A stretch of 64,000 nucleotides of DNA from Saccharopolyspora elongata. Its GTDB lineage: Bacteria; Actinomycetota; Actinomycetes; Mycobacteriales; Pseudonocardiaceae. Below are positions 1-64,000 of the stretch, piece after piece; positions within the stretch are counted from its first letter, which is position 1, and each line of letters starts with the position of its first letter. The stretch spans positions 1 through 64,000 of the forward strand of contig NZ_SMKW01000012.1 of assembly GCF_004348985.1 (NCBI RefSeq). The letters are read 5' to 3'. A model generated the notes under the pieces. That model did no database searches and was not told where the DNA came from. It saw only the letters and a list, made by a program, of their open reading frames with translations. The position numbers and the translations under genes are program-made.

Positions 1-334
1 CGGCCACCCCGCAACGCAAGCCGCCACCCCGCCAGCCCACTCCGGGCCATCCCCGCGATACAAAGCCGCCCCGGGGCTGCGGGTCGGATGTCAAGGCTGA
101 AACCCCGAAGGGGCGGCCGCTAGGCCGGGCTTGACCTCCGGCCCGCAGCCCCACGATCCACCCATCGCGGGGATGGCCCCAAAACACACCAAACCTCTAA
201 AAGTCCCAACCCCGCCCCACCTCCAACCAAAACCCCAGCAAAACCCCAACCCCTCCAAAGGCCCGAACCCCCCAACCCCCAAACCCCCCGTACGATCCCA
301 ACCCCAACCCCACCCAGCAAAGGACGCCCAAAAG
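1..334. other. Non-coding stretch: large hairpin followed by C/A-rich tract
   Basis: No convincing gene is seen here. Positions 44-179 form an imperfect inverted repeat (listed separately). Positions about 180-330 are strikingly poor in G on the plus strand, with runs such as AACCCC and CCCCCCAACCCCC. The complementary strand therefore carries several G-runs that could form G-quadruplexes. A reading frame without stops runs from 131 into the MaoC gene, but its codons are A-rich at wobble positions, unlike the neighbouring genes, so it is probably not translated. Confidence 0.6.
44..179. repeat. Imperfect inverted repeat (large hairpin)
   Basis: Positions 44-59 pair perfectly (16 bp) with 164-179. 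Positions 73-95 pair with 130-152 at 21 of 23 positions. The centre holds a third small stem, CCCC-GAA-GGGG, at 103-113. The segments between the two long stems (60-72 and 153-163) do not match. Together the arms make a branched hairpin of about 136 nt. It could be a repetitive-element relic, a structured RNA or a terminator for a gene beyond the window edge; the sequence does not decide which. Confidence 0.7.
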
Positions 335-793
335 ATGGCGATCGATCCAGCGGTGATCGGCAAGCGCCTCCCGGAGATCGAGGCAGAGATAGAACCGGGC
401 CGCCTCCAACAGTTCGCGGCAGCGATAGGCGAAACGGACCCGATCTACACCGACCGCTCCGCCGCCCGAGCCGCCGGTCACCCAGATCTCCCGGTACCGC
501 CGACGTTCCTGTTCGGCCTAACCCTGCAAGGCCCGGATTCCTTCGGCTTCATAGCCGATCTCGGCGTCGACCTACGCCACGTCCTGCACGGCGAGCAGGG
601 GTTCACCTACCACTCCACCGCCCACGCCGGCGACACCCTGGTGCTACGCCCGGTGATCACCGACGTCTACGCCAAAAAGAACGGCAAACTGGAGTTCGTG
701 GTCCGCGAAACCGCCGTCACCCGCGACGACGGCAGCGCGGTGGCGGATCTCAAGGAGGTCCTGATCGTGCGCCACCCGCCGGCCGACGGCTGA
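335..793 (+). CDS. MaoC-like N-terminal (FAS1-type) dehydratase domain protein
   Basis: A 152-residue single hot-dog-fold protein of the type found at the N-terminus of MaoC-like (R)-hydratases. The family dehydrates or hydrates acyl thioesters; partner subunits often supply the catalytic half. Family-like segments include the early LPEIEAEIEPGRLQQFAAAIGETDPIY stretch (given here only as its location, residues about 9-35) and a central HVLHGEQGFTYH segment typical of the hot-dog helix region. The start at 335 is chosen because residues upstream are low-complexity proline-rich sequence and AAAGGA lies about 10 nt before it. It ends immediately before the convergent stop of the next gene (793/794). 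Substrate is unknown. Confidence 0.75.
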   Translation: MAIDPAVIGKRLPEIEAEIEPGRLQQFAAAIGETDPIYTDRSAARAAGHPDLPVPPTFLFGLTLQGPDSFGFIADLGVDLRHVLHGEQGFTYHSTAHAGDTLVLRPVITDVYAKKNGKLEFVVRETAVTRDDGSAVADLKEVLIVRHPPADG

Positions 794-2131
794 TCAGCGC
801 GCACCGGCCATCCGGTGGTGCCGGGCTTCCGGCTCCAGGACGAAGTCGTAGCCGGCGATGCGTCCCGGCCGCACCGCGACCCGGTCCACCGCCGGTCGCA
901 TGCCCGGCGCGGAGACGACCACCGTGACGTACTGCCGGGGCAGATCGTGCACCTCGTACTCGCCCGAGTTCGAGGTCACCAGGTGCGCCAGCTGACCGCC
1001 GGTCGGGTCGGTGACAGTCACGATGGCGCCGGGCACCGGCTCTCCGCCGGCGGCCCGCACGGTGCCGGCCAGGGTGTGGTGGTGCTTGGGCCGGGGTGCT
1101 TCGATCGCCGGGTCCACCACGACTTCGCTATCGTCCTCGTGCTCGTAGGCGCCCGCGGTGGTCACCGCTTCCGGGTCCGCGGCCTTCTTCCGCTTCATGC
1201 GCAGCTGGTTGAACACCACCAGCAGGACGCCCAGCGCGCACCAGGCAGCCAGGCCGAGGACGGCGGGCAGGGCTCCCGCGCCGTTGAAGTACAGGACGCC
1301 GCGCATCGAGTCCACGGCCTGCCCGAGCGGCAGGAACCGGTGCAGCGACTGGAAGAACACCGGCACCAGTTCCTTCGGGATGGCGCCGCTGCTGGAGGGC
1401 ATGCTCAGCAGCACGAACAGTCCCATGGCCACGCCGGGGATGAACTGCTTCACGAACGGCACGAGCCCGAACGTCGTCCACGCGACCGCCTGGGTTAGCA
1501 GGAAGCCGATCAGCATCAGGACCGGTTCGTTGTAGATCACGTCCATCGACAGCGCGGCGAAGTAGCACACCACGGAGGCGAACGCGCCGACTCCGGCCAG
1601 CGCCAGCAGTTTCTGCCGGGTGGTCAGCGCGGCGCGCAGCAGCATCATCACCGTGATGTAGGGCGGGATGTTCATCGCCAGCAGGACGTAGAAGAGGCCG
1701 GTGCCCATGACGTCGCCGGGCGCGGCCGGGGCGAGGTCGAGGAGCGCCAGGTGGTGGCCGCCGACCGTGGCGATCGGGGTGAACACCTGCTGCAGCACCA
1801 TCATCAGCGCCGAGCCGTTGGCCTTCGCGTAGAACAGCTGCCCGTCCGCGGGGTCGTAGGCGGCGACGGCCTGGCGCTGCAGGATCGCGTCGCGCGCGCC
1901 CTGCTCGTCGGGTACCGCTGTGACGTCGATGCCGCCGGGCATCGCCTGGGCGAAGGCGGCGTCGAGGTGCTGCGCCGCTTGCTCGCCGACCACCGCCACC
2001 GGCATGTTGTGCGGCGCCGGGGCGTGGAAGGGCAGCAGGTAGCACACCATGAATCCGACGATGAAGAACATCGGGAACCACAGCGCCGATGCCAGGGTGC
2101 GCACCAGTGAGCTCGGCTGTGCCTCGGTCAA
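794..2131 (-). CDS. ABC-2/DUF3533-type membrane protein with C-terminal carboxypeptidase-regulatory-like domain
   Basis: A 445-residue membrane protein. There is one membrane segment near residues 11-33, then a soluble extracytoplasmic part (about 35-140), then a cluster of about five membrane segments (about 143-308). This is the layout of the YhgE/Pip-like and DUF3533 group of ABC-2-type permeases. After a basic stretch (RMKRKK) and an acidic linker comes a beta-rich carboxypeptidase regulatory-like domain (about 350-435). That domain is normally extracellular, which is odd because the basic stretch predicts a cytoplasmic location. Start: TTG at 2131 with GAGGAGG a few bases upstream; GTG 2104 is the alternative. 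It is divergent from a TetR gene, which may control it. The substrate is not known. Confidence 0.7.
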   Translation of the reverse strand: MTEAQPSSLVRTLASALWFPMFFIVGFMVCYLLPFHAPAPHNMPVAVVGEQAAQHLDAAFAQAMPGGIDVTAVPDEQGARDAILQRQAVAAYDPADGQLFYAKANGSALMMVLQQVFTPIATVGGHHLALLDLAPAAPGDVMGTGLFYVLLAMNIPPYITVMMLLRAALTTRQKLLALAGVGAFASVVCYFAALSMDVIYNEPVLMLIGFLLTQAVAWTTFGLVPFVKQFIPGVAMGLFVLLSMPSSSGAIPKELVPVFFQSLHRFLPLGQAVDSMRGVLYFNGAGALPAVLGLAAWCALGVLLVVFNQLRMKRKKAADPEAVTTAGAYEHEDDSEVVVDPAIEAPRPKHHHTLAGTVRAAGGEPVPGAIVTVTDPTGGQLAHLVTSNSGEYEVHDLPRQYVTVVVSAPGMRPAVDRVAVRPGRIAGYDFVLEPEARHHRMAGAR

Positions 2132-2244
2132 GAAGCCTCCTCACGACGGGACGGGGGTGCGGCGCTGCACTGGTTCGGATCGCCCGGCCGAGGGCGAGAA
2201 CTACCCCATTGACGGTTAGCGACCCTAACGTATTTCTGCAGTCT

Positions 2245-2258
2245 GTGCAAAAATGCAC
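2245..2258. promoter_or_regulatory. Candidate operator between divergent membrane-protein and TetR genes
   Basis: The sequence GTGCAAAAATGCAC is a perfect dyad (GTGCA, 4-nt spacer, TGCAC) in the short intergenic region between the TetR gene and the membrane-protein gene. TetR regulators usually bind such sites next to their own gene, so autoregulation and control of the divergent gene is a reasonable inference. No binding evidence is available. Confidence 0.45.
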
Positions 2259-2343
2259 GGGTGCAACATCGGTTTGTCGGAGATGCCGGAAACCGGGCAC
2301 TAGGCTGAGACGGCCGCCCCGACGAGAGGAACGGACGCCCCCG

Positions 2344-2970
2344 ATGTCCAGGACGACGGCCGCGAGCAGCGCGGATGCCGAGCAGGCGTGCGGGCTGCGC
2401 GAGCGCAAGAAACGGGCGACCCGGCAGGCCCTGCAACAGGCGGCCGTCCGGCTGTTCCTGGACCGCGGCATGGACGCGGTCACCGTCGAGGACATCTGCG
2501 CCCGCGCCGAGGTCTCCCCGCGCACCTTCTTCAACTACTTCACCGCGAAGGAAGAAGTGCTGGTGCCCTGGGATCCGGAGAGCGTCGCGAGCACCGCGCG
2601 GCGAATCCTGGCCCAGCCCGCCGAGCGCTCGCCGCTGCAGGTGGCGCACGTCGCGCTCGGCGAAGCCATCGACGCCGCGATGGCCGCGCCCATCTGGCGC
2701 GACCAGGCGCGGCTGCTGCGCGACCACCCCGAGGCGCTGCGCCGGATCGTGCTCGCCTCGCGCGCTCTGGAGGCTGCGCTCGCCGACGGGCTCGCGCAGC
2801 GGCTCGGGCGAGACCGCGCGGACCGGTACGTCCGGTTGCTGGCGGCCACCTCGATCACGGCGATGCGCAGTTCGATCCAGTCCTGGCACGAGGCCGACCC
2901 GGACACCGACCTGCACGACTTCCTGGACGAGGCCTTCGACCTACTGGGCCGCGGCCTGCCACCCGGCTGA
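2344..2970 (+). CDS. TetR/AcrR family transcriptional regulator
   Basis: A 208-residue regulator. The N-terminal helix-turn-helix (about residues 20-70) has the TetR pattern: RKKRATRQALQQAAVRLF, then VTVEDICARAEVSPRTFFNYF, where the FFNYF end of the recognition helix is diagnostic. The C-terminal two thirds is a helical ligand/dimer domain of a generic type with no predicted ligand. The start at 2344 has GAGAGGAA upstream; longer in-frame starts back to 2089 would run through the intergenic region. The gene is divergent from the DUF3533-like membrane protein, its likely target, and is followed 37 nt later by a Nudix gene. Confidence 0.9.
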   Translation: MSRTTAASSADAEQACGLRERKKRATRQALQQAAVRLFLDRGMDAVTVEDICARAEVSPRTFFNYFTAKEEVLVPWDPESVASTARRILAQPAERSPLQVAHVALGEAIDAAMAAPIWRDQARLLRDHPEALRRIVLASRALEAALADGLAQRLGRDRADRYVRLLAATSITAMRSSIQSWHEADPDTDLHDFLDEAFDLLGRGLPPG

Positions 2971-3007
2971 CCGGTCCCCTGGCACCCGATCGAAAGGTAG
3001 GACCGCG

Positions 3008-3640
3008 ATGGTCGACGAACTCGCCACCCTCCCGCAGCGACCGGACGACGCGCGCCGGCAGATCGCGGCCCGCCTGGCCCGGTTCCGCACCAGGCGAATC
3101 CCGTTGCAGGGCCGCCGGGCCGCAGCGGTCGCGATCACCCTGGCCAGCGACGGCGGCGAGCTGGGCATCTGGCTGACCCGCCGGGCCGCGACGCTGCGCG
3201 CGCACGCGGGCCAGTTCGCGCTGCCGGGCGGGCGGCTCGATCCCGGCGAGGACGCACGGCAGGCCGCGCTGCGAGAACTGAGCGAGGAGCTGGGCGTGGC
3301 CGCGCGGGAGCAGGACGTGCTGGGGCGGCTCGACGACTACGCGACGCGCTCCGGTTATGTCATCTCGCCGATCGTGGTGTGGATCGGCTCCGCGCCGGAG
3401 TTGTCGCCGAATCCGGACGAGGTCGCGCGAGTGGACCTGGTGACGCTGTCCGAGCTGGACATCGCGCCCCGGTTCGTGGCCATCGCCGAGTCCGACCGGC
3501 CGGTCATCCAGCTGCCGCTGCTGGACACCCTGGTGCACGCCCCCACGGCGGCGGTCCTGCACCAGTTCCGCGAGGTCGTGCTGCACGGCCGGGACACCCG
3601 CGTCGCCGACCTGGAGCAACCGGTCTTCGCCTGGCGCTGA
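3008..3640 (+). CDS. Nudix hydrolase, CoA-diphosphatase-like
   Basis: A 210-residue Nudix protein. The Nudix box is complete: G-x5-E-x7-REUxEExGU is met by GRLDPGE followed by RELSEELGV near residues 78-100. Family members of this size with an N-terminal extension and a PLLD segment after the box resemble the NudL/YeaB group, which hydrolyses CoA and its derivatives to phosphopantetheine and ADP. The exact substrate cannot be told from sequence. AAAGGTAGG precedes the ATG. It follows the TetR gene closely but has no obvious functional link to it. Confidence 0.8.
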   Translation: MVDELATLPQRPDDARRQIAARLARFRTRRIPLQGRRAAAVAITLASDGGELGIWLTRRAATLRAHAGQFALPGGRLDPGEDARQAALRELSEELGVAAREQDVLGRLDDYATRSGYVISPIVVWIGSAPELSPNPDEVARVDLVTLSELDIAPRFVAIAESDRPVIQLPLLDTLVHAPTAAVLHQFREVVLHGRDTRVADLEQPVFAWR

Positions 3641-3710
3641 CCCGCTTTCGCGCCCTGGCAGGCGCACTGCGGGCGTAGCCTGGAGCGCGGAGGGAATGCC
3701 GGGAGAAACG

Positions 3711-4688
3711 ATGCGACGCGGGCGCACGCGCACGCTGTTCGCAGCGGCGCTGATCCTGCTCGCGGTGTTCGGCACGGCCGCCTGCGGCCTGTTCTCGACA
3801 CCGCGCGCCGGGTCCCCTGCGCCGCCGGAACAGCAGCCCGCCACCAGCGGCACCGCCCCGCCACCCGCCGGGATCCCGCCGCCGGGCCCGCCGGTGCTCG
3901 CGGTGAAGATCGACAACGTGGCCGATGCCCGGCCGCCGGTCGGCATCGGCGCCGCCGACGTGATCTACGTCGAGCCGGTCGAGGGCGGTTACAGCCGGCT
4001 GCTGGCGATCTTCGCCTCGCACCAGCCGCCGACCATCGGGCCGGTGCGCAGCGCGCGGGAGACCGACGCCGTGCTGCTCCCCCAGTTCGGCCACCCGACG
4101 CTCGCGTACTCCGGTGCGGCTCCCGAACTGCTGCCGCTCATCGCGGCGGCCCCGGTGACCGACGCCTCCGACGGGCACCAGCCCGCCGCCTACACCCGCG
4201 ACGAGTCGCGCACCGTCCCGCACAACCTGTTCCTCGACCCGGCGAAGCTGCCGCCCGGCGCGCCCTGGCCGGGTCAGAACCGGATCGTCGCCGGGCCGAC
4301 CCCCGGCGGCGGCACGCCGACGGACCACTACGAGGTCACCTACCCCTCCGCCACCGTCGGCTTCCAGTGGTCCGCCGAGGAGCACCGGTGGCTGGCCTCG
4401 ATGGACGGGGCGCCGTTCGCGTCGGTCGACGGCGGGCGGCTCGGCCCGCCGACGGTGGTGATCGAGCGGGTCAAGGTCCGCGAGTCGGCGATCCGCGACG
4501 CCGCGGGCAACCCGTCCCCGATCGCCGAAACGATCGGCAGCGGCGCGGTCTCGGTGCTCCGCGACGGGCGATCGTTCGAAGGCACCTGGTCCCGGCCCGC
4601 ACCCGATGCCGCGGCCACCTACACCGGCCCGTCGGGCGAGCCGCTGCTGCCCGCGCCCGGTCAGGTCTGGGTCGTGCTGGCGCCGTGA
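3711..4688 (+). CDS. DUF3048 (YerB-like) lipoprotein
   Basis: A 325-residue exported protein. It has a lipoprotein signal peptide: basic start, hydrophobic stretch, then a lipobox GTAAC near residue 24. A proline/alanine-rich linker precedes the DUF3048 domain, with typical segments PPVLAVKIDNVADARP, the GAADVIYVEPVEGG region and IGPVRSARETD. The function of the family is not established; membership rests on these motifs. The start at 3711 is preferred because GGGAGA lies at correct spacing; ATG 3696 has its ribosome-binding site too close. The stop overlaps the GTG of the CapA-like gene, so the two are probably translated together. Confidence 0.8.
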   Translation: MRRGRTRTLFAAALILLAVFGTAACGLFSTPRAGSPAPPEQQPATSGTAPPPAGIPPPGPPVLAVKIDNVADARPPVGIGAADVIYVEPVEGGYSRLLAIFASHQPPTIGPVRSARETDAVLLPQFGHPTLAYSGAAPELLPLIAAAPVTDASDGHQPAAYTRDESRTVPHNLFLDPAKLPPGAPWPGQNRIVAGPTPGGGTPTDHYEVTYPSATVGFQWSAEEHRWLASMDGAPFASVDGGRLGPPTVVIERVKVRESAIRDAAGNPSPIAETIGSGAVSVLRDGRSFEGTWSRPAPDAAATYTGPSGEPLLPAPGQVWVVLAP

Positions 4689-5794
4689 ACGGAATGGACC
4701 CGATCCGGCTCTTCCTGTGCGGCGACGTGATGCCAGGCCGCGGCGTCGACCAGATCCTGCCGCACCCCGGCGATCCGGGCCTGCACGAGGCGTACCTGCA
4801 CGACGCGCGCAGCTACGTCGCGGCGGCCGAGGCGCGCAACGGCCCGATCACCAAGCCCGTCGGCTTCGCCTGGCCCTGGGGCGACGCACTGCGCGCTCTC
4901 GACGTCGCCGCGCCCGACGTGCGGGTGATCAACCTGGAATCCAGCATCACCTGCAGCGGCGAGTTCGCCCCGGGCAAGGGCGTGCACTACCGGATGAACC
5001 CGGCGAACGTGGGCTGCCTGACCGCCGGGCATCCGGACGTCTGCAGCCTCGCCAACAACCACGTCCTGGACTTCGGCCGCCGGGGGCTCGACGACACGCT
5101 CGATGCGTTGTCCGGGGCGGGTCTGCGCTGGGTGGGCGCCGGGCACGACGCGGCGGAGGCGCGCCGACCGGCGGTGATCGGCACGCCTCGCGGCCGGGTC
5201 GTGGTCTTCGGCTACGGCGCCGCGTGCAGCGGCATCCCGGCGAGCTGGGCGGCGACCGCGAAGCGGTCGGGCGTCAACTTCCTGCCGGACCTCTCCGACC
5301 GGCGCGCCGCCGAGATCGCCGGCGAGATCCGCGAGCGGACCCGGCCCGGCGACGTCGTGGTCGTCTCGCTGCACTGGGGCACGAACTGGCAGTACCGCGT
5401 CGGGGCCGGCCAGGTCCGCTTCGCGCACCGGCTGATCGACGGCGGGGTGCACGTGGTGCACGGGCATTCCTCGCACCACCCACGGCCGATCGAGATCTAC
5501 CACAACCGGCTCGTGCTCTACGGCTGCGGCGACTTCATCGACGACTACGAGGGCATCCCGGGCTACGAGCAGTACCGCGACGATCTGCGCCTGCTGTTCT
5601 TCGCGTCGCTGGACGCGGGCGGCGAACTCGTCGACCTGCGCATGCTCCCGATGCAGGCCAGGCAGATGTGCCTGCACCCCGCATCGGCCGCCGACGCCGA
5701 CTGGCTCCGCGCCACCCTGGCCCGGATCAGCGCCGCGTTCGGCACCGATGTGGTGCTGTCGAACGGGACGCTGCGCGCGCGGCGCCAGGCGTGA
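4685..5794 (+). CDS. CapA-family (poly-gamma-glutamate synthesis-type) metallophosphatase-like protein
   Basis: A 369-residue CapA/PGA_cap protein. Metal-site motifs of the calcineurin-like fold are visible: GDVMPGRG near the N-terminus, NLESS, SLANNHVLDFG, LHWGTNW and HGHSSHHPRP. CapA is named for capsule poly-gamma-glutamate export, but actinobacterial members of this kind usually lack the cap operon; none is seen here, so a hydrolase or envelope role is more cautious. No signal peptide is evident. The GTG at 4685 overlaps the preceding stop (GTGA); ATG 4694 is possible. Confidence 0.75.
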   Translation: MNGMDPIRLFLCGDVMPGRGVDQILPHPGDPGLHEAYLHDARSYVAAAEARNGPITKPVGFAWPWGDALRALDVAAPDVRVINLESSITCSGEFAPGKGVHYRMNPANVGCLTAGHPDVCSLANNHVLDFGRRGLDDTLDALSGAGLRWVGAGHDAAEARRPAVIGTPRGRVVVFGYGAACSGIPASWAATAKRSGVNFLPDLSDRRAAEIAGEIRERTRPGDVVVVSLHWGTNWQYRVGAGQVRFAHRLIDGGVHVVHGHSSHHPRPIEIYHNRLVLYGCGDFIDDYEGIPGYEQYRDDLRLLFFASLDAGGELVDLRMLPMQARQMCLHPASAADADWLRATLARISAAFGTDVVLSNGTLRARRQA

Positions 5795-5885
5795 AGCGGC
5801 CGCCCGGGCGCGGCGGTGGCGCAGCGCTGCGGTACCGTCCCGCATTGTCCATATAGGACGACCCCACGAAGGAGCGACCCCTGGC

Positions 5886-6338
5886 ATGGCCCGCACCGAC
5901 GCCCCGGCGCGCCGCAGGCGCCGGGTCATCCGGATGGATCAGAGCGCTGCCCGGCAGCACCCGCCGCGCCGCCGCCGCGGCTACACCCTCCGGTTCGACA
6001 TCGGCGGCGTCACGGGCCACCTGACCACCAACGCCTACCCGGACGGGAAGCTCGGCGAGGTCTGGGTGAGCGTGGAGCAGCAGGGCAGCCCGCTCAGCGG
6101 CTTCCTGGACAGCCTGTTCGCCGCCGTCTCGCTGGGCCTGCAGCACGGTGTGCCGCTGGAGACCTACGTGGCGAAATACGCCGGCATGCAGTTCGAACCG
6201 CGCGGCCCGGTGTCCGATGCGGACATCGGCTACGCCCACTCCTTCCCCGACTACGTCTTCCGCCGCCTGGCCCTGGACTACCTGGACGCCCCGACGTGCA
6301 CCCGACTCGGCATCGTCGGTGGCCCGACCGAGGAGTAA
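5886..6338 (+). CDS. Stand-alone TSCPD-domain protein related to the C-terminus of B12-dependent ribonucleotide reductase
   Basis: A 150-residue protein. From about residue 32 it follows the C-terminal region of class II (NrdJ) ribonucleotide reductase. Shared family segments are YTLRFDIGGVTGHLTTN, YPDGKLGEVW, LQHGVPLETYV and DYVFRRLALDYL. The full enzyme is over 900 residues, so all catalytic barrel sequence is absent. The N-terminus is strongly arginine-rich. AGGAG at 5871-5875 supports ATG 5886; ATG 5934 is an alternative. It may bind or regulate a full-length NrdJ elsewhere, or be a repurposed fragment; neither can be settled here. Confidence 0.75.
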   Translation: MARTDAPARRRRRVIRMDQSAARQHPPRRRRGYTLRFDIGGVTGHLTTNAYPDGKLGEVWVSVEQQGSPLSGFLDSLFAAVSLGLQHGVPLETYVAKYAGMQFEPRGPVSDADIGYAHSFPDYVFRRLALDYLDAPTCTRLGIVGGPTEE

Positions 6339-6444
6339 CCCGGGCAAACGAGTGGTGATCGTTGTGCGGCCGGATAGCCCTTTGTACCTTTCGTCTTGCT
6401 AACCGAATCTTGCTCGCTGCATGCCACGGCATTCAGGAGGACGG

Positions 6445-8523
6445 ATGTCCCAGCACGCACCGCTCCGGCCCCGCAGGTGGTTGTTCGGTTCGGCGGCGCT
6501 GGCCACGGCACTCGTGGTCGGGCTCACCGCGCAGACCTCGCCGGCGACCGCGCAGGGCGGACCCGATGACCTGCGGTCCTGGGAGCGGGCGCTGCAGCGG
6601 GAGGTCGATGCCGACAGCGCGGCGCGGATGAGCGAAGCGATGTCCACCTACCCCGGCCGGGTCGGCACCGAAGGCGCCGAGCGCAGGGCGAACTACTCGG
6701 TGGACGAGCTGACCAAGTGGGGCCTGAACGCGAGACTGGAGAGCTACAGCGTCTACGCCTCGGTGCCGCAGCACATCGCGGTGACCATGACCGGCCCGCA
6801 GCGGCGGGAGCTGGAGGTGAAGGAACCTCCTTACCCGTGGCACGAGAACTTCGAGGACGTGGTCGTCGGCTACAACGCCTATTCGCCTGCCGGCCAAGCC
6901 ACCTCGGACGTCGTCTACGTCAACTACGGCCTGCCGGACGACTACGCGCGGCTCGCCGAGATGGGCGTCGACGTCCGGGGCAAGATCGTGCTGGCCCGCT
7001 ACGGGCAGAGCTTCCGCGGGGTGAAGTCGAAGGTCGCCGAAGAGCACGGCGCCGCGGGCGTGATCCTGTACTCCGACCCCGCGGACGACGGCTTCACCCG
7101 GGGCGAGGTCTACCCGAACGGGCCGTGGCGCAACGCCGACGGCATCCAGCGCGGCAGCGTGCAGTACATCTTCCAGTACCCGGGCGACCCGCTCACGCCG
7201 GGACGACCGTCCACACAGGACACGCCCCGCCTCGATCCGTCGGACGCGGAGAACATGACGAGCGTGCCGACCACGCCGATCTCCTACGGCCAGGCCCAGC
7301 ACCTGCTGGCCGCGCTGCAAGGCCCGGAGGCGCCGGCGGAATGGCAGGGCGGCCTGGACCTGACCTACCGGGTGGGCCCCGGGCCGACCCGGGTCGACCT
7401 CGACCTGGACATCGACTACCGGCAGATCCCGGTGAACGACGTGATCGTCGAGATCCCCGGCTCGAAGCACCCGGAGCAGAAGGTGGTCCTGGGGGCGCAC
7501 TACGACTCCTGGACCTACGGCACCAAGGACGACGTGTCGGGGTGGACGACGCTGATGGAAGCGGCGCGGGCGCTGGCCGAACTTCGCGACCGCGGCTGGC
7601 AACCGGAGCGGACCATCGTGCTGGCCGGCTGGGACGGCGAGGAGTACGGGCTGCTGGGCGCGACCGAATGGGTCGAACAGCACCGCGCCGACCTGCTGGA
7701 GAACGCCCTGGTGTACCTGAACATGGACGGCGCGGGCGGCGGCAAGAACTTCTCCGCAGGCTCGGTCCCCGCGCTCGACGCCGTGCTGGCCGACATCGCC
7801 AAGGACGTCCGCGATCCCGAGCACGGCACGCTGTACCGGAACTGGCAGCAGGCCTCGGGTGAGCAGGACCCGGTGCCGGACCGGCTGGGCAGCGGCTCGG
7901 ACTACACGCCGTTCCTGGACCACCTCGGCATCGCCTCGGCCGAGTTCGGCACGTCGACGCCGAGCGGCGAGTACCACAGCGCCTACGACGACCTGCGCAT
8001 GATGCGCGAGTTCCTCGACCCCGGTTACCGGTACCACGAGGCGTCCGCCGCGTACGCGGGCACTTTCGCGTTGCGCATGGCCGGTTCTGACATCGCGCTG
8101 ATGCTCTACTCCGACTACGCGACAGCGGTCGAGGGCCATCTGCGGGACCTGGACGAGAAGCAGGCCGACGGCCAGGTCGTCGACCTCTCCCCCGCCTACG
8201 CCGCGGCGCGGGAATGGCACGCGGCGGCCAAGCGGCTGGAGAGCGAAGCGCACGGCGTCCGCGGCGAGCGCGCCGACGCAATCAACGACGCACTGATCGC
8301 CCAGGAACGCGCGTTGACCCAGCAGGAAGGCCTGCCCGGCCGGGACTGGTACAAGCACATGGTCTACGCGCCGGGCCTGTACACGGGTTACGCGGTCCAG
8401 CCGCTGTCGGCGATCGACGACGCGATCACCGGCGACGACCCGGCAACGGCCGAGAAGTACCGCGACCTGCTCGTGGACTCACTGCACAAGGCAACCGAGG
8501 CTGCACGAGGCGCCGTGCGGTAG
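6445..8523 (+). CDS. Secreted M28 family metallopeptidase (glutamate carboxypeptidase II-like)
   Basis: A 692-residue exported zinc peptidase with the same plan as human GCPII. It has a signal peptide (about residues 1-36), a protease-associated domain inserted before the catalytic core, an M28 catalytic domain, and a C-terminal helical dimerisation-like region. Zinc and catalytic motifs are GAHYDSW (about residue 350), KDDVSG, GWDGEEYGLLG (about 398), LNMDG and, late, EYHSAYDD. It should trim C-terminal or peptide substrates outside the cell; specificity is unknown. GGAGGA at correct spacing fixes ATG 6445 rather than 6421. Confidence 0.88.
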   Translation: MSQHAPLRPRRWLFGSAALATALVVGLTAQTSPATAQGGPDDLRSWERALQREVDADSAARMSEAMSTYPGRVGTEGAERRANYSVDELTKWGLNARLESYSVYASVPQHIAVTMTGPQRRELEVKEPPYPWHENFEDVVVGYNAYSPAGQATSDVVYVNYGLPDDYARLAEMGVDVRGKIVLARYGQSFRGVKSKVAEEHGAAGVILYSDPADDGFTRGEVYPNGPWRNADGIQRGSVQYIFQYPGDPLTPGRPSTQDTPRLDPSDAENMTSVPTTPISYGQAQHLLAALQGPEAPAEWQGGLDLTYRVGPGPTRVDLDLDIDYRQIPVNDVIVEIPGSKHPEQKVVLGAHYDSWTYGTKDDVSGWTTLMEAARALAELRDRGWQPERTIVLAGWDGEEYGLLGATEWVEQHRADLLENALVYLNMDGAGGGKNFSAGSVPALDAVLADIAKDVRDPEHGTLYRNWQQASGEQDPVPDRLGSGSDYTPFLDHLGIASAEFGTSTPSGEYHSAYDDLRMMREFLDPGYRYHEASAAYAGTFALRMAGSDIALMLYSDYATAVEGHLRDLDEKQADGQVVDLSPAYAAAREWHAAAKRLESEAHGVRGERADAINDALIAQERALTQQEGLPGRDWYKHMVYAPGLYTGYAVQPLSAIDDAITGDDPATAEKYRDLLVDSLHKATEAARGAVR

Positions 8524-8668
8524 CGGGTAGAACGGGGAGCATGCGCGCGATCGTCCTCGACACCGCAGGAGCCACACCGGCGCAGTTCGGGGCGCGGCGA
8601 TCGGGGGTTTCCGGGGGCGCCTCGGCTAGGGTGATCCTTTTCCGGCTTCGTGGAAGGGACCCGCAGCG

Positions 8669-9154
8669 ATGCCCAAGTTCACCTGGCACACCAGCGCCGT
8701 GCCCGAGGGCCTGCCGGTGCGGCAGGTGTACGGGTTCCTCTTCGTCCCGGACGGCCGGTTGCTCATCCGCCTCGACGGCAGCAAGCACTCGCTGCCCGGC
8801 GGCCGCCCGGAGCCCGGCGAGGTCGAGTACGTCGACATCCTGCGGCGGGAGACCATGGAAGAGGTCACCGTCGGCATCGGCGAGCCGCACTACCTCGGGT
8901 ACCAGTGCGTGGACGACGGCATCTCGCCATACGCCCAGGTGCGGATGGCCGCGCTGATCACCACCGTGCACCCGCCGGAGCCGGACCCCGACAGCGGCCG
9001 GACCTACCGGCGGCTGCTGGTCCACCCGGGCAAGGCCGGCGACCTCCTCTCCTGGGGCGAGACCGGCTACCTCCAGGCGACCGCCGCCGCCGAAGCAGCG
9101 GTCGACGTCTTCGCCCTGCCCGGTGACGACCTGCCGGAGACCGGCTACCTCTGA
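8669..9154 (+). CDS. Nudix hydrolase, degenerate Nudix box
   Basis: A 161-residue protein with the Nudix fold. GGRPEPGE and RETMEEVTV are clear, but the gap between the first Glu and the RE pair is one residue longer than the consensus, and the usual Gly after EEx is Thr. The catalytic EE pair remains, so activity is likely, on an unknown substrate. The start has GGAAGGGA upstream. It is flanked by the M28 peptidase and the pca promoter region and appears to be its own transcription unit. Confidence 0.75.
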   Translation: MPKFTWHTSAVPEGLPVRQVYGFLFVPDGRLLIRLDGSKHSLPGGRPEPGEVEYVDILRRETMEEVTVGIGEPHYLGYQCVDDGISPYAQVRMAALITTVHPPEPDPDSGRTYRRLLVHPGKAGDLLSWGETGYLQATAAAEAAVDVFALPGDDLPETGYL

Positions 9155-9291
9155 CGTAACCGCGCCGTGAGCACGCAACCACCTCAGGCCGCCCTGGCGG
9201 CACGCGCAGCCCCGGAACGACCGGTCGGCTGATCCCTCGTCCATGCCGGGTCCCCGCATGCCCGGACCTGGCTAAACCGCACGCGCTTCCC

Positions 9292-9321
9292 TTGACCTGG
9301 TTCTGCGCGCTGCCGTAGTGT
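9292..9321 (+). promoter_or_regulatory. Predicted pca operon promoter
   Basis: TTGACC at 9292-9297 and TAGTGT at 9316-9321 are separated by 18 nt, a reasonable housekeeping-sigma promoter for a GC-rich actinomycete. It lies just upstream of pcaI, and the operator-like repeats begin at its -10 element, consistent with regulation by the IclR protein encoded at the far end of the operon. Confidence 0.55.
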
Positions 9322-9353
9322 TCGCAGAAAGCACAGACGTTCACTATGCGCAC
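9320..9353 (+). promoter_or_regulatory. Direct-repeat operator candidate for the IclR-type regulator of pca
   Basis: Two 15-bp units, GTTCGCAGAAAGCAC (9320-9334) and GTTCACTATGCGCAC (9339-9353), share GTTC at the left and GCAC at the right and repeat every 19 bp. IclR regulators of the PcaU/PcaR/PobR group are known to bind repeated GTTCG-like elements near their target promoters. Assignment to the regulator at 14852-15652 is inference. Confidence 0.5.
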
Positions 9354-9370
9354 AGCGAGGAGTGGTCGGG

Positions 9371-10192
9371 GTGGCTCGCATCCTGCAGCTCGACGAGGCC
9401 ATCGCGGAGCTGGTCCACGACGGCGACACGGTGGCCCTGGAGGGCTTCACCCACCTGATCCCGGTCGCGGCCGGGCACGAGATCATCCGGCAGCGCCGCA
9501 AGGACCTGACGCTGGTCCGGATGACGCCCGACATCGTCTACGACCAGCTGATCGGGGCGGGCTGCGCGCGGAAGCTGATCTTCTCCTGGGGCGGCAACCC
9601 CGGCGTCGGCTCGCTGCACCGCTTCCGCGACGCCATCCAGAACTCCTGGCCGGTGCCGCTGGAGATCGAGGAGCACAGCCACGCCGGCATGGCCAACCGC
9701 TACGCCGCCGGCGCCTCCGGGCTGCCCTTCGCCGTGCTGCGCGGCTACGCGGGCACCGACCTGCCGGCGCAGACCGACACCATCAAGATGATCGAGTGCC
9801 CCTTCACCGGCGAGCGGCTGGCCGCCGTCCCGGCGATCAACCCGGACGTCGGCATCATCCACGCGCAGCAGGCCGACCGGGCCGGCAACGTGCAGATGTG
9901 GGGCATCACCGGGGTGCAGAAGGAGACCGTGCTGGCCTCGAAGCGCTCCCTGGTCACCGTCGAGGAGATCGTCGACGAGCTGACCCCGCGCCCCGGCGCC
10001 GTGGTGCTGCCGCAGTGGGTGATCACCGCCGTCGCGGAGGTGCCCGGCGGCGCCGCCCCGTCCTACGCGCAGGGCTACTACGAGCGCAACAACGCCTACT
10101 ACCAGCAGTGGGACCCGATCGGCCGGGACCGCGAGAAGTTCGAGGACTGGCTGGCGACCGAGGTCCTCAGCACTGAGAGGAGTGCCCGATGA
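9371..10192 (+). CDS. pcaI: 3-oxoadipate CoA-transferase subunit A
   Basis: A 273-residue alpha subunit of a family I CoA-transferase. It should transfer CoA from succinyl-CoA to 3-oxoadipate in the beta-ketoadipate pathway. Family features are the early GDTVALEGFTHLIP segment, ILQLDEAIAEL, and an NPDVGIIHAQQADRAGNV region shared by such subunits. GAGGAG at 9357-9362 supports GTG 9371 over GTG 9362. It is first in a tightly packed operon with the beta subunit overlapping its stop (ATGA). Its place before protocatechuate genes makes 3-oxoadipate the likely acceptor rather than acetoacetate. Confidence 0.88.
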   Translation: MARILQLDEAIAELVHDGDTVALEGFTHLIPVAAGHEIIRQRRKDLTLVRMTPDIVYDQLIGAGCARKLIFSWGGNPGVGSLHRFRDAIQNSWPVPLEIEEHSHAGMANRYAAGASGLPFAVLRGYAGTDLPAQTDTIKMIECPFTGERLAAVPAINPDVGIIHAQQADRAGNVQMWGITGVQKETVLASKRSLVTVEEIVDELTPRPGAVVLPQWVITAVAEVPGGAAPSYAQGYYERNNAYYQQWDPIGRDREKFEDWLATEVLSTERSAR

Positions 10193-10959
10193 GCTCCGCC
10201 GAATTCACCTCCGACGAGATGATGACCGTCGGCGCCGCCCGCTCCCTGCGCGACGGCGCGGCGTGCTTCGTCGGCATCGGCCTCCCCAGCACCGCCGCGA
10301 ACCTGGCGCGCCGCACGCACGCCCCGAACCTGGTGCTGATCTACGAGTCGGGCACGCTCGGCGCCAAGCCCGACCGGCTGCCGCTGTCCATCGGCGACGG
10401 CGTGCTGGCCGACACCGCCGACTCCGTGATCGGCGTGCCGGAGATCTTCAACTACTGGCTGCAGCCCGGCCGCATCGACATCGGCTTCCTCGGCGGCGCG
10501 CAGGTGGACCGCTTCGGCAACATCAACACCACCGTGATCGGCGGCGACTACGCCAACCCGAAGGTCCGGCTGCCCGGCGCCGGTGGCGCGCCCGAGATCG
10601 CCGCGTCCTGCCGCGAGGTGCTCATCGTGATGCGGATGAGCCCGCGCAGCTTCGTGGAGAAGGTCGACTTCGTCACCTCCGTCGGCTACGGCACCGGCAA
10701 GGGCGACCGGGAGGAGCTCGGCCTGCGGGGCCGCGGCCCGGTCAAGGTGATCACCGACCTGGGCGTGCTGGAGCCGGACCCGGAGACCTGCGAGCTCACC
10801 CTCACCCAGCTCAGCCCCGGCTCGACGGTCGAGCAGGCCCGGGAAGCGGTGGGCTGGCAGCTGAAGGTCGTCGACGAGCCGACCGTGCTGCAGGCGCCGA
10901 CCGAGACCGAGCTGACGGTGCTGCGGGAGCTCAAGGCGACGATCGGCGGCGCGAAATGA
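10189..10959 (+). CDS. pcaJ: 3-oxoadipate CoA-transferase subunit B
   Basis: A 256-residue beta subunit. In family I CoA-transferases this subunit carries the catalytic glutamate; the YESGTLG segment near residues 53-59 fits the ENG/ESG-type active-site motif. GGAQVDRFGNINTT is another family signature. It overlaps pcaI by 4 nt, as expected for subunits made in equal amounts, and is followed by pcaH after about 70 nt. Confidence 0.88.
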   Translation: MSSAEFTSDEMMTVGAARSLRDGAACFVGIGLPSTAANLARRTHAPNLVLIYESGTLGAKPDRLPLSIGDGVLADTADSVIGVPEIFNYWLQPGRIDIGFLGGAQVDRFGNINTTVIGGDYANPKVRLPGAGGAPEIAASCREVLIVMRMSPRSFVEKVDFVTSVGYGTGKGDREELGLRGRGPVKVITDLGVLEPDPETCELTLTQLSPGSTVEQAREAVGWQLKVVDEPTVLQAPTETELTVLRELKATIGGAK

Positions 10960-11028
10960 CCGACGTGCACGGCCCGGGACTGGCAGTCGTCCTGCCCGCC
11001 TGACAGCTTGGACGCAAGAGGAGCTGCG

Positions 11029-11781
11029 ATGACCACACACGAGACCCGGTCGCCGGCCGGGCTGATCCTGCCGGAGTACGGCAGCGACGACCAGTCCCAC
11101 CCGGCGCTGAACACCCCCGAGTACCGCTCGTCCGCGCTGCGCTACCCGAAGCAGCCGCTGCAGTACCTGCCCCAGTACCTCACCGAGATCACCGGGCCGC
11201 TGCTCGGGCAGGACCGCTGCGGCGAGCGCGACCACGACCTGACCGTGCAGCACGACGGCGAGCCGCTGGGCGAACGCATCATCGTCAGCGGCCGCGTGCT
11301 GGACTCCGGCGGCAAGCCCGTGCCGAACACGCTGGTGGAGATCTGGCAGGCCAACTCCGCCGGCCGCTACCGGCACCAGGGCGACCGGCACCCGGCGCCG
11401 CTGGACCCGAACTTCTCCGGCACCGGCCGGTGCATGACCGACGCCGACGGCAACTACGAGTTCATCACCATCAAGCCCGGCGCCTACCCGTGGCGCAACC
11501 ACGACAACGCGTGGCGCCCGGCGCACATCCACTTCTCGCTGTTCGGGCAGGCGTTCACCCAGCGGCTGATCACCCAGATGTACTTCCCCGGCGATCCGCT
11601 GTTCCACCAGGACCCGATCTTCAACTCGGTGCGCGACGAGCAGGCCCGGGAACGGATGATCTCCCGCTTCGACCTCGACACGACCGTGCCGGAGTGGGCG
11701 CTGAGCTACAAGTTCGACATCGTGCTGCGCGGCCCGGAGGGCTCGGTGTTCGAGGACGAGGAAGAGGAGGACGACGACTGA
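11029..11781 (+). CDS. pcaH: Protocatechuate 3,4-dioxygenase beta subunit
   Basis: A 250-residue intradiol dioxygenase subunit that holds the non-haem Fe(III) used to cleave protocatechuate to 3-carboxy-cis,cis-muconate. The tyrosine and histidine iron ligands are evident in GRYRH, GAYPW and AHIHFS, in the usual order. The intradiol signature IVSGRVLDSGGKPVPNTLVEIWQ is intact (location about residues 85-107). The C-terminus is an unusual run of acidic residues (EDEEEEDDD). AGAGGAG precedes ATG 11029; the stop overlaps pcaG (TGATG). Confidence 0.95.
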   Translation: MTTHETRSPAGLILPEYGSDDQSHPALNTPEYRSSALRYPKQPLQYLPQYLTEITGPLLGQDRCGERDHDLTVQHDGEPLGERIIVSGRVLDSGGKPVPNTLVEIWQANSAGRYRHQGDRHPAPLDPNFSGTGRCMTDADGNYEFITIKPGAYPWRNHDNAWRPAHIHFSLFGQAFTQRLITQMYFPGDPLFHQDPIFNSVRDEQARERMISRFDLDTTVPEWALSYKFDIVLRGPEGSVFEDEEEEDDD

Positions 11782-12353
11782 TGGCTGCCCCCAAGCCCCC
11801 GGCCACCACGCCGTCGCAGACGGTCGGCCCGTTCTACGCCCTGCCCGGCGGCATCCTCTGGGACGGCGGCCAGGAGGTCGTCGCCGCCGAGCACCCGGGC
11901 GCGTTCGTGCTGCACGGGCGGCTCACCGACGGCAACGGCGATCCCATCCCGGACGGCGTGGTCGAGATCTGGCAGGCCGACGAGCACGGCCGGTTCGACC
12001 ACCCCGACGACCCTCGCCCGGAGTCCTCGTCGTGGCAGGGATTCGGCCGGTGCCCGACCGACGCCGACGGCGGGTTCTGGTTCCGCACCGTGAAGCCGGG
12101 CCCGCTGCCCACGCCGGACGGCGCGACCGAGGCGCCGCACCTCGACGTCACCGTGCTGGCCCGCGGCATGCTCAACCGGGTGGTCACCCGCGTCTACTTT
12201 CCGGACGAGGAGCAGGCCAACGCGGCCGACCCGGTGCTGTCTGCAGTGGACACGGCGCGCCGCGGCACGCTGGTCGCGGCGGCCGATGACCGCGGCTACC
12301 GCTTCGACATCCGGATCCAGGGCGATGGCGAAACAGTCTTCTTCGCGGTCTGA
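11781..12353 (+). CDS. pcaG: Protocatechuate 3,4-dioxygenase alpha subunit
   Basis: A 190-residue subunit homologous to PcaH but lacking iron ligands, as is normal for the alpha chain; it shapes the substrate pocket. Motifs include TPSQTVGPFYALPGG, GDPIPDGVVEIWQAD and VTRVYFPDE. It starts on the last base of the pcaH stop codon, and pcaB starts 29 nt before its end, so translation of the three genes is probably coupled. Confidence 0.95.
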   Translation: MAAPKPPATTPSQTVGPFYALPGGILWDGGQEVVAAEHPGAFVLHGRLTDGNGDPIPDGVVEIWQADEHGRFDHPDDPRPESSSWQGFGRCPTDADGGFWFRTVKPGPLPTPDGATEAPHLDVTVLARGMLNRVVTRVYFPDEEQANAADPVLSAVDTARRGTLVAAADDRGYRFDIRIQGDGETVFFAV

Positions 12354-13683
12354 CGACCTGTTCGGGCCGATGTTCGGCACGCCGGCGGCGGCGGAGCGGA
12401 CCAGCGGTTCCGCCTGGTTGCAGGCAATGCTGCGCTTCGAGGCGGCGTTGGCTTCGGCGCAGGCCGAGGCCGGGGTCATCCCGGTCCCGGCCGCCGAGGA
12501 GATCGCCCGGCACTGCCGGGCCGAGCTGTTCGACGTCGGCTCGATCGCCGAACGCACGGTGTCGTCGGCGACGCCGGTGATCGCGCTGGTGCGGGACCTG
12601 ACCGCCCTGGTGGGCGCCGAGGCGAAGCCCCACGTGCACCGCGGGGCGACCAGCCAGGACGTGATCGACACCGCCGCCATGCTGGTGGCACGCGACGTCC
12701 TGGACCTGATCATCGCGGATCTGCGTGCCGCGGCGGCCGAATGCGCGAGGCTCGCCGAACGGCACCGGCACACCGTGATGATCGCCCGCTCGCTGCTGCA
12801 ACAGGCGTTGCCGACGACGTTCGGTTGCCGCTGCGCCGGCTGGCTCACCGCGCTCGACGAAGCCATCGCCGCGCTCAGCCGCATCCAGGACGAGCGGCTG
12901 GCCGTCCAGCTCGGCGGCGCCGCGGGCACGCTCGCCTCGCTCGGCACCGACGGCGTCCGGGTCGTCGGGCTGCTCGCCGCCGAACTCCGGTTGGCCGAAC
13001 CCGTCGTGCCCTGGCACACCGACCGGACCCGGGTCGCCGAACTGGCCGGGGCGCTGGGCACCGCGGCCGGGGTGCTCGGCAAGATCGCCCTGGACGTCGA
13101 GCTGCACGCGCAGACCGAGGTCGGCGAGCTCGCCGAGGGCAAGGCGGGCGGGTCCTCCGCCATGCCGCACAAGCAGAATCCGGTGTCGGCGGTGCTGATC
13201 ACCGCCGCGACCCGGCGGGCGCCCGGCCTGGTGGCGACCCTGCTGTCGGCGATGCCGCAGGAGTACGAGCGCGCCGCCGGGGCCTGGCAGTCCGAGTGGG
13301 AACCGCTGACCGAACTGCTGCGCCTGGTCGCCGCGGCGGCCGCGCAGGCCCGGCGGCTGCTGGCGGAACTGCGCGTGCACCCCGAGAAGATGGCCGCCAA
13401 CCTCGCCCTCACCGGCGGTCTGGTGATGGCCGAAAGCGCGGCCGGGGCGCTGATGGCCGGTCTCGGCCGCACCGAGGCGCAGGCCCTCGTCGCCCGGCTG
13501 TGCCGCCGCGCGGTGCAGGAGGGCACGACGCTGCGCGCGGAACTGCTGGCCGATCCGCAGGTGCGGGCGGTGCTTTCGGAAGCCGAGGTAGTCGCCGCGA
13601 CCGAGCCCGCCGACTACCTCGGCGCTGGAGCCTCTTTCGTCGACCGCGCCCTAGCCGCACATGCCGAACTGGAGAACCCGTGA
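12325..13683 (+). CDS. pcaB: 3-carboxy-cis,cis-muconate cycloisomerase
   Basis: A 452-residue member of the fumarase/aspartase superfamily. It closes 3-carboxymuconate to 4-carboxymuconolactone. The superfamily loop GGSSAMPHKQNPV is intact (around residues 275-287), as are HRGATSQD and QSEWEPL segments. ATG 12325 lies inside pcaG; the predicted N-terminus FGPMFGTP agrees with the family. The usual pathway position between the dioxygenase and the lactonase matches the gene order. Confidence 0.93.
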   Translation: MAKQSSSRSDDLFGPMFGTPAAAERTSGSAWLQAMLRFEAALASAQAEAGVIPVPAAEEIARHCRAELFDVGSIAERTVSSATPVIALVRDLTALVGAEAKPHVHRGATSQDVIDTAAMLVARDVLDLIIADLRAAAAECARLAERHRHTVMIARSLLQQALPTTFGCRCAGWLTALDEAIAALSRIQDERLAVQLGGAAGTLASLGTDGVRVVGLLAAELRLAEPVVPWHTDRTRVAELAGALGTAAGVLGKIALDVELHAQTEVGELAEGKAGGSSAMPHKQNPVSAVLITAATRRAPGLVATLLSAMPQEYERAAGAWQSEWEPLTELLRLVAAAAAQARRLLAELRVHPEKMAANLALTGGLVMAESAAGALMAGLGRTEAQALVARLCRRAVQEGTTLRAELLADPQVRAVLSEAEVVAATEPADYLGAGASFVDRALAAHAELENP

Positions 13684-14441
13684 ACTTGAACTACGAGCTG
13701 ACCGGACCCGACGGCGCGCCGGTCGTCGTGCTGTCCAACTCGCTGGGCACCGACCTGACGCTGTGGGACGAGCAGGTTCCCGCGCTGGCGCAGGAGTTCC
13801 AGGTGCTGCGCTACGACCAGCGCGGCCACGGCGGCACCGCGGGCAAGCCCGGGCCGTACGCGCTCAAGCAGCTCGGCGGCGACGTGCTCGCGCTGCTGGA
13901 CACCCTCGGCATCCGCCGGGCCCACTTCGCCGGGGTCTCGCTGGGCGGCATGACCGGCATGTGGCTGGCCGAGCACGCGCCGGAGCGCATCGACCGGCTC
14001 GCGCTGATCTGCACCTCCGCCGACCTGGGCCCCGCGTCGATGTGGCGGGACCGTGCGGCGCTGGTGCGGGAGAAGGGCACGCAGGCGATGGTCGAGCCGT
14101 CGCTGCCGAGGTGGTTCACCCCGGCCCTGGCCGAGCGGGCGGACGTCGTCGAGAAGTTCGGCGGCATGCTCGCCGCGGCCGACGACGAGGGCTACGCGGG
14201 CTGCTGCGAGGCGATCGCCGGCATGGACCTGCTGCCGAAGCTGGGCGAGATCACCGCGCCGACGCTGGTGATCGCGGGCGCCGAGGACGCGGCCACTCCC
14301 CCGGCGCACGCGGAGCAGATCGCCGCGGCCGTCGCGGGCGCCCGCCTGGAGGTGCTTTCCCCGGCGGCGCACCTCGCCAACGCCGAACAGCCCGAGGCCG
14401 TCAACCGGCTGCTGCTGGACCACTTCACGAGGAGCCTGTGA
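13680..14441 (+). CDS. pcaD: 3-oxoadipate enol-lactonase
   Basis: A 253-residue alpha/beta hydrolase that opens 3-oxoadipate enol-lactone to 3-oxoadipate. The nucleophile elbow GVSLGG places Ser87, and the late histidine sits in SPAAHLANAEQP. The GTG start overlaps the pcaB stop (GTGA) and the stop overlaps pcaC (TGATG). In many actinomycetes this domain is fused with the decarboxylase as PcaL; here the two are separate genes. Confidence 0.92.
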   Translation: MNLNYELTGPDGAPVVVLSNSLGTDLTLWDEQVPALAQEFQVLRYDQRGHGGTAGKPGPYALKQLGGDVLALLDTLGIRRAHFAGVSLGGMTGMWLAEHAPERIDRLALICTSADLGPASMWRDRAALVREKGTQAMVEPSLPRWFTPALAERADVVEKFGGMLAAADDEGYAGCCEAIAGMDLLPKLGEITAPTLVIAGAEDAATPPAHAEQIAAAVAGARLEVLSPAAHLANAEQPEAVNRLLLDHFTRSL

Positions 14442-14836
14442 TGCCCGAACGCCTCGACGACGAAACCCGGCGCGACCAGGGGATGCAGGTGCGCCGGCAG
14501 GTCCTCGGCGACGAGCACGTGGACCGGGCGAACACCAAGATCACCCCGTTCACCGAGGGTTTCCAGGACTTCATCACCCGCTACGCGTGGGGCGAGCTGT
14601 GGAGCGGCGACGGCGTCGACCGACAGACCCGCAGCATGCTGACGCTGGCGATCCTGGCGGCCGTGGGTTGCGAGGACGAGTTCGCGATGCACGTGAAGGC
14701 CGCCCGCCGCAACGGCGTCCCGCCGGAGCACATCCGGGAGGTGCTCATGCACGTCGCGATCTACGCCGGGGTGCCCCGCGCGAACAGCGCCTTCGCGATC
14801 GCCAATACGATCCTCGGCGACGAGCAGTCCGACTGA
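14441..14836 (+). CDS. pcaC: 4-carboxymuconolactone decarboxylase
   Basis: A 131-residue AhpD-like-fold protein of the carboxymuconolactone decarboxylase family. It converts 4-carboxymuconolactone to 3-oxoadipate enol-lactone. Family segments include GMQVRRQVLGDEHVDRAN, EGFQDFITRYAWGELW and the EVLMHVAIYAGVPRAN C-terminal helix. Its length fits free-standing PcaC. It directly follows pcaD with overlapping stop and start codons. Confidence 0.93.
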   Translation: MPERLDDETRRDQGMQVRRQVLGDEHVDRANTKITPFTEGFQDFITRYAWGELWSGDGVDRQTRSMLTLAILAAVGCEDEFAMHVKAARRNGVPPEHIREVLMHVAIYAGVPRANSAFAIANTILGDEQSD

Positions 14837-14851
14837 AGCAGGAGAAACGCC

Positions 14852-15652
14852 ATGGAACCCGTGTCCGACACGAGCGGCGGTTACGTCCAGTCGCTGGCGC
14901 GCGGGCTCCTGGTGATCCGCGCGTTCAACGAGTCCAACCCGGAGATGACGCTGTCGGAGGTCGCCCGCGCGACCGACCTGTCGCGCGCGGCGGCCCGCCG
15001 GTTCCTGCACACCCTGGTGCACCTCGGTTACGTGTGGACCGACGGCCGGGTCTTCGCGCTCACCCCGCGCGTGCTGGAGCTGGGCTTCGCCTACCTGTCC
15101 AGCGTGTCGCTGCCGGAGATCGCCCAGCCGCACCTGGAGCGGCTGGTGACCGAGGTGCACGAGTCGGCGTCGGTGTCGGTGCTGGACGGCCCGGACATCG
15201 TCTACGTCGCCCGCGTCCCCACCTCGCGGATCATGACGGTGTCGATCAACATCGGCACCCGGTTCCCCGCCTACGCGACGTCGATGGGCCGGGTGCTGCT
15301 CGCCGACCTCGAGCCCGCCGCCCTGGACGCCTATCTGTCCGAAGTGGACCTGGAGCCGCTGGGCCCGCACACGATCACGACCCCGGCGGCGTTCGAGGAG
15401 GAGCTGGCCCGCATCCGCGAGCAGGGCTGGGCGCTGGTGGACCAGGAGCTCGAAGCGGGCCTGCGCTCGATCGCCGCGCCGATCCGGGACCGGGCGAACA
15501 AGGTGGTGGCGGCGGTGAACATCTCCTCGCACGCCTCCCGCACCAGCCCGGAAGAAGCCCGCGAGAACCTCCTGCCGCCGCTGCAGGCGACGGCGGCCCG
15601 GATCAGCGCCGACCTCGCGGTCGCCCCGCAGTCCCGCGCGGTTTCGCGCTGA
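14852..15652 (+). CDS. pcaR: IclR family regulator of the pca operon
   Basis: A 266-residue IclR-type regulator. An N-terminal winged helix (about 10-75; MTLSEVARATDLSRAAARRFLHTL) is followed by the IclR effector domain (about 85-255). YVARVPTSRIMTVSINIGTRFPAYATSMGRVLL is characteristic of the PcaR/PcaU/PobR branch (location about residues 112-150). It lies 15 nt after pcaC in the same direction, so it is probably cotranscribed, and likely senses protocatechuate or 3-oxoadipate. The paired repeats at 9320-9353 are its likely site. The symbol is used by analogy. Confidence 0.85.
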   Translation: MEPVSDTSGGYVQSLARGLLVIRAFNESNPEMTLSEVARATDLSRAAARRFLHTLVHLGYVWTDGRVFALTPRVLELGFAYLSSVSLPEIAQPHLERLVTEVHESASVSVLDGPDIVYVARVPTSRIMTVSINIGTRFPAYATSMGRVLLADLEPAALDAYLSEVDLEPLGPHTITTPAAFEEELARIREQGWALVDQELEAGLRSIAAPIRDRANKVVAAVNISSHASRTSPEEARENLLPPLQATAARISADLAVAPQSRAVSR

Positions 15653-15662
15653 GGTTCCGGCT

Positions 15663-16412
15663 TCAGCTCAGTTCCGGGGCCCAGCCGTCGCGGTAGAAGC
15701 CGCGGATGTGGCGTTCCACGTGGTCCTCGGCCGCGGCGGCGTCGCCCGACTCCAGCGCCTGGTGGATCAGCCGGTGGTCGTGGCGCAGCCGGTCGGCGAT
15801 CGGGTACCACTTGTCGCCGAGCTCGTCGAAGGCCGCCAGCAGCGGGCGGCGCATCGACTCGCGGATCGCGATCGTCATGTCCGCGACCAGCCGGTTGCCA
15901 CCGGCCTCAGCGATCCCGACGTGGAACTCCGTGTCCAGGTCGTTGAACCGCTCGCGGTCGCAGTCGGGGTCGTCCATCTCGTCCAGCAGTTCGCGCAGTT
16001 CCTTGAGCTCCGGCACGGTGGCGCGCTGCGCGGCGTTGCGCGCGCTCTCGCGTTCGAGCATGATCCGCGCCTGCACGACGTCGGCCACCGGGAAGTTCGC
16101 CAGCGCGACGTGCAGCCTCAGCAGCCGGGTCAGGGCCTGGCTCGGCAGCGCGGCTACCGTGGTGCCGGAGTCCGGGCCGGTGCCGACCGCCATGCGCAGC
16201 ACGCCCTGGGCTTCCAGCGCGCGGAACGCCTCGCGCACCGCCGCCCGGCTCACGCCGAGCATCTGCGCCAGTTCCCGCTCGGGCGGCAGGCGGTCGCCGA
16301 CGTGCAGCTGGCCGCTGACGATCTGCTCCTCGATCCGGTCGATGACCAGCTCGTAGGTGCGCGTGCGAGCCACCGGGCGCCAGTTCCCGCCCCGCTCGTC
16401 GGCCTCGGCCAT
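15663..16412 (-). CDS. FadR-type GntR regulator of lactate genes (LldR-like)
   Basis: A 249-residue GntR regulator. The winged helix (about 18-80) contains GDRLPPERELAQMLGVSRAAVREAFRALE (family signature location), and the FCD domain (about 100-235) carries metal-ligand histidines such as EFHVGIAEAGGNR and the late HDHRLIHQALESGD and VERHIRGF. ATG 16412 is preferred because AAAGGGGAA precedes it. It is divergent from lctP, with a TGGT-NNN-ACCA operator between, the arrangement of L-lactate-responsive LldR. Confidence 0.85.
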   Translation of the reverse strand: MAEADERGGNWRPVARTRTYELVIDRIEEQIVSGQLHVGDRLPPERELAQMLGVSRAAVREAFRALEAQGVLRMAVGTGPDSGTTVAALPSQALTRLLRLHVALANFPVADVVQARIMLERESARNAAQRATVPELKELRELLDEMDDPDCDRERFNDLDTEFHVGIAEAGGNRLVADMTIAIRESMRRPLLAAFDELGDKWYPIADRLRHDHRLIHQALESGDAAAAEDHVERHIRGFYRDGWAPELS

Positions 16413-16447
16413 CCGTTCCCCTTTACAAACGCCACCAGCGTTACCTA

Positions 16448-16475
16448 TGGTACCGCCAGCCTTTGGTCCGACCAT
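16448..16475. promoter_or_regulatory. LldR-type operator(s)
   Basis: TGGTCCGACCA at 16464-16474 (within TTGGTCCGACCAT) is a dyad of the form TNGT-NNN-ACNA known for LldR/FadR-type GntR proteins. A weaker copy, TGGTACCGCCA, lies at 16448-16458. Both sit between the divergent GntR gene and lctP. Binding by the adjacent regulator is inference from position and form. Confidence 0.6.
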
Positions 16476-16508
16476 AGAATGGTCAACGGCACAGAGAGGT
16501 GTCGCGTC

Positions 16509-18140
16509 GTGTACCAACCCGTCACCGCCCCGATCGCGGGCAGCCTCGGCCTGTCCGCCCTCGCCGCGGCGATACCCCTGCTCACCGTGTTCGTGCTACT
16601 CGGCGTCCTGCGCGTGAAGGCGCACCTCGCCGGGGTCGCCGGGCTCGCGGCCGCGCTGCTGGTCGCCGTGCTCGGCTACGGCATGCCGGCCGACCTGGCG
16701 CTGCTCTCCGCAGGCCAGGGCGCCGCCTTCGGCGTGCTACCGATCCTGTGGATCGTCGTCACGGCGATCTGGCTCTACCAGCTGACCGTGCGCAGCTGCC
16801 GCTTCGAGGACCTGCGCGCCTGCTTCGCCCTGCTGTCGCCGGACCCGCGGATCCAGGCCGTGGTGATCGCCTTCTGCTTCGGCGGCCTGCTCGAAGCCCT
16901 GGCGGGCTTCGGCGCGCCGGTCGCGATCACCGGCATGATGCTCGTGGCGGTCGGCTTCCCGCCGCTGCGCACCGCGGTCACCGTGCTGCTGGCCAACACC
17001 GCGCCGGTCGCGTTCGGCGCGCTGAGCACGCCGATCATCACCGCCGGCGAGCTCACCGGGATCCCGTTCGAGCACATCGGTGCGGTCGTCGGCCGGCAGA
17101 CGCCGCTGCTGGCGCTGTTCGTGCCCGTCCTGCTGGTGCTCGTCGTCGACGGGCGGCGCGGCGTGCGGCAGACGTGGCCCGCGGCGCTGGTGACCGGAGC
17201 GGCGTTCGCCGCGGCGCAGTTCGTCTGCGCCAACTACATCTCGGTGCCGCTGACCGACATCGTGTCCTCGCTCGTCGGGGCCGTCGCGCTGGTGGTGCTG
17301 CTGCGGTTCTGGCAGCCGGGCGGCAGCGCCGAGGCCCGCGCCCGCATCACCGGCAGCGCGGAGACCGCCGAGCCGACCACGCAGCGGTTGAGCAGCGGGC
17401 GAATTTTCCTCGCGCTGTTCCCGTATCTGCTGGTGGTCGCGGTGTTCTCGGTCGTCAAACTGTGGAAGCCGGCGGGTGCCGCGCTGGCCGCGACCGACGT
17501 CAAGATCCCGTGGCCCGGCCTGCACGGCGCGCTGCTGTCTGCCTCTGGCGCGCCGTCGAGCACCACGGTGTTCACGCTGAGCTGGTTGTCCTCGCCGGGA
17601 AGTCTGCTGCTGCTCTGCGGTTTCGGTGTCGCACTGACCTACCGGATCTCGCTGCCGGCCGCGCTGTCCGAACTCGGGCGCACCGTGGTGTCGATGCGCT
17701 GGTCGGGGCTGACCATCATCAGCGTTCTCGCGCTGGCCTACGTGATGAACCAGTCCGGGCAGACCACCACGATCGGCATCGCCATCGCCGGGGTCGGCAC
17801 CGCGTTCGTCTTCCTCTCGCCCGTGCTCGGGTGGCTCGGGGTCGCGGTAACCGGCTCGGACACCAGCGCGAACGCGCTGTTCGCGAGCCTGCAGCAGGTG
17901 GCGGCGCAACGCATCGGGGTCGACCCCGCCCTGCTGGTCGCGGCCAACACCTCCGGCGGCGTGATGGGCAAGATGATCAGTCCGCAGAACCTCGCGATCG
18001 TCGCGACCGCGGTCGGCATGGCGGGTTCCGAGGCGACGATCCTGCGCAACGTTCTCAAGTGGAGCGTCGGGCTGCTGCTCGCGTTGTGCGTCCTCGTCTT
18101 CCTGCAGTCCAACGTCCTGTCGTGGATGCTTCCACGGTGA
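16509..18140 (+). CDS. lctP: L-lactate permease
   Basis: A 543-residue LctP family transporter with about 12-14 membrane segments, close to the usual 550 residues. Family features include the early GVLRVKAHLAGVAGLAAALL, the GFGAPVAITGMMLVAVGFPPL region (location about residues 135-158), and the late VTGSDTSANALFASLQ and ANTSGGVMGKMISPQNLAI segments. It imports L-lactate with protons. GTG 16509 has GAGAGG upstream; ATG 16479 is a possible longer start. It leads a unit with lutABC. Confidence 0.92.
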   Translation: MYQPVTAPIAGSLGLSALAAAIPLLTVFVLLGVLRVKAHLAGVAGLAAALLVAVLGYGMPADLALLSAGQGAAFGVLPILWIVVTAIWLYQLTVRSCRFEDLRACFALLSPDPRIQAVVIAFCFGGLLEALAGFGAPVAITGMMLVAVGFPPLRTAVTVLLANTAPVAFGALSTPIITAGELTGIPFEHIGAVVGRQTPLLALFVPVLLVLVVDGRRGVRQTWPAALVTGAAFAAAQFVCANYISVPLTDIVSSLVGAVALVVLLRFWQPGGSAEARARITGSAETAEPTTQRLSSGRIFLALFPYLLVVAVFSVVKLWKPAGAALAATDVKIPWPGLHGALLSASGAPSSTTVFTLSWLSSPGSLLLLCGFGVALTYRISLPAALSELGRTVVSMRWSGLTIISVLALAYVMNQSGQTTTIGIAIAGVGTAFVFLSPVLGWLGVAVTGSDTSANALFASLQQVAAQRIGVDPALLVAANTSGGVMGKMISPQNLAIVATAVGMAGSEATILRNVLKWSVGLLLALCVLVFLQSNVLSWMLPR

Positions 18141-18169
18141 ACGGACGCGAATCGAATGGAGTGATGGGT

Positions 18170-18904
18170 ATGAGGGTGGCGTTGTTCGCTACCTGCCTCG
18201 GGGACGCGATTTTCCCGGCGGCGCCCAAAGCCACGGTGGAGGTCCTGGAGCGGCTCGGCTGCGAGGTCGAGTTCCCGGCCGCGCAGACCTGCTGCGGGCA
18301 GATGCACACCAACACCGGCTACCGCAAGCAGGCGATCTCCTCGGTGCGGACCTTCGTGGACGCCTTCGCCGACTACGACGCCGTGGTCGCCCCGTCCGGA
18401 TCGTGCGTGGCGTCCGTGCGCCACCAGCACGCGATGGTCGCCGAGGGCGACAAGCGGCTCAGCCGCGCCGTCGCAAGCATCGCTCCGCAGGTCCACGAGC
18501 TGTCGGAGTTCCTCGTCGACGTGCTCGGCGTGACCGACGTCGGCGCGTACTTCCCGCACCGGGTGACCTACCACCCCACCTGCCACTCCGCCCGGCTGCT
18601 GCGGGTCAGCGACAAGCCGCTGCGGCTGCTGCGCGCGGTGCGGTCGCTGGAGCTCGCCGAGCTCCCCGCCGCCGAGCAGTGCTGCGGGTTCGGCGGCACC
18701 TTCGCGCTGAAGAACCCGGACGTGTCGGTGGCGATGGGCGCGGACAAGGCGCGGCACGTCCGCGAGACCGATGCGGAGGTGCTCTGCGCCGGGGACGCCT
18801 CGTGCCTGATGCACATCGGGGGGCTGCTGTCCCGGCAGCGCTCCGGGATCCGGGTGATGCACCTGGCCGAGATTCTGGCCTCGACGGAAGGGATCGACCG
18901 GTGA
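18170..18904 (+). CDS. lutA: L-lactate oxidation iron-sulfur protein LutA (LldE)
   Basis: A 244-residue protein with two cysteine-rich CCG domains: TCCGQ near the start (about residue 40) and EQCCGFGG near residue 170, each with an upstream partner cysteine. These resemble the heterodisulfide-reductase CCG motif. LutABC together oxidise L-lactate to pyruvate at the membrane. ATG 18170 is chosen for spacing to GGAG; ATG 18164 is possible. Its stop overlaps lutB (GTGA). Confidence 0.92.
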   Translation: MRVALFATCLGDAIFPAAPKATVEVLERLGCEVEFPAAQTCCGQMHTNTGYRKQAISSVRTFVDAFADYDAVVAPSGSCVASVRHQHAMVAEGDKRLSRAVASIAPQVHELSEFLVDVLGVTDVGAYFPHRVTYHPTCHSARLLRVSDKPLRLLRAVRSLELAELPAAEQCCGFGGTFALKNPDVSVAMGADKARHVRETDAEVLCAGDASCLMHIGGLLSRQRSGIRVMHLAEILASTEGIDR

Positions 18905-20349
18905 CCGGCACCTACCTGGGCATGCCAGCGTTCCCGCAGGCCGCGAAGCGGGAGCTGGCCAACTCGCAGCTGCGGCACAACCTGGCGAACGCGACCTCGA
19001 CGATCCGGGACAAGCGCGCCGGCGTCGTCGGCGAGCTCGACGACTGGGCGGAGCTGCGCGAGGCCGGCGCGGCCATCAAGGCGCACACGCTGTCCAACCT
19101 GGACAACTACCTGGAGCAGTTCGAGGCGGCGGTGACCGCGGCGGGCGGCACCGTGCACTGGGCGCGCGACGCCGCCGAGGCCAACCGGATCGTCGTGGAC
19201 CTGGTGCGGGCCACCGGCGAGCGGGAGGTGGTCAAGGTCAAGTCGATGGCCACCCAGGAGATCGAGCTCAACGAAGCCCTCGAGGCCGCTGGGATCGACG
19301 CCTGGGAGACCGACCTCGCCGAGTTGATCGTCCAACTCGGACACGACACCCCGAGCCACATCCTGGTGCCCGCGATCCACCGCAACCGCGCCGAGATCCG
19401 CGAGATCTTCCAGCGCGAGATGGGCAAGGTCGGCGCGCCCGCGCCCGCGGACCTCACCGACGAGCCCGCCCGGCTGGCCGAGGCCGCCCGTCGGCACCTG
19501 CGGGAGAAGTTCCTGCGCGCCAAGGTCGCCGTCTCCGGCGCGAACTTCGCGGTGGCCGAGACGGGCACGCTGGTGGTCGTGGAGTCCGAGGGCAACGGCC
19601 GGATGTGCCTGACCCTGCCGGAGACGCTGATCAGCGTGGTCGGCATCGAGAAGCTGGTGCCGCGCTGGCAGGACCTGGAGGTGTTCCTGCAGCTGCTGCC
19701 GCGCTCCAGCACCGGCGAGCGGATGAACCCCTACACCTCGACCTGGACCGGCGTCACCGCCGGGGACGGGCCGCAGTCGTTCCACGTGGTGCTGCTGGAC
19801 AACGGCCGCACCAACGCGCTCGCCGACGAGGTCGGCCGCCAGGCGCTGCGCTGCATCCGCTGCTCTGCCTGCCTGAACGTGTGCCCGGTGTACGAGCGCA
19901 CCGGCGGCCACGCCTACGGCTCGGTGTACCCGGGCCCGATCGGCGCGGTGCTGACGCCGCAGCTGCGCGGGACGGCGTCCGAAGTGGACAAATCGCTGCC
20001 GTACGCGTCCTCGTTGTGCGGCGCCTGCTACGACGTGTGCCCGGTCGCGATCAACATCCCCGACCTGCTGGTGCACTTGCGCACCCGGGTCGTCGAGGAG
20101 CACGGCTGGCGGTCCAAGCCGATGGACGCCCTGATGGGCCTGGCGTCCTGGGTGTTCGGCGACGCGAAGCGGCTGGCCGCGGCCGAGAGGGTGGCGGCGC
20201 TGAGCCGCCGGGTCATCGGCCGCAAGGGCACCATCGGCCGGTTGCCCCCACCGCTGTCCCGCTGGACCGATGCGCGGGACGCGCCGGCTCCGGCCGAGGA
20301 ATCCTTCCGCTCCTGGTGGGAGCGCAACCGAGGAGGCGAGTCGCGATGA
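18901..20349 (+). CDS. lutB: L-lactate oxidation iron-sulfur protein LutB (LldF)
   Basis: A 482-residue protein. It has an N-terminal LUD domain, with VKVKSMATQEIELNEALE and VAVSGANFAVAETGTLV segments, then two 4Fe-4S motifs, CIRCSACLNVCP and CGACYDVCP, and a C-terminal helical tail. It is the electron-transfer subunit of the LutABC complex. The GTG start overlaps the lutA stop and its own stop overlaps lutC. Confidence 0.93.
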   Translation: MTGTYLGMPAFPQAAKRELANSQLRHNLANATSTIRDKRAGVVGELDDWAELREAGAAIKAHTLSNLDNYLEQFEAAVTAAGGTVHWARDAAEANRIVVDLVRATGEREVVKVKSMATQEIELNEALEAAGIDAWETDLAELIVQLGHDTPSHILVPAIHRNRAEIREIFQREMGKVGAPAPADLTDEPARLAEAARRHLREKFLRAKVAVSGANFAVAETGTLVVVESEGNGRMCLTLPETLISVVGIEKLVPRWQDLEVFLQLLPRSSTGERMNPYTSTWTGVTAGDGPQSFHVVLLDNGRTNALADEVGRQALRCIRCSACLNVCPVYERTGGHAYGSVYPGPIGAVLTPQLRGTASEVDKSLPYASSLCGACYDVCPVAINIPDLLVHLRTRVVEEHGWRSKPMDALMGLASWVFGDAKRLAAAERVAALSRRVIGRKGTIGRLPPPLSRWTDARDAPAPAEESFRSWWERNRGGESR

Positions 20350-20987
20350 GTGCGGGGAATTCGGCGCGCGAGGCGATCCTGGGCCGGGTGCGCTCGGCGC
20401 TGGTGCAGACGGAGCGGGTTCCGGTGTCGAGCATTCCGCGCGACTACCGCACCGAACGCCCGGCGGCGGATCTGGTGGGCCTGTTCTGCGAGCGGGTCGC
20501 GGACTACCGGGCGACGGTGGAGCGGGTCGAGCCGGGCGGGCTGCCCGCCGCGATCGTGGCCGCCGCGCGCGCCGCGGGTGCCCGCCGGGTACTCGCCCCA
20601 ACTGGGGTACCACAACAGTGGTATGACGCGCTGAGCTCGGAGTTCGGGCAAGTGGACGACGGATCGGACATCGACACGGCGGGATTGGAGCGCATCGACG
20701 CCGTGATCACCACGGCCGTGGTGGGCATCGCCGAGACGGGCACCATCGTGCTCGATCATGGCCCCGGCCAGGGGCGCCGGGCGGCGACGCTGGTGCCGGA
20801 CGTGCACATCTGCGTCGTCGGGGAATCCCAGGTCGCCGACGACGTCCCGACCGCGCTGCGCCGGCTGGACCCGACCCGGCCGATGACGTTCATCAGCGGC
20901 CCGTCCGCCACCAGCGACATCGAGCTCAACCGGGTCGAGGGCGTGCACGGCCCCCGGACCCTCCACGTCCTGGTCACCCCGGGCTGA
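20346..20987 (+). CDS. lutC: L-lactate oxidation protein LutC (LldG)
   Basis: A 213-residue LUD-domain protein that completes the LutABC complex. The LUD signature VGIAETGTIVLDHGPGQGRRAATLVPDVHI occupies about residues 125-155, and RPMTFISGPSATSDIEL the late segment. ATG 20346 overlaps the lutB stop (ATGA). A perfect 8-bp hairpin follows at 21001-21029, probably ending the lactate transcript. Confidence 0.92.
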   Translation: MSAGNSAREAILGRVRSALVQTERVPVSSIPRDYRTERPAADLVGLFCERVADYRATVERVEPGGLPAAIVAAARAAGARRVLAPTGVPQQWYDALSSEFGQVDDGSDIDTAGLERIDAVITTAVVGIAETGTIVLDHGPGQGRRAATLVPDVHICVVGESQVADDVPTALRRLDPTRPMTFISGPSATSDIELNRVEGVHGPRTLHVLVTPG

Positions 20988-21000
20988 GATCGCCTCCCGG

Positions 21001-21029
21001 ACCGGCCGCACGACCGAGTGACGGCCGGT
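21001..21029 (+). terminator. Hairpin after lutC
   Basis: ACCGGCCG at 21001-21008 pairs perfectly with CGGCCGGT at 21022-21029 across a 13-nt loop. There is no U-tract, which is common for terminators in GC-rich actinomycetes. It lies 13 nt after the lutC stop and just before the palindrome of the next gene. Confidence 0.5.
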
Positions 21030-21030
21030 G

Positions 21031-21053
21031 CACACTGATCGTCGATCAGTGTG
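21031..21053. promoter_or_regulatory. 23-bp perfect palindrome before flavin monooxygenase gene
   Basis: The arm CACACTGATCG (21031-21041), a central T, and CGATCAGTGTG (21043-21053) form an 11+1+11 perfect dyad. It ends 3 nt before the ribosome-binding site of the gene at 21069, where a repressor would block transcription or early elongation. No regulator gene sits directly beside it; the nearest are the Lrp-like gene at 22641 and the lactate regulator, neither an obvious match. Confidence 0.6.
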
Positions 21054-21068
21054 ATTTGGAGGTCGACC

Positions 21069-22247
21069 ATGGGGACCGGTGCGCGGGCGGATCTCGTCGA
21101 GCGGGCGGCGGCGCTGCGGCCGCTGCTGGAGCAGCATCGGGCCGAAGGCGAACAGGAACGGCGGCTCGCCGACGAGTCGATCGCCGCGCTCGACGAGGCG
21201 GGCCTGTTCCGCGCGTGGGTGCCGCGCCGGTTCGGCGGACTGGAAACCGACCTGCGCACCATCATGGACGCCACCGCCGAGGTCACCCGGGGTGACGCCG
21301 CCGCGGGCTGGCTGGTACTGATCCTCGGCTGTGGCGACTGGCTGACCGGCCTCTTCCCCGACCAGGCGCAGGAAGAGGTCTTCGGCGCCGACCCGGACAC
21401 CAAGGTGTGCCAGGTGCTCACGCCGAAGGCATCCGCCGAGCGGGTCGACGGGGGCTGGCAGGTCAGCGGCAGCTGGGCGCCGGCCTCCGGCTGCCTGCAC
21501 TCCGGCTGGGCCATGCTCGGCATGTCGTTGCCGGCGCACGGCGACGAGCCGGCGGACGCCGCGTTCGGGCTGGTCCCGATGAGCGAGCTGCGCGTCAAGG
21601 ACACGTGGTTCACCCTCGGCATGCGCGGCACCGGCAGCAACCTGCTGATCGGCGAGAACGTGTTCGTCCCCGACCACCGGCTGCTGCGCCGGGGGCCGGC
21701 GACGCGGGGCGTGTTCACGCGCCGCCGCAACGATTCCCCGCGCTACCGCACCGCCGTGGTCCCGACGCTGGCGACGTTCCTGATCGCCCCGCTGCTCGGC
21801 ATGGCCGAGGAGGCGCTGGACCACGTGCTGTCGCAGGCCGGCCGCAAGGGCATCGCGTTCACCAGCTACCAGCGGCAGCGCGATTCGACCGCGTTCCAGC
21901 TGGCCGTGGCGGAGGCGTCGACGAAGATCGACGTCGCCCGGCTGATCGCGGACCGGTCGGCGGCGGTGGTCGACGGCCACGCGCTGTCCGGGACCCACCC
22001 GGGCTACCTGGAGCGCGCCCGGCTGCGGCAGCATTCCAGCCACGCGATCCAGCAGTGCCGCGAAGCCGTCGACGGGCTCGTCTCCGCCTACGGTGCGTCG
22101 GCGCTGTCCGAATCGGACCCGTTGCACGCGATCCTGCGCGACGTCCAGACCGCCGCCCGGCACGCGCTCGCCCACCCGGCCAGCAACGCGGAGCTGTTCG
22201 GCCGGGCGCTCCTCGACGTCGAGCCCAACATCACCGAGATGATCTGA
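21069..22247 (+). CDS. Acyl-CoA dehydrogenase-fold flavin-dependent monooxygenase (HsaA/type 2 family)
   Basis: A 392-residue protein with the acyl-CoA dehydrogenase fold and the type-2 C-terminal domain typical of two-component flavin hydroxylases rather than true dehydrogenases. N-terminal segments (RRLADESIAALDEAGLFRAWVPRRFGG, location about 33-60) and the central GSWAPASGC and FTLGMRGTGSN resemble HsaA-like and pigment-hydroxylase enzymes. The reduced flavin would come from a separate reductase, not seen nearby. TTGGAGG precedes ATG 21069. The substrate is unknown; an aromatic is plausible. Confidence 0.75.
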   Translation: MGTGARADLVERAAALRPLLEQHRAEGEQERRLADESIAALDEAGLFRAWVPRRFGGLETDLRTIMDATAEVTRGDAAAGWLVLILGCGDWLTGLFPDQAQEEVFGADPDTKVCQVLTPKASAERVDGGWQVSGSWAPASGCLHSGWAMLGMSLPAHGDEPADAAFGLVPMSELRVKDTWFTLGMRGTGSNLLIGENVFVPDHRLLRRGPATRGVFTRRRNDSPRYRTAVVPTLATFLIAPLLGMAEEALDHVLSQAGRKGIAFTSYQRQRDSTAFQLAVAEASTKIDVARLIADRSAAVVDGHALSGTHPGYLERARLRQHSSHAIQQCREAVDGLVSAYGASALSESDPLHAILRDVQTAARHALAHPASNAELFGRALLDVEPNITEMI

Positions 22248-22374
22248 CGACTTCCCTTCCGGCCACACGATCCAGTGACAGCAGGAACCTCGTTCCGGGC
22301 ATCCTGGTCGAAGCGGTGTCGTCGCCGATGAGGCGCCGGTCACGGCATTGCTGGTCCGAAGAAGGGAGCTTCGC

Positions 22375-22587
22375 GTGGCAGAGATCCGGGTCCGGCTGCG
22401 CGGTGGGCCGGAGGACGGCCACGAGGTCGCCGTTTCCGCGGACGTGTCGGGCAAACCGGTACCGCGCATCACGTTCCCCGCGCGGGCCCGCAATTCCCAG
22501 GCCGTGCCGCCACTGCTGATCTACGAGCGCGGCAGGAGGCGACCGGACGGCACCTGGGAATTCGACTACGTCGGCGCGGAGACCTGA
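22375..22587 (+). CDS. Small hypothetical protein (70 aa)
   Basis: A 70-residue protein with a good ribosome-binding site (GAAGGGAG at 22361-22368) before GTG 22375. It looks like a small beta-rich fold: RVRLRGGPEDGHEV at the start, LLIYERGRRRPDG and WEFDYVG at the end. No membrane segment, cysteines or known motif is visible, and I do not recognise a family. It stands alone between the monooxygenase gene and the convergent Lrp gene. Confidence 0.55.
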   Translation: MAEIRVRLRGGPEDGHEVAVSADVSGKPVPRITFPARARNSQAVPPLLIYERGRRRPDGTWEFDYVGAET

Positions 22588-22640
22588 GGCGCGGCGGTTT
22601 CCGTGGGAATCGGCACTCCGGTTTCCGCCGAAATCGCCGA

Positions 22641-23618
22641 CTACGCCAGCCGGACCCCCTCGCGGGGCAGCCAGTAGCGGGTCAGCACCCGGAGGACGAC
22701 GGCCACCTCGACGGACTTGATGCCCTCCAGCGCGGCCAGGTCGCCGGTGAGCAGGCCCGCGAGGTCGTCCTCGTCGCGGAACGCCCCGTGGTAGATCATC
22801 GACGCCGTTCCCGCCACTGTGGACACGAAGCGCGCCGTGGGGTGGCGGCCCAGTTCGGCGGCGATGCCGGTGATCGCGCGCAGCTCGGTGGTCAGCGAGA
22901 TCACCGCCTCCAGCGGATAGCCGAGCACCGCCGGTTCGATCTCGACGCGCGGGATCACGATGCCGCGCTCCAGCAGGGACTGGGCGATGCGGTAGGCGGT
23001 GGACTGGCTCAGGTCGAGGCGGCGCGCGATGTCGGCTGCGCTGGCCCGGCCGTCCTCCTGCAGCGCCCGCGCCACGCGCCGCTCGTCCTCGCCGAGCTCC
23101 GCCCGGACGTCCTGCCGGACGGCCGGGTTCTCCGCGCGCAGCCGGGTTTCCTGCTCGTGTGTGAGCCGGTCCAGCTGCCAGGTCGCCGCCGAGGCGTAGG
23201 AGCGCAGCGCGATCTCGGTGTGGCTGGCGGCGACGCCGGGGATGCCGCCGACGCGCTCGGTGATCAGGTCCGCGTTGGCGGCGCGGTCGGCCGGTTGCAG
23301 GATGCAGTAGACGTCGGACCGCCCCGAGGTGATCGCCGCGAACTGCGTTTCCGGCAGCGCCGCGACCTCGCGGGCCACCTGCCCGGCCGCGCCAGGCTGC
23401 GCGGAGATCCACAGGTGCTGCGGGTGCGCGGGCTGCACCGACCAGTTCAGCTGGCCGATCACCTTCAGCAGCCGCGCCTCGACCAGCCGGGTCAGCCGCC
23501 GGCTGACGGTGCTGGCCGCCATGTCCAGGACGTCGGCCAGCAGCCGCACACCGGCGCGCGGCGCGCGTTGCAGTGCCGCGACCAGGTCGAGGTCGGCGGC
23601 GTCCAGGGACTCGGCCAT
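22641..23618 (-). CDS. Lrp/AsnC family regulator, double-module form
   Basis: A 325-residue regulator with two AsnC modules in tandem, twice the usual 150-residue length. The first winged helix is near residues 5-50 (LLADVLDMAASTVSRRLTRLVEARLL), the second near 175-220 (SAADIARRLDLSQSTAYRIAQSLLERG), each followed by a RAM/ligand-like domain. The start is set at ATG 23618, dropping a proline-rich extension. It is divergent from the AbgT transporter gene, so it probably controls uptake and hydrolysis of its substrate; double AsnC proteins are common in actinomycetes. Confidence 0.85.
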   Translation of the reverse strand: MAESLDAADLDLVAALQRAPRAGVRLLADVLDMAASTVSRRLTRLVEARLLKVIGQLNWSVQPAHPQHLWISAQPGAAGQVAREVAALPETQFAAITSGRSDVYCILQPADRAANADLITERVGGIPGVAASHTEIALRSYASAATWQLDRLTHEQETRLRAENPAVRQDVRAELGEDERRVARALQEDGRASAADIARRLDLSQSTAYRIAQSLLERGIVIPRVEIEPAVLGYPLEAVISLTTELRAITGIAAELGRHPTARFVSTVAGTASMIYHGAFRDEDDLAGLLTGDLAALEGIKSVEVAVVLRVLTRYWLPREGVRLA

Positions 23619-23839
23619 ACCGGTGATCGTACGGCGCGGTACTCCCGCTCCCGGGACGTGCGGCGGTCGCGACACGACAACCTCCCCTCGGACGAATCAT
23701 CCCCACTCGGGCGACCACGCCGAATGAATACATCGATCATAAGCTGGCCATTGACTGATTGTTCCATCGACACGTAGCGTTCCGGCCATCCTCGCCGGCG
23801 GCCGATCGCGCTCCGGCCCTCGCCCCAGGAGGTCGCAGC

Positions 23840-25378
23840 GTGCGTGGCACCGCCCGAACCCCCAGCCGGTCCACCGGCGTGCTGGTCCGCTTCCTCTCGG
23901 GGATCGAACGTGCCGGAAACGTGCTGCCGCACCCGTTCTGGCTGTTCGGCATCCTCAGCGCGGTGCTGGCGGCACTGAGCTGGGGGCTGCACGCGCTCGG
24001 CGCCACCGCGATCTCCCCCGCCGACGGCAAGACCGTCGCGGTCCGCAGCCTGATCTCCATCGACGGCGTCCGCACCGCGGTCTCCGGCGTGGTGGAGAAC
24101 TTCGTGACGTTCCCGCCGCTGGGCACCGCGCTGGTCACCATGATCGGCGTCGCGGTCGCCGACAAGGCGGGCCTGCTGACCACGATGCTGCGGGCCGCGG
24201 TGATCCGGGTGCCCCGGCGCTGGGTGACCTTCGCGCTGGCGTTCACCGGCATGATCGCGCACGTCGCCTCCGATGCCGCCTACATCGTGCTGATCCCGTT
24301 GGGCGCCATCGTCTTCCGCGCGGTCGGGCGCAGCCCGGTGCTGGGCATCGTGGTGGCGCTGGTGGCCATCTCGGCGGGCACCGACGCCAGCCCGCTGATC
24401 ACGCCGACCGACGTCATCCTGTCCGGGCTGACCACCGCGGCCGCCGGGACGCTGGACCCGGCGTACGTCGTCAGCCCGGTGGCGAACTACTTCTTCTCCG
24501 CGGTCTCCTCGGTGCTGCTGTCCGCCGTGATCACCCTGGTGGTCGAGGGGTTCCTGGCCAGGCGGGTGGAAACCGGCGAGGACGACGCCGATGTCGAGCA
24601 CGACGACTCGGCGCTCGAACTCACCCCGCAGCAGCGCCGCGGCCTGCGCAACGCGGGCATCGCCGCGCTGGTCTACGTCGCGGCGCTGGTGGTCGCGACG
24701 CTCCCGACCGGCTCGCCGCTGCGCGGAGCGGACGGTTCGCTGCTGGATTCGCCGCTGCTGTCGGGCATCGCGATCGTGCTGTCGCTGCTGTTCATGATCA
24801 CCGGTACCGCCTACGGCATCGCGGTCGGCGAGATCCGCCGCAGCCGGGACGTGCCGGACCTGATGACGCAGGGCCTGCGCGACATCGCGCCGATCCTGAT
24901 GCTGTTCTTCGCCGTCTCGCAGTTCCTGGCCTACTTCAAGTGGACCAAGATCGGCGAGGTCACCGCGATCCACGGCGCGGCGCTGCTGAAGTCCCTCGGC
25001 GCGCACAGCCTGCTGATCTTCCTCGGCATCCTGGTGCTGGTCAGCCTGATCAACCTGGTGGTCACCAGCGGTTCGGCGCAGTGGGCGCTGGTCGCGCCGG
25101 TGTTCGTGCCGATGCTGATGCTGCTGGACATCCCGCCGGAGACGACCCAGGCGCTGTACCGCATCGCCGACTCCTGCACGAACGTGATCACCCCGATGAG
25201 CCCGTATTTCGTGATGGCGCTCGGATTCGTCCAGCGCTACCGGCGGAACGCGGGCATCGGCACCCTCGCGTCGATGACCATCCCGCTGGCGTTCTCGATG
25301 CTCGTGGTCTGGACCCTGCTGTTCTTCGCCTGGTGGGCGCTGGGAATTCCGCTCGGCCCCGGCGCCCCTGTCCGCTAG
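23840..25378 (+). CDS. AbgT family transporter
   Basis: A 512-residue carrier with about 11-13 membrane segments. The N-terminal IERAGNVLPHPFWLFGILSAVLAALS, the DASPLITPTDVILSGLTTAA region and the late NLVVTSGSAQWALVAPVFVPM and SCTNVITPMSPYFVMALGF segments are typical of AbgT (locations given as segments along the chain). AbgT members import p-aminobenzoyl-glutamate, and some export sulfonamides. AGGAGG at 23827-23832 fixes GTG 23840. A metal-dependent amidohydrolase follows, so import of an amide substrate and its cleavage is a reasonable inference. Confidence 0.88.
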   Translation: MRGTARTPSRSTGVLVRFLSGIERAGNVLPHPFWLFGILSAVLAALSWGLHALGATAISPADGKTVAVRSLISIDGVRTAVSGVVENFVTFPPLGTALVTMIGVAVADKAGLLTTMLRAAVIRVPRRWVTFALAFTGMIAHVASDAAYIVLIPLGAIVFRAVGRSPVLGIVVALVAISAGTDASPLITPTDVILSGLTTAAAGTLDPAYVVSPVANYFFSAVSSVLLSAVITLVVEGFLARRVETGEDDADVEHDDSALELTPQQRRGLRNAGIAALVYVAALVVATLPTGSPLRGADGSLLDSPLLSGIAIVLSLLFMITGTAYGIAVGEIRRSRDVPDLMTQGLRDIAPILMLFFAVSQFLAYFKWTKIGEVTAIHGAALLKSLGAHSLLIFLGILVLVSLINLVVTSGSAQWALVAPVFVPMLMLLDIPPETTQALYRIADSCTNVITPMSPYFVMALGFVQRYRRNAGIGTLASMTIPLAFSMLVVWTLLFFAWWALGIPLGPGAPVR

Positions 25379-25506
25379 GACGCTTCCAGTGTCGTTTCTC
25401 GTAGCGGTGCAAGTAGCGGAACCTCAGATGCCGCCTCGGTCCGGGATCCCCGACTCATGTACGTCCGGATTCCCGCTGTCTCCAATCAAATGCTGAAAGG
25501 ACGCTC

Positions 25507-26718
25507 GTGACCTCCCTGGTACTGCGCAACGCCCGGCTGCTGGACGTCGAAACCGGTGACTACCGGGAAGCCGACCTGGTCTGCGCCGACGGGCTGATCG
25601 CCGAGTCCGGTGGCCGCGCCACCGGCCCGGCCGGTGCGACCGAGATCGACCTGCGCGGCGGGTACGTGCTGCCGGGGCTGATCGACGCCCACGTGCACGT
25701 CGCGGGCATCACCGCCGACACCACGGCGTTGCGCGGCTGGTCGCCGAGCTACATCGCGGCCGGGGCGGTGCGCAACATGGGCGCGATGCTGGACCGCGGG
25801 TTCACCACCGTCCGCGACGTCGGCGGCGCGGACTACGGGTTCGCCGCCGCGCAGGTCGACGGGTTGATCCGCGGGCCGCGGCTGATCTTCGGCGGGAAGG
25901 CGCTGAGCCAGACCGGCGGGCACGGCGACAAGCGCACCGCCGGGGTCCGCGTCTACGACGACCACCCGTTCTGCGGCGGTTCCAGCCGCATCGCCGACGG
26001 CGTCGACGGGGTGCGGCTGGCCGCGCGGGACGAGCTCCGCCGCGGCGCGCACCACATCAAGGTGATGGCTTCCGGCGGGGTCGCCTCCCCCGCCGACCAC
26101 ATCGACTCGACGCAGTACTCCATGGACGAGCTGCGCGCGATCGTCGACGAGGCGAACGCGGCCGGCCGCTACGTGACCGTGCACGCCTACCCGCCGGCGG
26201 CGATCAACCGCGCGCTGGAGGCCGGGGTGCGGTGCGTCGAGCACGGGAACCTGCTGGACGACGAGGGAGTCCGGCTGCTCGTCGACAACGGCGCCTTCCT
26301 GGTTCCGACGCTGGTGACGTACTGGGCGCTGCAGCGGGAAGGCATGGACCACGGCCTGCCGAAGGGCAGTTGGGAGAAGGTCGCGCAGGTGTTCGAAGGC
26401 GGGCTCGGCGCGCTGGATCGCGCGGTGCGCGGCGGCGTGAACGTCGCCTTCGGCACCGACCTGCTCGGCGGCATGCAGCGCTACCAGAGCGAGGAGTTCC
26501 GCATCCGCGCCGAGGTGCAGCGGCCGCTGGACATCATCCGCTCCGCGACGGCGGTGGCCGCCGACCTGGTGCGGATGCCCGGCCGGATCGGCACGCTCTC
26601 CCCCGGCGCCCACGCCGACCTGATCGTCCTGGACACCGATCCGCTGGCGGACATCACGGCCCTGACCAAGCCGCTGCGCATGGTCGTCCAGGCGGGCGAG
26701 ATCGTCCACCAGCCCTGA
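25507..26718 (+). CDS. Metal-dependent amidohydrolase (Xaa-Pro dipeptidase/imidazolonepropionase-like)
   Basis: A 403-residue amidohydrolase-superfamily enzyme. Metal-site motifs are in order: DAHVHVAG (HxH), HHIKVMASGG (Lys, probably carboxylated), VHAYPP, EHGNLL and FGTDLLGG (final Asp). This group includes organophosphate-acid-anhydrolase-like prolidases and other N-acyl amino acid hydrolases, so the substrate is open. GAAAGGA precedes GTG 25507. It follows the AbgT gene and may hydrolyse what that carrier imports; the gap of about 130 nt allows its own promoter. Confidence 0.82.
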   Translation: MTSLVLRNARLLDVETGDYREADLVCADGLIAESGGRATGPAGATEIDLRGGYVLPGLIDAHVHVAGITADTTALRGWSPSYIAAGAVRNMGAMLDRGFTTVRDVGGADYGFAAAQVDGLIRGPRLIFGGKALSQTGGHGDKRTAGVRVYDDHPFCGGSSRIADGVDGVRLAARDELRRGAHHIKVMASGGVASPADHIDSTQYSMDELRAIVDEANAAGRYVTVHAYPPAAINRALEAGVRCVEHGNLLDDEGVRLLVDNGAFLVPTLVTYWALQREGMDHGLPKGSWEKVAQVFEGGLGALDRAVRGGVNVAFGTDLLGGMQRYQSEEFRIRAEVQRPLDIIRSATAVAADLVRMPGRIGTLSPGAHADLIVLDTDPLADITALTKPLRMVVQAGEIVHQP

Positions 26719-26727
26719 TCGGGAGCG

Positions 26728-27291
26728 TCAGCTCGCGGGACGCCACATCGGGTAGAGGCTGGGGCCGCCGGGGAGGACGGTCGGGTCGCCGTGGTCCTGG
26801 AAGCCCAGGCGCAGGTAGAGGTTCCGGCTCCGGGCGCTGCTGGCCTCCAGGTACGACGGCATCCCCTCGGCGTCCCACCGGCGGAGGGCGCCGCTGAGTT
26901 CCCGGCTTCCGACGCCGGTGCCCTGCACCGCCGGGTCGACGCCGATCAGGGCCAGGTACTCGTGGGGGTCGCGCGGGTGCCGTTCCGCGCTCAGGGCGCC
27001 GAACTCCCGGAACCGGTGCGCCCGGTCCCCGGCCAGGTCGAGCAGGCGCTGAGAGTCGGCGTCGTCGAGCATGCTCGGCGGCCCGGTGCGCGCCGCGAGC
27101 CAGACCTGCACCGCGAGGCCGTCCGCGCCGCTGATCACCCGCCCGGCCGCACCGGCCTGCGCGAGGACCATGACGAACCACTCTCGGTACACGTGGTGCC
27201 GGTGCTCCGGGTCCGGCAGCAGCCACCGGGCGAACGCGTCGTCGGCGAACGCCCGCAGCAGCGTGCGCACCCGGACGTCCTCAGTGGACAT
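26728..27291 (-). CDS. GNAT family N-acetyltransferase
   Basis: A 187-residue GNAT protein. The acetyl-CoA binding motif appears in LALIGVDPAVQGTGVGSRELSGAL (motif A, R/Q-x-x-G-x-G replaced by QGTGVG), followed by motif B, YLEASSARSRNLYLRLGF. It is last of three minus-strand genes and overlaps the end of the permease gene by 11 nt, suggesting coupled translation. Its substrate could be an amine or amino acid imported by that permease, which is only a guess. Confidence 0.85.
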   Translation of the reverse strand: MSTEDVRVRTLLRAFADDAFARWLLPDPEHRHHVYREWFVMVLAQAGAAGRVISGADGLAVQVWLAARTGPPSMLDDADSQRLLDLAGDRAHRFREFGALSAERHPRDPHEYLALIGVDPAVQGTGVGSRELSGALRRWDAEGMPSYLEASSARSRNLYLRLGFQDHGDPTVLPGGPSLYPMWRPAS

Positions 27292-28759
27292 CAGCGGGCT
27301 CCGCGTCGGCCTGGACGGTGGTGGCGCGGGCGCCCATCCCGATCCGCGCGTAGGCCTCCGGCCGGAACCGCTTCAGCACCGCGCCCCAGCCCGCGCCGAG
27401 CGCCAGCACGACCACGAAGCCCAGCGGCAGCGCCCACGCGGCCGGGTCGCCGTCGGGCACGCCGAGCACGGTGCCGAACGACGTCACCGTCAGGACCAGC
27501 ACCACCGCGAGCACCGCGGCGGCCAGCGCCGGTGCGACGGCGGTCCGCCACCGGCCGTGCCCGTGGTCGCGTTCGCGGATGAAGTAGCCGACGACGGCGA
27601 TCGAGGTCAGCAGCACCAGCGTCAGGACGCCGAGCGCGCCCACCGAGGCACCCCAGAAGAACAGGTAGGTGATCGGGTCCAGCCCGGTGACCGCCACCAG
27701 CACCACCACGACGGCCACGATCGCGGTGGTGGTCAGCGAGCCCGCCGCCGGGGCCGAGGTGCGGGAGCTGGTCGTCCCCCACCAGCGCAGGCCGACGCCT
27801 TCCCGGCCCAGCGCGAAGAAGTACCGGGCGCAGACGTGGTGGAACGACAGCGTCGCGGCGAACAGGCTCGTCACGTACAGCGCCGAGCCGATGGTCACCA
27901 GCACGCCCGGCAGCCGCTGCCCGGCGAGCACGAAAAGCAGTTCCGTGGAATGGGTCTCGGCCTGCGAGACGATGGCGTCCGGCCCGGTGGCCACCGTCAT
28001 CGCCCAGGTCGACAGCGAGTAGAGGCCGCCGATGACGACCAGCGAGATGTAGGTCGCGTAGATCACCGTGCGCGGGTTCTTCGCCTCCTCAGCGAGCACC
28101 GTGGAGTTCTCGAACCCGATGAAACCGGTGAAGGCGATCACCAGGATCACCCCGGCGGCGCTGGTCATCAGCTGGGCCGGGTTGAGGGTGTCCAGCACGA
28201 CGCCGGCGGCCGACGGCGCGGACACGAACGCCGCGTCGTAGACCAGGATGATCGCCACCTCGGCGAGCAGCAGCACCCCCAGCACCCGCCCGTTGACGTC
28301 GATGCGCAGCATGCCGAGCACCGCGATCAGCGCCAGGCCGGCGGCCGAGAGCACCCACCACGACACCTCGGCGCCGCTGATCTGCTGCACGAAGGCGGCC
28401 GCGCCGACGCCGAACCCGCCGAGCAGGCTGGCCAGGATCATCAGGTAGGAGACGAGCGCGAGGCCGCCGGCCGCGGTGCCGGCCACCCGGCCGAGCCCCT
28501 TGGCCACGTAGGCGTAGAACGCGCCGGCGTTCTCCACGTGCTGCGACATCGTGACGTAGCCGATCGCGAACAGCCCGAGGATCAGCGCGATCGCCAGGTA
28601 GCCCAGCGGGATCCCGGTCACCCCGGACACCGCGAACCCGCTGACGGCACCCCCTCCGACCACCGTTTCCGGGGCCGCGGCGGCGACGGTGAAGAACACG
28701 ATCGACGTCACGCCCAGCCGGGCGCGGGCCAGGGCTGCGGAGACTTTGGACGGTGGCAA
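27281..28759 (-). CDS. APC superfamily amino acid permease
   Basis: A 492-residue transporter with about 12 to 14 membrane segments. The first segment has the unwound-helix glycine region of the APC family (FFTVAAAAPETVVGGGAVSGF), and GFIGFENSTVLAEEAKNPRTV is a conserved loop after segment 6. The TTG start has AGAGGAG upstream. It lies between a GPP34 gene (20 nt upstream) and a GNAT gene (overlap). Specificity is not evident; cationic or neutral amino acids or amines are typical. Confidence 0.85.
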   Translation of the reverse strand: MPPSKVSAALARARLGVTSIVFFTVAAAAPETVVGGGAVSGFAVSGVTGIPLGYLAIALILGLFAIGYVTMSQHVENAGAFYAYVAKGLGRVAGTAAGGLALVSYLMILASLLGGFGVGAAAFVQQISGAEVSWWVLSAAGLALIAVLGMLRIDVNGRVLGVLLLAEVAIILVYDAAFVSAPSAAGVVLDTLNPAQLMTSAAGVILVIAFTGFIGFENSTVLAEEAKNPRTVIYATYISLVVIGGLYSLSTWAMTVATGPDAIVSQAETHSTELLFVLAGQRLPGVLVTIGSALYVTSLFAATLSFHHVCARYFFALGREGVGLRWWGTTSSRTSAPAAGSLTTTAIVAVVVVLVAVTGLDPITYLFFWGASVGALGVLTLVLLTSIAVVGYFIRERDHGHGRWRTAVAPALAAAVLAVVLVLTVTSFGTVLGVPDGDPAAWALPLGFVVVLALGAGWGAVLKRFRPEAYARIGMGARATTVQADAEPADVH

Positions 28760-28778
28760 CGCTCGCTCCTCTGCGCTC

Positions 28779-29477
28779 TCAGTGCCTCGGGGTTATCGCG
28801 GACTGGCCACGGGCGGCGCCCACCTCGCTGACCAGGGTCCGCAGCGGGCCCGGGATGCGCGGCTCCCAGGACTCCATCCGGTACTCGCCCTGCCTGGTGA
28901 CGTGCTTGGCGAGCCGGATCTGGCGCAGCACGCCGGTTTCCCGCAGCAGCAGCGCCAGGGTGATCTCGGCGAGCCGGGCCGGGATGGTGATCATGCCGCT
29001 GCCGCTGGCCGTTTCGGCGCCGGTGAACAGCGTTTCCAGGTCCACCTCCGGGTTGCGCACGCCGTCGTCGGTGAGCCTCCAGGCCGCGGCCGACCCGCCG
29101 CGCCAGCCGCCGGACACCGGCACCTCCCGGAGCACGTCGGTGATGGTCAGCCGGGCGCGCACCTTCTCGGTGGCGGTCTGGCTCAGGTACTCCAGCCACG
29201 TCCGCACGTCGTGGCCGGACTCCTCGCGGATCTCCCGCAGGATCGCCCAGGACAGGAAGTCCGGGCAGCGGCCCTTGCCGCTGGGCCGGACGCTGGGCGT
29301 CACCGAGACCTCCTCTTCGAGGATCAGCTCCGCCAGCAGCCCGCCGGCGCAGCCGAGCGCCACCAGCGAGCCGTCGATCCTGGGCGAAAGGCGCTGTTCC
29401 CCGGTGTGCGCGGCCAGGAAGAACCGGTCCGCCACGCGCAGCGGGATGCGCGCGGGATCCTGCCCGGAAACCGTCAA
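28779..29477 (-). CDS. GPP34 (Golgi phosphoprotein 3-like) family protein
   Basis: A 232-residue mostly helical protein matching the GPP34 family. The early segment DGSLVALGCAGGLLAELILEEEVSV is characteristic, with a middle beta-hairpin region and a late LAEITLALLLRETGVLRQI helix. Eukaryotic GOLPH3 binds phosphatidylinositol-4-phosphate; the role of the many actinobacterial paralogues is unknown. The start is a TTG after GGGGGTGGG and is uncertain. It is first in a unit with an amino acid permease and an acetyltransferase. Confidence 0.75.
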   Translation of the reverse strand: MTVSGQDPARIPLRVADRFFLAAHTGEQRLSPRIDGSLVALGCAGGLLAELILEEEVSVTPSVRPSGKGRCPDFLSWAILREIREESGHDVRTWLEYLSQTATEKVRARLTITDVLREVPVSGGWRGGSAAAWRLTDDGVRNPEVDLETLFTGAETASGSGMITIPARLAEITLALLLRETGVLRQIRLAKHVTRQGEYRMESWEPRIPGPLRTLVSEVGAARGQSAITPRH

Positions 29478-29679
29478 CGCCCACCCCCGGCCGAAGTGCT
29501 GATCAACACGCGGTCGCTCCCGTCCGACGCAGCGGCCTACCAGTCAATCCCGCGAGTTCGGACCGTGTCCGAGCCAGCGCACAGAGTAACGTACGTGAAG
29601 CATTGTTCAAGATAGCCGTCCAGCACTGCGCCGACCGACCCGCCCGCGCGGGAATCGACGCTCGTCCCGCGGCGTTGAC

Positions 29680-29699
29680 TTCGACTTAACGCGAAGTTT
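29680..29699. promoter_or_regulatory. Inverted repeat upstream of ABC exporter gene
   Basis: ACTTCG (29680-29685) and CGAAGT (29694-29699) form a perfect 6-bp dyad around an A/T-rich centre, about 50 nt before the start codon. It could be an operator; the MarR regulator at the other end of the exporter gene has a different palindrome in its own promoter, so the cognate regulator is unclear. Confidence 0.3.
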
Positions 29700-29746
29700 C
29701 AGGATGGTGCTCGACCGCGTTGGACCGCTTGAAGAGGACTGCGAAC

Positions 29747-31624
29747 ATGACGGTGACATGGGAGACGATGCGCTCCTTCGCCAGTGACGAATCCGTGACC
29801 CGGCAACGCCTCTCGCCCGGGCTGGCCCGGCGCATCTTCCGCTACGCCCGGCCCTACACCCGCGACATCATGCCCTTCCTGGCGCTGGTGGCGTTCGCCG
29901 CGGTGCTCGGCATCGTCAACCCGCTGCTGTTCAAGGCGATCATCGACGACGGGATCGTGCCGCAGAACATGGGCGTGATCGTCTGGCTGGCGGTGGCCGT
30001 CGCCGGCGTCGCGCTCCTGGAGGCCGCGACGTCGCTGCTGCAGCGCTGGTACTCCGCGCGGCTCGGCGAGGGGCTGATCTACGACCTGCGTTCGGAGGTC
30101 TTCGACCACGTGCAGCGGATGCCGGTGGCGTTCTTCGTGCGGGCGCAGACCGGGGCGCTGGTCAGCCGGCTCAACAACGACGTCATCGGCGCGCAACGGG
30201 CCCTGACCAGCACGTTGTCGTCGGTGGTGTCCAACGTGCTGAGCCTGGTGCTGGTGCTGGCCACCATGTTCACCCTGTCCTGGCAGATCACCCTGATCGC
30301 GCTGGCGATGCTGCCGCTGTTCCTGCTGCCGGTGCGGTGGATCGGGCGGCGGCTGCAGCGGGTCACCCGGGAGCAGATGAAGGTGGACGCCGAGATGAGC
30401 TCGCTGATGACCGAGCGCTTCGGCGTCGCCGGGGCGATGCTGGCCAAGCTCTACGGCCGCGCCGACGAGGAGTCCGAGCGGTTCTCGCGGCGGGCGGTGC
30501 GGGTGCGCGACATGGGCGTGGTGTCGGCGATGTACAGCCGGGTGTTCTTCGTCGCGCTGACGCTGCTGGCGTCGCTGGCCACCGCGGTTGTCTACGGGCT
30601 CGGCGGCGGGCTGGTGCTCACCGGGGCCTTCGAGCTGGGCACCCTGGTGGCGCTGGCAACGCTGCTCAGCCGCCTGTACGGGCCGCTGACCGCGCTGTCC
30701 AACGTGCACGTCGACGTGATGACCGCGCTGGTCAGCTTCGACCGCGTCTTCGAGGTGCTGGACCTGCGGCCGATGATCCAGGAGAAGCCGGCCGCGAAGC
30801 CGCTGCCCGCCGGGGCTGCCGACGTCGAGTTCGACGCGGTGTCGTTCCGCTACCCGGCGTCCAGCGAGGTTTCGCTGGCGTCGCTGGAATCGGTGGCGCG
30901 GCAGGACAACGCGCCCGCGCACGACGTCCTGCACGACATCTCGTTCCGCGCCGCGCCGGGCCAGACGATCGCGCTGGTCGGCCACTCCGGCGCGGGCAAG
31001 ACGACCATCACCAACCTGGCCGGGCGGCTCTACGACGCGGATTCCGGAGCGGTGCGCATCGGCGGCGTGGACGTCCGCGACGCGACGCTGGCCTCGCTGT
31101 ACTCGACGGTCGGCGTGGTCACCCAGGACTCGCACCTGTTCCACGACTCGATCCGCGCCAACCTCACCTTCGCCCGGCCCGACGCGACCGACGAGGAGCT
31201 GACCGAAGCCCTGCGGACGGCGCAGCTCGGGCACCTCGTCGCGTCGCTGCCGGACGGGCTGGACACGGTGGTCGGCGACCGCGGCTACCGGCTCTCCGGC
31301 GGCGAGAAGCAGCGGCTGGCGATCGCGCGGCTGCTGCTGAAGGCGCCGCCGATCGTCGTGCTGGACGAGGCGACCGCGCACCTGGACTCGGAGTCCGAGG
31401 CGGCGGTGCAGCAGGCGCTGAAGACCGCGCTGTCCGGGCGAACGGCGCTGGTCATCGCGCACCGGCTGGCCACGATCCGGGAAGCGGACCGGATCCTGGT
31501 GGTCTCCGGCGGGCGCATCGCGGAGCAGGGCACGCACACCGAGCTGCTGGCCCGCGGCGGCCTGTACACCGAGCTCTACCGCACCCAGTTCGCGCAGCAG
31601 GACGACACCGACGAGGCGGCGTGA
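29747..31624 (+). CDS. ABC exporter, fused membrane and ATPase domains
   Basis: A 625-residue half-transporter: six membrane helices (about 30-330) then an ATPase domain (about 360-600). The ATPase has Walker A GHSGAGKTT, Q-loop VTQDSHLF, signature LSGGEKQR, Walker B IVVLDEATAHLD and the H-loop IAHRL. An insertion of about 25 residues follows the first beta strand of the ATPase domain. It should act as a homodimer or pair with another half to export a lipid, peptide or drug. ATG 29747 has AGAGGA upstream. It converges on a MarR gene 6 nt away, a common pairing for drug-responsive exporters. Confidence 0.9.
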   Translation: MTVTWETMRSFASDESVTRQRLSPGLARRIFRYARPYTRDIMPFLALVAFAAVLGIVNPLLFKAIIDDGIVPQNMGVIVWLAVAVAGVALLEAATSLLQRWYSARLGEGLIYDLRSEVFDHVQRMPVAFFVRAQTGALVSRLNNDVIGAQRALTSTLSSVVSNVLSLVLVLATMFTLSWQITLIALAMLPLFLLPVRWIGRRLQRVTREQMKVDAEMSSLMTERFGVAGAMLAKLYGRADEESERFSRRAVRVRDMGVVSAMYSRVFFVALTLLASLATAVVYGLGGGLVLTGAFELGTLVALATLLSRLYGPLTALSNVHVDVMTALVSFDRVFEVLDLRPMIQEKPAAKPLPAGAADVEFDAVSFRYPASSEVSLASLESVARQDNAPAHDVLHDISFRAAPGQTIALVGHSGAGKTTITNLAGRLYDADSGAVRIGGVDVRDATLASLYSTVGVVTQDSHLFHDSIRANLTFARPDATDEELTEALRTAQLGHLVASLPDGLDTVVGDRGYRLSGGEKQRLAIARLLLKAPPIVVLDEATAHLDSESEAAVQQALKTALSGRTALVIAHRLATIREADRILVVSGGRIAEQGTHTELLARGGLYTELYRTQFAQQDDTDEAA

Positions 31625-31630
31625 GGGTTT

Positions 31631-32122
31631 TCAGTCCCGTTGCGGCGGCGCGGTGGTGAGGTTCCCCTCGGGGTCCAGGTGCGCGAGCATGGCGGCGCAG
31701 AGCTCGTCGAGCTGGCGCACCTGGGCCTCGGAGAGGCCGTCGAAGATCAGGTCGCGGACCTTCTCCACGTGGCCGGGGGCCGAGGCGACGAGCTTCTCGT
31801 AGCCGGCTTCGGTGAGCTCCGCGACGTTGCCGCGACCGTCGGAGCACGCGCGCTGCCGCCGCACCCAGCCCTGCTGCTCCAGACGGGCGACCACGTGCGA
31901 CACCCGGGACGGCGAGGCGTTGGACCGGGCCGCGAGTTCGCTCATCCGCAGCGCGCGTTCCGGGTGCTCGCTGAGCATCGCCAGCACCCAGTAGCCGAAG
32001 TGGGTCAGGCCGGCGTCCCGTTGCAGCTGGTTGTCCAGCGCGGCCGGGACGACGGTCATCAGGGCGGCGAACTTCCGCCAGGCGCACTGCTGGGTGTCGG
32101 TCAGCCATCGGGTTTCGGTCAC
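31631..32122 (-). CDS. MarR family transcriptional regulator
   Basis: A 163-residue winged-helix regulator. The DNA-binding part includes RMSELAARSNASPSRVSHVVARLEQQGWVRR and a wing with ACSDGRGNVAELTEAG (about residues 65-115). GTG 32122 is preferred because the longer TTG start at 32158 lies inside a perfect palindrome that looks like its operator. It is convergent with the ABC exporter gene, which it may control indirectly, and downstream of the PHP gene on the same strand. Confidence 0.88.
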   Translation of the reverse strand: MTETRWLTDTQQCAWRKFAALMTVVPAALDNQLQRDAGLTHFGYWVLAMLSEHPERALRMSELAARSNASPSRVSHVVARLEQQGWVRRQRACSDGRGNVAELTEAGYEKLVASAPGHVEKVRDLIFDGLSEAQVRQLDELCAAMLAHLDPEGNLTTAPPQRD

Positions 32123-32142
32123 CCGATCAGCATACCCGGACA

Positions 32143-32162
32143 GTATTTGAACTTTCAAATAC
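32143..32162. promoter_or_regulatory. MarR operator candidate
   Basis: GTATTTGAACTTTCAAATAC is a perfect 20-bp palindrome (9-bp arms, 2-nt centre), AT-rich in a GC-rich genome, 20 nt before the GTG of the marR-like gene. MarR proteins bind palindromes of this size in their own promoters, so autorepression is likely. Confidence 0.65.
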
Positions 32163-32213
32163 CATGCGTGATCAGCTGCGGAGCGATCCGGCGGGGATCG
32201 TAGTGCGCTCGGC

Positions 32214-33203
32214 TCACCGCCGGGCCAGCAGGTCCTCGGCCGGGAGCGCGTTGATCACGCGGTCGGCGGGCACCTCGCACTCCTCGGCCCGCGCGCATCC
32301 GTAGGCCAGCCAGTCCAGCTGGCCCGGGGCGTGCGCGTCGGAGTCGATGCTGAACGCGCAGCCGATGTCGCGGGCGAGCCGGATCAGCTCGCGCGGCGGG
32401 TCCAGCCGGTCCGGCCGGGAGTTGATCTCGACCGCGACGCCGTTGTCCCGGCACGCCTCGAACACCGCCACCGCGTCGAAAGTGGACTGCGGCCGCTTCC
32501 TGTCGCCGATCAGCCGCCCGGTGCAGTGGCCCAGCACGTCCACGTGCGGGTCGGCCACCGCCGCGCACATCCGCCGCGTCATGGCCGGCGCGGCCATCCG
32601 CAGGTCGGAGTGCACGCTGGCCACCACGACGTCCAGCTCGGCGAGCAGGTCCTCGTCCTGGTCCAGCTCGCCGGCCGACAGGATGTCGACCTCGATGCCG
32701 GTGAGGATGCGAAACGGCGCGAGGCGCTCGTTGAGCTCCGCGACCACCTCCAGCTGCTGGCGCAGCCGGTCGGCGGACAGGCCGCGGGCCACCGTCAGCC
32801 GGGGCGAGTGGTCGGTGAGCACCATCCACTCGTGCCCGAGCTCCCGCGCGGTGATGGCCATCTCGGTGATCGGGCTACCACCGTCGGACCAGTCGGAATG
32901 GGTGTGGCAGTCGCCGCGCAGCGCCGCGCGCAGCCGCTGCCCGTGCTCGGGAAGGTCCACTTCGGACCGCAGGCGCGCCAGGTAGTCCGGGATCTCGCCG
33001 CGGTGCGCGGCCTCGATGACGGCGGCGGTGGTCTTGCCGATGCCCTCCAGCGCGGTCAGCCGCCCGGACGCCACCCGCTGGTCCAGGTCCGGGAGGTCGT
33101 CGACGACCGCGGCGGCGCGCCGGAACGCCCGCACCCGGTAGGTCGGCGCGCCCTCGCGCTCCAGCCAGAACGCGATTTCGCGCAATGCCCGTGTCGCATC
33201 CAC
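32214..33203 (-). CDS. PHP-domain phosphoesterase with helix-hairpin-helix N-terminus
   Basis: A 329-residue protein. Residues about 1-90 resemble the polymerase-X helix-hairpin-helix region (LREIAFWLEREG, RAFRRAA, LTALEGIGKTTAAVI). Residues about 95-310 form a PHP domain with metal motifs GDCHTHSDWSDG, LTDHSPRL, GIEVDIL, ASVHSDL, DVLGHCTGR and IDSDAHAPG. In bacterial PolX these two parts flank a polymerase domain, which is missing here. It may be a DNA-end or nucleotide phosphoesterase. GTG 33203 has AAGGAC upstream. Confidence 0.82.
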   Translation of the reverse strand: MDATRALREIAFWLEREGAPTYRVRAFRRAAAVVDDLPDLDQRVASGRLTALEGIGKTTAAVIEAAHRGEIPDYLARLRSEVDLPEHGQRLRAALRGDCHTHSDWSDGGSPITEMAITARELGHEWMVLTDHSPRLTVARGLSADRLRQQLEVVAELNERLAPFRILTGIEVDILSAGELDQDEDLLAELDVVVASVHSDLRMAAPAMTRRMCAAVADPHVDVLGHCTGRLIGDRKRPQSTFDAVAVFEACRDNGVAVEINSRPDRLDPPRELIRLARDIGCAFSIDSDAHAPGQLDWLAYGCARAEECEVPADRVINALPAEDLLARR

Positions 33204-33329
33204 GCCGTCCTTGGTAGCCGGTGCCGGGCCGGAGCGCCACCGGCGATTCGCCCCGGGGTCTTGGCCGCGGGCGGGCCCGCGGCGTTAGATGGCGACTGGA
33301 ACGGTTCTCCGAGAGGCGCGAGGTGCAGA

Positions 33330-34397
33330 TTGCAGCAGTACGAAGTGGCGGTCCTGCCCGGTGACGGGATCGGCAACGAGGTCATGCCGGAAGCGTTGCG
33401 GGTGCTCGAGGTGATCGGCGCGAAGTACGGGGTGCGGTTCGACTTCCGGCACTTCGACTGGAGCTGCGAGACCTACCGCAGCACCGGCCGCATGATGCCC
33501 GCCGACGGGCTGGACCGGCTGCGCGACCACGACTCGATCCTGCTCGGCGCGGTCGGCTGGCCCGGCGTGCCCGACCACATCTCGCTGTGGGGGCTGCTGC
33601 TGCCGATCCGCCGCGAGTTCGACCAGTACGTCAACCTGCGCCTGGTGCGGCTGCTGCCGGGCGTGACGCCGCCGGTGCGCGACAAGGAGCCCGGCGACAT
33701 CGACTTCTGGGTGGTCCGGGAGAACACCGAGGGCGAGTACTCCCAGCTCGGCGGGCGGCAGGGCGAGGGCACCCCGAACGAGATGGTGCTGCAGACCGCC
33801 GCGTTCACCAGGCGCGGCACCGACCGCATCATGCGCTACGCCTTCGAACTGGCCCGCAAGCTCGGCAAGCCGCACGTCACCTCGGCGACGAAGTCCAACG
33901 GCATCTACTACTCGATGCCGTACTGGGACGAGCGGTTCGCGGCCATCTCCGCCGAGTACCCGGACATCACCGTCGACCAGGACCACATCGACATCCTGTG
34001 CGCGCGGTTCGTGATGACGCCGGAGCGCTTCGACGTGGTGGTCGCCAGCAACCTCTTCGGCGACATCCTCTCCGATCTCGGGCCCGGCGTGACCGGCACG
34101 ATCGGGGTCGCGCCGTCGGGCAACATCAACCCGGAGCGCGACTACCCGTCGACGTTCGAGCCGGTGCACGGCTCGGCGCCGGACATCGCGGGCCGGGGCA
34201 TCGCCAACCCGATCGGCCAGATCTGGTCCGCGGCGATGATGCTGGACCACCTCGGCCTGCCGGAGGCCGGGGCCGACGTGGTCCGCGCGATCGAGCAGGT
34301 CCTGACCAACGCGTCGGCGCCGCGCACCCCGGACCTCGGCGGCAAGGCCACCACCGAGGACCTCGGCAAGGCCGTCGCGACCGCTGTGCAGGGCTGA
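33330..34397 (+). CDS. Tartrate/D-malate-type dehydrogenase (isopropylmalate dehydrogenase superfamily)
   Basis: A 355-residue NAD-dependent beta-decarboxylating dehydrogenase. The superfamily motifs are LPGDGIGNEVMPEALRVLE, the DFWVVRENTEGEYS loop and NLFGDILSDLGPGVTGTIGVAPSGNINPE (segment about residues 232-262). The VRENTEGEYSQLGGR loop and the GAVGWPGVPDHISLWGLLLPIRREF segment favour tartrate dehydrogenase/D-malate dehydrogenase over LeuB. The only in-frame start is TTG 33330, with GAGG 6 nt before it. A strong hairpin follows the gene. Confidence 0.82.
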   Translation: MQQYEVAVLPGDGIGNEVMPEALRVLEVIGAKYGVRFDFRHFDWSCETYRSTGRMMPADGLDRLRDHDSILLGAVGWPGVPDHISLWGLLLPIRREFDQYVNLRLVRLLPGVTPPVRDKEPGDIDFWVVRENTEGEYSQLGGRQGEGTPNEMVLQTAAFTRRGTDRIMRYAFELARKLGKPHVTSATKSNGIYYSMPYWDERFAAISAEYPDITVDQDHIDILCARFVMTPERFDVVVASNLFGDILSDLGPGVTGTIGVAPSGNINPERDYPSTFEPVHGSAPDIAGRGIANPIGQIWSAAMMLDHLGLPEAGADVVRAIEQVLTNASAPRTPDLGGKATTEDLGKAVATAVQG

Positions 34398-34409
34398 CCG
34401 GCCGGCGCC

Positions 34410-34452
34410 GGTTTCGCGGGAGACCGACGGTTCAGTCGGTCCTCGCGAAACC
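34410..34452. terminator. Bidirectional terminator hairpin
   Basis: GGTTTCGCG (34410-34418) pairs with CGCGAAACC (34444-34452), and inner GACCGAC pairs with GTCGGTC across the loop GGTTCA with a small bulge. It lies between convergent stops at 34397 and 34464 and can serve both genes. Confidence 0.75.
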
Positions 34453-34463
34453 GCGCCTGGCGG

Positions 34464-35810
34464 TCATCGTGCGGCGTCGGTGATCCTGGCCGCGACGGCA
34501 AGCAAGAGGTCTTCGTGCCCGGGTCGGCAGGCCAACTGGACGCCGACCGGGAGGTCGCCGACGGTGCCGGCCGGGACCGAGACCGCCGGGATGCCCGCCA
34601 CGTTCCACGTCTTGGTCAGCGACACCAGGGCGCCGCGGACCGTCTCGGCGGCGCCGTCGATCTCGATCTCGCGCTGACCGATGGCGGGCGCGACGACGCA
34701 GGTCGTCGGCAGCGCCAGCAGGTCGACGCGGGTGAGCAGGCCGTCGATCTCGGCGCGCCACCGGTCACGGGCCGCGACTGCCCGCACGTGCTGCCAGCCC
34801 GCGGTCTTCGCGGCTTCTTCCAGCCGTTCCAGGACGTCCGGCGTGAACAGCTGCGGGTTCTGCGCCACGCGTTCGGCGTGGATCGCGTACGCCTCGCTGT
34901 ACTGGATGCCCGCGAAGGCCTTGTGCAGGACGGCCGGGTCGCTCAGCTCGACGTCCCGCACCTCTAGGCCGTCGAGGTCCAGGGCGGCGCGGGCGGTCCG
35001 CGTGACGTCCGGATCAGTCGGGTGCAGCGTGCCCGGGTCGATCCAGCCGATGCTCGCGGCCTCCCCCGCTTCGCGGCTGACGGTGTTGCGCAGCCCGGCC
35101 AGCACCCGGTAGCCGGTCCGGCAGTCCTGCGGGGTCCTGGCCAGCACGCCGACGTGGTCCAGCGACTGCGACAGCGGGAACACGCCGCCGGTCGGAATCG
35201 CGTTGAACGCCGGTTTGAAGCCCACCACGCCGCACATCGCCGCCGGGATGCGCACCGAGCCGCCGGTATCGGTGCCCAGCGCCAGCGGCACCATCCCGGC
35301 CGCGACCGCGGCCCCGCTGCCGCCGCTGGACCCGCCCGTGACCCGGCTCGGGTCGTGCGGGTTGCGGGACGGCCCGTGGTGCGAGCTGTCACCGCTGGCC
35401 CCGAACGCGAACTCGTGCGTCGTGGTCTTGCCGACCAGCACCGCGCCGCCGTCGCGCAGCCGCTGCACGCACTCGGCGTCCGATGTGGAGACATTCGCCG
35501 CGAAGTGCGCCGACCCCATGGTCGTGGGCAGGCCGACGACGTCGATGATGTCCTTCACCGCCACCGGGATCCCGTGCAGCGGTCCCCGGTCGACGCCTTC
35601 GGCCAGCTCGGCGTCGGCCTTCTCGGCGGCCTTCAGCGCGCCGTCGCGGTCGACGGTCACGAAGGCGTTGAGCTCGCCGTCGAGTTCTCCGATGGACGCC
35701 AAGGCGGCCCGGGCCAGTTCGACCGCGGTCACCTCGCCGGCGCGCAGTGCGTCGGCGAGCCCGCCGATCGTGCGGTCGGCGAAGAAGCCCGCTGGACGTT
35801 GCTGGGTCAA
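34464..35810 (-). CDS. Amidase (amidase signature family)
   Basis: A 448-residue amidase. The Ser-cisSer-Lys triad is in place: Lys in GIPVAVKDIIDV, the cis-Ser and nucleophile within GGSSGGSGAAVAAGMVPLALGTDTGGSVR (about residues 155-185). The C-terminal half is variable and does not identify the amide hydrolysed. It is too short for the GatA C-terminal arrangement and no gatCB genes are nearby. The start is TTG 35810 with AGAGGGG upstream. It is convergent with the dehydrogenase gene. Confidence 0.85.
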   Translation of the reverse strand: MTQQRPAGFFADRTIGGLADALRAGEVTAVELARAALASIGELDGELNAFVTVDRDGALKAAEKADAELAEGVDRGPLHGIPVAVKDIIDVVGLPTTMGSAHFAANVSTSDAECVQRLRDGGAVLVGKTTTHEFAFGASGDSSHHGPSRNPHDPSRVTGGSSGGSGAAVAAGMVPLALGTDTGGSVRIPAAMCGVVGFKPAFNAIPTGGVFPLSQSLDHVGVLARTPQDCRTGYRVLAGLRNTVSREAGEAASIGWIDPGTLHPTDPDVTRTARAALDLDGLEVRDVELSDPAVLHKAFAGIQYSEAYAIHAERVAQNPQLFTPDVLERLEEAAKTAGWQHVRAVAARDRWRAEIDGLLTRVDLLALPTTCVVAPAIGQREIEIDGAAETVRGALVSLTKTWNVAGIPAVSVPAGTVGDLPVGVQLACRPGHEDLLLAVAARITDAAR

Positions 35811-35893
35811 CGCGGCTGCACCCCTCTTCCCGGCTTCGGTGAACGATCATCCTGCGCCGCGGCGACAATTCAGTCAATGTTTCAACCAAATGA

Positions 35894-37516
35894 TCACCGG
35901 GCGCCGACGAGCAGCTCCGCCTCCCAGAGATCGAGGTAGGGGCCGGGGACGGCCACCAGTTCGTCGTGCGGGCCGCGTTGCACGATCCGGCCGCGATCCA
36001 GGACGAGCACCTCGTCGAACTCCGGCAGGCAGGCCAGCCGGTGCGTGACGACGACCGTCGTGCGGCCGGATCGCGCGCGCAGGACACCGGCGAGCAGTTC
36101 GTCCGCCAGCCCGGTCTCCAGGGATTCACCCGGTTCGTCCAGGAGCAGCACCGGCGGGTCGGCAAGCAGCGCCCGGGCCAGCAGCAGGCGCTGCCGTTGG
36201 CCGCCCGAGATGTCCTGGCCACTCTCCCCGACGAACGTGTCGAAGCCCGCAGGCAGGCCGCGGATCCAGCCGAGCAGTCCGGCCTGCGCCGAGGCGCGTG
36301 CCAGCTGCTCATCGGTGGCATCCGGTGCGGCCAGCCGCAGGTTCTCCCGGATGGTGGTGTCGAAGACGTGCGCGTCCTGGGTCACCGCACGGGTTTCCGG
36401 GCGCTCGACCCGCCCGGTCGACGGCTCGACCAGCCCGGCCAGGACTCCGAGCGCGGTGCTCTTGCCCGCCCCGCTGGCGCCGACGATCGCAACCGTCCGG
36501 CCCGGCTCGATGACCAGGTCGATACCGCGCAGCGCCGGAGCCGCGTAGTGCACCGACACGTCGTGGAGGGCGAGCCTTCCCGCGTTCGCCTGCGGATCCG
36601 GCTTCGGCGCGACGGTCACCAGCTCGGCGACCCGCCGCAACGCCGGACGGTGTTCGGCGTACTTGCGCGCGGCTTCGATGAGCGGCAGAACCGGCTCGAA
36701 TGCCGCCAGCGCCAGGAATCCCACCACTGCGGCCGTGACCTGCTGACGGCCGTCGAGCAGCGCGAGCCACGCCGCGCCCACCGCGGTCAGGCCCTGGACC
36801 GCGATCCCGGCCGCGGTCAGGAAGCCGGCCGCCCGGGCGGAAGCCCGCTCGCGGCGGACGATCCGCGCGGTGTGCTCCCCGGCTCGGGCCGTCGCCCCGG
36901 CGGTGGCGTTGAACGCGGCCAATTCCCTTGCGCCGTCGACGAGATCCGCACTGGCCACCGCGAGCAGCGCACGATCCTCCGCTGCCGCAGCCAGATTCCT
37001 GCCCGTCATCGGCACCGCGAGCAGCGGCACCACCACACCAGCCAGCAGCAGGCCCGCGACCAGCACCGACCCGGCCGCCGGGGCGACCGCGAGGCACACC
37101 AGCGCCGACGAAGCGCCCACGACGAGGGCTATCGCCGCTGGTGACAGGCAGCGCAGCAGCAACTCCTGCACGCTGTCCACGTCGGCGATCAGGCGCGCCA
37201 GCGCGTCACCGTCGCGCAACGGCGGTCGCCCGAGCCTCGACCGGAACACCTTCGGCCGGAGCTCGGCGACCACGCGCAGCGCTGCGTCGTGCCCGGCGAG
37301 CCGCTCCAGGTAGCGGAACGTGCCGCGCGCCAGCGCGCAGGCTCGGACGCCGACGATCGCCAGGCTCAGCGCGGACAGCGCGGGCTGCTCCGCGGCGCGG
37401 GCGATCAGCCAGGCCGCCAACGCCATCAGGCCCACGGCGCTGAGTTCGGCCACCATTCCGCACGCCACCGCGGCGAGCAGCCGAGGCGCGCGGAAGAGCC
37501 GCAGCATCGCGATCAC
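35894..37516 (-). CDS. cydC: Cytochrome bd assembly ABC transporter, CydC subunit
   Basis: A 540-residue ABC half-transporter that with CydD moves haem/thiols across the membrane and is needed to assemble cytochrome bd. It has six membrane helices (about 10-300), Walker [10 protein letters not shown], signature ISGGQRQR and a Walker B of [11 protein letters not shown], where the usual aspartate after E is replaced by a PGES sequence. GTG 37516 overlaps the cydD stop (GTGA); ATG 37507 is possible. It is last of the cydABDC set. Confidence 0.9.
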
Positions 37517-39114
37517 GCCGCCACCTCCGCCGGGGATTCGACGACACCGCCGCGAATCCGGATGACCCGGTCGGCCGTCGCGAGCAGGGCGGGGCGGTGC
37601 GCGACCACGATGGCCGTGCGGCCGTTGAGCACCGTCGCCGCCGATGCCGCCAAGGCCGACTCGCTGTGCAGGTCCAGCCGCGCCGTCGGCTCGTCCAGCA
37701 GCACGATCGGCGCGTCCTTCAGGTAGGCGCGGGCGACGGCGATGCGTTGCCGCTGACCCGCCGACAGGTCCGCCCCGCGCTCGCCCAGCCGGGACCGGTA
37801 GCCCTCCGGTCGCCGTTCGACGAACTCCGCGGCGTGCGCAGCGCGGGCCGCCGCGCGCACCTGCTCCATCGATGCCTCCGGTGCGCCGAGGCGGATGTTG
37901 TCGGCCACGGTCGCGGCGAACAGGTGCGGGTGCTGCGGCACCCATGCCACCCGGCGTCGCCACCGGTCGATGTCGAGATCCCGCAGGTCGACGCCGTCGA
38001 CGAGGATCCGCCCGCTCTCCGGCGCCACGAAGCCCAGCAGCAGGTGGAGCACCGTGGACTTGCCCGCGCCGCTGGGCCCGACCAGCGCGACCCGCTCCCC
38101 CGGGCGGACCACGAACGAAACCCGGTCCAGCACCGGGGTTTCCTGGCCGGGGAAGCGGACCGTCACCTCGTCGAACCTGATCTCGCCCGCCATCGCGCGG
38201 CGCCGGCCGCCCGGCTCGCCCGTTGGGCGGTCGAGGATCTCGAACGCCTCCTCGGCCACGGCCATCCCCTCGGCCCCGGCGTGGAACCGGGTGCCCAGCG
38301 CGCGCAGCGGGATCAGCGCCTCCGGCGTCAGCAGCAGCACCAGCAGGGCGGTGTCGAGGTGGAGGCCGCCGGCGAGCAGGCGCAGGCCGATCGGCACCGC
38401 CACCAGCGCGATCGCCAGCGAGCACACGACTTCCAGCACGAAGCCGGACAGGAACGCCACGCGCAGCGCGCCCATCGTCGCCCTGCGGTGCTCGTCGGCC
38501 ATCCGACCGATCACCGCCGCCTGGCGCTCGGCCCGCCGGAAGACCCGCAGGGTGGTCAGCCCGGCCAGGACGTCCCGGAAGTGCCCGCCCAACCGCCGGA
38601 GGTGCGCCCACTGGTGCCGGGTGACGTCGCGGGTGCGCAGCCCGATCACCGCGCCGAACAACGGGATCAGCGGCATGGTCGCGGCGACGATCAGCGCCGA
38701 GGACCAGTCCGCGAAGCCCAGCCGCACCAGCACCAGCGGCGGCACCGTCGCCGCCACCACCAACTGCGGGACCACGCCGGTGAGCAGGGGCTCCACTGCG
38801 TCGAGCCCCCTGGTGACGAGCGTGGTGAACGATCCGCTCGACCGCTGCGAGCCCGCGCGGGCCAACAAGTCGCGGCGCACCGCCGCCTTCGCGTCCGCCG
38901 CAGCGCGCTGGATCAGCGCACCACCGGCCCACGCGGCGCAGGCCCGCAACACGACCGCACCCGCCAGCCACGGCAGGTAGCCGGGGTCGAGCCGGGCGAT
39001 GGCGCGGGCCAGCAGATCGGCTTGCGCGATGATCAGCGTGCCTTGCGCCAGCGCCAGGCACGCCAGGGCGATCAGGACGGGTCGGGGCAGCAGTCCCAGC
39101 AGTCGCTTGTTCAC
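37513..39114 (-). CDS. cydD: Cytochrome bd assembly ABC transporter, CydD subunit
   Basis: A 533-residue half-transporter. Membrane helices lie in the first 300 residues, with the ATPase after: Walker [10 protein letters not shown], signature LSAGQRQR, Walker [13 protein letters not shown]. It partners CydC. The GTG start overlaps the cydB stop (GTGA), and its own stop overlaps the cydC start. Gene order A-B-D-C with no gaps is the normal actinobacterial arrangement. Confidence 0.92.
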
Positions 39115-39887
39115 AGGTACGACGGCCTTTCCACCCGGCCCCGGCACACCCACCACGAGTAGGCCTGCGCGGCGATCAGCAGCGGCGTGATCACCAGCAT
39201 CGCCGGGAGCAGCAGGCCCAGCGTGCCGGGATCGGCGGCGTTGTCCAGCAGCGGTAGCCGGATTCCCACCACCAGGCACAGCACCACCATCGCCGCCGAC
39301 GTCAGCGCGAACGCCCGCCGCTCGTCGCCGCGCCCGAACAACGCCCTCGCCCGCTGGTGCAGCGGACCGGACAGCCGAAGCGCGGCGAAGGCCAGCCCGT
39401 GCACCGCGAACACCGCCGCGATCGCGACCGCAGCCAGCACCGCGCCGGGCCCGGTGACCACGGCGTGGATCTGGCCAGCCAGCAGGCCCGAGAACATCCA
39501 GCCCCAGCTGAGCGCGACCGCCCAGCTGCCACCGATGATCGTCGCGTCGCAGATCGCCCACCAGGCCCGGGCATCCGCCCGGCCGCGCAGCCACAGCCCC
39601 ATGTCGCGCAGGATCCAGCCGCACAGCAGCAGCACCACCGCCGGGAACAGGCCGCTGAGCAGTTCTCCCTCCAGTTCGGGGAAATTGCCGACGAGGACGC
39701 CGGCGGTGGCCACCAGCCAGACCTCGTTGCCGAGGAAGAACGGGGCGATGGCGGCGATCACCAGGCGGCGTTGCGCCGCGTCGCGGCCCAGCACCAGCAG
39801 CAGCATGCCCACCCCGATGTCCGCACCGCCCAACAAGAAGTAGCCGAGGGCGAAAACGCCCAACGCCACGACGGCCAGCAGTTCCAC
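39111..39887 (-). CDS. cydB: Cytochrome bd oxidase subunit II, short form
   Basis: A 258-residue membrane protein matching Cyd[11 protein letters not shown] fits TM1, [16 protein letters not shown] fits TM2, and [17 protein letters not shown] fits the last helix. Typical CydB has about 330-380 residues; here roughly one or two helices between the fifth and the last are missing. GTG 39887 has AGGAG 8 nt upstream, while GTG 39902 overlaps the cydA stop; neither lengthens the protein much. It binds no haem in known complexes but is needed for assembly. Confidence 0.82.
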
Positions 39888-39898
39888 GAGCGGTCTCC

Positions 39899-41170
39899 TC
39901 ACAGCGACGCGGTGATCGGGGTCGGGCGGACTTCGGCCTCCGGGCGACCCAGGGCGACCTGGTCGGGCGCGCGACCGGCCTGGCGCAGCAGCAGCACCCA
40001 GTTCACCACCAGCAGGAGTCCGAAGAGGACGGTGAAGGCCACCAGCGATGCCCGCATCGCCGCCGGTGACACGTCGGAGACCGCGTCCCGGGTGAGCAGG
40101 ACGCCGTTGATCACCCACGGCTGGCGGCCCATCTCACGGAACACCCAGCCGGCGAGCATCGCGATGTAGGGCAGCGGGATCGCCGCCACCAGCAGCAGGT
40201 GCCACGGCCGGAACCTCAGGACCACCGGCCTGAACAGGGCCAGCAGCGCGCTCGGCAACAGCAGCAGGAACATGAACCCGAACGCCGCCATCATCACCGA
40301 ACCGCCGGCGCTCACCCACGCCTCCGGCGGCACGTAATCACCGGCACCGAAGCGGGCGACCTGCTCCGCCTGCAACCAGGCGATCTCCGCCTGCCTGCCG
40401 CCCCACACCGCGAGCTTCATCGGCTGGTAGTCACCGACCACGTCGAACTGGATCCCGCCCGCGGTCGCGGTCACGAACAACGCCGGAAGCGCGGTGAACA
40501 CCCCGATCCGCAGCGACTTGGTGAACAGATCCGCCTCCGGGTCGCGGCGGAACAGGCGGTAGGCGCTGATCCCGGCGACGAAGAAGCCTGCCGTGACGAG
40601 CGCTCCGCCCAGGATGTGCCAGAACGCCGCGATCGACGCCGGATTCGTCAGCACGGCCCAGGAATCGGTCAGCCGCAGCTCGTCGCCGACCCGCTCGTAG
40701 CCCACCGGGTTCTGCAGGAATCCGTTGGAGACCATGATCCAGTAGGCCGAGGCGTACGCAGTGATCGTGACGCCCCAGATCAGCCCGAGGTGCACCCAGC
40801 GGTTCAGCCGGCCCCAGCCGAAGATCCACAGCCCGAGGAAAGTCGACTCGACGAAGAACGCGACCAGCGTCTCCATCGCCAGCGACGCGCCGAAGACGTT
40901 GCCGGCCTGGTGCGTCAGCCCGCTCCAGGCCAGGCCGAACTGGAACTCCATCACCAGCCCGGTGACGATGCCGACGGCGTAGTTGATCACGTACAGCTGG
41001 CCCCAGAACCGGGTCATCCGCTGGTGCACCGGATTCCGGGACAGCGTCGCCCTGGTCTGGATGCACGCCACCAGCGTCGCCAGTCCGATGGTCAGGGCGA
41101 CGAACAGGAAGTGGCCGCCTGCGGTCAGGGCGAACTGCAGGCGCGCCAGATCGAGGGTCTCGGGATTCAC
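39899..41170 (-). CDS. cydA: Cytochrome bd oxidase subunit I, short quinol loop
   Basis: A 423-residue subunit I that normally carries haems b558, b595 and d. Seen: the haem-ligand His in LTAGGHFLF, Glu residues in [14 protein letters not shown], a second His in [14 protein letters not shown], and GRQPW. The quinol loop is much shorter than in E. coli. QPMKL keeps the Lys equivalent to K252, but the residue at the E257 position is Gly. GTG 41170 is chosen by alignment; GTG 41197 is possible. It lies 110 nt after the response regulator gene. Confidence 0.85.
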
Positions 41171-41279
41171 GCCGACAACACTGGCGGCGAGGCGCACCCC
41201 GGGTCGTCAGTCCAGAGCGGACACTTCGGCTACCGCCGCGGTTGCGCCCTAGGGGCGATCCCTTACGCCTGGAGTTGCG

Positions 41280-41945
41280 CTACTCCAGCCAGCCCGGCGT
41301 GATCAACGCGGATTCGTAGGCGAAGACCACCAGCTGCGCCCGGTCGCGCGCGGCCAGCTTGCTCATGATCCGGCTCACGTGCGTCTTCGCCGTTGCCGGG
41401 CTGAGCACCAGTCGCCCGGCGATCTCGTCGTTGGACAGGCCGCGCGCCACCAGCGTCAGCACCTCGCGCTCCCGGTCGGTGAGCGAGTTCAGCCGGGGGT
41501 GCGGCGCCGGCCGGTCGGCGCGGTCGGCGAACTCCGCGATCAGCCGCCGGGTGATGGCCGGGGCGAGCAGCGCGTCGCCGCGGGCCACCACCCGCACCGC
41601 GTGGATCAGCTCGGTCGGCTCGGTGTCCTTGACCAGGAAACCGCTGGCCCCGGCGCGCAGCGCGGCGTAGACGTAGTCGTCCAGGTCGAAGGTGGTCAGG
41701 ATGATCACCTTCACCGCCGCCAGCTTCGGGTCGGCGGCGATCCGGCGGGTCGCCTCCAGCCCGTCCAGGTCCGGCATCCGGATGTCCATCAGCACCACGT
41801 CGGGCCGCAGCTCCGCGGCGCGGCGCACCGCCTCGGCGCCGTCCGGCGCCTCCGCCACGATCTCGATGTCGTCCTCGCTGCCCAGGATCGACCGGAAACC
41901 GGCGCGCACCAGCGTCTGGTCGTCGGCCAGCAGCACCCGGATCAC
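41280..41945 (-). CDS. NarL/LuxR-type response regulator
   Basis: A 221-residue response regulator. The receiver domain (1-120) has Asp54 as phosphorylation site in LMDIRMPD, acidic residues in LLADDQ and the Lys in VKDTE. The C-terminal LuxR helix-turn-helix (about 150-210) reads LTDREREVLTLVARGLSNDEIAGRL. GTG 41945 with GGAGGA before it overlaps the kinase stop. It is the partner of the adjacent kinase and, because cydA follows in the same direction, a candidate regulator of cydABDC. Confidence 0.92.
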   Translation of the reverse strand: MIRVLLADDQTLVRAGFRSILGSEDDIEIVAEAPDGAEAVRRAAELRPDVVLMDIRMPDLDGLEATRRIAADPKLAAVKVIILTTFDLDDYVYAALRAGASGFLVKDTEPTELIHAVRVVARGDALLAPAITRRLIAEFADRADRPAPHPRLNSLTDREREVLTLVARGLSNDEIAGRLVLSPATAKTHVSRIMSKLAARDRAQLVVFAYESALITPGWLE

Positions 41946-43102
41946 GTGGCATTCCTCCAAGGCAGGCGAGCGTGCACCCGGAAACCGCCGGACGGGCGCT
42001 GCCCGGCCGAGAATTCCCCGCCGAGCGCCTGCGCGCGTTCTTCCATCCCCCGGATCCCGTTGCCCCGGTGGGTGTTCCGGCCCGCTGCGCCGGCTCCGTC
42101 GTCGTCGATCTCCACCCGCACATCATGATCGGAATACCGGATCCGCACGCAAGCCGTGCGCGCGTCGGCGTGTCGGGTCACGTTCGTCAGCGCCTCCTGC
42201 ACGATCCGGTAGCCGGCGAGGTCGACCTCCGGCGGCAGCGGCCGGACCGGCCCGGCGAGTTCGGTGCGCACCGCCAGCCCGGCGACCCCGGCCTGCTCGA
42301 CCAGCGCGTCGATCCGGGCCAGGCTCGGGGTGGGCGCGGTCGGCGCCGCCTCGTCGACCTGGCGCAGCACGCCGAGCGTGGCCCGCAGGTCGCGCAGCGC
42401 GTCCTTGCTGGCCTGCTTGATGGACACCAGCGCCGGTTCCGCCTGGCCCGGATCGGCGTCGAGGCGGTGCAGCGCGGCCCCGGCCTGCACGTTGATCAGC
42501 GAGATGTGGTGGCCGAGCACGTCGTGCAGCTCCCGCGCGATCCGCAACCGCTCGTCGCTGGCGCGCCGGCGCGCTTCCTCGTCCTTCTCCCGCTCGGCGG
42601 CCAGCATCCGCTGCTCGGCCTCGCGCAGGTAGGCGCGTCGGTTGCGGACCAGGCCGCCGATCGCGACCGCCGCGACAAGCCACCCGGCCAGCAGGTACGT
42701 CGAAGTGTTGTCGAGGTGCCGCCGGCCGGACCCCACCTCGCCGTAGCCGACCAGGAGCATCGCCGCGACGGCGAGGACCGCCGCCACCGCGGTGCGCCCC
42801 TCGGCCGCCACCGTGAACAGCGCGACCGCGAACGCCAGCACCAGCGGCCCGTCGAAGGTGCTCAGCGGGTAGTAGAAACCGCACGCCACCAGCGTGAACA
42901 GCGCGACCGGCACCGGGAACCGGCGGCGGAGGAGCAGGGCGGCGCAGGCGGCGGCGATCAGCAGGCCGTCCAGCAGGTGGAAGTCGGCGAACGTGGTGGG
43001 GAACCGCAGCAGCCCGGAACCCACGACCATCGCCGCGACCACCAGCGCGAGCGCCGCATCGGCGGCCCGCCCGTGCAGGGGCCATCGCCGGGAGTCCGTC
43101 AT
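41942..43102 (-). CDS. Sensor histidine kinase (HisKA_3, DesK/LiaS-like)
   Basis: A 386-residue kinase. There are four to six membrane segments in the first 150 residues with almost no extracellular loop, so it probably senses something in or at the membrane. A short coiled coil follows, then the phosphoacceptor His193 in RIARELHDVLGHH, and an HATPase domain with EALTNVTRHA and GNGIRGMEERAQALGG. The ATG overlaps the FetB-like stop (ATGA). It phosphorylates the adjacent regulator. Confidence 0.92.
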   Translation of the reverse strand: MTDSRRWPLHGRAADAALALVVAAMVVGSGLLRFPTTFADFHLLDGLLIAAACAALLLRRRFPVPVALFTLVACGFYYPLSTFDGPLVLAFAVALFTVAAEGRTAVAAVLAVAAMLLVGYGEVGSGRRHLDNTSTYLLAGWLVAAVAIGGLVRNRRAYLREAEQRMLAAEREKDEEARRRASDERLRIARELHDVLGHHISLINVQAGAALHRLDADPGQAEPALVSIKQASKDALRDLRATLGVLRQVDEAAPTAPTPSLARIDALVEQAGVAGLAVRTELAGPVRPLPPEVDLAGYRIVQEALTNVTRHADARTACVRIRYSDHDVRVEIDDDGAGAAGRNTHRGNGIRGMEERAQALGGEFSAGQRPSGGFRVHARLPWRNAT

Positions 43103-43866
43103 GACCGGAAGAATAGGCGCGCTCCGGTGCGCGTCAGCAGGCCGCGCGCGACGATCTCCAGCACGACCAGGATCGCCACCGACTCCACCGCCAGCAGCGC
43201 CACCAGCACGTACAGCTGGACGATCCCGGCCTGGACGGGGCTCGCGCCGCCGAGCAGCATCCCGACGAACGCGCCCGGCAGCGTCACGGTGCCCACGGTG
43301 CGGGTCTGGTCCAGCGCGGGCACCAGGGCGCTGCCGGCCACCGGCCGAACGATCTCCAGCCGCGCCGCGCGGTCCACGAGCCCCAGCGCCAGCGCGGCCT
43401 CCACCTCACCGCGCCGCTGCTGCAGCTCGTCCAGCAGCCGCCGCCCGGCCAGCGCGGTCGCCACCAGCGCGCCGCCGATCAGCTGGCCCACCAGCGGGAT
43501 CAGCACCAGCCCGGTCAGCGGGACCGCGCCGGTGACGACGAGCAGCAGCACCGCCGGGGCGACGCCGGCGGCGATCGGCAGCGCCGCCCACAGCCACGTG
43601 CGGTCGCCGGTGATCCGCCGCCCGGCGGTGTGCGCGGCGATCGCGAACATCAGCACGATGAACAGCGCCGCCAGGGCGGTCCACCGGACGATGTAGGCGA
43701 TCAGCAGCGATACGACGAGCAGCTGCACGGCGCCGCGCAGGCCGGCGAACAGCACGTCCCGGTACCGCGCCATCCCGCCTAGGCCGGCGACCGCCGCGGC
43801 GGTGACCAGCAGCAACGCGATGGCCACACCGAGCGCCGGCGTGACCGGGATGGATCCGGAGAGCAC
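43099..43866 (-). CDS. FetB-like (UPF0014) ABC transporter permease
   Basis: A 255-residue membrane protein with about seven helices matching the UPF0014/FetB family. Segments include RDVLFAGLRGAVQLLVVSLL, the VAALALGLVDRAARLEIVRPVAGSALVPALDQTRTVGTVTLPGAFVGMLLGG region (about residues 150-205) and a C-terminal LEIVARGLLT. In E. coli FetAB is linked to iron export and oxidative stress resistance. The FetA ATPase is not seen next to it. It starts 9 nt after the HtrA-like stop and overlaps the kinase gene. Confidence 0.8.
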   Translation of the reverse strand: MLSGSIPVTPALGVAIALLLVTAAAVAGLGGMARYRDVLFAGLRGAVQLLVVSLLIAYIVRWTALAALFIVLMFAIAAHTAGRRITGDRTWLWAALPIAAGVAPAVLLLVVTGAVPLTGLVLIPLVGQLIGGALVATALAGRRLLDELQQRRGEVEAALALGLVDRAARLEIVRPVAGSALVPALDQTRTVGTVTLPGAFVGMLLGGASPVQAGIVQLYVLVALLAVESVAILVVLEIVARGLLTRTGARLFFRS

Positions 43867-43875
43867 CGTCCGACT

Positions 43876-44850
43876 CTATGCTGCCGGGCCCGCTCCGCCC
43901 GCCTGGCTCCGGCCGTCCCGGAGTTCCACGGGTTCGGTGATCACGTCGACCAGCGCGCCGTTGCGGGTGACCGTGATCTGCAGCGGCCGGCCGATGGCCT
44001 CCGCGAACATCAGCCGCTGCAGGCCCTGCGCGTCGCGCACCGGGCTGCCGCCCGCGGTCAGCACCAGGTCGCCGCGGTGCAGTCCGGCCCGGGCCGCCGG
44101 GCTCTGCCGCACCACGTCGACGACCCGCAGCCCGGTGTTCTGCCCGGTGCGTTCGGCCAGGTCGTCCGGCAGCGGCGCCGGGATGGTCACCAGGCCCAGG
44201 AAGGCGCGGCGGACCCGGCCGTCCCGGACCAGCGAGTCGACGATGCGCTGAGTGGTGGCGTTGATCGGGATCGCCAGGCCCAGGCCGACCCCGGCGACCG
44301 CGGTGCTCACGCCCACCACGACGCCCCGCGCGTCCGCCAGCGCGCCGCCGGAGTTGCCGGGGTTGAGGGCGGCGTCTGTCTGGATCACGTCCTCGATGAT
44401 CCGGGCCGCGTTCCCGCTGCGCACGGGCAGCGACCGGCCCAGCCCGCTGACCACGCCGGCGGTGACCGATCCGGCGAGCCCGAGCGGATTGCCCACGGCG
44501 ACGACGAGCTGCCCGACCACCAGCCGGTCGCTGTCGCCGAGCCGGACCGGCGGCGGCGTTTGCCCGGCCGCCCGGACCACGGCCAGGTCGGAGAGCGGAT
44601 CCGTGCCGACGACGGTGAACGGGGCGCTGGTGCCGTCGGCGAAGCGCGCGGTACCACCGCCGGCGCGGCCGATGACGTGCGCGTTGGTCAGCATGAAGCC
44701 GTCGGCCGTGAACACCACCGCCGATCCGGCGGCCTCACCCCATTCGCCGGACGAGTGCAGGCTCGCCACGCTGGGCGTGATCGCCGCCGCGACGGCCGCC
44801 ACCGTCCGCGAGTAGACGTCCAGTTCGTCGAACCGATCCTCCGAAGCCAT
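43876..44850 (-). CDS. HtrA/DegP-like serine protease without signal sequence
   Basis: A 324-residue S1C protease. The triad is His58 (TNAHVIG), Asp88 (SDLAVV) and Ser167 (GNSGGAL). A PDZ domain occupies about 220-310 (NTGLRVVDVV, ARAGLHRGDLVLTAGG). Unlike classical HtrA there is no signal peptide or membrane anchor, so it is probably cytosolic. GGAGG precedes ATG 44850. It is second in a minus-strand run leading to the cyd genes, consistent with a stress role. Confidence 0.88.
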   Translation of the reverse strand: MASEDRFDELDVYSRTVAAVAAAITPSVASLHSSGEWGEAAGSAVVFTADGFMLTNAHVIGRAGGGTARFADGTSAPFTVVGTDPLSDLAVVRAAGQTPPPVRLGDSDRLVVGQLVVAVGNPLGLAGSVTAGVVSGLGRSLPVRSGNAARIIEDVIQTDAALNPGNSGGALADARGVVVGVSTAVAGVGLGLAIPINATTQRIVDSLVRDGRVRRAFLGLVTIPAPLPDDLAERTGQNTGLRVVDVVRQSPAARAGLHRGDLVLTAGGSPVRDAQGLQRLMFAEAIGRPLQITVTRNGALVDVITEPVELRDGRSQAGGAGPAA

Positions 44851-44915
44851 CGCGGGCCTCCAACCGGAATCTCGTGGTCCTTCCAGAACGCCGGGCGGCC
44901 CGCGCGAATTCCGGA

Positions 44916-45731
44916 TCAGGGCGAGGGCGCCCGCGCAGCGGTGATCGCGCTCAGCGCGGCGACCACGGCGATCATCCCGAGCGTCAGCTCCGTCACCTGC
45001 GCGTCCGGCGCGGTTCCGGTCGCCCCGGCCAGCACCGCCTTCACGCCGATGAACACCAGCACCACCGCGAGCCCGGCCGAGGCGTCCGGGATCCGGTCGA
45101 TCAGGCCGGCGACCAGGCGGAACAGCCGGTGGAAGCCGAGCAGGGAGAACATGGCTGCGCAGAACGCCAGGTAGGCCCCGCCGGTCACCGCCGCCGACAC
45201 CGAGAACAGGCCGAGCACAGCGGCCGCCAGCACTGCCGCGGCCGGTGCGGCTCCGGATCTGCCCAGCACGGCCGGGAGCGTCGCCGCGTCGTCGTGGCGG
45301 AAGACCGGCCACGCGGCGGCGAGCACGCAGGCGCCGAACAGCGCGGAGATCCAGGCGATGACGGAGGCGCTCGGGATGCCGAACGCGATCAGCCCGCACC
45401 GGGCCAGCGCGGAAGCGGCCACGCCGAGGACCACGACTCGGCGCCGATCCCGCGCTCCGCTGGTGATCAGCACGAACACCACCAGCGCGTCGACCGTCAC
45501 CGCCAGCGAACTGCCCCACCCGGAGAAGAACGCCCCGGCGCTCGGGGCATCGCCGACGGCGAGCACCGCGGCGCCGAACAGCGCGGCGAGCAGGAGGTAG
45601 CCGCCGACGGCGAGCGCGTCGTCGCGCGGCGACGGTTCAGGCCGCGCCCGCCAGCCCGAGGCCAGATCGCGGGCTACGAGCGCGAGCAGGATTCCCGCCG
45701 TCGCGAACCACAACAACGCAGGCACGTGCAT
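44916..45731 (-). CDS. TerC-like integral membrane protein, divergent
   Basis: A 271-residue protein with about eight membrane segments. Parts match TerC: GAFFSGWGSSLAVTVDALVVFVLI where TerC has a SVDNLF motif, and GLAVVLVFIGVKAVLAG near the C-terminus. The TerC motif with E-x-D-I-x-F-A-x-D-S-I-P-A is absent from the matching central region, so metal handling is doubtful. GGAGGCG precedes ATG 45731. It is first in the co-directional block ending with cydC. Confidence 0.7.
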   Translation of the reverse strand: MHVPALLWFATAGILLALVARDLASGWRARPEPSPRDDALAVGGYLLLAALFGAAVLAVGDAPSAGAFFSGWGSSLAVTVDALVVFVLITSGARDRRRVVVLGVAASALARCGLIAFGIPSASVIAWISALFGACVLAAAWPVFRHDDAATLPAVLGRSGAAPAAAVLAAAVLGLFSVSAAVTGGAYLAFCAAMFSLLGFHRLFRLVAGLIDRIPDASAGLAVVLVFIGVKAVLAGATGTAPDAQVTELTLGMIAVVAALSAITAARAPSP

Positions 45732-46023
45732 GAGCGCCTCCGGCTGGGAGGATCGCTTGTCCCCCGCAGGCCGCTGTTCGGCCCAGCACCAGTGGTTCTA
45801 GCCCCGCCGCGCACGCCATGTCCAGCAGCACCAGGCCGTTCCATCCGTTCGGCCCAGCGCTCCGTCCCATGTGGACGATCACGTCAGGCGGGGCGTCGCC
45901 GCGGGTTCCGGAGTGACGCATACTGTATGCTAAAGCCATCGGGCAAAACACCCGAGCCGACCGCAAGCGCACCGATCGACCAGGACCGCCGGGCGGACCT
46001 GGCCCAGCCCCGGAGTTGACCGC
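45732..46023. other. Divergent promoter region, TerC-like / GntR
   Basis: This 292-nt stretch separates the minus-strand TerC-like gene from the plus-strand GntR gene. It has no convincing gene. It holds the 13-bp palindrome at 45918-45930 and a short CGGGCAAAACACCCG hairpin just after it (45940-45954). Confidence 0.6.
45918..45930. promoter_or_regulatory. GntR operator, site A
   Basis: GCATACTGTATGC is a perfect 13-bp palindrome about 95 nt before the GntR gene. Near-identical sites occur at 54927, 55124 and 62492, all in front of oxalate/formate genes. The position suggests that the GntR protein represses itself and those operons. Confidence 0.7.
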
Positions 46024-46710
46024 ATGTCGCTGACCTCGAAACTGCCGCAGGGCATCGCCGCGCGCCAGGTCGCGCGCCCGGTCCCGCTCCGGGAAACCGT
46101 CTACGAAGCCATCCTGGAACTCATCATCACCGGCGAGCTCAAGCCCGGCCAGCACCTGGTCGAGAAGGAACTCGCCGAGCTGCTCGGCGTTTCCCGCCAG
46201 CCGGTGCGCGAAGCGCTGCAATGGCTGAAGAAGGACGAATGGGTCGACCTGCGGCCGGGCTACGGCGCGTTCGTGCACAGCCCCACCCCGGACGAGGCCG
46301 ACCAGCTGCTGAGCGTCCGCACGCTGCTGGAGGCCGAGTCCGCCCGGCTGGCGGCGCTGAACTCGACCAAGGAGGGCGTAGCCGGCCTCAAGCAGGTCTA
46401 CAAGCGCGGCGTCCAGGCCCTCAAGGCCGACGACATCGACGAGATGGTCGCGGCCAACGCCGAACTGCACCACCTGATCACCGAGATGTCCGGCAACAAG
46501 ATCCTCAAGGAGATCGCGGCCCAGGTGGCACGCCGGGTCCGCTGGTACCACACCCCGGTGGCCAAGTCCCGGGGCAAGAAGTCCTGGGACGAGCACTCGG
46601 CCCTGATCGACGCGATCAGCAAGGGCGAGGCCGACCGGGCGGCCCGGCTGATGCGCGAGCACACCGAGCACACCCGCGAGACCTACCTGGCGCAGAACTC
46701 CGAGGGCTGA
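46024..46710 (+). CDS. GntR/FadR-family regulator, candidate controller of the oxalate/formate genes
   Basis: A 228-residue regulator. The winged helix (about 20-88) carries LKPGQHLVEKELAELLGVSRQPVREALQWL (signature location). The FCD domain (about 100-215) has metal-type histidines in ELHHLITEMSGN, DEHSALIDAI and REHTEHT, typical of carboxylate-sensing FadR members. Its own upstream region holds palindrome site A. The same site recurs before the formate dehydrogenase, oxalyl-CoA and fdhD genes, so it is the best local candidate to control them; oxalate, oxalyl-CoA or formate could be the ligand. Confidence 0.88.
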   Translation: MSLTSKLPQGIAARQVARPVPLRETVYEAILELIITGELKPGQHLVEKELAELLGVSRQPVREALQWLKKDEWVDLRPGYGAFVHSPTPDEADQLLSVRTLLEAESARLAALNSTKEGVAGLKQVYKRGVQALKADDIDEMVAANAELHHLITEMSGNKILKEIAAQVARRVRWYHTPVAKSRGKKSWDEHSALIDAISKGEADRAARLMREHTEHTRETYLAQNSEG

Positions 46711-46716
46711 GTCGGC

Positions 46717-47613
46717 GTGACGGTCTCGACGAACTTGACCGCGCGGCAGGTGGCTTCGCTGGTCGCGGATGCGTTGGCGCTGCGCGGCCCGCTCGAGGTA
46801 CGCCCGATCGACGAGGGCGGGGAGCACCTGGCGTGGTCGGTGGGCGAACGGCACGTGGCGCGGTTCGCCGCGGACGCCGGGTCGACGCGTCGGCAACGCC
46901 GCGAGCTCGCGGTCCGCGACCTGCTCCGCCACCGCGTCGGCGTGGCGCTGCCCCGCTCGGCGGCCGCCGGCGAATGGGCACCCGGCCTGGCGTTCACAGT
47001 GGACGAACGCCTGCCCGGAACTTCCGCGGAGGCGCGGCCGGTGTCCGCAGCGGGCGAACGGGACCTGGCGGTGATGCTGTCCGGGCTACGGGCGGTGCCC
47101 ATCGCCACCGCCGCCGGACTGGGTGTCCCGACTGCTGCCGAGCGCGATGTCCCCGAGCTGGTGCGCGAAGCGGCGGCCGCCGCCGGCCGGCTCGCGGCGC
47201 AGGACCGGCTGCGGGCGGAATGCGCCCCGGAGCGGCTGGCTGTGCCGGTCGGCCCGCCGCGGGCGCAGGTCCTGCTGCACGCCGACTTGAAGGGTGAGCA
47301 CCTGCTCGTCGACGAATCCGGCGCGATTTCCGGCGTGCTGGACTGGACGGACGCCGAAACAGGCGATCCGGCAACGGATGTCGCGGGGCTCGTCATCTCG
47401 GTCGGTGCACCCGCCGCCGCCCGCATCGCCGAGCGAGCGGGGTACGGCGAGGACCTCGTCGCCAGAGGACTCGTGATCGCCCGTTGCGACACTGTCATCC
47501 GGCTCGACGACCTGCTCAACGGCGACGACGACAGCCCCGAGGCCCTGCTTCGCGACCAGCTCGCCCGCGCCTGGCAGCCGACCCCGCTCGACGAGCGCTC
47601 CGGGTCGCGTTAG
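46717..47613 (+). CDS. Aminoglycoside phosphotransferase-like kinase
   Basis: A 298-residue APH/choline-kinase-fold protein. The catalytic loop is in LLHADLKGEHLLV (Asp as base) and the metal-binding motif in GVLDWTDAETGDPATDVAGL. The N-lobe is short but has an Arg/Lys-containing strand, HVARF. The family includes antibiotic kinases and small-metabolite kinases; nothing here favours antibiotic resistance. GTG 46717 lies 6 nt after the GntR stop, so it is probably cotranscribed. A hairpin ends it. Confidence 0.82.
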   Translation: MTVSTNLTARQVASLVADALALRGPLEVRPIDEGGEHLAWSVGERHVARFAADAGSTRRQRRELAVRDLLRHRVGVALPRSAAAGEWAPGLAFTVDERLPGTSAEARPVSAAGERDLAVMLSGLRAVPIATAAGLGVPTAAERDVPELVREAAAAAGRLAAQDRLRAECAPERLAVPVGPPRAQVLLHADLKGEHLLVDESGAISGVLDWTDAETGDPATDVAGLVISVGAPAAARIAERAGYGEDLVARGLVIARCDTVIRLDDLLNGDDDSPEALLRDQLARAWQPTPLDERSGSR

Positions 47614-47625
47614 CCACCCGGAACG
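47596..47625. terminator. Terminator hairpin between convergent genes
   Basis: CGCTCCGGGT (47596-47605) pairs with ACCCGGAACG (47616-47625) at 9 of 10 positions. The hairpin overlaps the stop of the phosphotransferase gene and lies 5 nt before the stop of the convergent methyltransferase gene. Confidence 0.65.
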
Positions 47626-47629
47626 CGCA

Positions 47630-48463
47630 TCAGGATCCCGGCCTGCGGCCGAAGTGCACCGTTTTGGCGGTCAGCAGGAACAGGTCCTGCCGCCGGTCGA
47701 TGCCCGCCGGATCGGCCGGGTCCAGCAACCTGTCCAACGTGACCACGTCCTCGGGGTCCAGGACCTCGGCGAAAGCCCCGCGCTGGCGCTCCAGCAACCG
47801 GCGCACGTACCGTCGCGGCCCGTCGGCCAAGGGCGCCGGGCGGTCGACGAGGAAGGTCTTGCTGCGCGCGTCGGTCAGGCCTGCCGCGCGCAGCATGCCG
47901 GGCCAGTCCTCCAGCACCCGCACCGATCCGGGCTGCTCGGCCCGCATCTGGGCGAACCGGTCCGCCGTGGCCGCGTCCAGCCGGGTCTGCAGGCCTGGAC
48001 GCCCGAAGCCGAGGTCGCGCGGTAGCCAGCGCTCCGGCAGCCCGCCCTCGACGATGGTCAGCACGCCGCCGGGCGCGAGCAGCCCGGCCAGCCGGTCCAG
48101 CGCGGCCTGCTGATCGCCGACGTGGTGCACGACCTGCCCCGACCACACCAGGTCAGCCGGTTCCAGGCCGTCCAGGCCCGCCGGGAACTCGGCCACCCGC
48201 GTGCGCACCTCGACACCGGACCGCTCGGCCCGCCGCTCGGCGCGCGCCAGCAGTTCCGGCGTCCCGTCCACGGCCGTGACCTCGGCTTTCGGAAACGCCG
48301 CCGCCAGCAGGCAGGCCACCACCCCCGGACCGCTGCCGATGTCCAGGATCCGTTGCGGCGCAAGGTGTTCCAGTTCCCCGATGGCTTCCCGCACGTACGG
48401 GTCGTGCGTTTCGCCCTCCCGCTCCAGCATGTCGGCCATCGCCGCCCAGTCGACGTCCTTCAC
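47630..48463 (-). CDS. SAM-dependent methyltransferase (class I)
   Basis: A 277-residue methyltransferase. The SAM-binding motif I is ILDIGSGPGVVACLLAA (about residues 32-48), then VTAVDGTPELLARA (motif II acidic residue) and the LVWSGQVVHHVGD motif post II. The C-terminal part is helical, as in ubiE-like and natural-product methyltransferases. The GTG start overlaps the stop of the flavoprotein gene (GTGA), so the two are translated together. Substrate unknown. Confidence 0.85.
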   Translation of the reverse strand: MKDVDWAAMADMLEREGETHDPYVREAIGELEHLAPQRILDIGSGPGVVACLLAAAFPKAEVTAVDGTPELLARAERRAERSGVEVRTRVAEFPAGLDGLEPADLVWSGQVVHHVGDQQAALDRLAGLLAPGGVLTIVEGGLPERWLPRDLGFGRPGLQTRLDAATADRFAQMRAEQPGSVRVLEDWPGMLRAAGLTDARSKTFLVDRPAPLADGPRRYVRRLLERQRGAFAEVLDPEDVVTLDRLLDPADPAGIDRRQDLFLLTAKTVHFGRRPGS

Positions 48464-49365
48464 CGCGCCACTTCCAGCAGATCCGCTTCCACCAGGTCTG
48501 CGTTCACCGCGATCGCGGCCTTCCCGCCGGCCGCCGCCGCGTTCACCACCTGGGCACGCGGGTCCACCACGTTGCCGACGGCCCACACCCCCGGCACGCT
48601 GGTCAGCCCGCCCTGATCGACCCGCACCCAGCCGTCGTCGCCGCGCTCGCAGCCCAGCCCGGTCAGCAACGCGTCGTTGGGCACGAACCGGGGCGGCACG
48701 AACAACACGGTCAGCGCCTCGACGGTCCCGTCCGCCAGCCGCACGCCGCGCAACTCGTCGCCCGCCACCTCCAGGCCGCCGACCGCGCCGTCGACGATCC
48801 GGACGCCGCGCGCGATCAGCTTCGCGCGGCTGTCGCCGTCCAGGGTTTCGGCGAAGAACACCACGTCGTCCGACCACTGCCGCACCAGCAGGGCCTGGTG
48901 CACGGCCCCCTGCTGCCAGCCGAGCACGCCGAACCGCTGGTCCCGGACCTCCCAGGCGTGGCAGTACGGGCAGTGCAGCACGTCCTGCCCCCAGCGTTCC
49001 CGCAGGCCGGGGACCTCCGGGAGCTCGTCGCGCAGTCCGGTGGCCACGATCAACCGGCGCGCCCGCACCACGCGGTCGGCCAGCTCGACGTCGAACTCCC
49101 CGCCGTCGCGCCGCACCGCGCGCACCTCGCCGGCCTCGACGCGGCCGCCGTAGCTCTCGACCTCCGCTCGACCGGTGGCCAGCAGTTCCGCCGGCGGCGT
49201 GCCGTCCCGCGAGATGAATCCGTGCACCTGGTGCGCCGGCGCGTTGCGCGGCTCGCCCGAGTCGACCACGAGCACCCGGCGGCGGGCCCGCGCAAGCACG
49301 AGCGCGGCGTTCAACCCGGCGGCGCCACCGCCGATGACCAGTACGTCTACCGTTTCCGACCTCAT
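48460..49365 (-). CDS. Thioredoxin reductase-like FAD/NAD(P) oxidoreductase
   Basis: A 301-residue flavoprotein. FAD-binding GGGAAGLNAALVLARA lies near the N-terminus. A CPYC pair (DVLHCPYCHAWEV) sits where thioredoxin reductase has its redox disulfide. The NAD(P) site is altered: the GGGxSA-type motif is replaced by GVLGWQQGAVHQA, seen in thioredoxin-reductase-like proteins. The C-terminal FAD motif is VWAVGNVVD. ATG 49365 is preferred to 49377. It is divergent from an XRE-cupin regulator. Confidence 0.85.
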   Translation of the reverse strand: MRSETVDVLVIGGGAAGLNAALVLARARRRVLVVDSGEPRNAPAHQVHGFISRDGTPPAELLATGRAEVESYGGRVEAGEVRAVRRDGGEFDVELADRVVRARRLIVATGLRDELPEVPGLRERWGQDVLHCPYCHAWEVRDQRFGVLGWQQGAVHQALLVRQWSDDVVFFAETLDGDSRAKLIARGVRIVDGAVGGLEVAGDELRGVRLADGTVEALTVLFVPPRFVPNDALLTGLGCERGDDGWVRVDQGGLTSVPGVWAVGNVVDPRAQVVNAAAAGGKAAIAVNADLVEADLLEVAR

Positions 49366-49395
49366 GGCACCCACCATGCGCCCGGCCCGGCGAAC

Positions 49396-49424
49396 TTGAC
49401 AAACCTTGTTGCTGTTTCTGCAAT
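49396..49424 (+). promoter_or_regulatory. Promoter of the XRE-cupin regulator, possibly leaderless
   Basis: TTGACA (49396-49401) and TGCAAT (49419-49424) are separated by 17 nt. Transcription would start at or near the ATG at 49431, so the message may be leaderless, as is common in actinomycetes. The region also contains CAAACCTTGTTG-type dyad sequence that could bind the regulator itself. Confidence 0.5.
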
Positions 49425-49430
49425 AAGGAC

Positions 49431-49997
49431 ATGGAAGACGTCCTCGCCGCCGTCGGACCGCGGCTCAAACGCATCCGCCAGGAGCGCAACTGCACCCTCG
49501 CGGCGCTGTCGGAAACGACCGGGATCTCGATCAGCGTGTTGTCCCGGCTGGAGTCCGGGCAGCGCAAGCCCAGCCTGGAGCTGCTGCTGCCGATCGCCAA
49601 CGCCCACCAGGTGCCGCTGGACGAGCTCGTCGGCGCCCCGCCGGTCGGCGATCCCCGGGTGCGGTTGAAGCCGATCCGGCAGCACGACATGACGGTGGTG
49701 CCGCTCACCCAGCACCCTGGCGGGCTGCAGGCCTTCAAAATGGTCATCGGCGCCGACCGCAGCGACCCCGATCCGCGGACGCACGAGGGCTACGAGTGGC
49801 TGTACGTGCTCAACGGCAAGCTGCGGCTGGTGCTCGCCGACCACGACGTCGTGCTCAAGGTCGGCGAGGCGGCCGAGTTCGACACGCGGCTGCCGCACTG
49901 GTTCGGCAGCACCGGGGAGGCGCCGGTGGAGATCCTCAGCCTGTTCGGGCCGCAGGGCGAGCGGATGCACACCCGCGCGAAGCCCCGCGACAAGTAG
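49431..49997 (+). CDS. XRE-family regulator with C-terminal cupin
   Basis: A 188-residue regulator. The XRE helix-turn-helix lies at about 10-68 (LKRIRQERNCTLAALSETTGISISVLSRLESGQRKPSLELLL, location only), followed by a cupin (about 100-180) with HEGYEWLYVLNGKLRLVL and a late LPHWFGS. Such proteins sense small ligands through the cupin. It is divergent from the thioredoxin-reductase-like gene, its probable target, and convergent with the formate dehydrogenase operon. Confidence 0.9.
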   Translation: MEDVLAAVGPRLKRIRQERNCTLAALSETTGISISVLSRLESGQRKPSLELLLPIANAHQVPLDELVGAPPVGDPRVRLKPIRQHDMTVVPLTQHPGGLQAFKMVIGADRSDPDPRTHEGYEWLYVLNGKLRLVLADHDVVLKVGEAAEFDTRLPHWFGSTGEAPVEILSLFGPQGERMHTRAKPRDK

Positions 49998-50019
49998 CGG
50001 ATCGGGCAGGCGGACCCGG

Positions 50020-50961
50020 TCACGGCTCGCCCTTGCGCTCCCGGTTCTGCACGTGCTGCCAGCCGAACCGGCCCTTGATGCACAGGTTGCCGTGGCCGAC
50101 CGAGCTGTCGTGCGGCGAGGTGACCCGGACTATCTCGTTGTCCTGCGTGTGCAGCGTGAGGTTGCAGCCGACACCGCAGAACGTGCACACCGTCGTGGTC
50201 TGCTGCTGCCGCGACTCGTCCCAGGTCCCCTCGCCGCGCATGTCGAACTCCGTCTTGAAGCTCAACGCGCCGGTCGGGCAGACCTCGATGCAGTTCCCGC
50301 AGTAGACGCAGGCGGATTCCGGCAGCGGCCGGGCGAACTCGGTGGAGATCCGCGCGTCGAAGCCGCGCCCGGCGACCGAGATGGCGAAGGTGTTCTGCCA
50401 CTGCTGCCCGCAGGCGTCCACGCACTTGTAGCAGAGGATGCACTTGCCGTAGTCGCGGACGTAGAGGTCGTTGTCGACCTTCGCGTCCTGCCGCACGGTC
50501 GCGGCCGCGCTGCCGTCCGGCTCCTCGTGCTCTCCCGGCCGGCGTTCGTCGTGGTCGTCGGCGGGCGGCTCGGGCGGGCCGAACCGCTCCGGCCGCGCGC
50601 CGCACTCGGCCATCCACTCGCCGACCTGCGGCGTGGTCGACAGATCCGCCGAGGACGCCAGCAGTTCCAGCACCACCTTGCGGCTGCGCCGGGTGCGCTC
50701 GGAGTCGGTGCGCACCACCATGCCGGGCGCGACCTGCCGCGAGCACGACGGCACCAGCGTGCGCGAGCCCTCGACCTCCACCATGCAGACCCGGCAGGCG
50801 TTGCGGGGTTGCAGCGTGTCGCCCCAGCACAGCGTGGGGATCGAGATGCCCAGCGCCGCGCACGCGTCCAGGATCGTCGAGCCCTCCGGCACGCTGACGG
50901 TGCGACCGTCCACAGTGAACTCGACCAGGCGGCGCGGAAGCCCGATGTCGACGGCGGTCAT
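50020..50961 (-). CDS. Iron-sulfur N-terminal part of NAD-linked formate dehydrogenase, as a separate subunit
   Basis: A 313-residue protein that corresponds to the N-terminal part of FdhA/FdsA-type large subunits. It has a 2Fe-2S ferredoxin domain (Cys45, 56, 59, 73), two 4Fe-4S clusters (Cys174, 177, 180, 184 and 218, 221, 224, 228), and a molybdopterin-oxidoreductase 4Fe-4S domain (Cys259, 262, 266, 294). The catalytic molybdopterin domains are in the gene at 52812-54734. It should relay electrons to the NuoEF-like subunit. GGGGGAGG precedes ATG 50961. It is last in the three-gene operon. Confidence 0.88.
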   Translation of the reverse strand: MTAVDIGLPRRLVEFTVDGRTVSVPEGSTILDACAALGISIPTLCWGDTLQPRNACRVCMVEVEGSRTLVPSCSRQVAPGMVVRTDSERTRRSRKVVLELLASSADLSTTPQVGEWMAECGARPERFGPPEPPADDHDERRPGEHEEPDGSAAATVRQDAKVDNDLYVRDYGKCILCYKCVDACGQQWQNTFAISVAGRGFDARISTEFARPLPESACVYCGNCIEVCPTGALSFKTEFDMRGEGTWDESRQQQTTTVCTFCGVGCNLTLHTQDNEIVRVTSPHDSSVGHGNLCIKGRFGWQHVQNRERKGEP

Positions 50962-51003
50962 GCCGCGCCTCCCCCGGCATCCGCCCGGGCGGCGGTGAAA
51001 TCG

Positions 51004-52821
51004 TCACTCATGCGACCCTCCAGCTGCGAACGCGCCGAGTTGCTCCACTGCGGACTCCACCGCGTTCCAGGCCGTCTGCCCGAGCCCGCAGATGGACGAA
51101 TCCCGCATCACCTGGCCGACTTCGCGCAGCAGCGCGAGGTCGTCCGCGCCGTCGCCGCGGCCCCGCGCGAGCCGCTGCAACGCCTCCTCCTGCCGCACCG
51201 TCCCGACCCGGCACGGCACGCACTGCCCGCACGACTCGTCGCGGAAGAACGCGGCGATGCGCAGCAACAACGCGGGCAGGTCGGCGGTGTCGTCGAAGAC
51301 CAGCACCACCCCGGAGCCCAGCGTGGTGCCGGCCTCCCGCACGGCTTCCAGGCTCAGCGGCAGGTCCAGTCGGTCGGGCCCGACGAACCCGCCCGCCGCG
51401 CCGCCGAGCAGCACCGCGCGCAACCGCCGCCCGTCGCGCACTCCGCCGGCCAGCTCCAGCAGTTCCCGCAGGGTCGTGCCGAACGCGACCTCGTAGACGC
51501 CCGGCCGCCGCACGCTGCCGGAGAGGCAGAACAGCCGCGTCCCGGTCGACTGCTCGGTGCCGGTGCGCGCGTACTCCGCTCCGCCGCCGGTCAGGATCAG
51601 CGGCACGTTGATCAGCGTCTCGACGTTGTTGACCACGGTCGGCTTGCCGAACAGGCCGCGCTCCACCGGGAACGGCGGCTTGCTGCGCGGCTCGCCGCGG
51701 TAGCCCTCGATCGAGTTGAAGATCGCGGTCTCCTCGCCGCAGATGTAAGCGCCCGCGCCGCGGCGCAGCTCGATGTCGAAGTCGAAGCCGTCCCGGCCGA
51801 GGATGCCGCGACCGAGCAGGCCGCGCTCGCGGGCCTGGGCGATCGCGTTCCGCAGGCGGCGGGTGGCCCGCGGGTACTCGCCGCGGATGTAGAGGTAGCC
51901 GCGGGCGCAGCCGGTGGCGAAGCCGGCGATGGTCATCGCCTCGATCACGGCGAACGGATCGCCCTCCATGACCACCCGGTCCTTGAAGGTGCCCGGCTCG
52001 CTCTCGTCGGCGTTGCACACCAGGTAGTGCGGTCGCGACGGCTGGCCCGCGGTGGCCTCCCACTTGCGGCCGGTCGGGAACGCCGCGCCGCCCCGCCCGG
52101 TCAGCCGCGCCTCGGTGAGCTGCCGGATCACCTCGGCCGCGCCGATGTCCAGGGCTCTCCGGAGCGCTTCGTAGCCGCCGTGCGCCCGGTAGTCGTCCAG
52201 GCTTTCCGGGTCGACCACGCCGATCCGGCGCAGCAGGCGCAACTGCGGATCGCCGGCCTGCGGCACCGAGTCCCGCACCGGCGGCTCGCGATCACCGTCG
52301 ACCGGACCGGTTCCCGCGAGATCCACAGTGGACTCGCTGGTGGCCGGGGCGACCAGTTGCGCGCGGGCCGGGTCACCGGCTTGGAACGCCAGCGCGGCCG
52401 GAGCGCGCTCGCACACGCCGAGGCACGGGCTGCGCAGCCACATCACGCCGTCGTGATCCTTGCCCGCCGCGCCCAGCGAAGCCTCCAGCGCCGCGCACAC
52501 CTGCGCCGATCCGCCCGCCTTGCAAGCCAGGTCGTCGCAGACGTGCACCACCCGCGGCGGGCGCGGGCCCAGCGCGAACAGCGCGTAGAAGCTGGCCACG
52601 CCGTAGGCATCGGCAGGCGGGATGGCCAGCCGTTCGCAGATGTGGTTCAACGCGCCCGTGCTGATCCAGCCCACCCGGTCGTTGACCGCGTGCAGCGCGG
52701 GCAGCAGCTGATCCCGGCCCGCCGGCGGGCCGTGCCCGTTGCCGCCGGGTGGGCCGAGCAGCGCGTCCACCGCCGCGCGCTCGGCATCCGTCGGGGCGGC
52801 GTTGAGCAGCTTCAGATCCAC
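51004..52821 (-). CDS. NuoE-NuoF fusion, NAD-reducing subunit of formate dehydrogenase
   Basis: A 605-residue fusion. The N-terminal 150 residues are NuoE-like, with 2Fe-2S ligands in VCDDLAC and SPCLGVC. The rest is NuoF-like: an FMN/NAD region (GRGGAAFPTGRKW, CNADESEPGTFKDR, GAGAYICGEETA), a ubiquitin-like SLBB part, and a 4Fe-4S site (CGQCVPCRVG plus a later Cys in SSICGLG). It takes electrons from formate to NAD+. GTG 52821 overlaps the catalytic subunit stop by 10 nt. It equals FdsB/FdsG-like functions in one chain. Confidence 0.92.
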   Translation of the reverse strand: MDLKLLNAAPTDAERAAVDALLGPPGGNGHGPPAGRDQLLPALHAVNDRVGWISTGALNHICERLAIPPADAYGVASFYALFALGPRPPRVVHVCDDLACKAGGSAQVCAALEASLGAAGKDHDGVMWLRSPCLGVCERAPAALAFQAGDPARAQLVAPATSESTVDLAGTGPVDGDREPPVRDSVPQAGDPQLRLLRRIGVVDPESLDDYRAHGGYEALRRALDIGAAEVIRQLTEARLTGRGGAAFPTGRKWEATAGQPSRPHYLVCNADESEPGTFKDRVVMEGDPFAVIEAMTIAGFATGCARGYLYIRGEYPRATRRLRNAIAQARERGLLGRGILGRDGFDFDIELRRGAGAYICGEETAIFNSIEGYRGEPRSKPPFPVERGLFGKPTVVNNVETLINVPLILTGGGAEYARTGTEQSTGTRLFCLSGSVRRPGVYEVAFGTTLRELLELAGGVRDGRRLRAVLLGGAAGGFVGPDRLDLPLSLEAVREAGTTLGSGVVLVFDDTADLPALLLRIAAFFRDESCGQCVPCRVGTVRQEEALQRLARGRGDGADDLALLREVGQVMRDSSICGLGQTAWNAVESAVEQLGAFAAGGSHE

Positions 52822-54734
52822 AGCGCCTCCTGGTGGGCTCCGGCCGGCAGCTTGTCGACGCGGATCGCCGCGGCCTTGTACTCGGCCGTGCCCGCCACCG
52901 GATCGGTGGCCTCAATGGTGATCAGGTTGACGTCCACCTCGTCCGGGAAGTGGAACGTCATGAACGCCAGGCCCGGCCGGAGCCCGGCGTCCAGCCGGAC
53001 CGGCGCGACGATAGAGCCGCGGCGCGAGGAGATCTGCACCCGCTCCCCCTCTGCCACGCCCAACGCCTCGGCGTCGGCCGGGCACAGGTCCAGGGTTTCG
53101 CCGCGCCGCATCGGCGAGTTGAAGCCCTGCGACTGCACGCCGGTGTTGTAGGAGTCCAGCCGGCGGCCGGTGGTCAGCCGCAGCGGGTACTCCTCGCTGA
53201 GCTCGTCGACCGGCGGGCTGTGCCGCACCGGCGCGAACACCGCAGGCTCGCCGCGCACGATCGGGTCGTCCGCCCACAGCCTGCTGTGCAGGTAGGTCGG
53301 TTCCAGCGAATCCTCGGAGAAGCAGGGCCACTGGATGCCGCCGAGCTCCGCGAGCCGCTCGTAGGACATGCCGTGGTGCATCGGCGAGAGCGCCCGCACC
53401 TCCTCCCACACCTGCTCTGCGGTGTCGTAGTGCCAGTCGTGGCCGAGGCGCCGCGCGATCTCGCAGATGATGTCGATGTCGTTGCGCGCCCCGCCGGGCG
53501 GATCCAGCGCCTTGCGCACCCGCTGCACCCGTCGCTCGCTGTTGGTGAAGGTGCCGTCCGTCTCGCACCAGGCCGCCGAGGCGGGCAGCACGACGTGCGC
53601 CTGCTGCGCGGTCTTGGTGAGGAAGATGTCCTGCACCACCAGGTGTTCCAGGTTCCGCATCCGCTTGAGGGTGCGACCGGAGTCGGCCTCGGACTGCACC
53701 GGGTTCTCGCCGATCGCGTACACCGCGGTGAGGTCGCCGCGATCCATCGCCTCGAACATCTGCGTCAGGTGCCAGCCGTAGCGCGGCGGGATGTTCGAAC
53801 CCCAGGCCGCGTCGAACCGCTCGCGGACCTCGGGCGAGAGGATGTCCTGGAACCCGGGCAGCCGGTTGGGGATCGCGCCCATGTCGCCGCCGCCCTGCAC
53901 GTTGTTCTGCCCGCGCAACGGGTTCAGGCCGCTGCCGTAGCGGCCGACGTGCCCGGTCAGCAGGGACAGGTTGATCAGCGACAGCACGTTGTCGGTGCCG
54001 TTGTGGTGCTCGGTGATGCCCAGCGTCCAGCACAGCTGGGCGCGGTCGGCGCGTGCGTAGGCGTGGGCGAGTTCCTCGATGAGCTCGGCGGGCACTCCCG
54101 TCTCCAGCGCCGCGACCTCCGGCGTCCACTGCCGCACTTCGGCGGCGTAGGCGTCGAAACCGCCGGTGGCGCGGTCGATGAAGGAGCGGTTGACCAGCCC
54201 GGACGCGATGATCTCCCGGCCGATCGCGTGCGCCAGCGCGATGTCGGTGCCGACGTGCAGCTGCAGCCAGCGGTGCGCCCACTTGGCGGTGCTGGTGCGC
54301 CGCGGGTCCACCACGTACAGCTTGGCGCCGCGGTTGACGGCCTTGAGCACGTGGTGGAAGAAGATCGGGTGCGCCTCGCGGGCGTTGGAGCCCCACAGCA
54401 CGATCAGGTCGGCGTCCTCGATCTCCTGGTAGGACGACGTGCCGCCGCCGCTGCCGAAGACCTGGGCCAGGCCCGCCACGCTCGGCGCGTGGCAGGTCCG
54501 GTTGCAGGAGTCGACGTTGTTGGTGCCGATCACGGCGCGCGCGAACTTCTGCGCCACGTAGTTCATCTCGTTGGTGGCGCGGGCGCAGGAGAAGACGCCG
54601 AAGGCGTCCGGCCCGCGCTCCTCGACGGTGCGCGCGATTCCCTCAGCGGCCCGGTCGAGCGCTTCCTCCCACGACGCGGGCCGCAGGTCGCCGCCGTCGC
54701 GCACCAGGGGCTCGATCAGCCTCGTGTACCCCAT
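52812..54734 (-). CDS. Formate dehydrogenase molybdopterin catalytic subunit, lacking the N-terminal Fe-S domain
   Basis: A 640-residue molybdopterin oxidoreductase. Cys81-His82 in NNVDSCNRTCHAPSVAGL sits where formate dehydrogenases have Cys or selenocysteine bound to Mo/W. Cofactor segments include WGSNAREAHP, LNPLRGQNNVQGGGDMG and, in the C-terminal domain, LRLTTGRRLDSYNTG. The usual N-terminal 4Fe-4S domain is absent and is encoded by the last gene of the operon. ATG 54734 has GAGGAGG and AGGA upstream. Operator site B lies in its promoter. Confidence 0.9.
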   Translation of the reverse strand: MGYTRLIEPLVRDGGDLRPASWEEALDRAAEGIARTVEERGPDAFGVFSCARATNEMNYVAQKFARAVIGTNNVDSCNRTCHAPSVAGLAQVFGSGGGTSSYQEIEDADLIVLWGSNAREAHPIFFHHVLKAVNRGAKLYVVDPRRTSTAKWAHRWLQLHVGTDIALAHAIGREIIASGLVNRSFIDRATGGFDAYAAEVRQWTPEVAALETGVPAELIEELAHAYARADRAQLCWTLGITEHHNGTDNVLSLINLSLLTGHVGRYGSGLNPLRGQNNVQGGGDMGAIPNRLPGFQDILSPEVRERFDAAWGSNIPPRYGWHLTQMFEAMDRGDLTAVYAIGENPVQSEADSGRTLKRMRNLEHLVVQDIFLTKTAQQAHVVLPASAAWCETDGTFTNSERRVQRVRKALDPPGGARNDIDIICEIARRLGHDWHYDTAEQVWEEVRALSPMHHGMSYERLAELGGIQWPCFSEDSLEPTYLHSRLWADDPIVRGEPAVFAPVRHSPPVDELSEEYPLRLTTGRRLDSYNTGVQSQGFNSPMRRGETLDLCPADAEALGVAEGERVQISSRRGSIVAPVRLDAGLRPGLAFMTFHFPDEVDVNLITIEATDPVAGTAEYKAAAIRVDKLPAGAHQEALWI

Positions 54735-54926
54735 TCCTGCCGCCTCCTCGATGCGGAAGATCGAGCGGGTTCTCTTCTGCAACAACGCATTCCGGCGTTT
54801 GGCACAAGCGGTCGGCGTTTCCGTTTTTCGAGCGGGAAAGCCGCTACCGAACGGCTGCCCACTGCGGGAATCCCGTGCTCGCCGGCCCGTTCGGCGGCGA
54901 CGCCGGGGCAACCACCGCCAGTCAGT

Positions 54927-54939
54927 GTATACAGTATGT
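54927..54939. promoter_or_regulatory. GntR operator, site B (formate dehydrogenase promoter)
   Basis: GTATACAGTATGT matches the reverse complement of site A at 11 of 13 positions. It overlaps the predicted -10 element of the minus-strand fdh operon, where a repressor would block RNA polymerase. Confidence 0.65.
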
Positions 54940-54975
54940 GACACTCCGGCAAGATTGCGCCACCCGCACCTCATC

Positions 54976-54996
54976 TGGCAATACGTCAGATTGCCA
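54976..54996. promoter_or_regulatory. Second dyad in the fdh/oxalyl-CoA control region
   Basis: TGGCAAT (54976-54982) and ATTGCCA (54990-54996) form a perfect 7-bp dyad with a 7-nt spacer. It differs from the GntR sites, which suggests another regulator acts here; none is identified. Confidence 0.45.
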
Positions 54997-55123
54997 CATG
55001 GCGATCCCCTGACCAGCGCGAACTCCGCCGAGAAATTCCACTGTGGACAAACACGGGGCCGCGCGGAAAGCCGAATCCGGCTATGGACACCCACCTGGTT
55101 CTGCGGTAAGCCTGAAGAGCACC

Positions 55124-55143
55124 TCATACGGTATGCAGTATGG
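55124..55143. promoter_or_regulatory. GntR operator, site C (before oxalyl-CoA operon)
   Basis: TCATACGGTATGC (55124-55136) matches site A at 11 of 13 positions. A second weaker copy, GTATGCAGTATGG (55131-55143), overlaps it. They lie 37-56 nt before the start of the ThDP-enzyme gene. Confidence 0.65.
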
Positions 55144-55179
55144 AGCCGACCGTAGGCACCGGCTTGGAGGAGAGCGCAG

Positions 55180-56880
55180 ATGGCCCAGACGACACCCGAC
55201 CAAGCAGGCGAAACCGAGCTGATCTCCGGCGGTCACCTCGTCGCCAAGGCGCTCAAGGCCGAAGGCGTGGACACCATCTTCACGCTCTGCGGCGGGCACA
55301 TCATCGACATCTACGACGGCTGCGTCGACGAGGGCATCGACGTGATCGACGTCCGGCACGAACAGGTCGCCGCGCACGCCGCCGACGGCTACGCGCGGAT
55401 CACCGGCCGCCCGGGCTGCGCCGTGGTCACCGCCGGCCCCGGCACCACCGACGCGGTCACCGGCGTGGCCAACGCGTTCCGGGCCGAGAGCCCGATGCTG
55501 CTCATCGGCGGGCAGGGCGCGCTGTCGCAGCACAAGATGGGCTCGCTGCAGGACCTGCCGCACGTCGACATGATGAACCCGATCACCAAGTTCGCCGCCA
55601 CCGTGCCGCACACCGAACGCGTCGCCGACATGGTGTCGATGGCGTTCCGGGAGTGCTTCCACGGCGCGCCCGGCCCGTCGTTCCTGGAAATCCCGCGCGA
55701 CATCCTCGACGGGTCGGTGCCGCTGGAGAAGGCGCGGATCCCCGGCGCGGGCGGATACCGCGCCACCACCCGCTCCGCAGGCGATCCGGACGCCGTCGAG
55801 AAGCTGGCCGACCTGCTGGTCAAGACGGAGAAGCCGTGCATCCTGCTGGGCAGCCAGACCTGGACCTGCCGGGCGACGGACTCGGCGGTGAAGCTCGTCC
55901 GCGAGCTGAACCTGCCCGCGTTCTGCAACGGCGCCGGGCGCGGCACGCTGCCGCCCGGGGACCCGCTGCACTTCCAGCTCGCCCGCCGCTACGCCTTCGA
56001 CAACGCCGACCTGATCATCATCCTGGGCACCCCGTTCGACTTCCGGATGGGCTACGGCCGCCGGCTCTCGCCCGAGGCCACCGTGGTGCAGATCGACCTG
56101 GACTACCGCACCGTCGGCCGCAACCGCGACATCGACCTGGGCATCGTCGGCGACGCCGACGCGGTGCTCACCGCGCTCGCCCAAGCCACCTCCGGGAGGC
56201 TGGACAACGGCGCGAGCGGCCGGAAGGGATGGGTGCAGGAACTGCGCGAGGTCGAGACCGCGGCCTACGAGAAGCGGCTGCCGCGCCAGCTCTCCACGGC
56301 CTCCCCCATCGACCCGTACCGGCTGGTGCACGAGATCAACGAGTTCCTCACCGAGGATTCCATCTACATCGGCGACGGCGGCGACATCGTCACCTTCTCC
56401 GGTCAGGTCATCCAGCCCAAGGCGCCCGGGCACTGGATGGACCCCGGCCCGCTGGGCACCCTCGGCGTCGGCGTGCCGTTCGCGATGGCGGCCAAGCACG
56501 CCCGCCCCGACCAGGAAGTGGTGTGCCTGTTCGGCGACGGCGCGTTCAGCCTCACCGGCTGGGACTTCGAGACGATGGTGCGCTTCGGCCTGCCGTTCGT
56601 GGGCATCGTCGGCAACAACTCGTCGATGAACCAGATCCGCTACGGCCAGATCGCCAAGTACGGCGAGGACCGCGGCCGGGTCGGCAACACCCTCGGCGAC
56701 GTCGAGTACAGCAAGTTCGCCCAGATGCTCGGCGGCTACGGCGAAGAGGTCCGCGACCCCGGCGAGATCGGCCCGGCCCTGCGCCGCGCGAGGGAGTCGG
56801 GACTGCCGTCGCTGATCAACGTCTGGGTCGATCCGGATGTATACGCGCCCGGAACCATGAACCAGACCATGTACAAGTGA
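55180..56880 (+). CDS. ThDP-dependent oxalyl-CoA decarboxylase-like / 2-hydroxyacyl-CoA lyase-like enzyme
   Basis: A 566-residue ThDP enzyme with the usual three domains. [16 protein letters not shown] holds the cofactor-activating Glu, and [29 protein letters not shown] is the ThDP/Mg2+ motif (about residues 451-480). The sequence is closer in feel to acetolactate-synthase-like and actinobacterial 2-hydroxyacyl-CoA lyase proteins than to classical Oxc of E. coli; the C-terminus ends [10 protein letters not shown]. Its place directly before a clear formyl-CoA:oxalate transferase makes oxalyl-CoA to formyl-CoA plus CO2 the most likely reaction. Cleavage of a 2-hydroxyacyl-CoA to formyl-CoA is the alternative. 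Confidence 0.78.
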
Positions 56881-56891
56881 GGGGCCTTGAC

Positions 56892-58118
56892 ATGACTGCA
56901 CTCGAAGGTGTCCGGGTGCTGGACATGACGCATGTCCAATCCGGACCGTCCGCGACGCAAATCCTGGCCTGGCTCGGCGCCGACGTGGTGAAGCTGGAGG
57001 CACCGACCGGCGACATCACCCGCCGCCAGCTGCGCGACGTCGACGACGCCGACAGCCTGTACTTCACCATGCTCAACTGCAACAAGCGCAGCATCACGCT
57101 GAACATGAAGTCCGAGCGCGGCAAGGAGATCTTCGCGGACCTGGTCGCCGATTCCGATGTGCTGGTGGAGAACTTCGGGCCCGGCACCGTGGACCGGATG
57201 GGCTTCACCTGGGAGCGGCTGCGCGAGATCAACCCTCGGCTGGTCTACGCCTCCATCAAGGGCTTCGGCGACGGCCCGTACACGCACTACAAGGCCTACG
57301 AGGTCGTCGCCCAGGCGATGGGCGGGTCGATGAGCACCACCGGCTTCGAGGACGGGCCGCCGCTGGCCACCGGCGCGCAGATCGGCGACTCCGGCACCGG
57401 CATCCACACCGTCGCCGGCATCCTCGCCGCGCTGCTGCAGCGGGCGCAAACCGGCCGGGGACAACGTGTTTCGGTGGCGATGCAGCACGCCGTGCTCAAC
57501 CTGTGCCGAGTCAAGCTGCGCGACCAGCAGCGGCTCGCGCACGGCCCGCTGCGGGAGTACCCGAACGCCGCCTTCGGCGACGAGGTGCCGCGCTCGGGCA
57601 ACGCCTCCGGCGGCGGTCAGCCCGGCTGGGCGGTGCGCTGCAAGCCCGGCGGCCCGAACGACTACATCTACGTCATCGTGCAGCCGCAGGGCTGGGCGCC
57701 GGTCGCGCGGCTGCTCGGGCGACCCGAGCTGGTCGAGGACCCGGACTGGGCCACGCCGGAGGCACGGCTGTCCAAACTGGACAAGATGTTCAGCATGATC
57801 GAGGAGTGGACGCTCGGCCTGGACAAGTGGTCCGTGCTGGCGGCCCTGAACGAGCACAACATCCCGTGCGGGCCGATCCTGTCCACCCAGGAGATCATCG
57901 AGGACGCGTCGCTGGCCGCCAACGACATGATCGTCACGGTCGACCACCCGGAGCGCGGCGCGTTCAAGACCGTCGGCTGCCCGATCAAGCTGTCCGACTC
58001 CCCGGTGCGGGTCGACCGCTCCCCGCTGCTCGGCGAGCACACCGCCGAGATCTTCCGGGACCGGCTGGGCATCGGCGAAACCGAACTGGCCGAGCTGAAG
58101 TCGAACGGGGTGATCTGA
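56892..58118 (+). CDS. frc: Formyl-CoA:oxalate CoA-transferase
   Basis: A 408-residue family III CoA-transferase very like E. coli Frc (YfdW) along its whole length. Shared segments are [36 protein letters not shown] and [14 protein letters not shown]. The catalytic Asp166 lies in [10 protein letters not shown], and the mobile glycine loop is GGGQPGW (240-246). It moves CoA from formyl-CoA to oxalate, giving formate and oxalyl-CoA. It starts 11 nt after the ThDP enzyme gene and the CoA ligase follows 2 nt later, so the three form one operon. Confidence 0.93.
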
Positions 58119-58120
58119 GC

Positions 58121-60250
58121 ATGGCTTACGACGGTGCCCGCGTGCGGGAGGTGCTCGACGCGGTCCGGGCGGAAGGCCGGGCTGCGCTCACCGCGCCGGA
58201 GGCGAAGGTGCTCTGCGACGCCTACGGCATCCCGACCGCCGGGGAGGGCCTCGCGACCAGCGCCGACGAGGCGGTGTCGCTGGCGCGGGAGTTCGGCGGC
58301 CCGGTGGCGTTGAAGATCGTCTCGCCGGACATCCTGCACAAGACCGACGCGGGTTGCGTGCTCGTGGACGTCAGCGGCGACGAGGCGATCCGCACCGGCT
58401 ACGCGCAGATCCTCGCCAATGCGCACGCCTTCACCGAGAACCCGGCGATCGCCGGGGTGCAGGTGCAGCAGATGGTCGGCGGCCACGAGGTGATCGTCGG
58501 CGCCACCACCGATCCGACGTTCGGCAAGGTCGTCGCCTTCGGCCTCGGCGGGGTGCTCGTCGAGGTCCTCAAGGACGTCACGTTCCGGCTCGCTCCCCTG
58601 TCCGCGGAGCAGGCGCGCTCGATGCTCGACGACATCGCCGCCGCCGACGTGCTGCGCGGCGCGCGCGGCAGCGAGCCGGTGGACGCCGACGCCCTGGCCG
58701 ACGTGCTGCGCCGGGTCTCGGACCTGGTGTACGACTTCCCGGAGATCGCCGAGCTCGACCTCAACCCGGTGTTCGCCACCGCCGCCGGGGCCACCGCCGC
58801 CGACGTGCGGATCGTCCTGGCGACCGAGGAGAGCGCCCCGCCGGTCCGGCATTCGCCGGAGGAGATCGTGCATGCGATGCAACGGCTGATGAATCCCCGC
58901 AGCGTGGCCGTGATCGGCGCCTCCAACGAGGACGGCAAGATCGGCAACTCGGTGATGAAGAACCTGATCAACGGCGGCTACGCGGGCGAGATCCACCCGG
59001 TCAACCCGAAGGCCGACGAGATCCTGGGCCGCAAGGCCCACCGCAGCATCACCGACGTGCCCGGCGAGGTCGACGTCGCGGTGTTCACCGTGCCCGCCAA
59101 GTTCGTGGCCGCGGCGCTGGAGGAATGCGGCCGGAAGCAGGTCGCCGCCGCCGTGCTGATCCCGTCGGGGTTCGCCGAGACCGGCAACCACGAGCTGCAG
59201 GCGGAGGTCGTGGCGGTCGCGCGCAAGCACGGGATCCGGTTGCTGGGGCCGAACATCTACGGCTACTACTACACGCCGCAGAACCTCTGCGCGACGTTCT
59301 GCACGCCCTACGACGTGCGCGGCGGCGTGGCCCTTACGTCGCAGAGCGGCGGCATCGGCATGGCCATCCTGGGCTTCAGCCGCACCACCAAGATGGGCGT
59401 GTCGGCGATCGTCGGGCTCGGCAACAAGTCCGATGTGGACGAGGACGACCTGCTGACGTTCTTCGAGCAGGACGACAACACGCACTGCGTGGCGATGCAC
59501 CTGGAGGACCTCAAGGACGGCCGGGCCTTCGTCGAGGCCGCCCAGCGGGTCACCAAGAGGAAGCCGGTCGTGGTCCTCAAGGCCGGGCGCACGGATCTCG
59601 GTGCCAGGGCCGCCAGCTCGCACACCGGCGCGCTGGCGGGCAACGACAAGGTCTACGACGACATCCTGCGGCAGTCCGGCGTGGTCCGGGCGCCCGGGCT
59701 CAACGAGATGCTGGAGTACGCGCGCGGCATCCCGGTGCTGCCCACGCCGAAGGGCGAGAACGTCGTCATCATCACCGGCGCGGGCGGCTCCGGCGTGCTG
59801 CTGTCGGACGCCTGCGTGGCGGCCGGGCTGCGGCTGATGGACATCCCCCCGGACCTCGACGAGGAGTTCCGGCGCTACATCCCGCCGTTCGGGGCGGCGG
59901 GCAACCCGATCGACATCACCGGCGGCGAGCCGCCCAGCACCTACGAGGCCACCATCCGGCTGGGGCTGCGGGACCCGCGCATCCACGCGCTGGTCCTCGG
60001 CTACTGGCACACCATCGTCACCCCGCCGATGGTGTTCGCGGAACTCGCCGCTCGGGTCGCCGAGGAGGCCCGCGCCGACGGCGTCGACAAGCCGATCGTG
60101 GTGTCGCTGGCCGGTGACACGGAAGTCGAGAAGGCCGCCGAATACCTCTTCGACCACGGCATCGTCGCCTACCCCTACACGACCGAGAAGCCCGTTGCGG
60201 TGCTGGGCGCCAAGTACCAGTGGGCCCGCGCCGCCGGCCTCCTCGGCTGA
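58121..60250 (+). CDS. ADP-forming acyl-CoA synthetase (acetate-CoA ligase family), beta-alpha order
   Basis: A 709-residue fused enzyme. An ATP-grasp part (about 1-220; VALKIVSPDILHKTDAGCV, QQMVGGHEVIVGATTDP) is followed by a CoA-binding part (about 255-350; NPRSVAVIGASNEDGKIGNSV) and a succinyl-CoA-synthetase-like part (about 370-700). SSHTGALAGNDK near residue 500 may hold the phosphorylated His. The reaction is acid + CoA + ATP to acyl-CoA + ADP + Pi, and is reversible. In this operon it could make the first oxalyl-CoA or recover ATP from formyl-CoA; both are inference. Confidence 0.88.
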   Translation: MAYDGARVREVLDAVRAEGRAALTAPEAKVLCDAYGIPTAGEGLATSADEAVSLAREFGGPVALKIVSPDILHKTDAGCVLVDVSGDEAIRTGYAQILANAHAFTENPAIAGVQVQQMVGGHEVIVGATTDPTFGKVVAFGLGGVLVEVLKDVTFRLAPLSAEQARSMLDDIAAADVLRGARGSEPVDADALADVLRRVSDLVYDFPEIAELDLNPVFATAAGATAADVRIVLATEESAPPVRHSPEEIVHAMQRLMNPRSVAVIGASNEDGKIGNSVMKNLINGGYAGEIHPVNPKADEILGRKAHRSITDVPGEVDVAVFTVPAKFVAAALEECGRKQVAAAVLIPSGFAETGNHELQAEVVAVARKHGIRLLGPNIYGYYYTPQNLCATFCTPYDVRGGVALTSQSGGIGMAILGFSRTTKMGVSAIVGLGNKSDVDEDDLLTFFEQDDNTHCVAMHLEDLKDGRAFVEAAQRVTKRKPVVVLKAGRTDLGARAASSHTGALAGNDKVYDDILRQSGVVRAPGLNEMLEYARGIPVLPTPKGENVVIITGAGGSGVLLSDACVAAGLRLMDIPPDLDEEFRRYIPPFGAAGNPIDITGGEPPSTYEATIRLGLRDPRIHALVLGYWHTIVTPPMVFAELAARVAEEARADGVDKPIVVSLAGDTEVEKAAEYLFDHGIVAYPYTTEKPVAVLGAKYQWARAAGLLG

Positions 60251-60264
60251 GTCCGGTGCAGGTC

Positions 60265-60328
60265 GGCGATTTCGCGCGAAATCGCCATCCGGCACGCGTG
60301 GCGAGCGGCGATTTCGCGCGAAATCGCC
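60265..60328. repeat. Tandem pair of identical 22-bp perfect palindromes
   Basis: The arm GGCGATTTCGC followed by GCGAAATCGCC makes a perfect 22-bp palindrome at 60265-60286 and again at 60307-60328, 42 bp apart. Both lie between the CoA ligase stop and the transporter ribosome-binding site. They could be paired hairpins that end or attenuate transcription, or a protein-binding or repeat element. Confidence 0.7.
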
Positions 60329-60387
60329 ACTCCCCCGCGGGCATCGCACCGGCTTGAAGTAGTCCAACCAGGGCAAGGAGGTCCGAT

Positions 60388-61878
60388 GTGGACGCTGAGA
60401 GAGCGCCCGGGAGAGATCCAGAACCTGTAATAGGACGAGACGAGGTCTGGCGGGCCGGCGGGCTGGAGCCGATGCCGATCCGCAAGCTGCCCGAGTCGCC
60501 GCCGTCGGTCCACCTGCTCGGCCCCACGGTGTTCCTGGTCGCGCTCGGGGTCGGCATGGGCGAGTCGTACATGTGGCCCAGGCTGGTGCTGGTCTTCGGC
60601 CCCGAGATCCGCTGGCTGTTCCTCATCGGGGTCACGCTGCAGGCCGTGGTGATGCTGGAGATGGCCCGCTACGCGATGGCCACCGGCGAGAGCATCTTCT
60701 CCGGCGCCGCGCGGGTGGCCAAGCCGGTGATGTGGTTCTTCTTCGTCACCGCGATCGCCGTCTACATCTGGCCGGGTCACCTGTCGGCGGGCGCGGCGGC
60801 GCTGGAGGAGATCACCGGCGTGCCGTGGGTCGTGTCGGCGTGCGTCGGCCTGCTGCTGGTCGGCGTGGTGTTCACGCTGGCCAAGGTGATCTACAACCTG
60901 CTGGAGAACGTGCTGTCGGTGCTGATCGGGCTGCTGGTGGTCGGCACCGCGGTGGTGGCCGCGATGGTCGGCGACCTCTCGGACCTGACCGCCACCATCA
61001 CCGGGATGTTCCACTTCGGGTACTTCCCGGCGGAGGCGATGTCGCCGTCGTGGTTCCCGGTCGTGGTGGGCTCGATCGCCTTCGCCGGGCCGTCCGGCAT
61101 GCAGCAGATGTGGTACACGCTGCACCTGCGCGACAAGGGCGCCGGGATGGGCGCGCACATCCCCCGCATCCGCGGCCTGCGGCACGCGGGCGAGGAGGAG
61201 GCGATGCCCTCCCGCGGGTTCATGTTCGACACCACCGATCCCGACGAGATGCGCAAGTGGAAGGGCTGGCGGCGCTGGGTCACCTTCGACGCGCTGCTGC
61301 TGTTCTGGGGCATCACCATGCTGGTGACGATCTCGTTCACCGTGCTGGCGCAGTCGGCGGCGCGGGAGAACCCCGGCGTGCGCGGGCTGATCGAGTCCGG
61401 GGAGCGGGAGGCCGCGCTGGGCGCGATGGCCGACGCGTTCTCGGCGGCGGGCGGCCCGGTGCTGGGCTCGGTGTTCCTCGGGTTCATCGCGCTGATCGGG
61501 CTGAACGCGACGCTGGGCCTGTTCGACTCGTTCTCCCGCGGCCAGGCCGACATGACCTACCACTTCGTGCCGGGTGCGCGGCGCTTCCGGATGTCGCACC
61601 TGTACGCGGCGTTCCTGTGGGGCGTCATCGCCTTCGGCATCCTGATCCTGCTGTTCGGGCCGGCGGACGGGCCCGGCGCGATCCTGGACGTCCTCGCGTT
61701 CCTGTCCACCTTCGCGATGGGCGCCTACTGCGTGGTGCTGCTGCTGGTGAACAACCGGATGCTGCCGCGCCCGATCCGGCCGCGGTGGTGGAGCAACGTG
61801 ATCATCGGCTTCGGCGCGGTGTTCTACCTCGGAATGCTGTTCTACAGCCTCGTCGAGTACGGAGTGGTCGTGAGCTGA
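60388..61878 (+). CDS. Nramp-related transporter without metal-binding motifs
   Basis: A 496-residue protein with about 11 membrane segments and the layout of the Nramp branch of the APC/LeuT fold. The TM1 DPGN motif of metal-transporting Nramps is replaced by GVGMGESYMWPRL, and TM6 reads FAGPSGMQQMWYT instead of carrying the usual metal-ligand Met motif. A charged loop of about 55 residues separates TM6 and TM7. AAGGAGG at 60375-60381 supports GTG 60388. In the oxalate operon it may carry oxalate, formate or another carboxylate; this is inference. Confidence 0.75.
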   Translation: MDAERAPGRDPEPVIGRDEVWRAGGLEPMPIRKLPESPPSVHLLGPTVFLVALGVGMGESYMWPRLVLVFGPEIRWLFLIGVTLQAVVMLEMARYAMATGESIFSGAARVAKPVMWFFFVTAIAVYIWPGHLSAGAAALEEITGVPWVVSACVGLLLVGVVFTLAKVIYNLLENVLSVLIGLLVVGTAVVAAMVGDLSDLTATITGMFHFGYFPAEAMSPSWFPVVVGSIAFAGPSGMQQMWYTLHLRDKGAGMGAHIPRIRGLRHAGEEEAMPSRGFMFDTTDPDEMRKWKGWRRWVTFDALLLFWGITMLVTISFTVLAQSAARENPGVRGLIESGEREAALGAMADAFSAAGGPVLGSVFLGFIALIGLNATLGLFDSFSRGQADMTYHFVPGARRFRMSHLYAAFLWGVIAFGILILLFGPADGPGAILDVLAFLSTFAMGAYCVVLLLVNNRMLPRPIRPRWWSNVIIGFGAVFYLGMLFYSLVEYGVVVS

Positions 61879-61879
61879 C

Positions 61880-62290
61880 ATGCCAATCAGCAGCCGGACG
61901 TCCGCGCCGGGCCTGGTGATCGGGGCGGTAGCGGGGTTGTTCGCCGGGACGCTCGTGCTGGCCGGCGGGGCGCCGCCGGGGTGGGCCGCGGTCACCGGCC
62001 TGATGCTGGCGTTGCCGCTGGCCGCGCTCGGGGCAGGCTGCAGCGCCCTGCGGGAGCACGGCGTGTTGCGCGGCGGCGCTTTCGCCCCGGTGGCGCTGTA
62101 CTGGGTGATCGCCTTCCCGGTCGCCCGGCTCGTCCAGGACGTGGGCACCCGCCTGGTCCTGGACGAGCGGTTCGACTGGCCGCCGCAGCCGCTGGCCTTC
62201 CTGGCGTACCAGGCGTTGATCAGCGTCGGGTTCGCGATCGGGTTCGTGTGGGTGCACGAGCGGCTGCTGCCTCGCGGTGCCCCGAGATGA
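61880..62290 (+). CDS. Small membrane protein (136 aa), function unknown
   Basis: A 136-residue protein with about four hydrophobic segments (near 10-30, 37-55, 67-85 and 103-125). It starts right after the transporter stop (TGAC-ATG), so it is likely cotranslated and could be an accessory subunit. No family is recognised. A conserved-looking loop DVGTRLVLDERFDWPPQPL lies before the last segment. Confidence 0.65.
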   Translation: MPISSRTSAPGLVIGAVAGLFAGTLVLAGGAPPGWAAVTGLMLALPLAALGAGCSALREHGVLRGGAFAPVALYWVIAFPVARLVQDVGTRLVLDERFDWPPQPLAFLAYQALISVGFAIGFVWVHERLLPRGAPR

Positions 62291-62303
62291 CGGCGCTCGC
62301 GGC

Positions 62304-62471
62304 TCAGCGCTCCCGGGCGGCCGTTTCGGACCGAGCGCCGCCGGATCGCTGACGATCCGTGCGGCTGGATTCGATCGCGGCGGACGTGGCCAGCCCCAGC
62401 ATGCGCCCGTCCGCCGCGTAACCGCGCGGCAGGTCGGCGAAATGCCGCAGCACGGAACGAAGTATCCGCAT
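62304..62471 (-). CDS. Small soluble protein (55 aa) under operator site D
   Basis: This 55-residue reading frame has an unusually strong ribosome-binding site, AAAGGAGGTG (62479-62488), before ATG 62471. The N-terminal half is compact and plausible (RILRSVLRHFADLPRGY, then ADGRMLGLATSAAIE); the C-terminal half is Arg/Ser-rich and perhaps disordered. It is divergent from fdhD with GntR site D only 21 nt before its start. I do not recognise a family. Its place suggests a role in formate dehydrogenase or oxalate metabolism. Confidence 0.6.
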   Translation of the reverse strand: MRILRSVLRHFADLPRGYAADGRMLGLATSAAIESSRTDRQRSGGARSETAARER

Positions 62472-62491
62472 TCAGATGCACCTCCTTTCGT

Positions 62492-62504
62492 GCATACAGT
62501 ATCC
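62492..62504. promoter_or_regulatory. GntR operator, site D (small ORF / fdhD)
   Basis: GCATACAGTATCC matches the reverse complement of site A at 12 of 13 positions. It lies between the divergent 55-aa ORF and fdhD, so one bound regulator could control both. Confidence 0.65.
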
Positions 62505-62564
62505 CGTCATTTGTCCGAATAGTGAAGCTCATGTGATCAGTAGCACCTGGATGGGTGATGCCCG

Positions 62565-63398
62565 GTGGGCCGCGTGACCAGCAGAAGACCTGTCATCAGC
62601 CTCCGCGACGGCGCGCGCCGGGCACGCCCGGACACGCTCGTCACCGAGGAACCGCTGGAGATCCGCCTCGGCGGACGACCCCTGACGATCACCATGCGCA
62701 CGCCCGGCGACGACTTCGACCTGGCGGCCGGATTCCTGGTCTCCGAGGGCGCGGTGCGCCGGACCGGCGACCTGCTGGGCATCCGCTACTGCGCGGGCGC
62801 GACCAGCGACGGCGCGAACACCTACAACGTGCTCGACGTGGCGCTCGCGCCCGGCACGGCCCCGCCGGAGACCTCGTTGCAGCGCAACTTCTACACCACT
62901 TCTTCCTGCGGCGTCTGCGGAAAGGCGAGCCTCGACGCGGTCCGCACCGTCGCGACCTGGCCGGTCCGCGACGACCCCGCCCCGCTGGACCCGGCCGTGC
63001 TGATCGCACTCCCCGACCGATTGCGCGCCGCGCAACGGGTTTTCGACCGCACCGGCGGCCTGCACGCCGCCGGCCTGTTCGGCTTGGACGGCGAACTGCT
63101 GTGCCTGCGCGAGGATGTCGGGCGGCACAACGCGGTCGACAAGGTCGTCGGCTGGGCGCTGCGGGAAGACCGGTTGCCGCTGTCCGCGACGGTGCTCGTG
63201 GTCAGCGGCCGGGCGTCCTTCGAGCTGGTGCAGAAGGCCGTGATGGCCGGAATCCCCGTGCTGGCCGCAGTTTCCGCACCCTCGTCGCTGGCCGTGGACC
63301 TCGCCGCGGAGTCCGGCCTGACGCTGGTCGGATTCCTGCGCGGCACCAGCATGAACGTCTACGCCGGGGCGCACCGCTTGAGGCCGGTGCCGGCATGA
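62565..63398 (+). CDS. fdhD: Formate dehydrogenase accessory sulfurtransferase FdhD
   Basis: A 277-residue FdhD protein. It transfers sulfur to the molybdenum cofactor of formate dehydrogenase. The CGVCGK motif ([14 protein letters not shown]) carries the redox cysteines, [14 protein letters not shown] is the family signature, and ISGRASFEL-like [14 protein letters not shown] follows. GTG 62565 and GTG 62574 are both possible starts and neither has a strong ribosome-binding site. It serves the split formate dehydrogenase upstream and shares site D with the small ORF. Confidence 0.93.
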
Positions 63399-63533
63399 GA
63401 GCCCTGTGTCAACCTCAGCCCTCCTCAACCGCACCCCAGGGGACCGTGACGCAAACCAGCCACGAGAAACCACGCAACGGGAGACTGGGCTGAACGTAAC
63501 CACCACTGTGAATCGCGGAGAGGCGGACCAGTC

Positions 63534-64000
63534 ATGAGAGGGCGGTGGGCGATGATCGGCCTGCACACGCCGAACCACGAGGTCCGCGACCACCACGGCC
63601 GCAGGTACCGGGTGGGCGAAGTGCCGCGTGAGCTCATCGGGCGTTCCCGCACGACGGTGCTGTGGCTGTGCTGGCTGCCGATGCTCCTCGTCGGCGCCAT
63701 GCAGTACGCCTACGGCGCGGCGGTTCCCGCGCTGGCCGCCGGCGGCCACGACAACGGCAGCCTGTTCTGGGCGCTGGCCGGATGGGCGGTTTTCCAGGCG
63801 GGCGCCGGATTTCCGGTGGCGCACCTGCGGCAGCGCGACCGCGCCGGTCCGCGCTCGGCGATAATCGCCGGCGCCTTCCTCTGCGCGCTCGGCGTGCTCA
63901 GCCTGGCGCACGCGCACGCCTTCCCCGGCCTGCTCGCCGGGTACTCCGTGCTCGGCGGCACGGGCGCCGGCCTGGTCTACGCCGCGTGCACTTCGACGGC
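63534..64000 (+). CDS. Oxalate/formate antiporter-like MFS transporter (OxlT family), cut by the window end
   Basis: The first 155 residues of a major facilitator protein whose frame is open at the window end. A hydrophilic start (HEVRDHHGRRYRVGEVPREL) precedes three membrane segments. YAYGAAVPAL and GYSVLGGTGAGLVYAACTST resemble the start of actinobacterial OFA/OxlT-type carriers. GGAGAGG precedes ATG 63534. Given the oxalate genes just upstream, oxalate uptake in exchange for formate is the likely role. The other helices, including the substrate Arg/Lys of OxlT, are outside the window. Confidence 0.72.
   Translation, partial: MRGRWAMIGLHTPNHEVRDHHGRRYRVGEVPRELIGRSRTTVLWLCWLPMLLVGAMQYAYGAAVPALAAGGHDNGSLFWALAGWAVFQAGAGFPVAHLRQRDRAGPRSAIIAGAFLCALGVLSLAHAHAFPGLLAGYSVLGGTGAGLVYAACTST

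Follow-up and report, generated by a model that had tools for sequence, protein, structure and literature searches.

A probable shared operator marks an oxalate/formate regulon and its probable GntR/FCD regulator in Saccharopolyspora elongata

Genes and operator copies of the cluster

The analysed stretch of Saccharopolyspora elongata DNA (the window, 64,000 nucleotides) carries a predicted oxalate/formate gene cluster that includes a gene for a GntR/FCD regulator (Table 1). The formate dehydrogenase catalytic part scores 654 bits on Fdh-alpha (cut-off 666), and the TerC-family protein scores 93 on NCBIfam Alx (cut-off 246). The original prediction spoke of an oxalyl-CoA operon. This description holds for frc, whose product also finds YfdW and Frc as PDB matches, but the decarboxylase departs from the standard OXC type. 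It reaches only 232 bits on TIGR03254 (cut-off 739), though it is still the best of the 18 matches in the genome. It shares 25% identity with E. coli Oxc, and a pairwise alignment places L and Q opposite Y120 and E121, both named oxalyl-CoA decarboxylase residues (PMC10192776). Among the titles of its top PDB matches are both 2-hydroxyacyl-CoA lyase and oxalyl-CoA decarboxylase. The Nramp-related transporter lacks what we take to be the metal-binding motifs. The OFA-like transporter falls below both OFA antiporter cut-offs (TIGR04259, 107 against 335; TIGR00890, 118 against 375), as does the representative of the OFA-like cluster (120 and 166 bits, respectively).

The palindrome ahead of gntR and its three imperfect copies lie where they had been predicted, with identities that we reproduced in each case, as does the weaker copy overlapping O3. 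All four sites share the nine-base core ATACNGTAT. The window holds no further exact core, as had been claimed, but does contain one more match with three mismatches, within the MFS gene at 63697. The site at 62492 does precede fdhD, but the operon that it serves comprises fdhD plus the OFA-like transporter. O1 additionally faces the divergent TerC gene.

Table 1. Genes and sites of the oxalate/formate cluster, and exact cores elsewhere in the genome
Feature	Position	Strand	Match	Remarks
TerC-family membrane protein	44916..45731	-	Pfam TerC 39.4 bits, cut-off 27.8	divergent from gntR across O1
O1 operator, GCATACTGTATGC	45918-45930		13/13	93 bp upstream of gntR, in the divergent gap facing the TerC gene
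gntR, GntR/FCD regulator	46024..46710	+	Pfam GntR and FCD over cut-off	228 aa
Formate dehydrogenase, separate N-terminal Fe-S part	50020..50961	-	Pfam Fer2_4, Fer4, Molybdop_Fe4S4	
Formate dehydrogenase, flavin/NAD subunit	51004..52821	-	Pfam	24K-51K fusion
Formate dehydrogenase, catalytic part	52812..54734	-	Pfam	molybdopterin domains, without N-terminal Fe-S part
O2 operator, core ATACAGTAT	54927-54939		11/13	192 bp upstream of formate dehydrogenase operon
O3 operator, core ATACGGTAT	55124-55136		11/13	43 bp upstream of oxc
Second site overlapping O3	55131-55143	-	10/13	7-bp shift; plus strand GTATGCAGTATGG
oxc, divergent oxalyl-CoA decarboxylase / 2-hydroxyacyl-CoA lyase-like ThDP enzyme	55180..56880	+	Pfam TPP domains	
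frc, formyl-CoA:oxalate CoA-transferase	56892..58118	+	TIGR03253 658 bits, cut-off 504	
ADP-forming acyl-CoA synthetase-like protein	58121..60250	+	Pfam	no NCBIfam equivalog over cut-off
Nramp-related membrane transporter	60472..61878	+	NF037982 479 bits, cut-off 50; alignment of 95	
136-aa protein	61880..62290	+	no family matched	
O4 operator, core ATACAGTAT	62492-62504		12/13	60 bp upstream of fdhD
fdhD, formate dehydrogenase accessory sulfurtransferase	62565..63398	+	NF001943 401 bits, cut-off 269	
OFA-like MFS transporter	63552..64000	+	67% to OFA-like cluster	runs to about 64883 of the contig
Exact core outside cluster	C194			75 bp upstream of TerC/Alx gene
Exact core outside cluster	C173			38 bp upstream of galactarate/altronate-dehydratase-like gene
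Exact core outside cluster	C2			about 100 bp upstream of 467-aa ORF

Rarity and conservation of the core

Whether the motif occurs at chance sites across the genome, as the original prediction had asked, depends on the stringency of the match. Up to three mismatches to the palindrome give 10 matches in the window, a count reached by 4 of 100 shuffles and thus only mildly unusual. Over the whole genome, CATACNGTATG at up to two mismatches is no commoner than its control (445 against 451 matches), which means that only exact or near-exact sites are meaningful. Loose scans with two or three mismatches, in which sites are hardly told from chance, were therefore set aside. The exact core behaves differently: it occurs four times in the window (mean 0.01 and maximum 1 in 300 Markov simulations) and seven times in the 10.3-Mb genome (four for the reversed control). 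Four of these seven copies sit within this 17 kb at O1 to O4, and the chance of at least four falling in that span is 2e-10. By this criterion the exact core speaks for the regulon, and loose matches do not. We also looked for -35/-10 elements at a constant distance from the sites; no clear pattern emerged beyond hints (TANNNT at +6 for 19 of 22 gntR sites; TTG at -18 to -16 for 23 of 280).

We surveyed 200 genomes of the family, calling GntR at E<=1e-30 and oxc at E<=1e-150. By raw counts that ignore kinship, GntR is present in 74, oxc in 72 and both in 69; in 65 of these 69, gntR and oxc share a contig and lie no more than 15 kb apart, in several gene arrangements. The 74 GntR-positive genomes average 6.1 cores (median 5.5; reversed control 2.4), and the 126 GntR-negative ones 1.7 (median 1; reversed control 1.65). 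Five GntR-positive genomes are without oxc at that threshold, and in four of them the core is still found upstream of gntR.

Operon leads were counted in loci picked for carrying GntR; what happens in its absence is seen only in G010, G103 and G170. The exact core precedes the oxc operon in 59 of 64 family cases (64 of 64 with one mismatch) and in 24/24 outside the family. It also precedes panE (51/51) and fdhA (15/19) in family loci, and sucC outside the family (31/31), compared with 4/310 for other operons. For gntR itself the exact core is found at 49 of 70 family leads (60 with one mismatch) and at 18 of 42 outside; with up to one mismatch and 500 bp, no site was detected at 10 and 18 of these leads, respectively. 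The core occurs 173 times in 69 loci plus 20 kb of the window, and 192 times in 80 named loci, against 0 to 6 for permuted palindromes in both sets (each of 11 in the former). Only 4 of 365 cores fall wholly within predicted ORFs. Median distances to the start codon are 32 to 64 bp for oxc, sucC, panE, OFA-like and fdhA sites, and some gntR sites lie 200 bp or more away. An extra half-site at 7 bp recurs.

The sites are conserved in loci of several actinobacterial families, and the regulon is patchy across the phylum. It is larger in relatives, where the site also stands upstream of panE, sucCD, gcl-group (gcl-hyi-garR), moeA-like, pntA-like and terC genes. We inspected 40 off-cluster or outlying stretches from 13 of the 200 genomes, two of them from this Saccharopolyspora genome. 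Behind the site lie genes for TerC (L292, L294, L305), aldehyde-dehydrogenase-like proteins (L273; and L271, scanned, L274, L297 and L298, all four 26 to 28% to one cluster), a pntA-like protein (L278, scanned, and L283) and an FDH gamma-like protein plus fdhB (L280, L282), with the site at the junction of the latter two ORFs in L299. An OFA-like gene follows in L281, L286 and L304; in L286 and L304, which come from the same genus, it is the O4 site that lies directly upstream. L302 has a tungstate-binding-protein-like gene (191 bits, cut-off 400) about 430 bp behind the site. L273 and L276 also contain FDH, OFA-like and other main-cluster genes. The remaining stretches, including four from S. 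spinosa, showed no recognisable target gene, and some of these sites are probably chance occurrences.

The GntR regulator and related systems

The regulator has an N-terminal winged helix-turn-helix of the GntR superfamily (PF00392, 70.5 bits, cut-off 27) and a C-terminal FCD domain (PF07729, 96.5 bits, cut-off 24.3). Its best NCBIfam match, PhnR, was rejected as an identity (112 bits, cut-off 271.5), as was the second best, NanR (NF003011, 104.9 bits, cut-off 260). The predicted fold (pLDDT 89.8) has five helical runs behind the winged helix, one of which, at 41 residues, may be two; six helices in the C-terminal domain define the VanR group of FCD proteins. Among PDB fold neighbours, 7u5q, PmiR, Atu1419, AlkR and McbR rank above FadR. 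The description "FadR-type" stands at the level of the FCD/FadR subfamily, within which the modelled protein looks VanR-like rather than FadR-like. Residues N145, H149, H191 and H213 follow the metal-binding FCD ligand pattern D/N-x3-H ... H ... H and are invariant in 54 aligned sequences of the 70 at hand.

The operator type of the FCD subfamily is TKGT-N3-ACMA, to which NanR and BioR are exceptions (PMC4494728). The core ATAC-N-GTAT, which the regulator would bind, likewise departs from it, with GT and AC in the opposite order. Atu1419, a VanR-type GntR/FCD repressor of Agrobacterium fabrum, has zinc ligands N137, H141, H192 and H214, matched here by pattern rather than by a computed alignment, and its palindromes overlap -10 boxes (PMC7797058, in excerpt). 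It differs in controlling hydroxycinnamate genes, in being a tetramer and in its operator ATGTATACAT, which has GT before AC where the core here reads AC-N-GT (same excerpt); the TM-scores of its chains, among those listed, are only about 0.6. AlkR of Pseudomonas, also of the VanR group, has a TM-score of 0.80 to our model and a palindrome over -10 regions, but its operator is ATTGTCAGACAAT, its targets are alkane genes and its ligands are acyl-CoAs (PMC12042122, in excerpt). NanR, the E. coli sialic acid regulator, resembles our system as an FCD protein with GGTAT-type half-sites and several dimers on a repeated operator. It differs in its direct repeats, (GGTATA)3, and its 32-residue N-terminal extension (PMC8012715, in excerpt), whereas each site here has an inverted core, to which a further half-site at 7 bp may be added.

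The oxc of the Cupriavidus/Methylobacterium route (apbA2/panE2) is of the standard type. That route likewise pairs frc-oxc with a panE-like gene nearby and uses gcl-hyi-tsr for glyoxylate, and the excerpted text of PMC7486775 mentions no GntR. Unlike that route, this Saccharopolyspora genome yielded no relative of S. aridisoli panE at E<=1e-20. A GntR repressor of glycolate oxidase, GlcR, has been described (PMC11323563, in excerpt). Among the papers listed by our literature searches, none dealt with the present regulator and none named a regulator of oxalate metabolism in actinomycetes. A text search on the core letters gave no oxalate regulator among the 40 titles listed of 269, the one paper examined being on LexA, and a search for the McbR motif yielded nothing of use.

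Proposed regulation and alternatives

Genome-wide rarity, gntR-oxc linkage in 65 genomes, site conservation and one natural loss indicate that the proposed oxalate/formate regulon with a shared operator is real and that this GntR is very probably its regulator. The loss case is G010, listed as 100% complete, which has oxc and frc, lacks GntR at E<=1e-30 and shows no core in 19.5 kb even with one mismatch, a pattern that supports the pairing of GntR with the sites. G103, a fragmented assembly in which gntR was not detected, keeps an exact site upstream of an OFA-like gene, and its oxc is preceded by near-sites. In our best explanation, to which we assign a probability of about 0.82 on the sequence evidence, O1 to O4 are operators of one local GntR/FCD regulator, most likely a repressor. 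A GntR dimer would bind the inverted repeat, lengthened by its flanks towards TGCATACNGTATGCA, at positions within or adjoining the promoters of gntR and of the formate dehydrogenase, oxc-frc-acs-transporter and fdhD-OFA operons. Oxalate or a metabolite of its breakdown, presumably bound at a metal in the FCD domain, would release the repressor and switch on uptake, activation, decarboxylation and formate oxidation together. At oxc, the second half-site 7 bp further out would let a second dimer bind, perhaps cooperatively.

We give negligible weight to the view that the palindrome arose by chance or is merely structural and has no regulatory role. Loose matches do run at about chance level, but the exact core is rare, clustered and intergenic, stands out from permuted palindromes and is concentrated at particular operon leads. 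The sites could instead belong to another regulator, such as a GntR paralogue, with this GntR a mere neighbour; 90 GntR candidates were found in the genome on first look, and G074, G085, G087, G102 and G137 hold 5 to 15 cores although GntR is missing at E<=1e-30; the core may be read there by another protein, or the gene may have been lost recently. This reading is improbable given that GntR and oxc co-occur and are linked, that the core count tracks GntR presence, that G010 lacks regulator and sites alike and that the core often precedes gntR itself, within the family and outside it.

The sign of regulation and the identity of the substrate leave somewhat more room for doubt. An activator or dual-sign GntR is unlikely, although it would suit the sites far from a start codon (O2 and some gntR sites), and HypR of S. 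coelicolor, mainly a repressor, has one promoter hinting at activation (PMC6608401, in excerpt). The median distances, which locate most sites at or beside the promoter, argue only weakly against it because TACNGT resembles a -10 box by construction. Less probable still is a pathway that cleaves some other 2-hydroxyacyl-CoA to formyl-CoA, with formate rather than oxalate breakdown as the common theme. The low TIGR03254 score, the L-Q pair and the mixed PDB titles of the ThDP enzyme would all fit such a pathway. In S. lacrimifluminis, moreover, a standard OXC gene (987 bits) has no exact core upstream in the locus examined, which makes this alternative slightly more probable; yet the gene lies about 8 kb from gntR, a proximity that favours oxalate. 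So do frc, over its formyl-CoA transferase cut-off, the panE, OFA-like and gcl-garR genes placed under the same site in relatives, and three genomes of Kribbella, a genus reported to use oxalate, that are without a standard OXC.

A broader reading, in which this GntR serves many actinomycetes as the master switch of oxalotrophy, senses oxalate directly and controls the whole programme, is tentative and rather doubtful. If true, oxalate would add to the ligands of the FCD-bound metal, and the regulator would bind a 7-bp phased array of GTAT half-sites in the order opposite to the FadR consensus. The programme would run from uptake and CoA activation, through an oxalyl-CoA decarboxylase of a new class, to the glycerate route and to formate dehydrogenase and its molybdenum cofactor genes, and would also take in a transhydrogenase and an exporter of metal from the TerC family. 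Microbes that consume oxalate are considered to hold back its environmental build-up (PMC10192776, in excerpt). With only seven places in the genome, the nine-base core makes it possible to list directly the genes involved in this metabolism, including uncharacterised ones such as those for the Nramp-related transporter, the TerC protein, the 136-aa protein and the unusual decarboxylase. The regulator itself is a candidate oxalate sensor.

Putative operators and neighboring genes

A motif scan recovered a perfect 13-mer palindrome and three further copies at the positions and identities originally reported, and all four sites (O1 to O4) share the exact core ATACNGTAT. The 10.3-Mb genome (277 contigs) contains seven exact cores, four of them within a 17-kb stretch, versus four matches genome-wide for a control with the core letters reversed. 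Allowing up to two mismatches leaves no excess across the genome (445 versus 451 in the control), and the window's count at three mismatches was matched or exceeded in 4 of 100 shuffles, so the case depends on exact or near-exact cores. The original prediction that copies would not be scattered at chance level thus stands for the exact core and falls away for two-mismatch copies. An exact core in the same genome (G000 C173:30996, locus L306) precedes a galactarate/altronate-dehydratase-like gene and is perhaps the site of another GntR.

Features of the window
Feature	Position (strand)	Context
O1	45918	Between gntR and divergent TerC-family gene
O2	54927	Upstream of formate dehydrogenase (FDH) operon
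O3	55124	43 bp upstream of oxc-frc-acs-(Nramp-related)-(136 aa)
O4	62492	60 bp upstream of fdhD, then OFA-like MFS gene
gntR	46024..46710 (+)	GntR/FCD regulator
oxc	55180..56880 (+)	Oxc-like ThDP enzyme
TerC/Alx-family gene	44916-45731	Adjoins gntR; near the 136-aa gene in relatives
FDH alpha subunit, split into two genes	50020-54734	At opposite operon ends, flavin/NAD subunit in middle
Nramp-related transporter	60472-61878	In oxc operon; passes an Nramp model
55-aa ORF	62304-62471 (-)	Faces O4; 61-70% matches in eight family loci

With its catalytic subunit split, the formate dehydrogenase is encoded by three genes: a catalytic part, a flavin/NAD subunit, and an N-terminal Fe-S part. Two loci from the same genus (L286 and L304) carry an O4-type site directly upstream of the OFA-like gene, without fdhD. 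A profile search placed the 55-aa ORF in no family. In an alignment of 95 loci, the Nramp-related transporter lacks DPGN and MPH, the motifs of metal-binding Nramp proteins, and has GMGESYMW and GMQQMWYT in their place; it is possibly a carrier of oxalate or another anion. TerC/Alx-family genes also lie behind off-cluster sites in three genomes (L305, L292, and L294). In some relatives a SelB-like gene (L100:3429-4997 and similar; 71.5 bits against a cut-off of 242) follows a site beside FDH genes; these relatives possibly make a selenocysteine FDH.

The Oxc-like enzyme scores 232 bits against an OXC cut-off of 739, and the OXC profile finds no better match in its genome. It is 25% identical to E. 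coli Oxc and has L-Q in place of Y-E, positions counted as key residues in PMC10192776. That paper calls Kribbella albertanoniae a confirmed oxalotroph; an OXC over cut-off is absent from seven of eight named genomes tested, three Kribbella included. In the remaining one, S. lacrimifluminis, a gene for a standard OXC (987 bits) sits some 8 kb away from gntR, with no exact core before it within the fetched locus. The divergent enzyme is thus a probable but unproven oxalyl-CoA decarboxylase.

Conservation of the core

Of 200 sampled Pseudonocardiaceae genomes, 74 have a gntR match (E<=1e-60), 72 an oxc match (E<=1e-150), and 69 have both; the pair lies on one contig, 0.45 to 15 kb apart, in 65 of these and on separate contigs in four. 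Beyond the family GntR is patchy, with a relative at E<=1e-50 in 9 of 296 phylum genomes, own included. The closest named GntR match among those listed, from which own or near-genome records were possibly left out, is from S. shandongensis (95%).

We fetched 69 family loci (L084 to L152), all selected with GntR; 64 also carry oxc on the same contig and five were picked for GntR without oxc. Together with 20 kb of the window they contain 173 cores, and 0 to 6 of each of 11 other half-site-permuted palindromes. A second set takes the best 80 named loci out of 508 relatives from the genome collection (titled Nonomuraea, Nocardiopsis, Kribbella, Glycomyces, Streptomyces, and others); it overlaps the family loci in species and contains 192 cores versus 0 to 6 for each permuted palindrome. 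By our ORF calls, 4 of the 365 cores lie wholly within genes.

Operon leads with a core within 500 bp, in 70 family loci and in 42 of the best 80 named loci (of 508), placed outside the family by title; counts allowing one mismatch have their own columns. Skipped as too short: family, one each of gntR, oxc, c21, selB, fdhD, and acs, two each of OFA and frc; outside, seven each of oxc, frc, and acs, 11 moeA, three terC, two each of trans and aldh
Lead	Family exact	Family one mismatch	Outside exact	Outside one mismatch
oxc	59/64	64	24/24	
panE	51/51		11/12	12
sucC	25/38	38	31/31	
fdhA	15/19	17	7/11	10
gntR	49/70	60	18/42	24
OFA-like	19/46	36	31/36	31
fdhD	5/9	7	0/6	4
terC	15/46	15	2/21	
aldh	10/10		20/24	
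moeA-like	1/2		11/16	13
c21	12/12			
selB-like	7/8			
gcl			20/22	
garR			21/22	
hyi			20/21	

Other leads across both sets have an exact core in 4 of 310 cases (10 of 310 at one mismatch). Lead counts are not independent, because divergent neighbors share sites and leads may be longer operons. Target names come from one representative each: SucC, GarR, and the 2-dehydropantoate-reductase subfamily passed cut-offs, Gcl passed one of two, and the OFA-, MoeA-, SelB-, and Hyi-like representatives scored below them. From its neighborhood and PMC7486775, we infer that PanE may act on oxalyl-CoA. The rarity of the core and its conservation before operon leads bear out the proposed shared operator as marking a real, conserved regulon.

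Averaged over 313 of the 365 sites, after dropping repeated contexts and sites too near locus ends, the core extends to TGCATACNGTATGCA. An extra GTAT half-site lies 7 bp beyond the right half in 105 of 626 oriented flanks. Apart from this spacing, GTAT exceeds 4% at just two positions, -6 (110, overlapping the core) and -13 (40). The oxc sites usually have a second copy, with consensus CATACGGTATGCAGTATG. Suvorova et al. (PMC4494728) describe the FadR-subfamily operator as TKGT-N3-ACMA, with extra, weaker half-sites 7 to 12 nt off; the present core has AC and GT in the opposite order.

The candidate regulator

Profile searches identify GntR and FCD domains in the GntR protein. Its predicted model (pLDDT 89.8) resembles 7u5q, PmiR, AlkR, and McbR (TM-score to query 0.69 to 0.83), whereas Atu1419 is a poorer structural match (0.56 to 0.62). 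N145, H149, H191, and H213, invariant across the 54 sequences aligned (out of 70 available), match the zinc-site pattern of Atu1419, whose crystals also contained a citrate, with DNA binding unaffected (PMC7797058). Given the shared pattern and the citrate, oxalate or a similar small dicarboxylate is a reasonable guess at the ligand, but no more than that.

Exact cores average 6.1 (median 5.5) in the 74 GntR-positive genomes and 1.7 (median 1) in the 126 GntR-negative ones; the reversed control differs little (2.4 versus 1.65). One GntR-positive genome, G131, has 36 exact cores versus 4 in the control. G010, a genome with a listed completeness of 100%, carries oxc and frc but lacks GntR at E<=1e-30, and 19.5 kb of its sequence contain no core even when one mismatch is allowed. 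Two further genomes are not clean absences: G170, seemingly without GntR, has a partial gntR match (E 5e-51) plus sites, and in the fragmented G103 gntR was not found, yet an exact site and near-sites are kept. Five genomes have GntR without oxc (E<=1e-150), with a core before gntR in four and none in G110. Against a regulator role, G074, G085, G087, G102, and G137 are without GntR (E<=1e-30) yet contain 5 to 15 cores. On these genome comparisons, the predicted assignment of GntR as regulator of the regulon, through putative operators, is well supported.

Among the open-access titles and abstract openings listed, none on such a regulator was apparent. A regulon controlled by a local GntR/FCD metabolic regulator is a known kind of system, here with an unusual operator.
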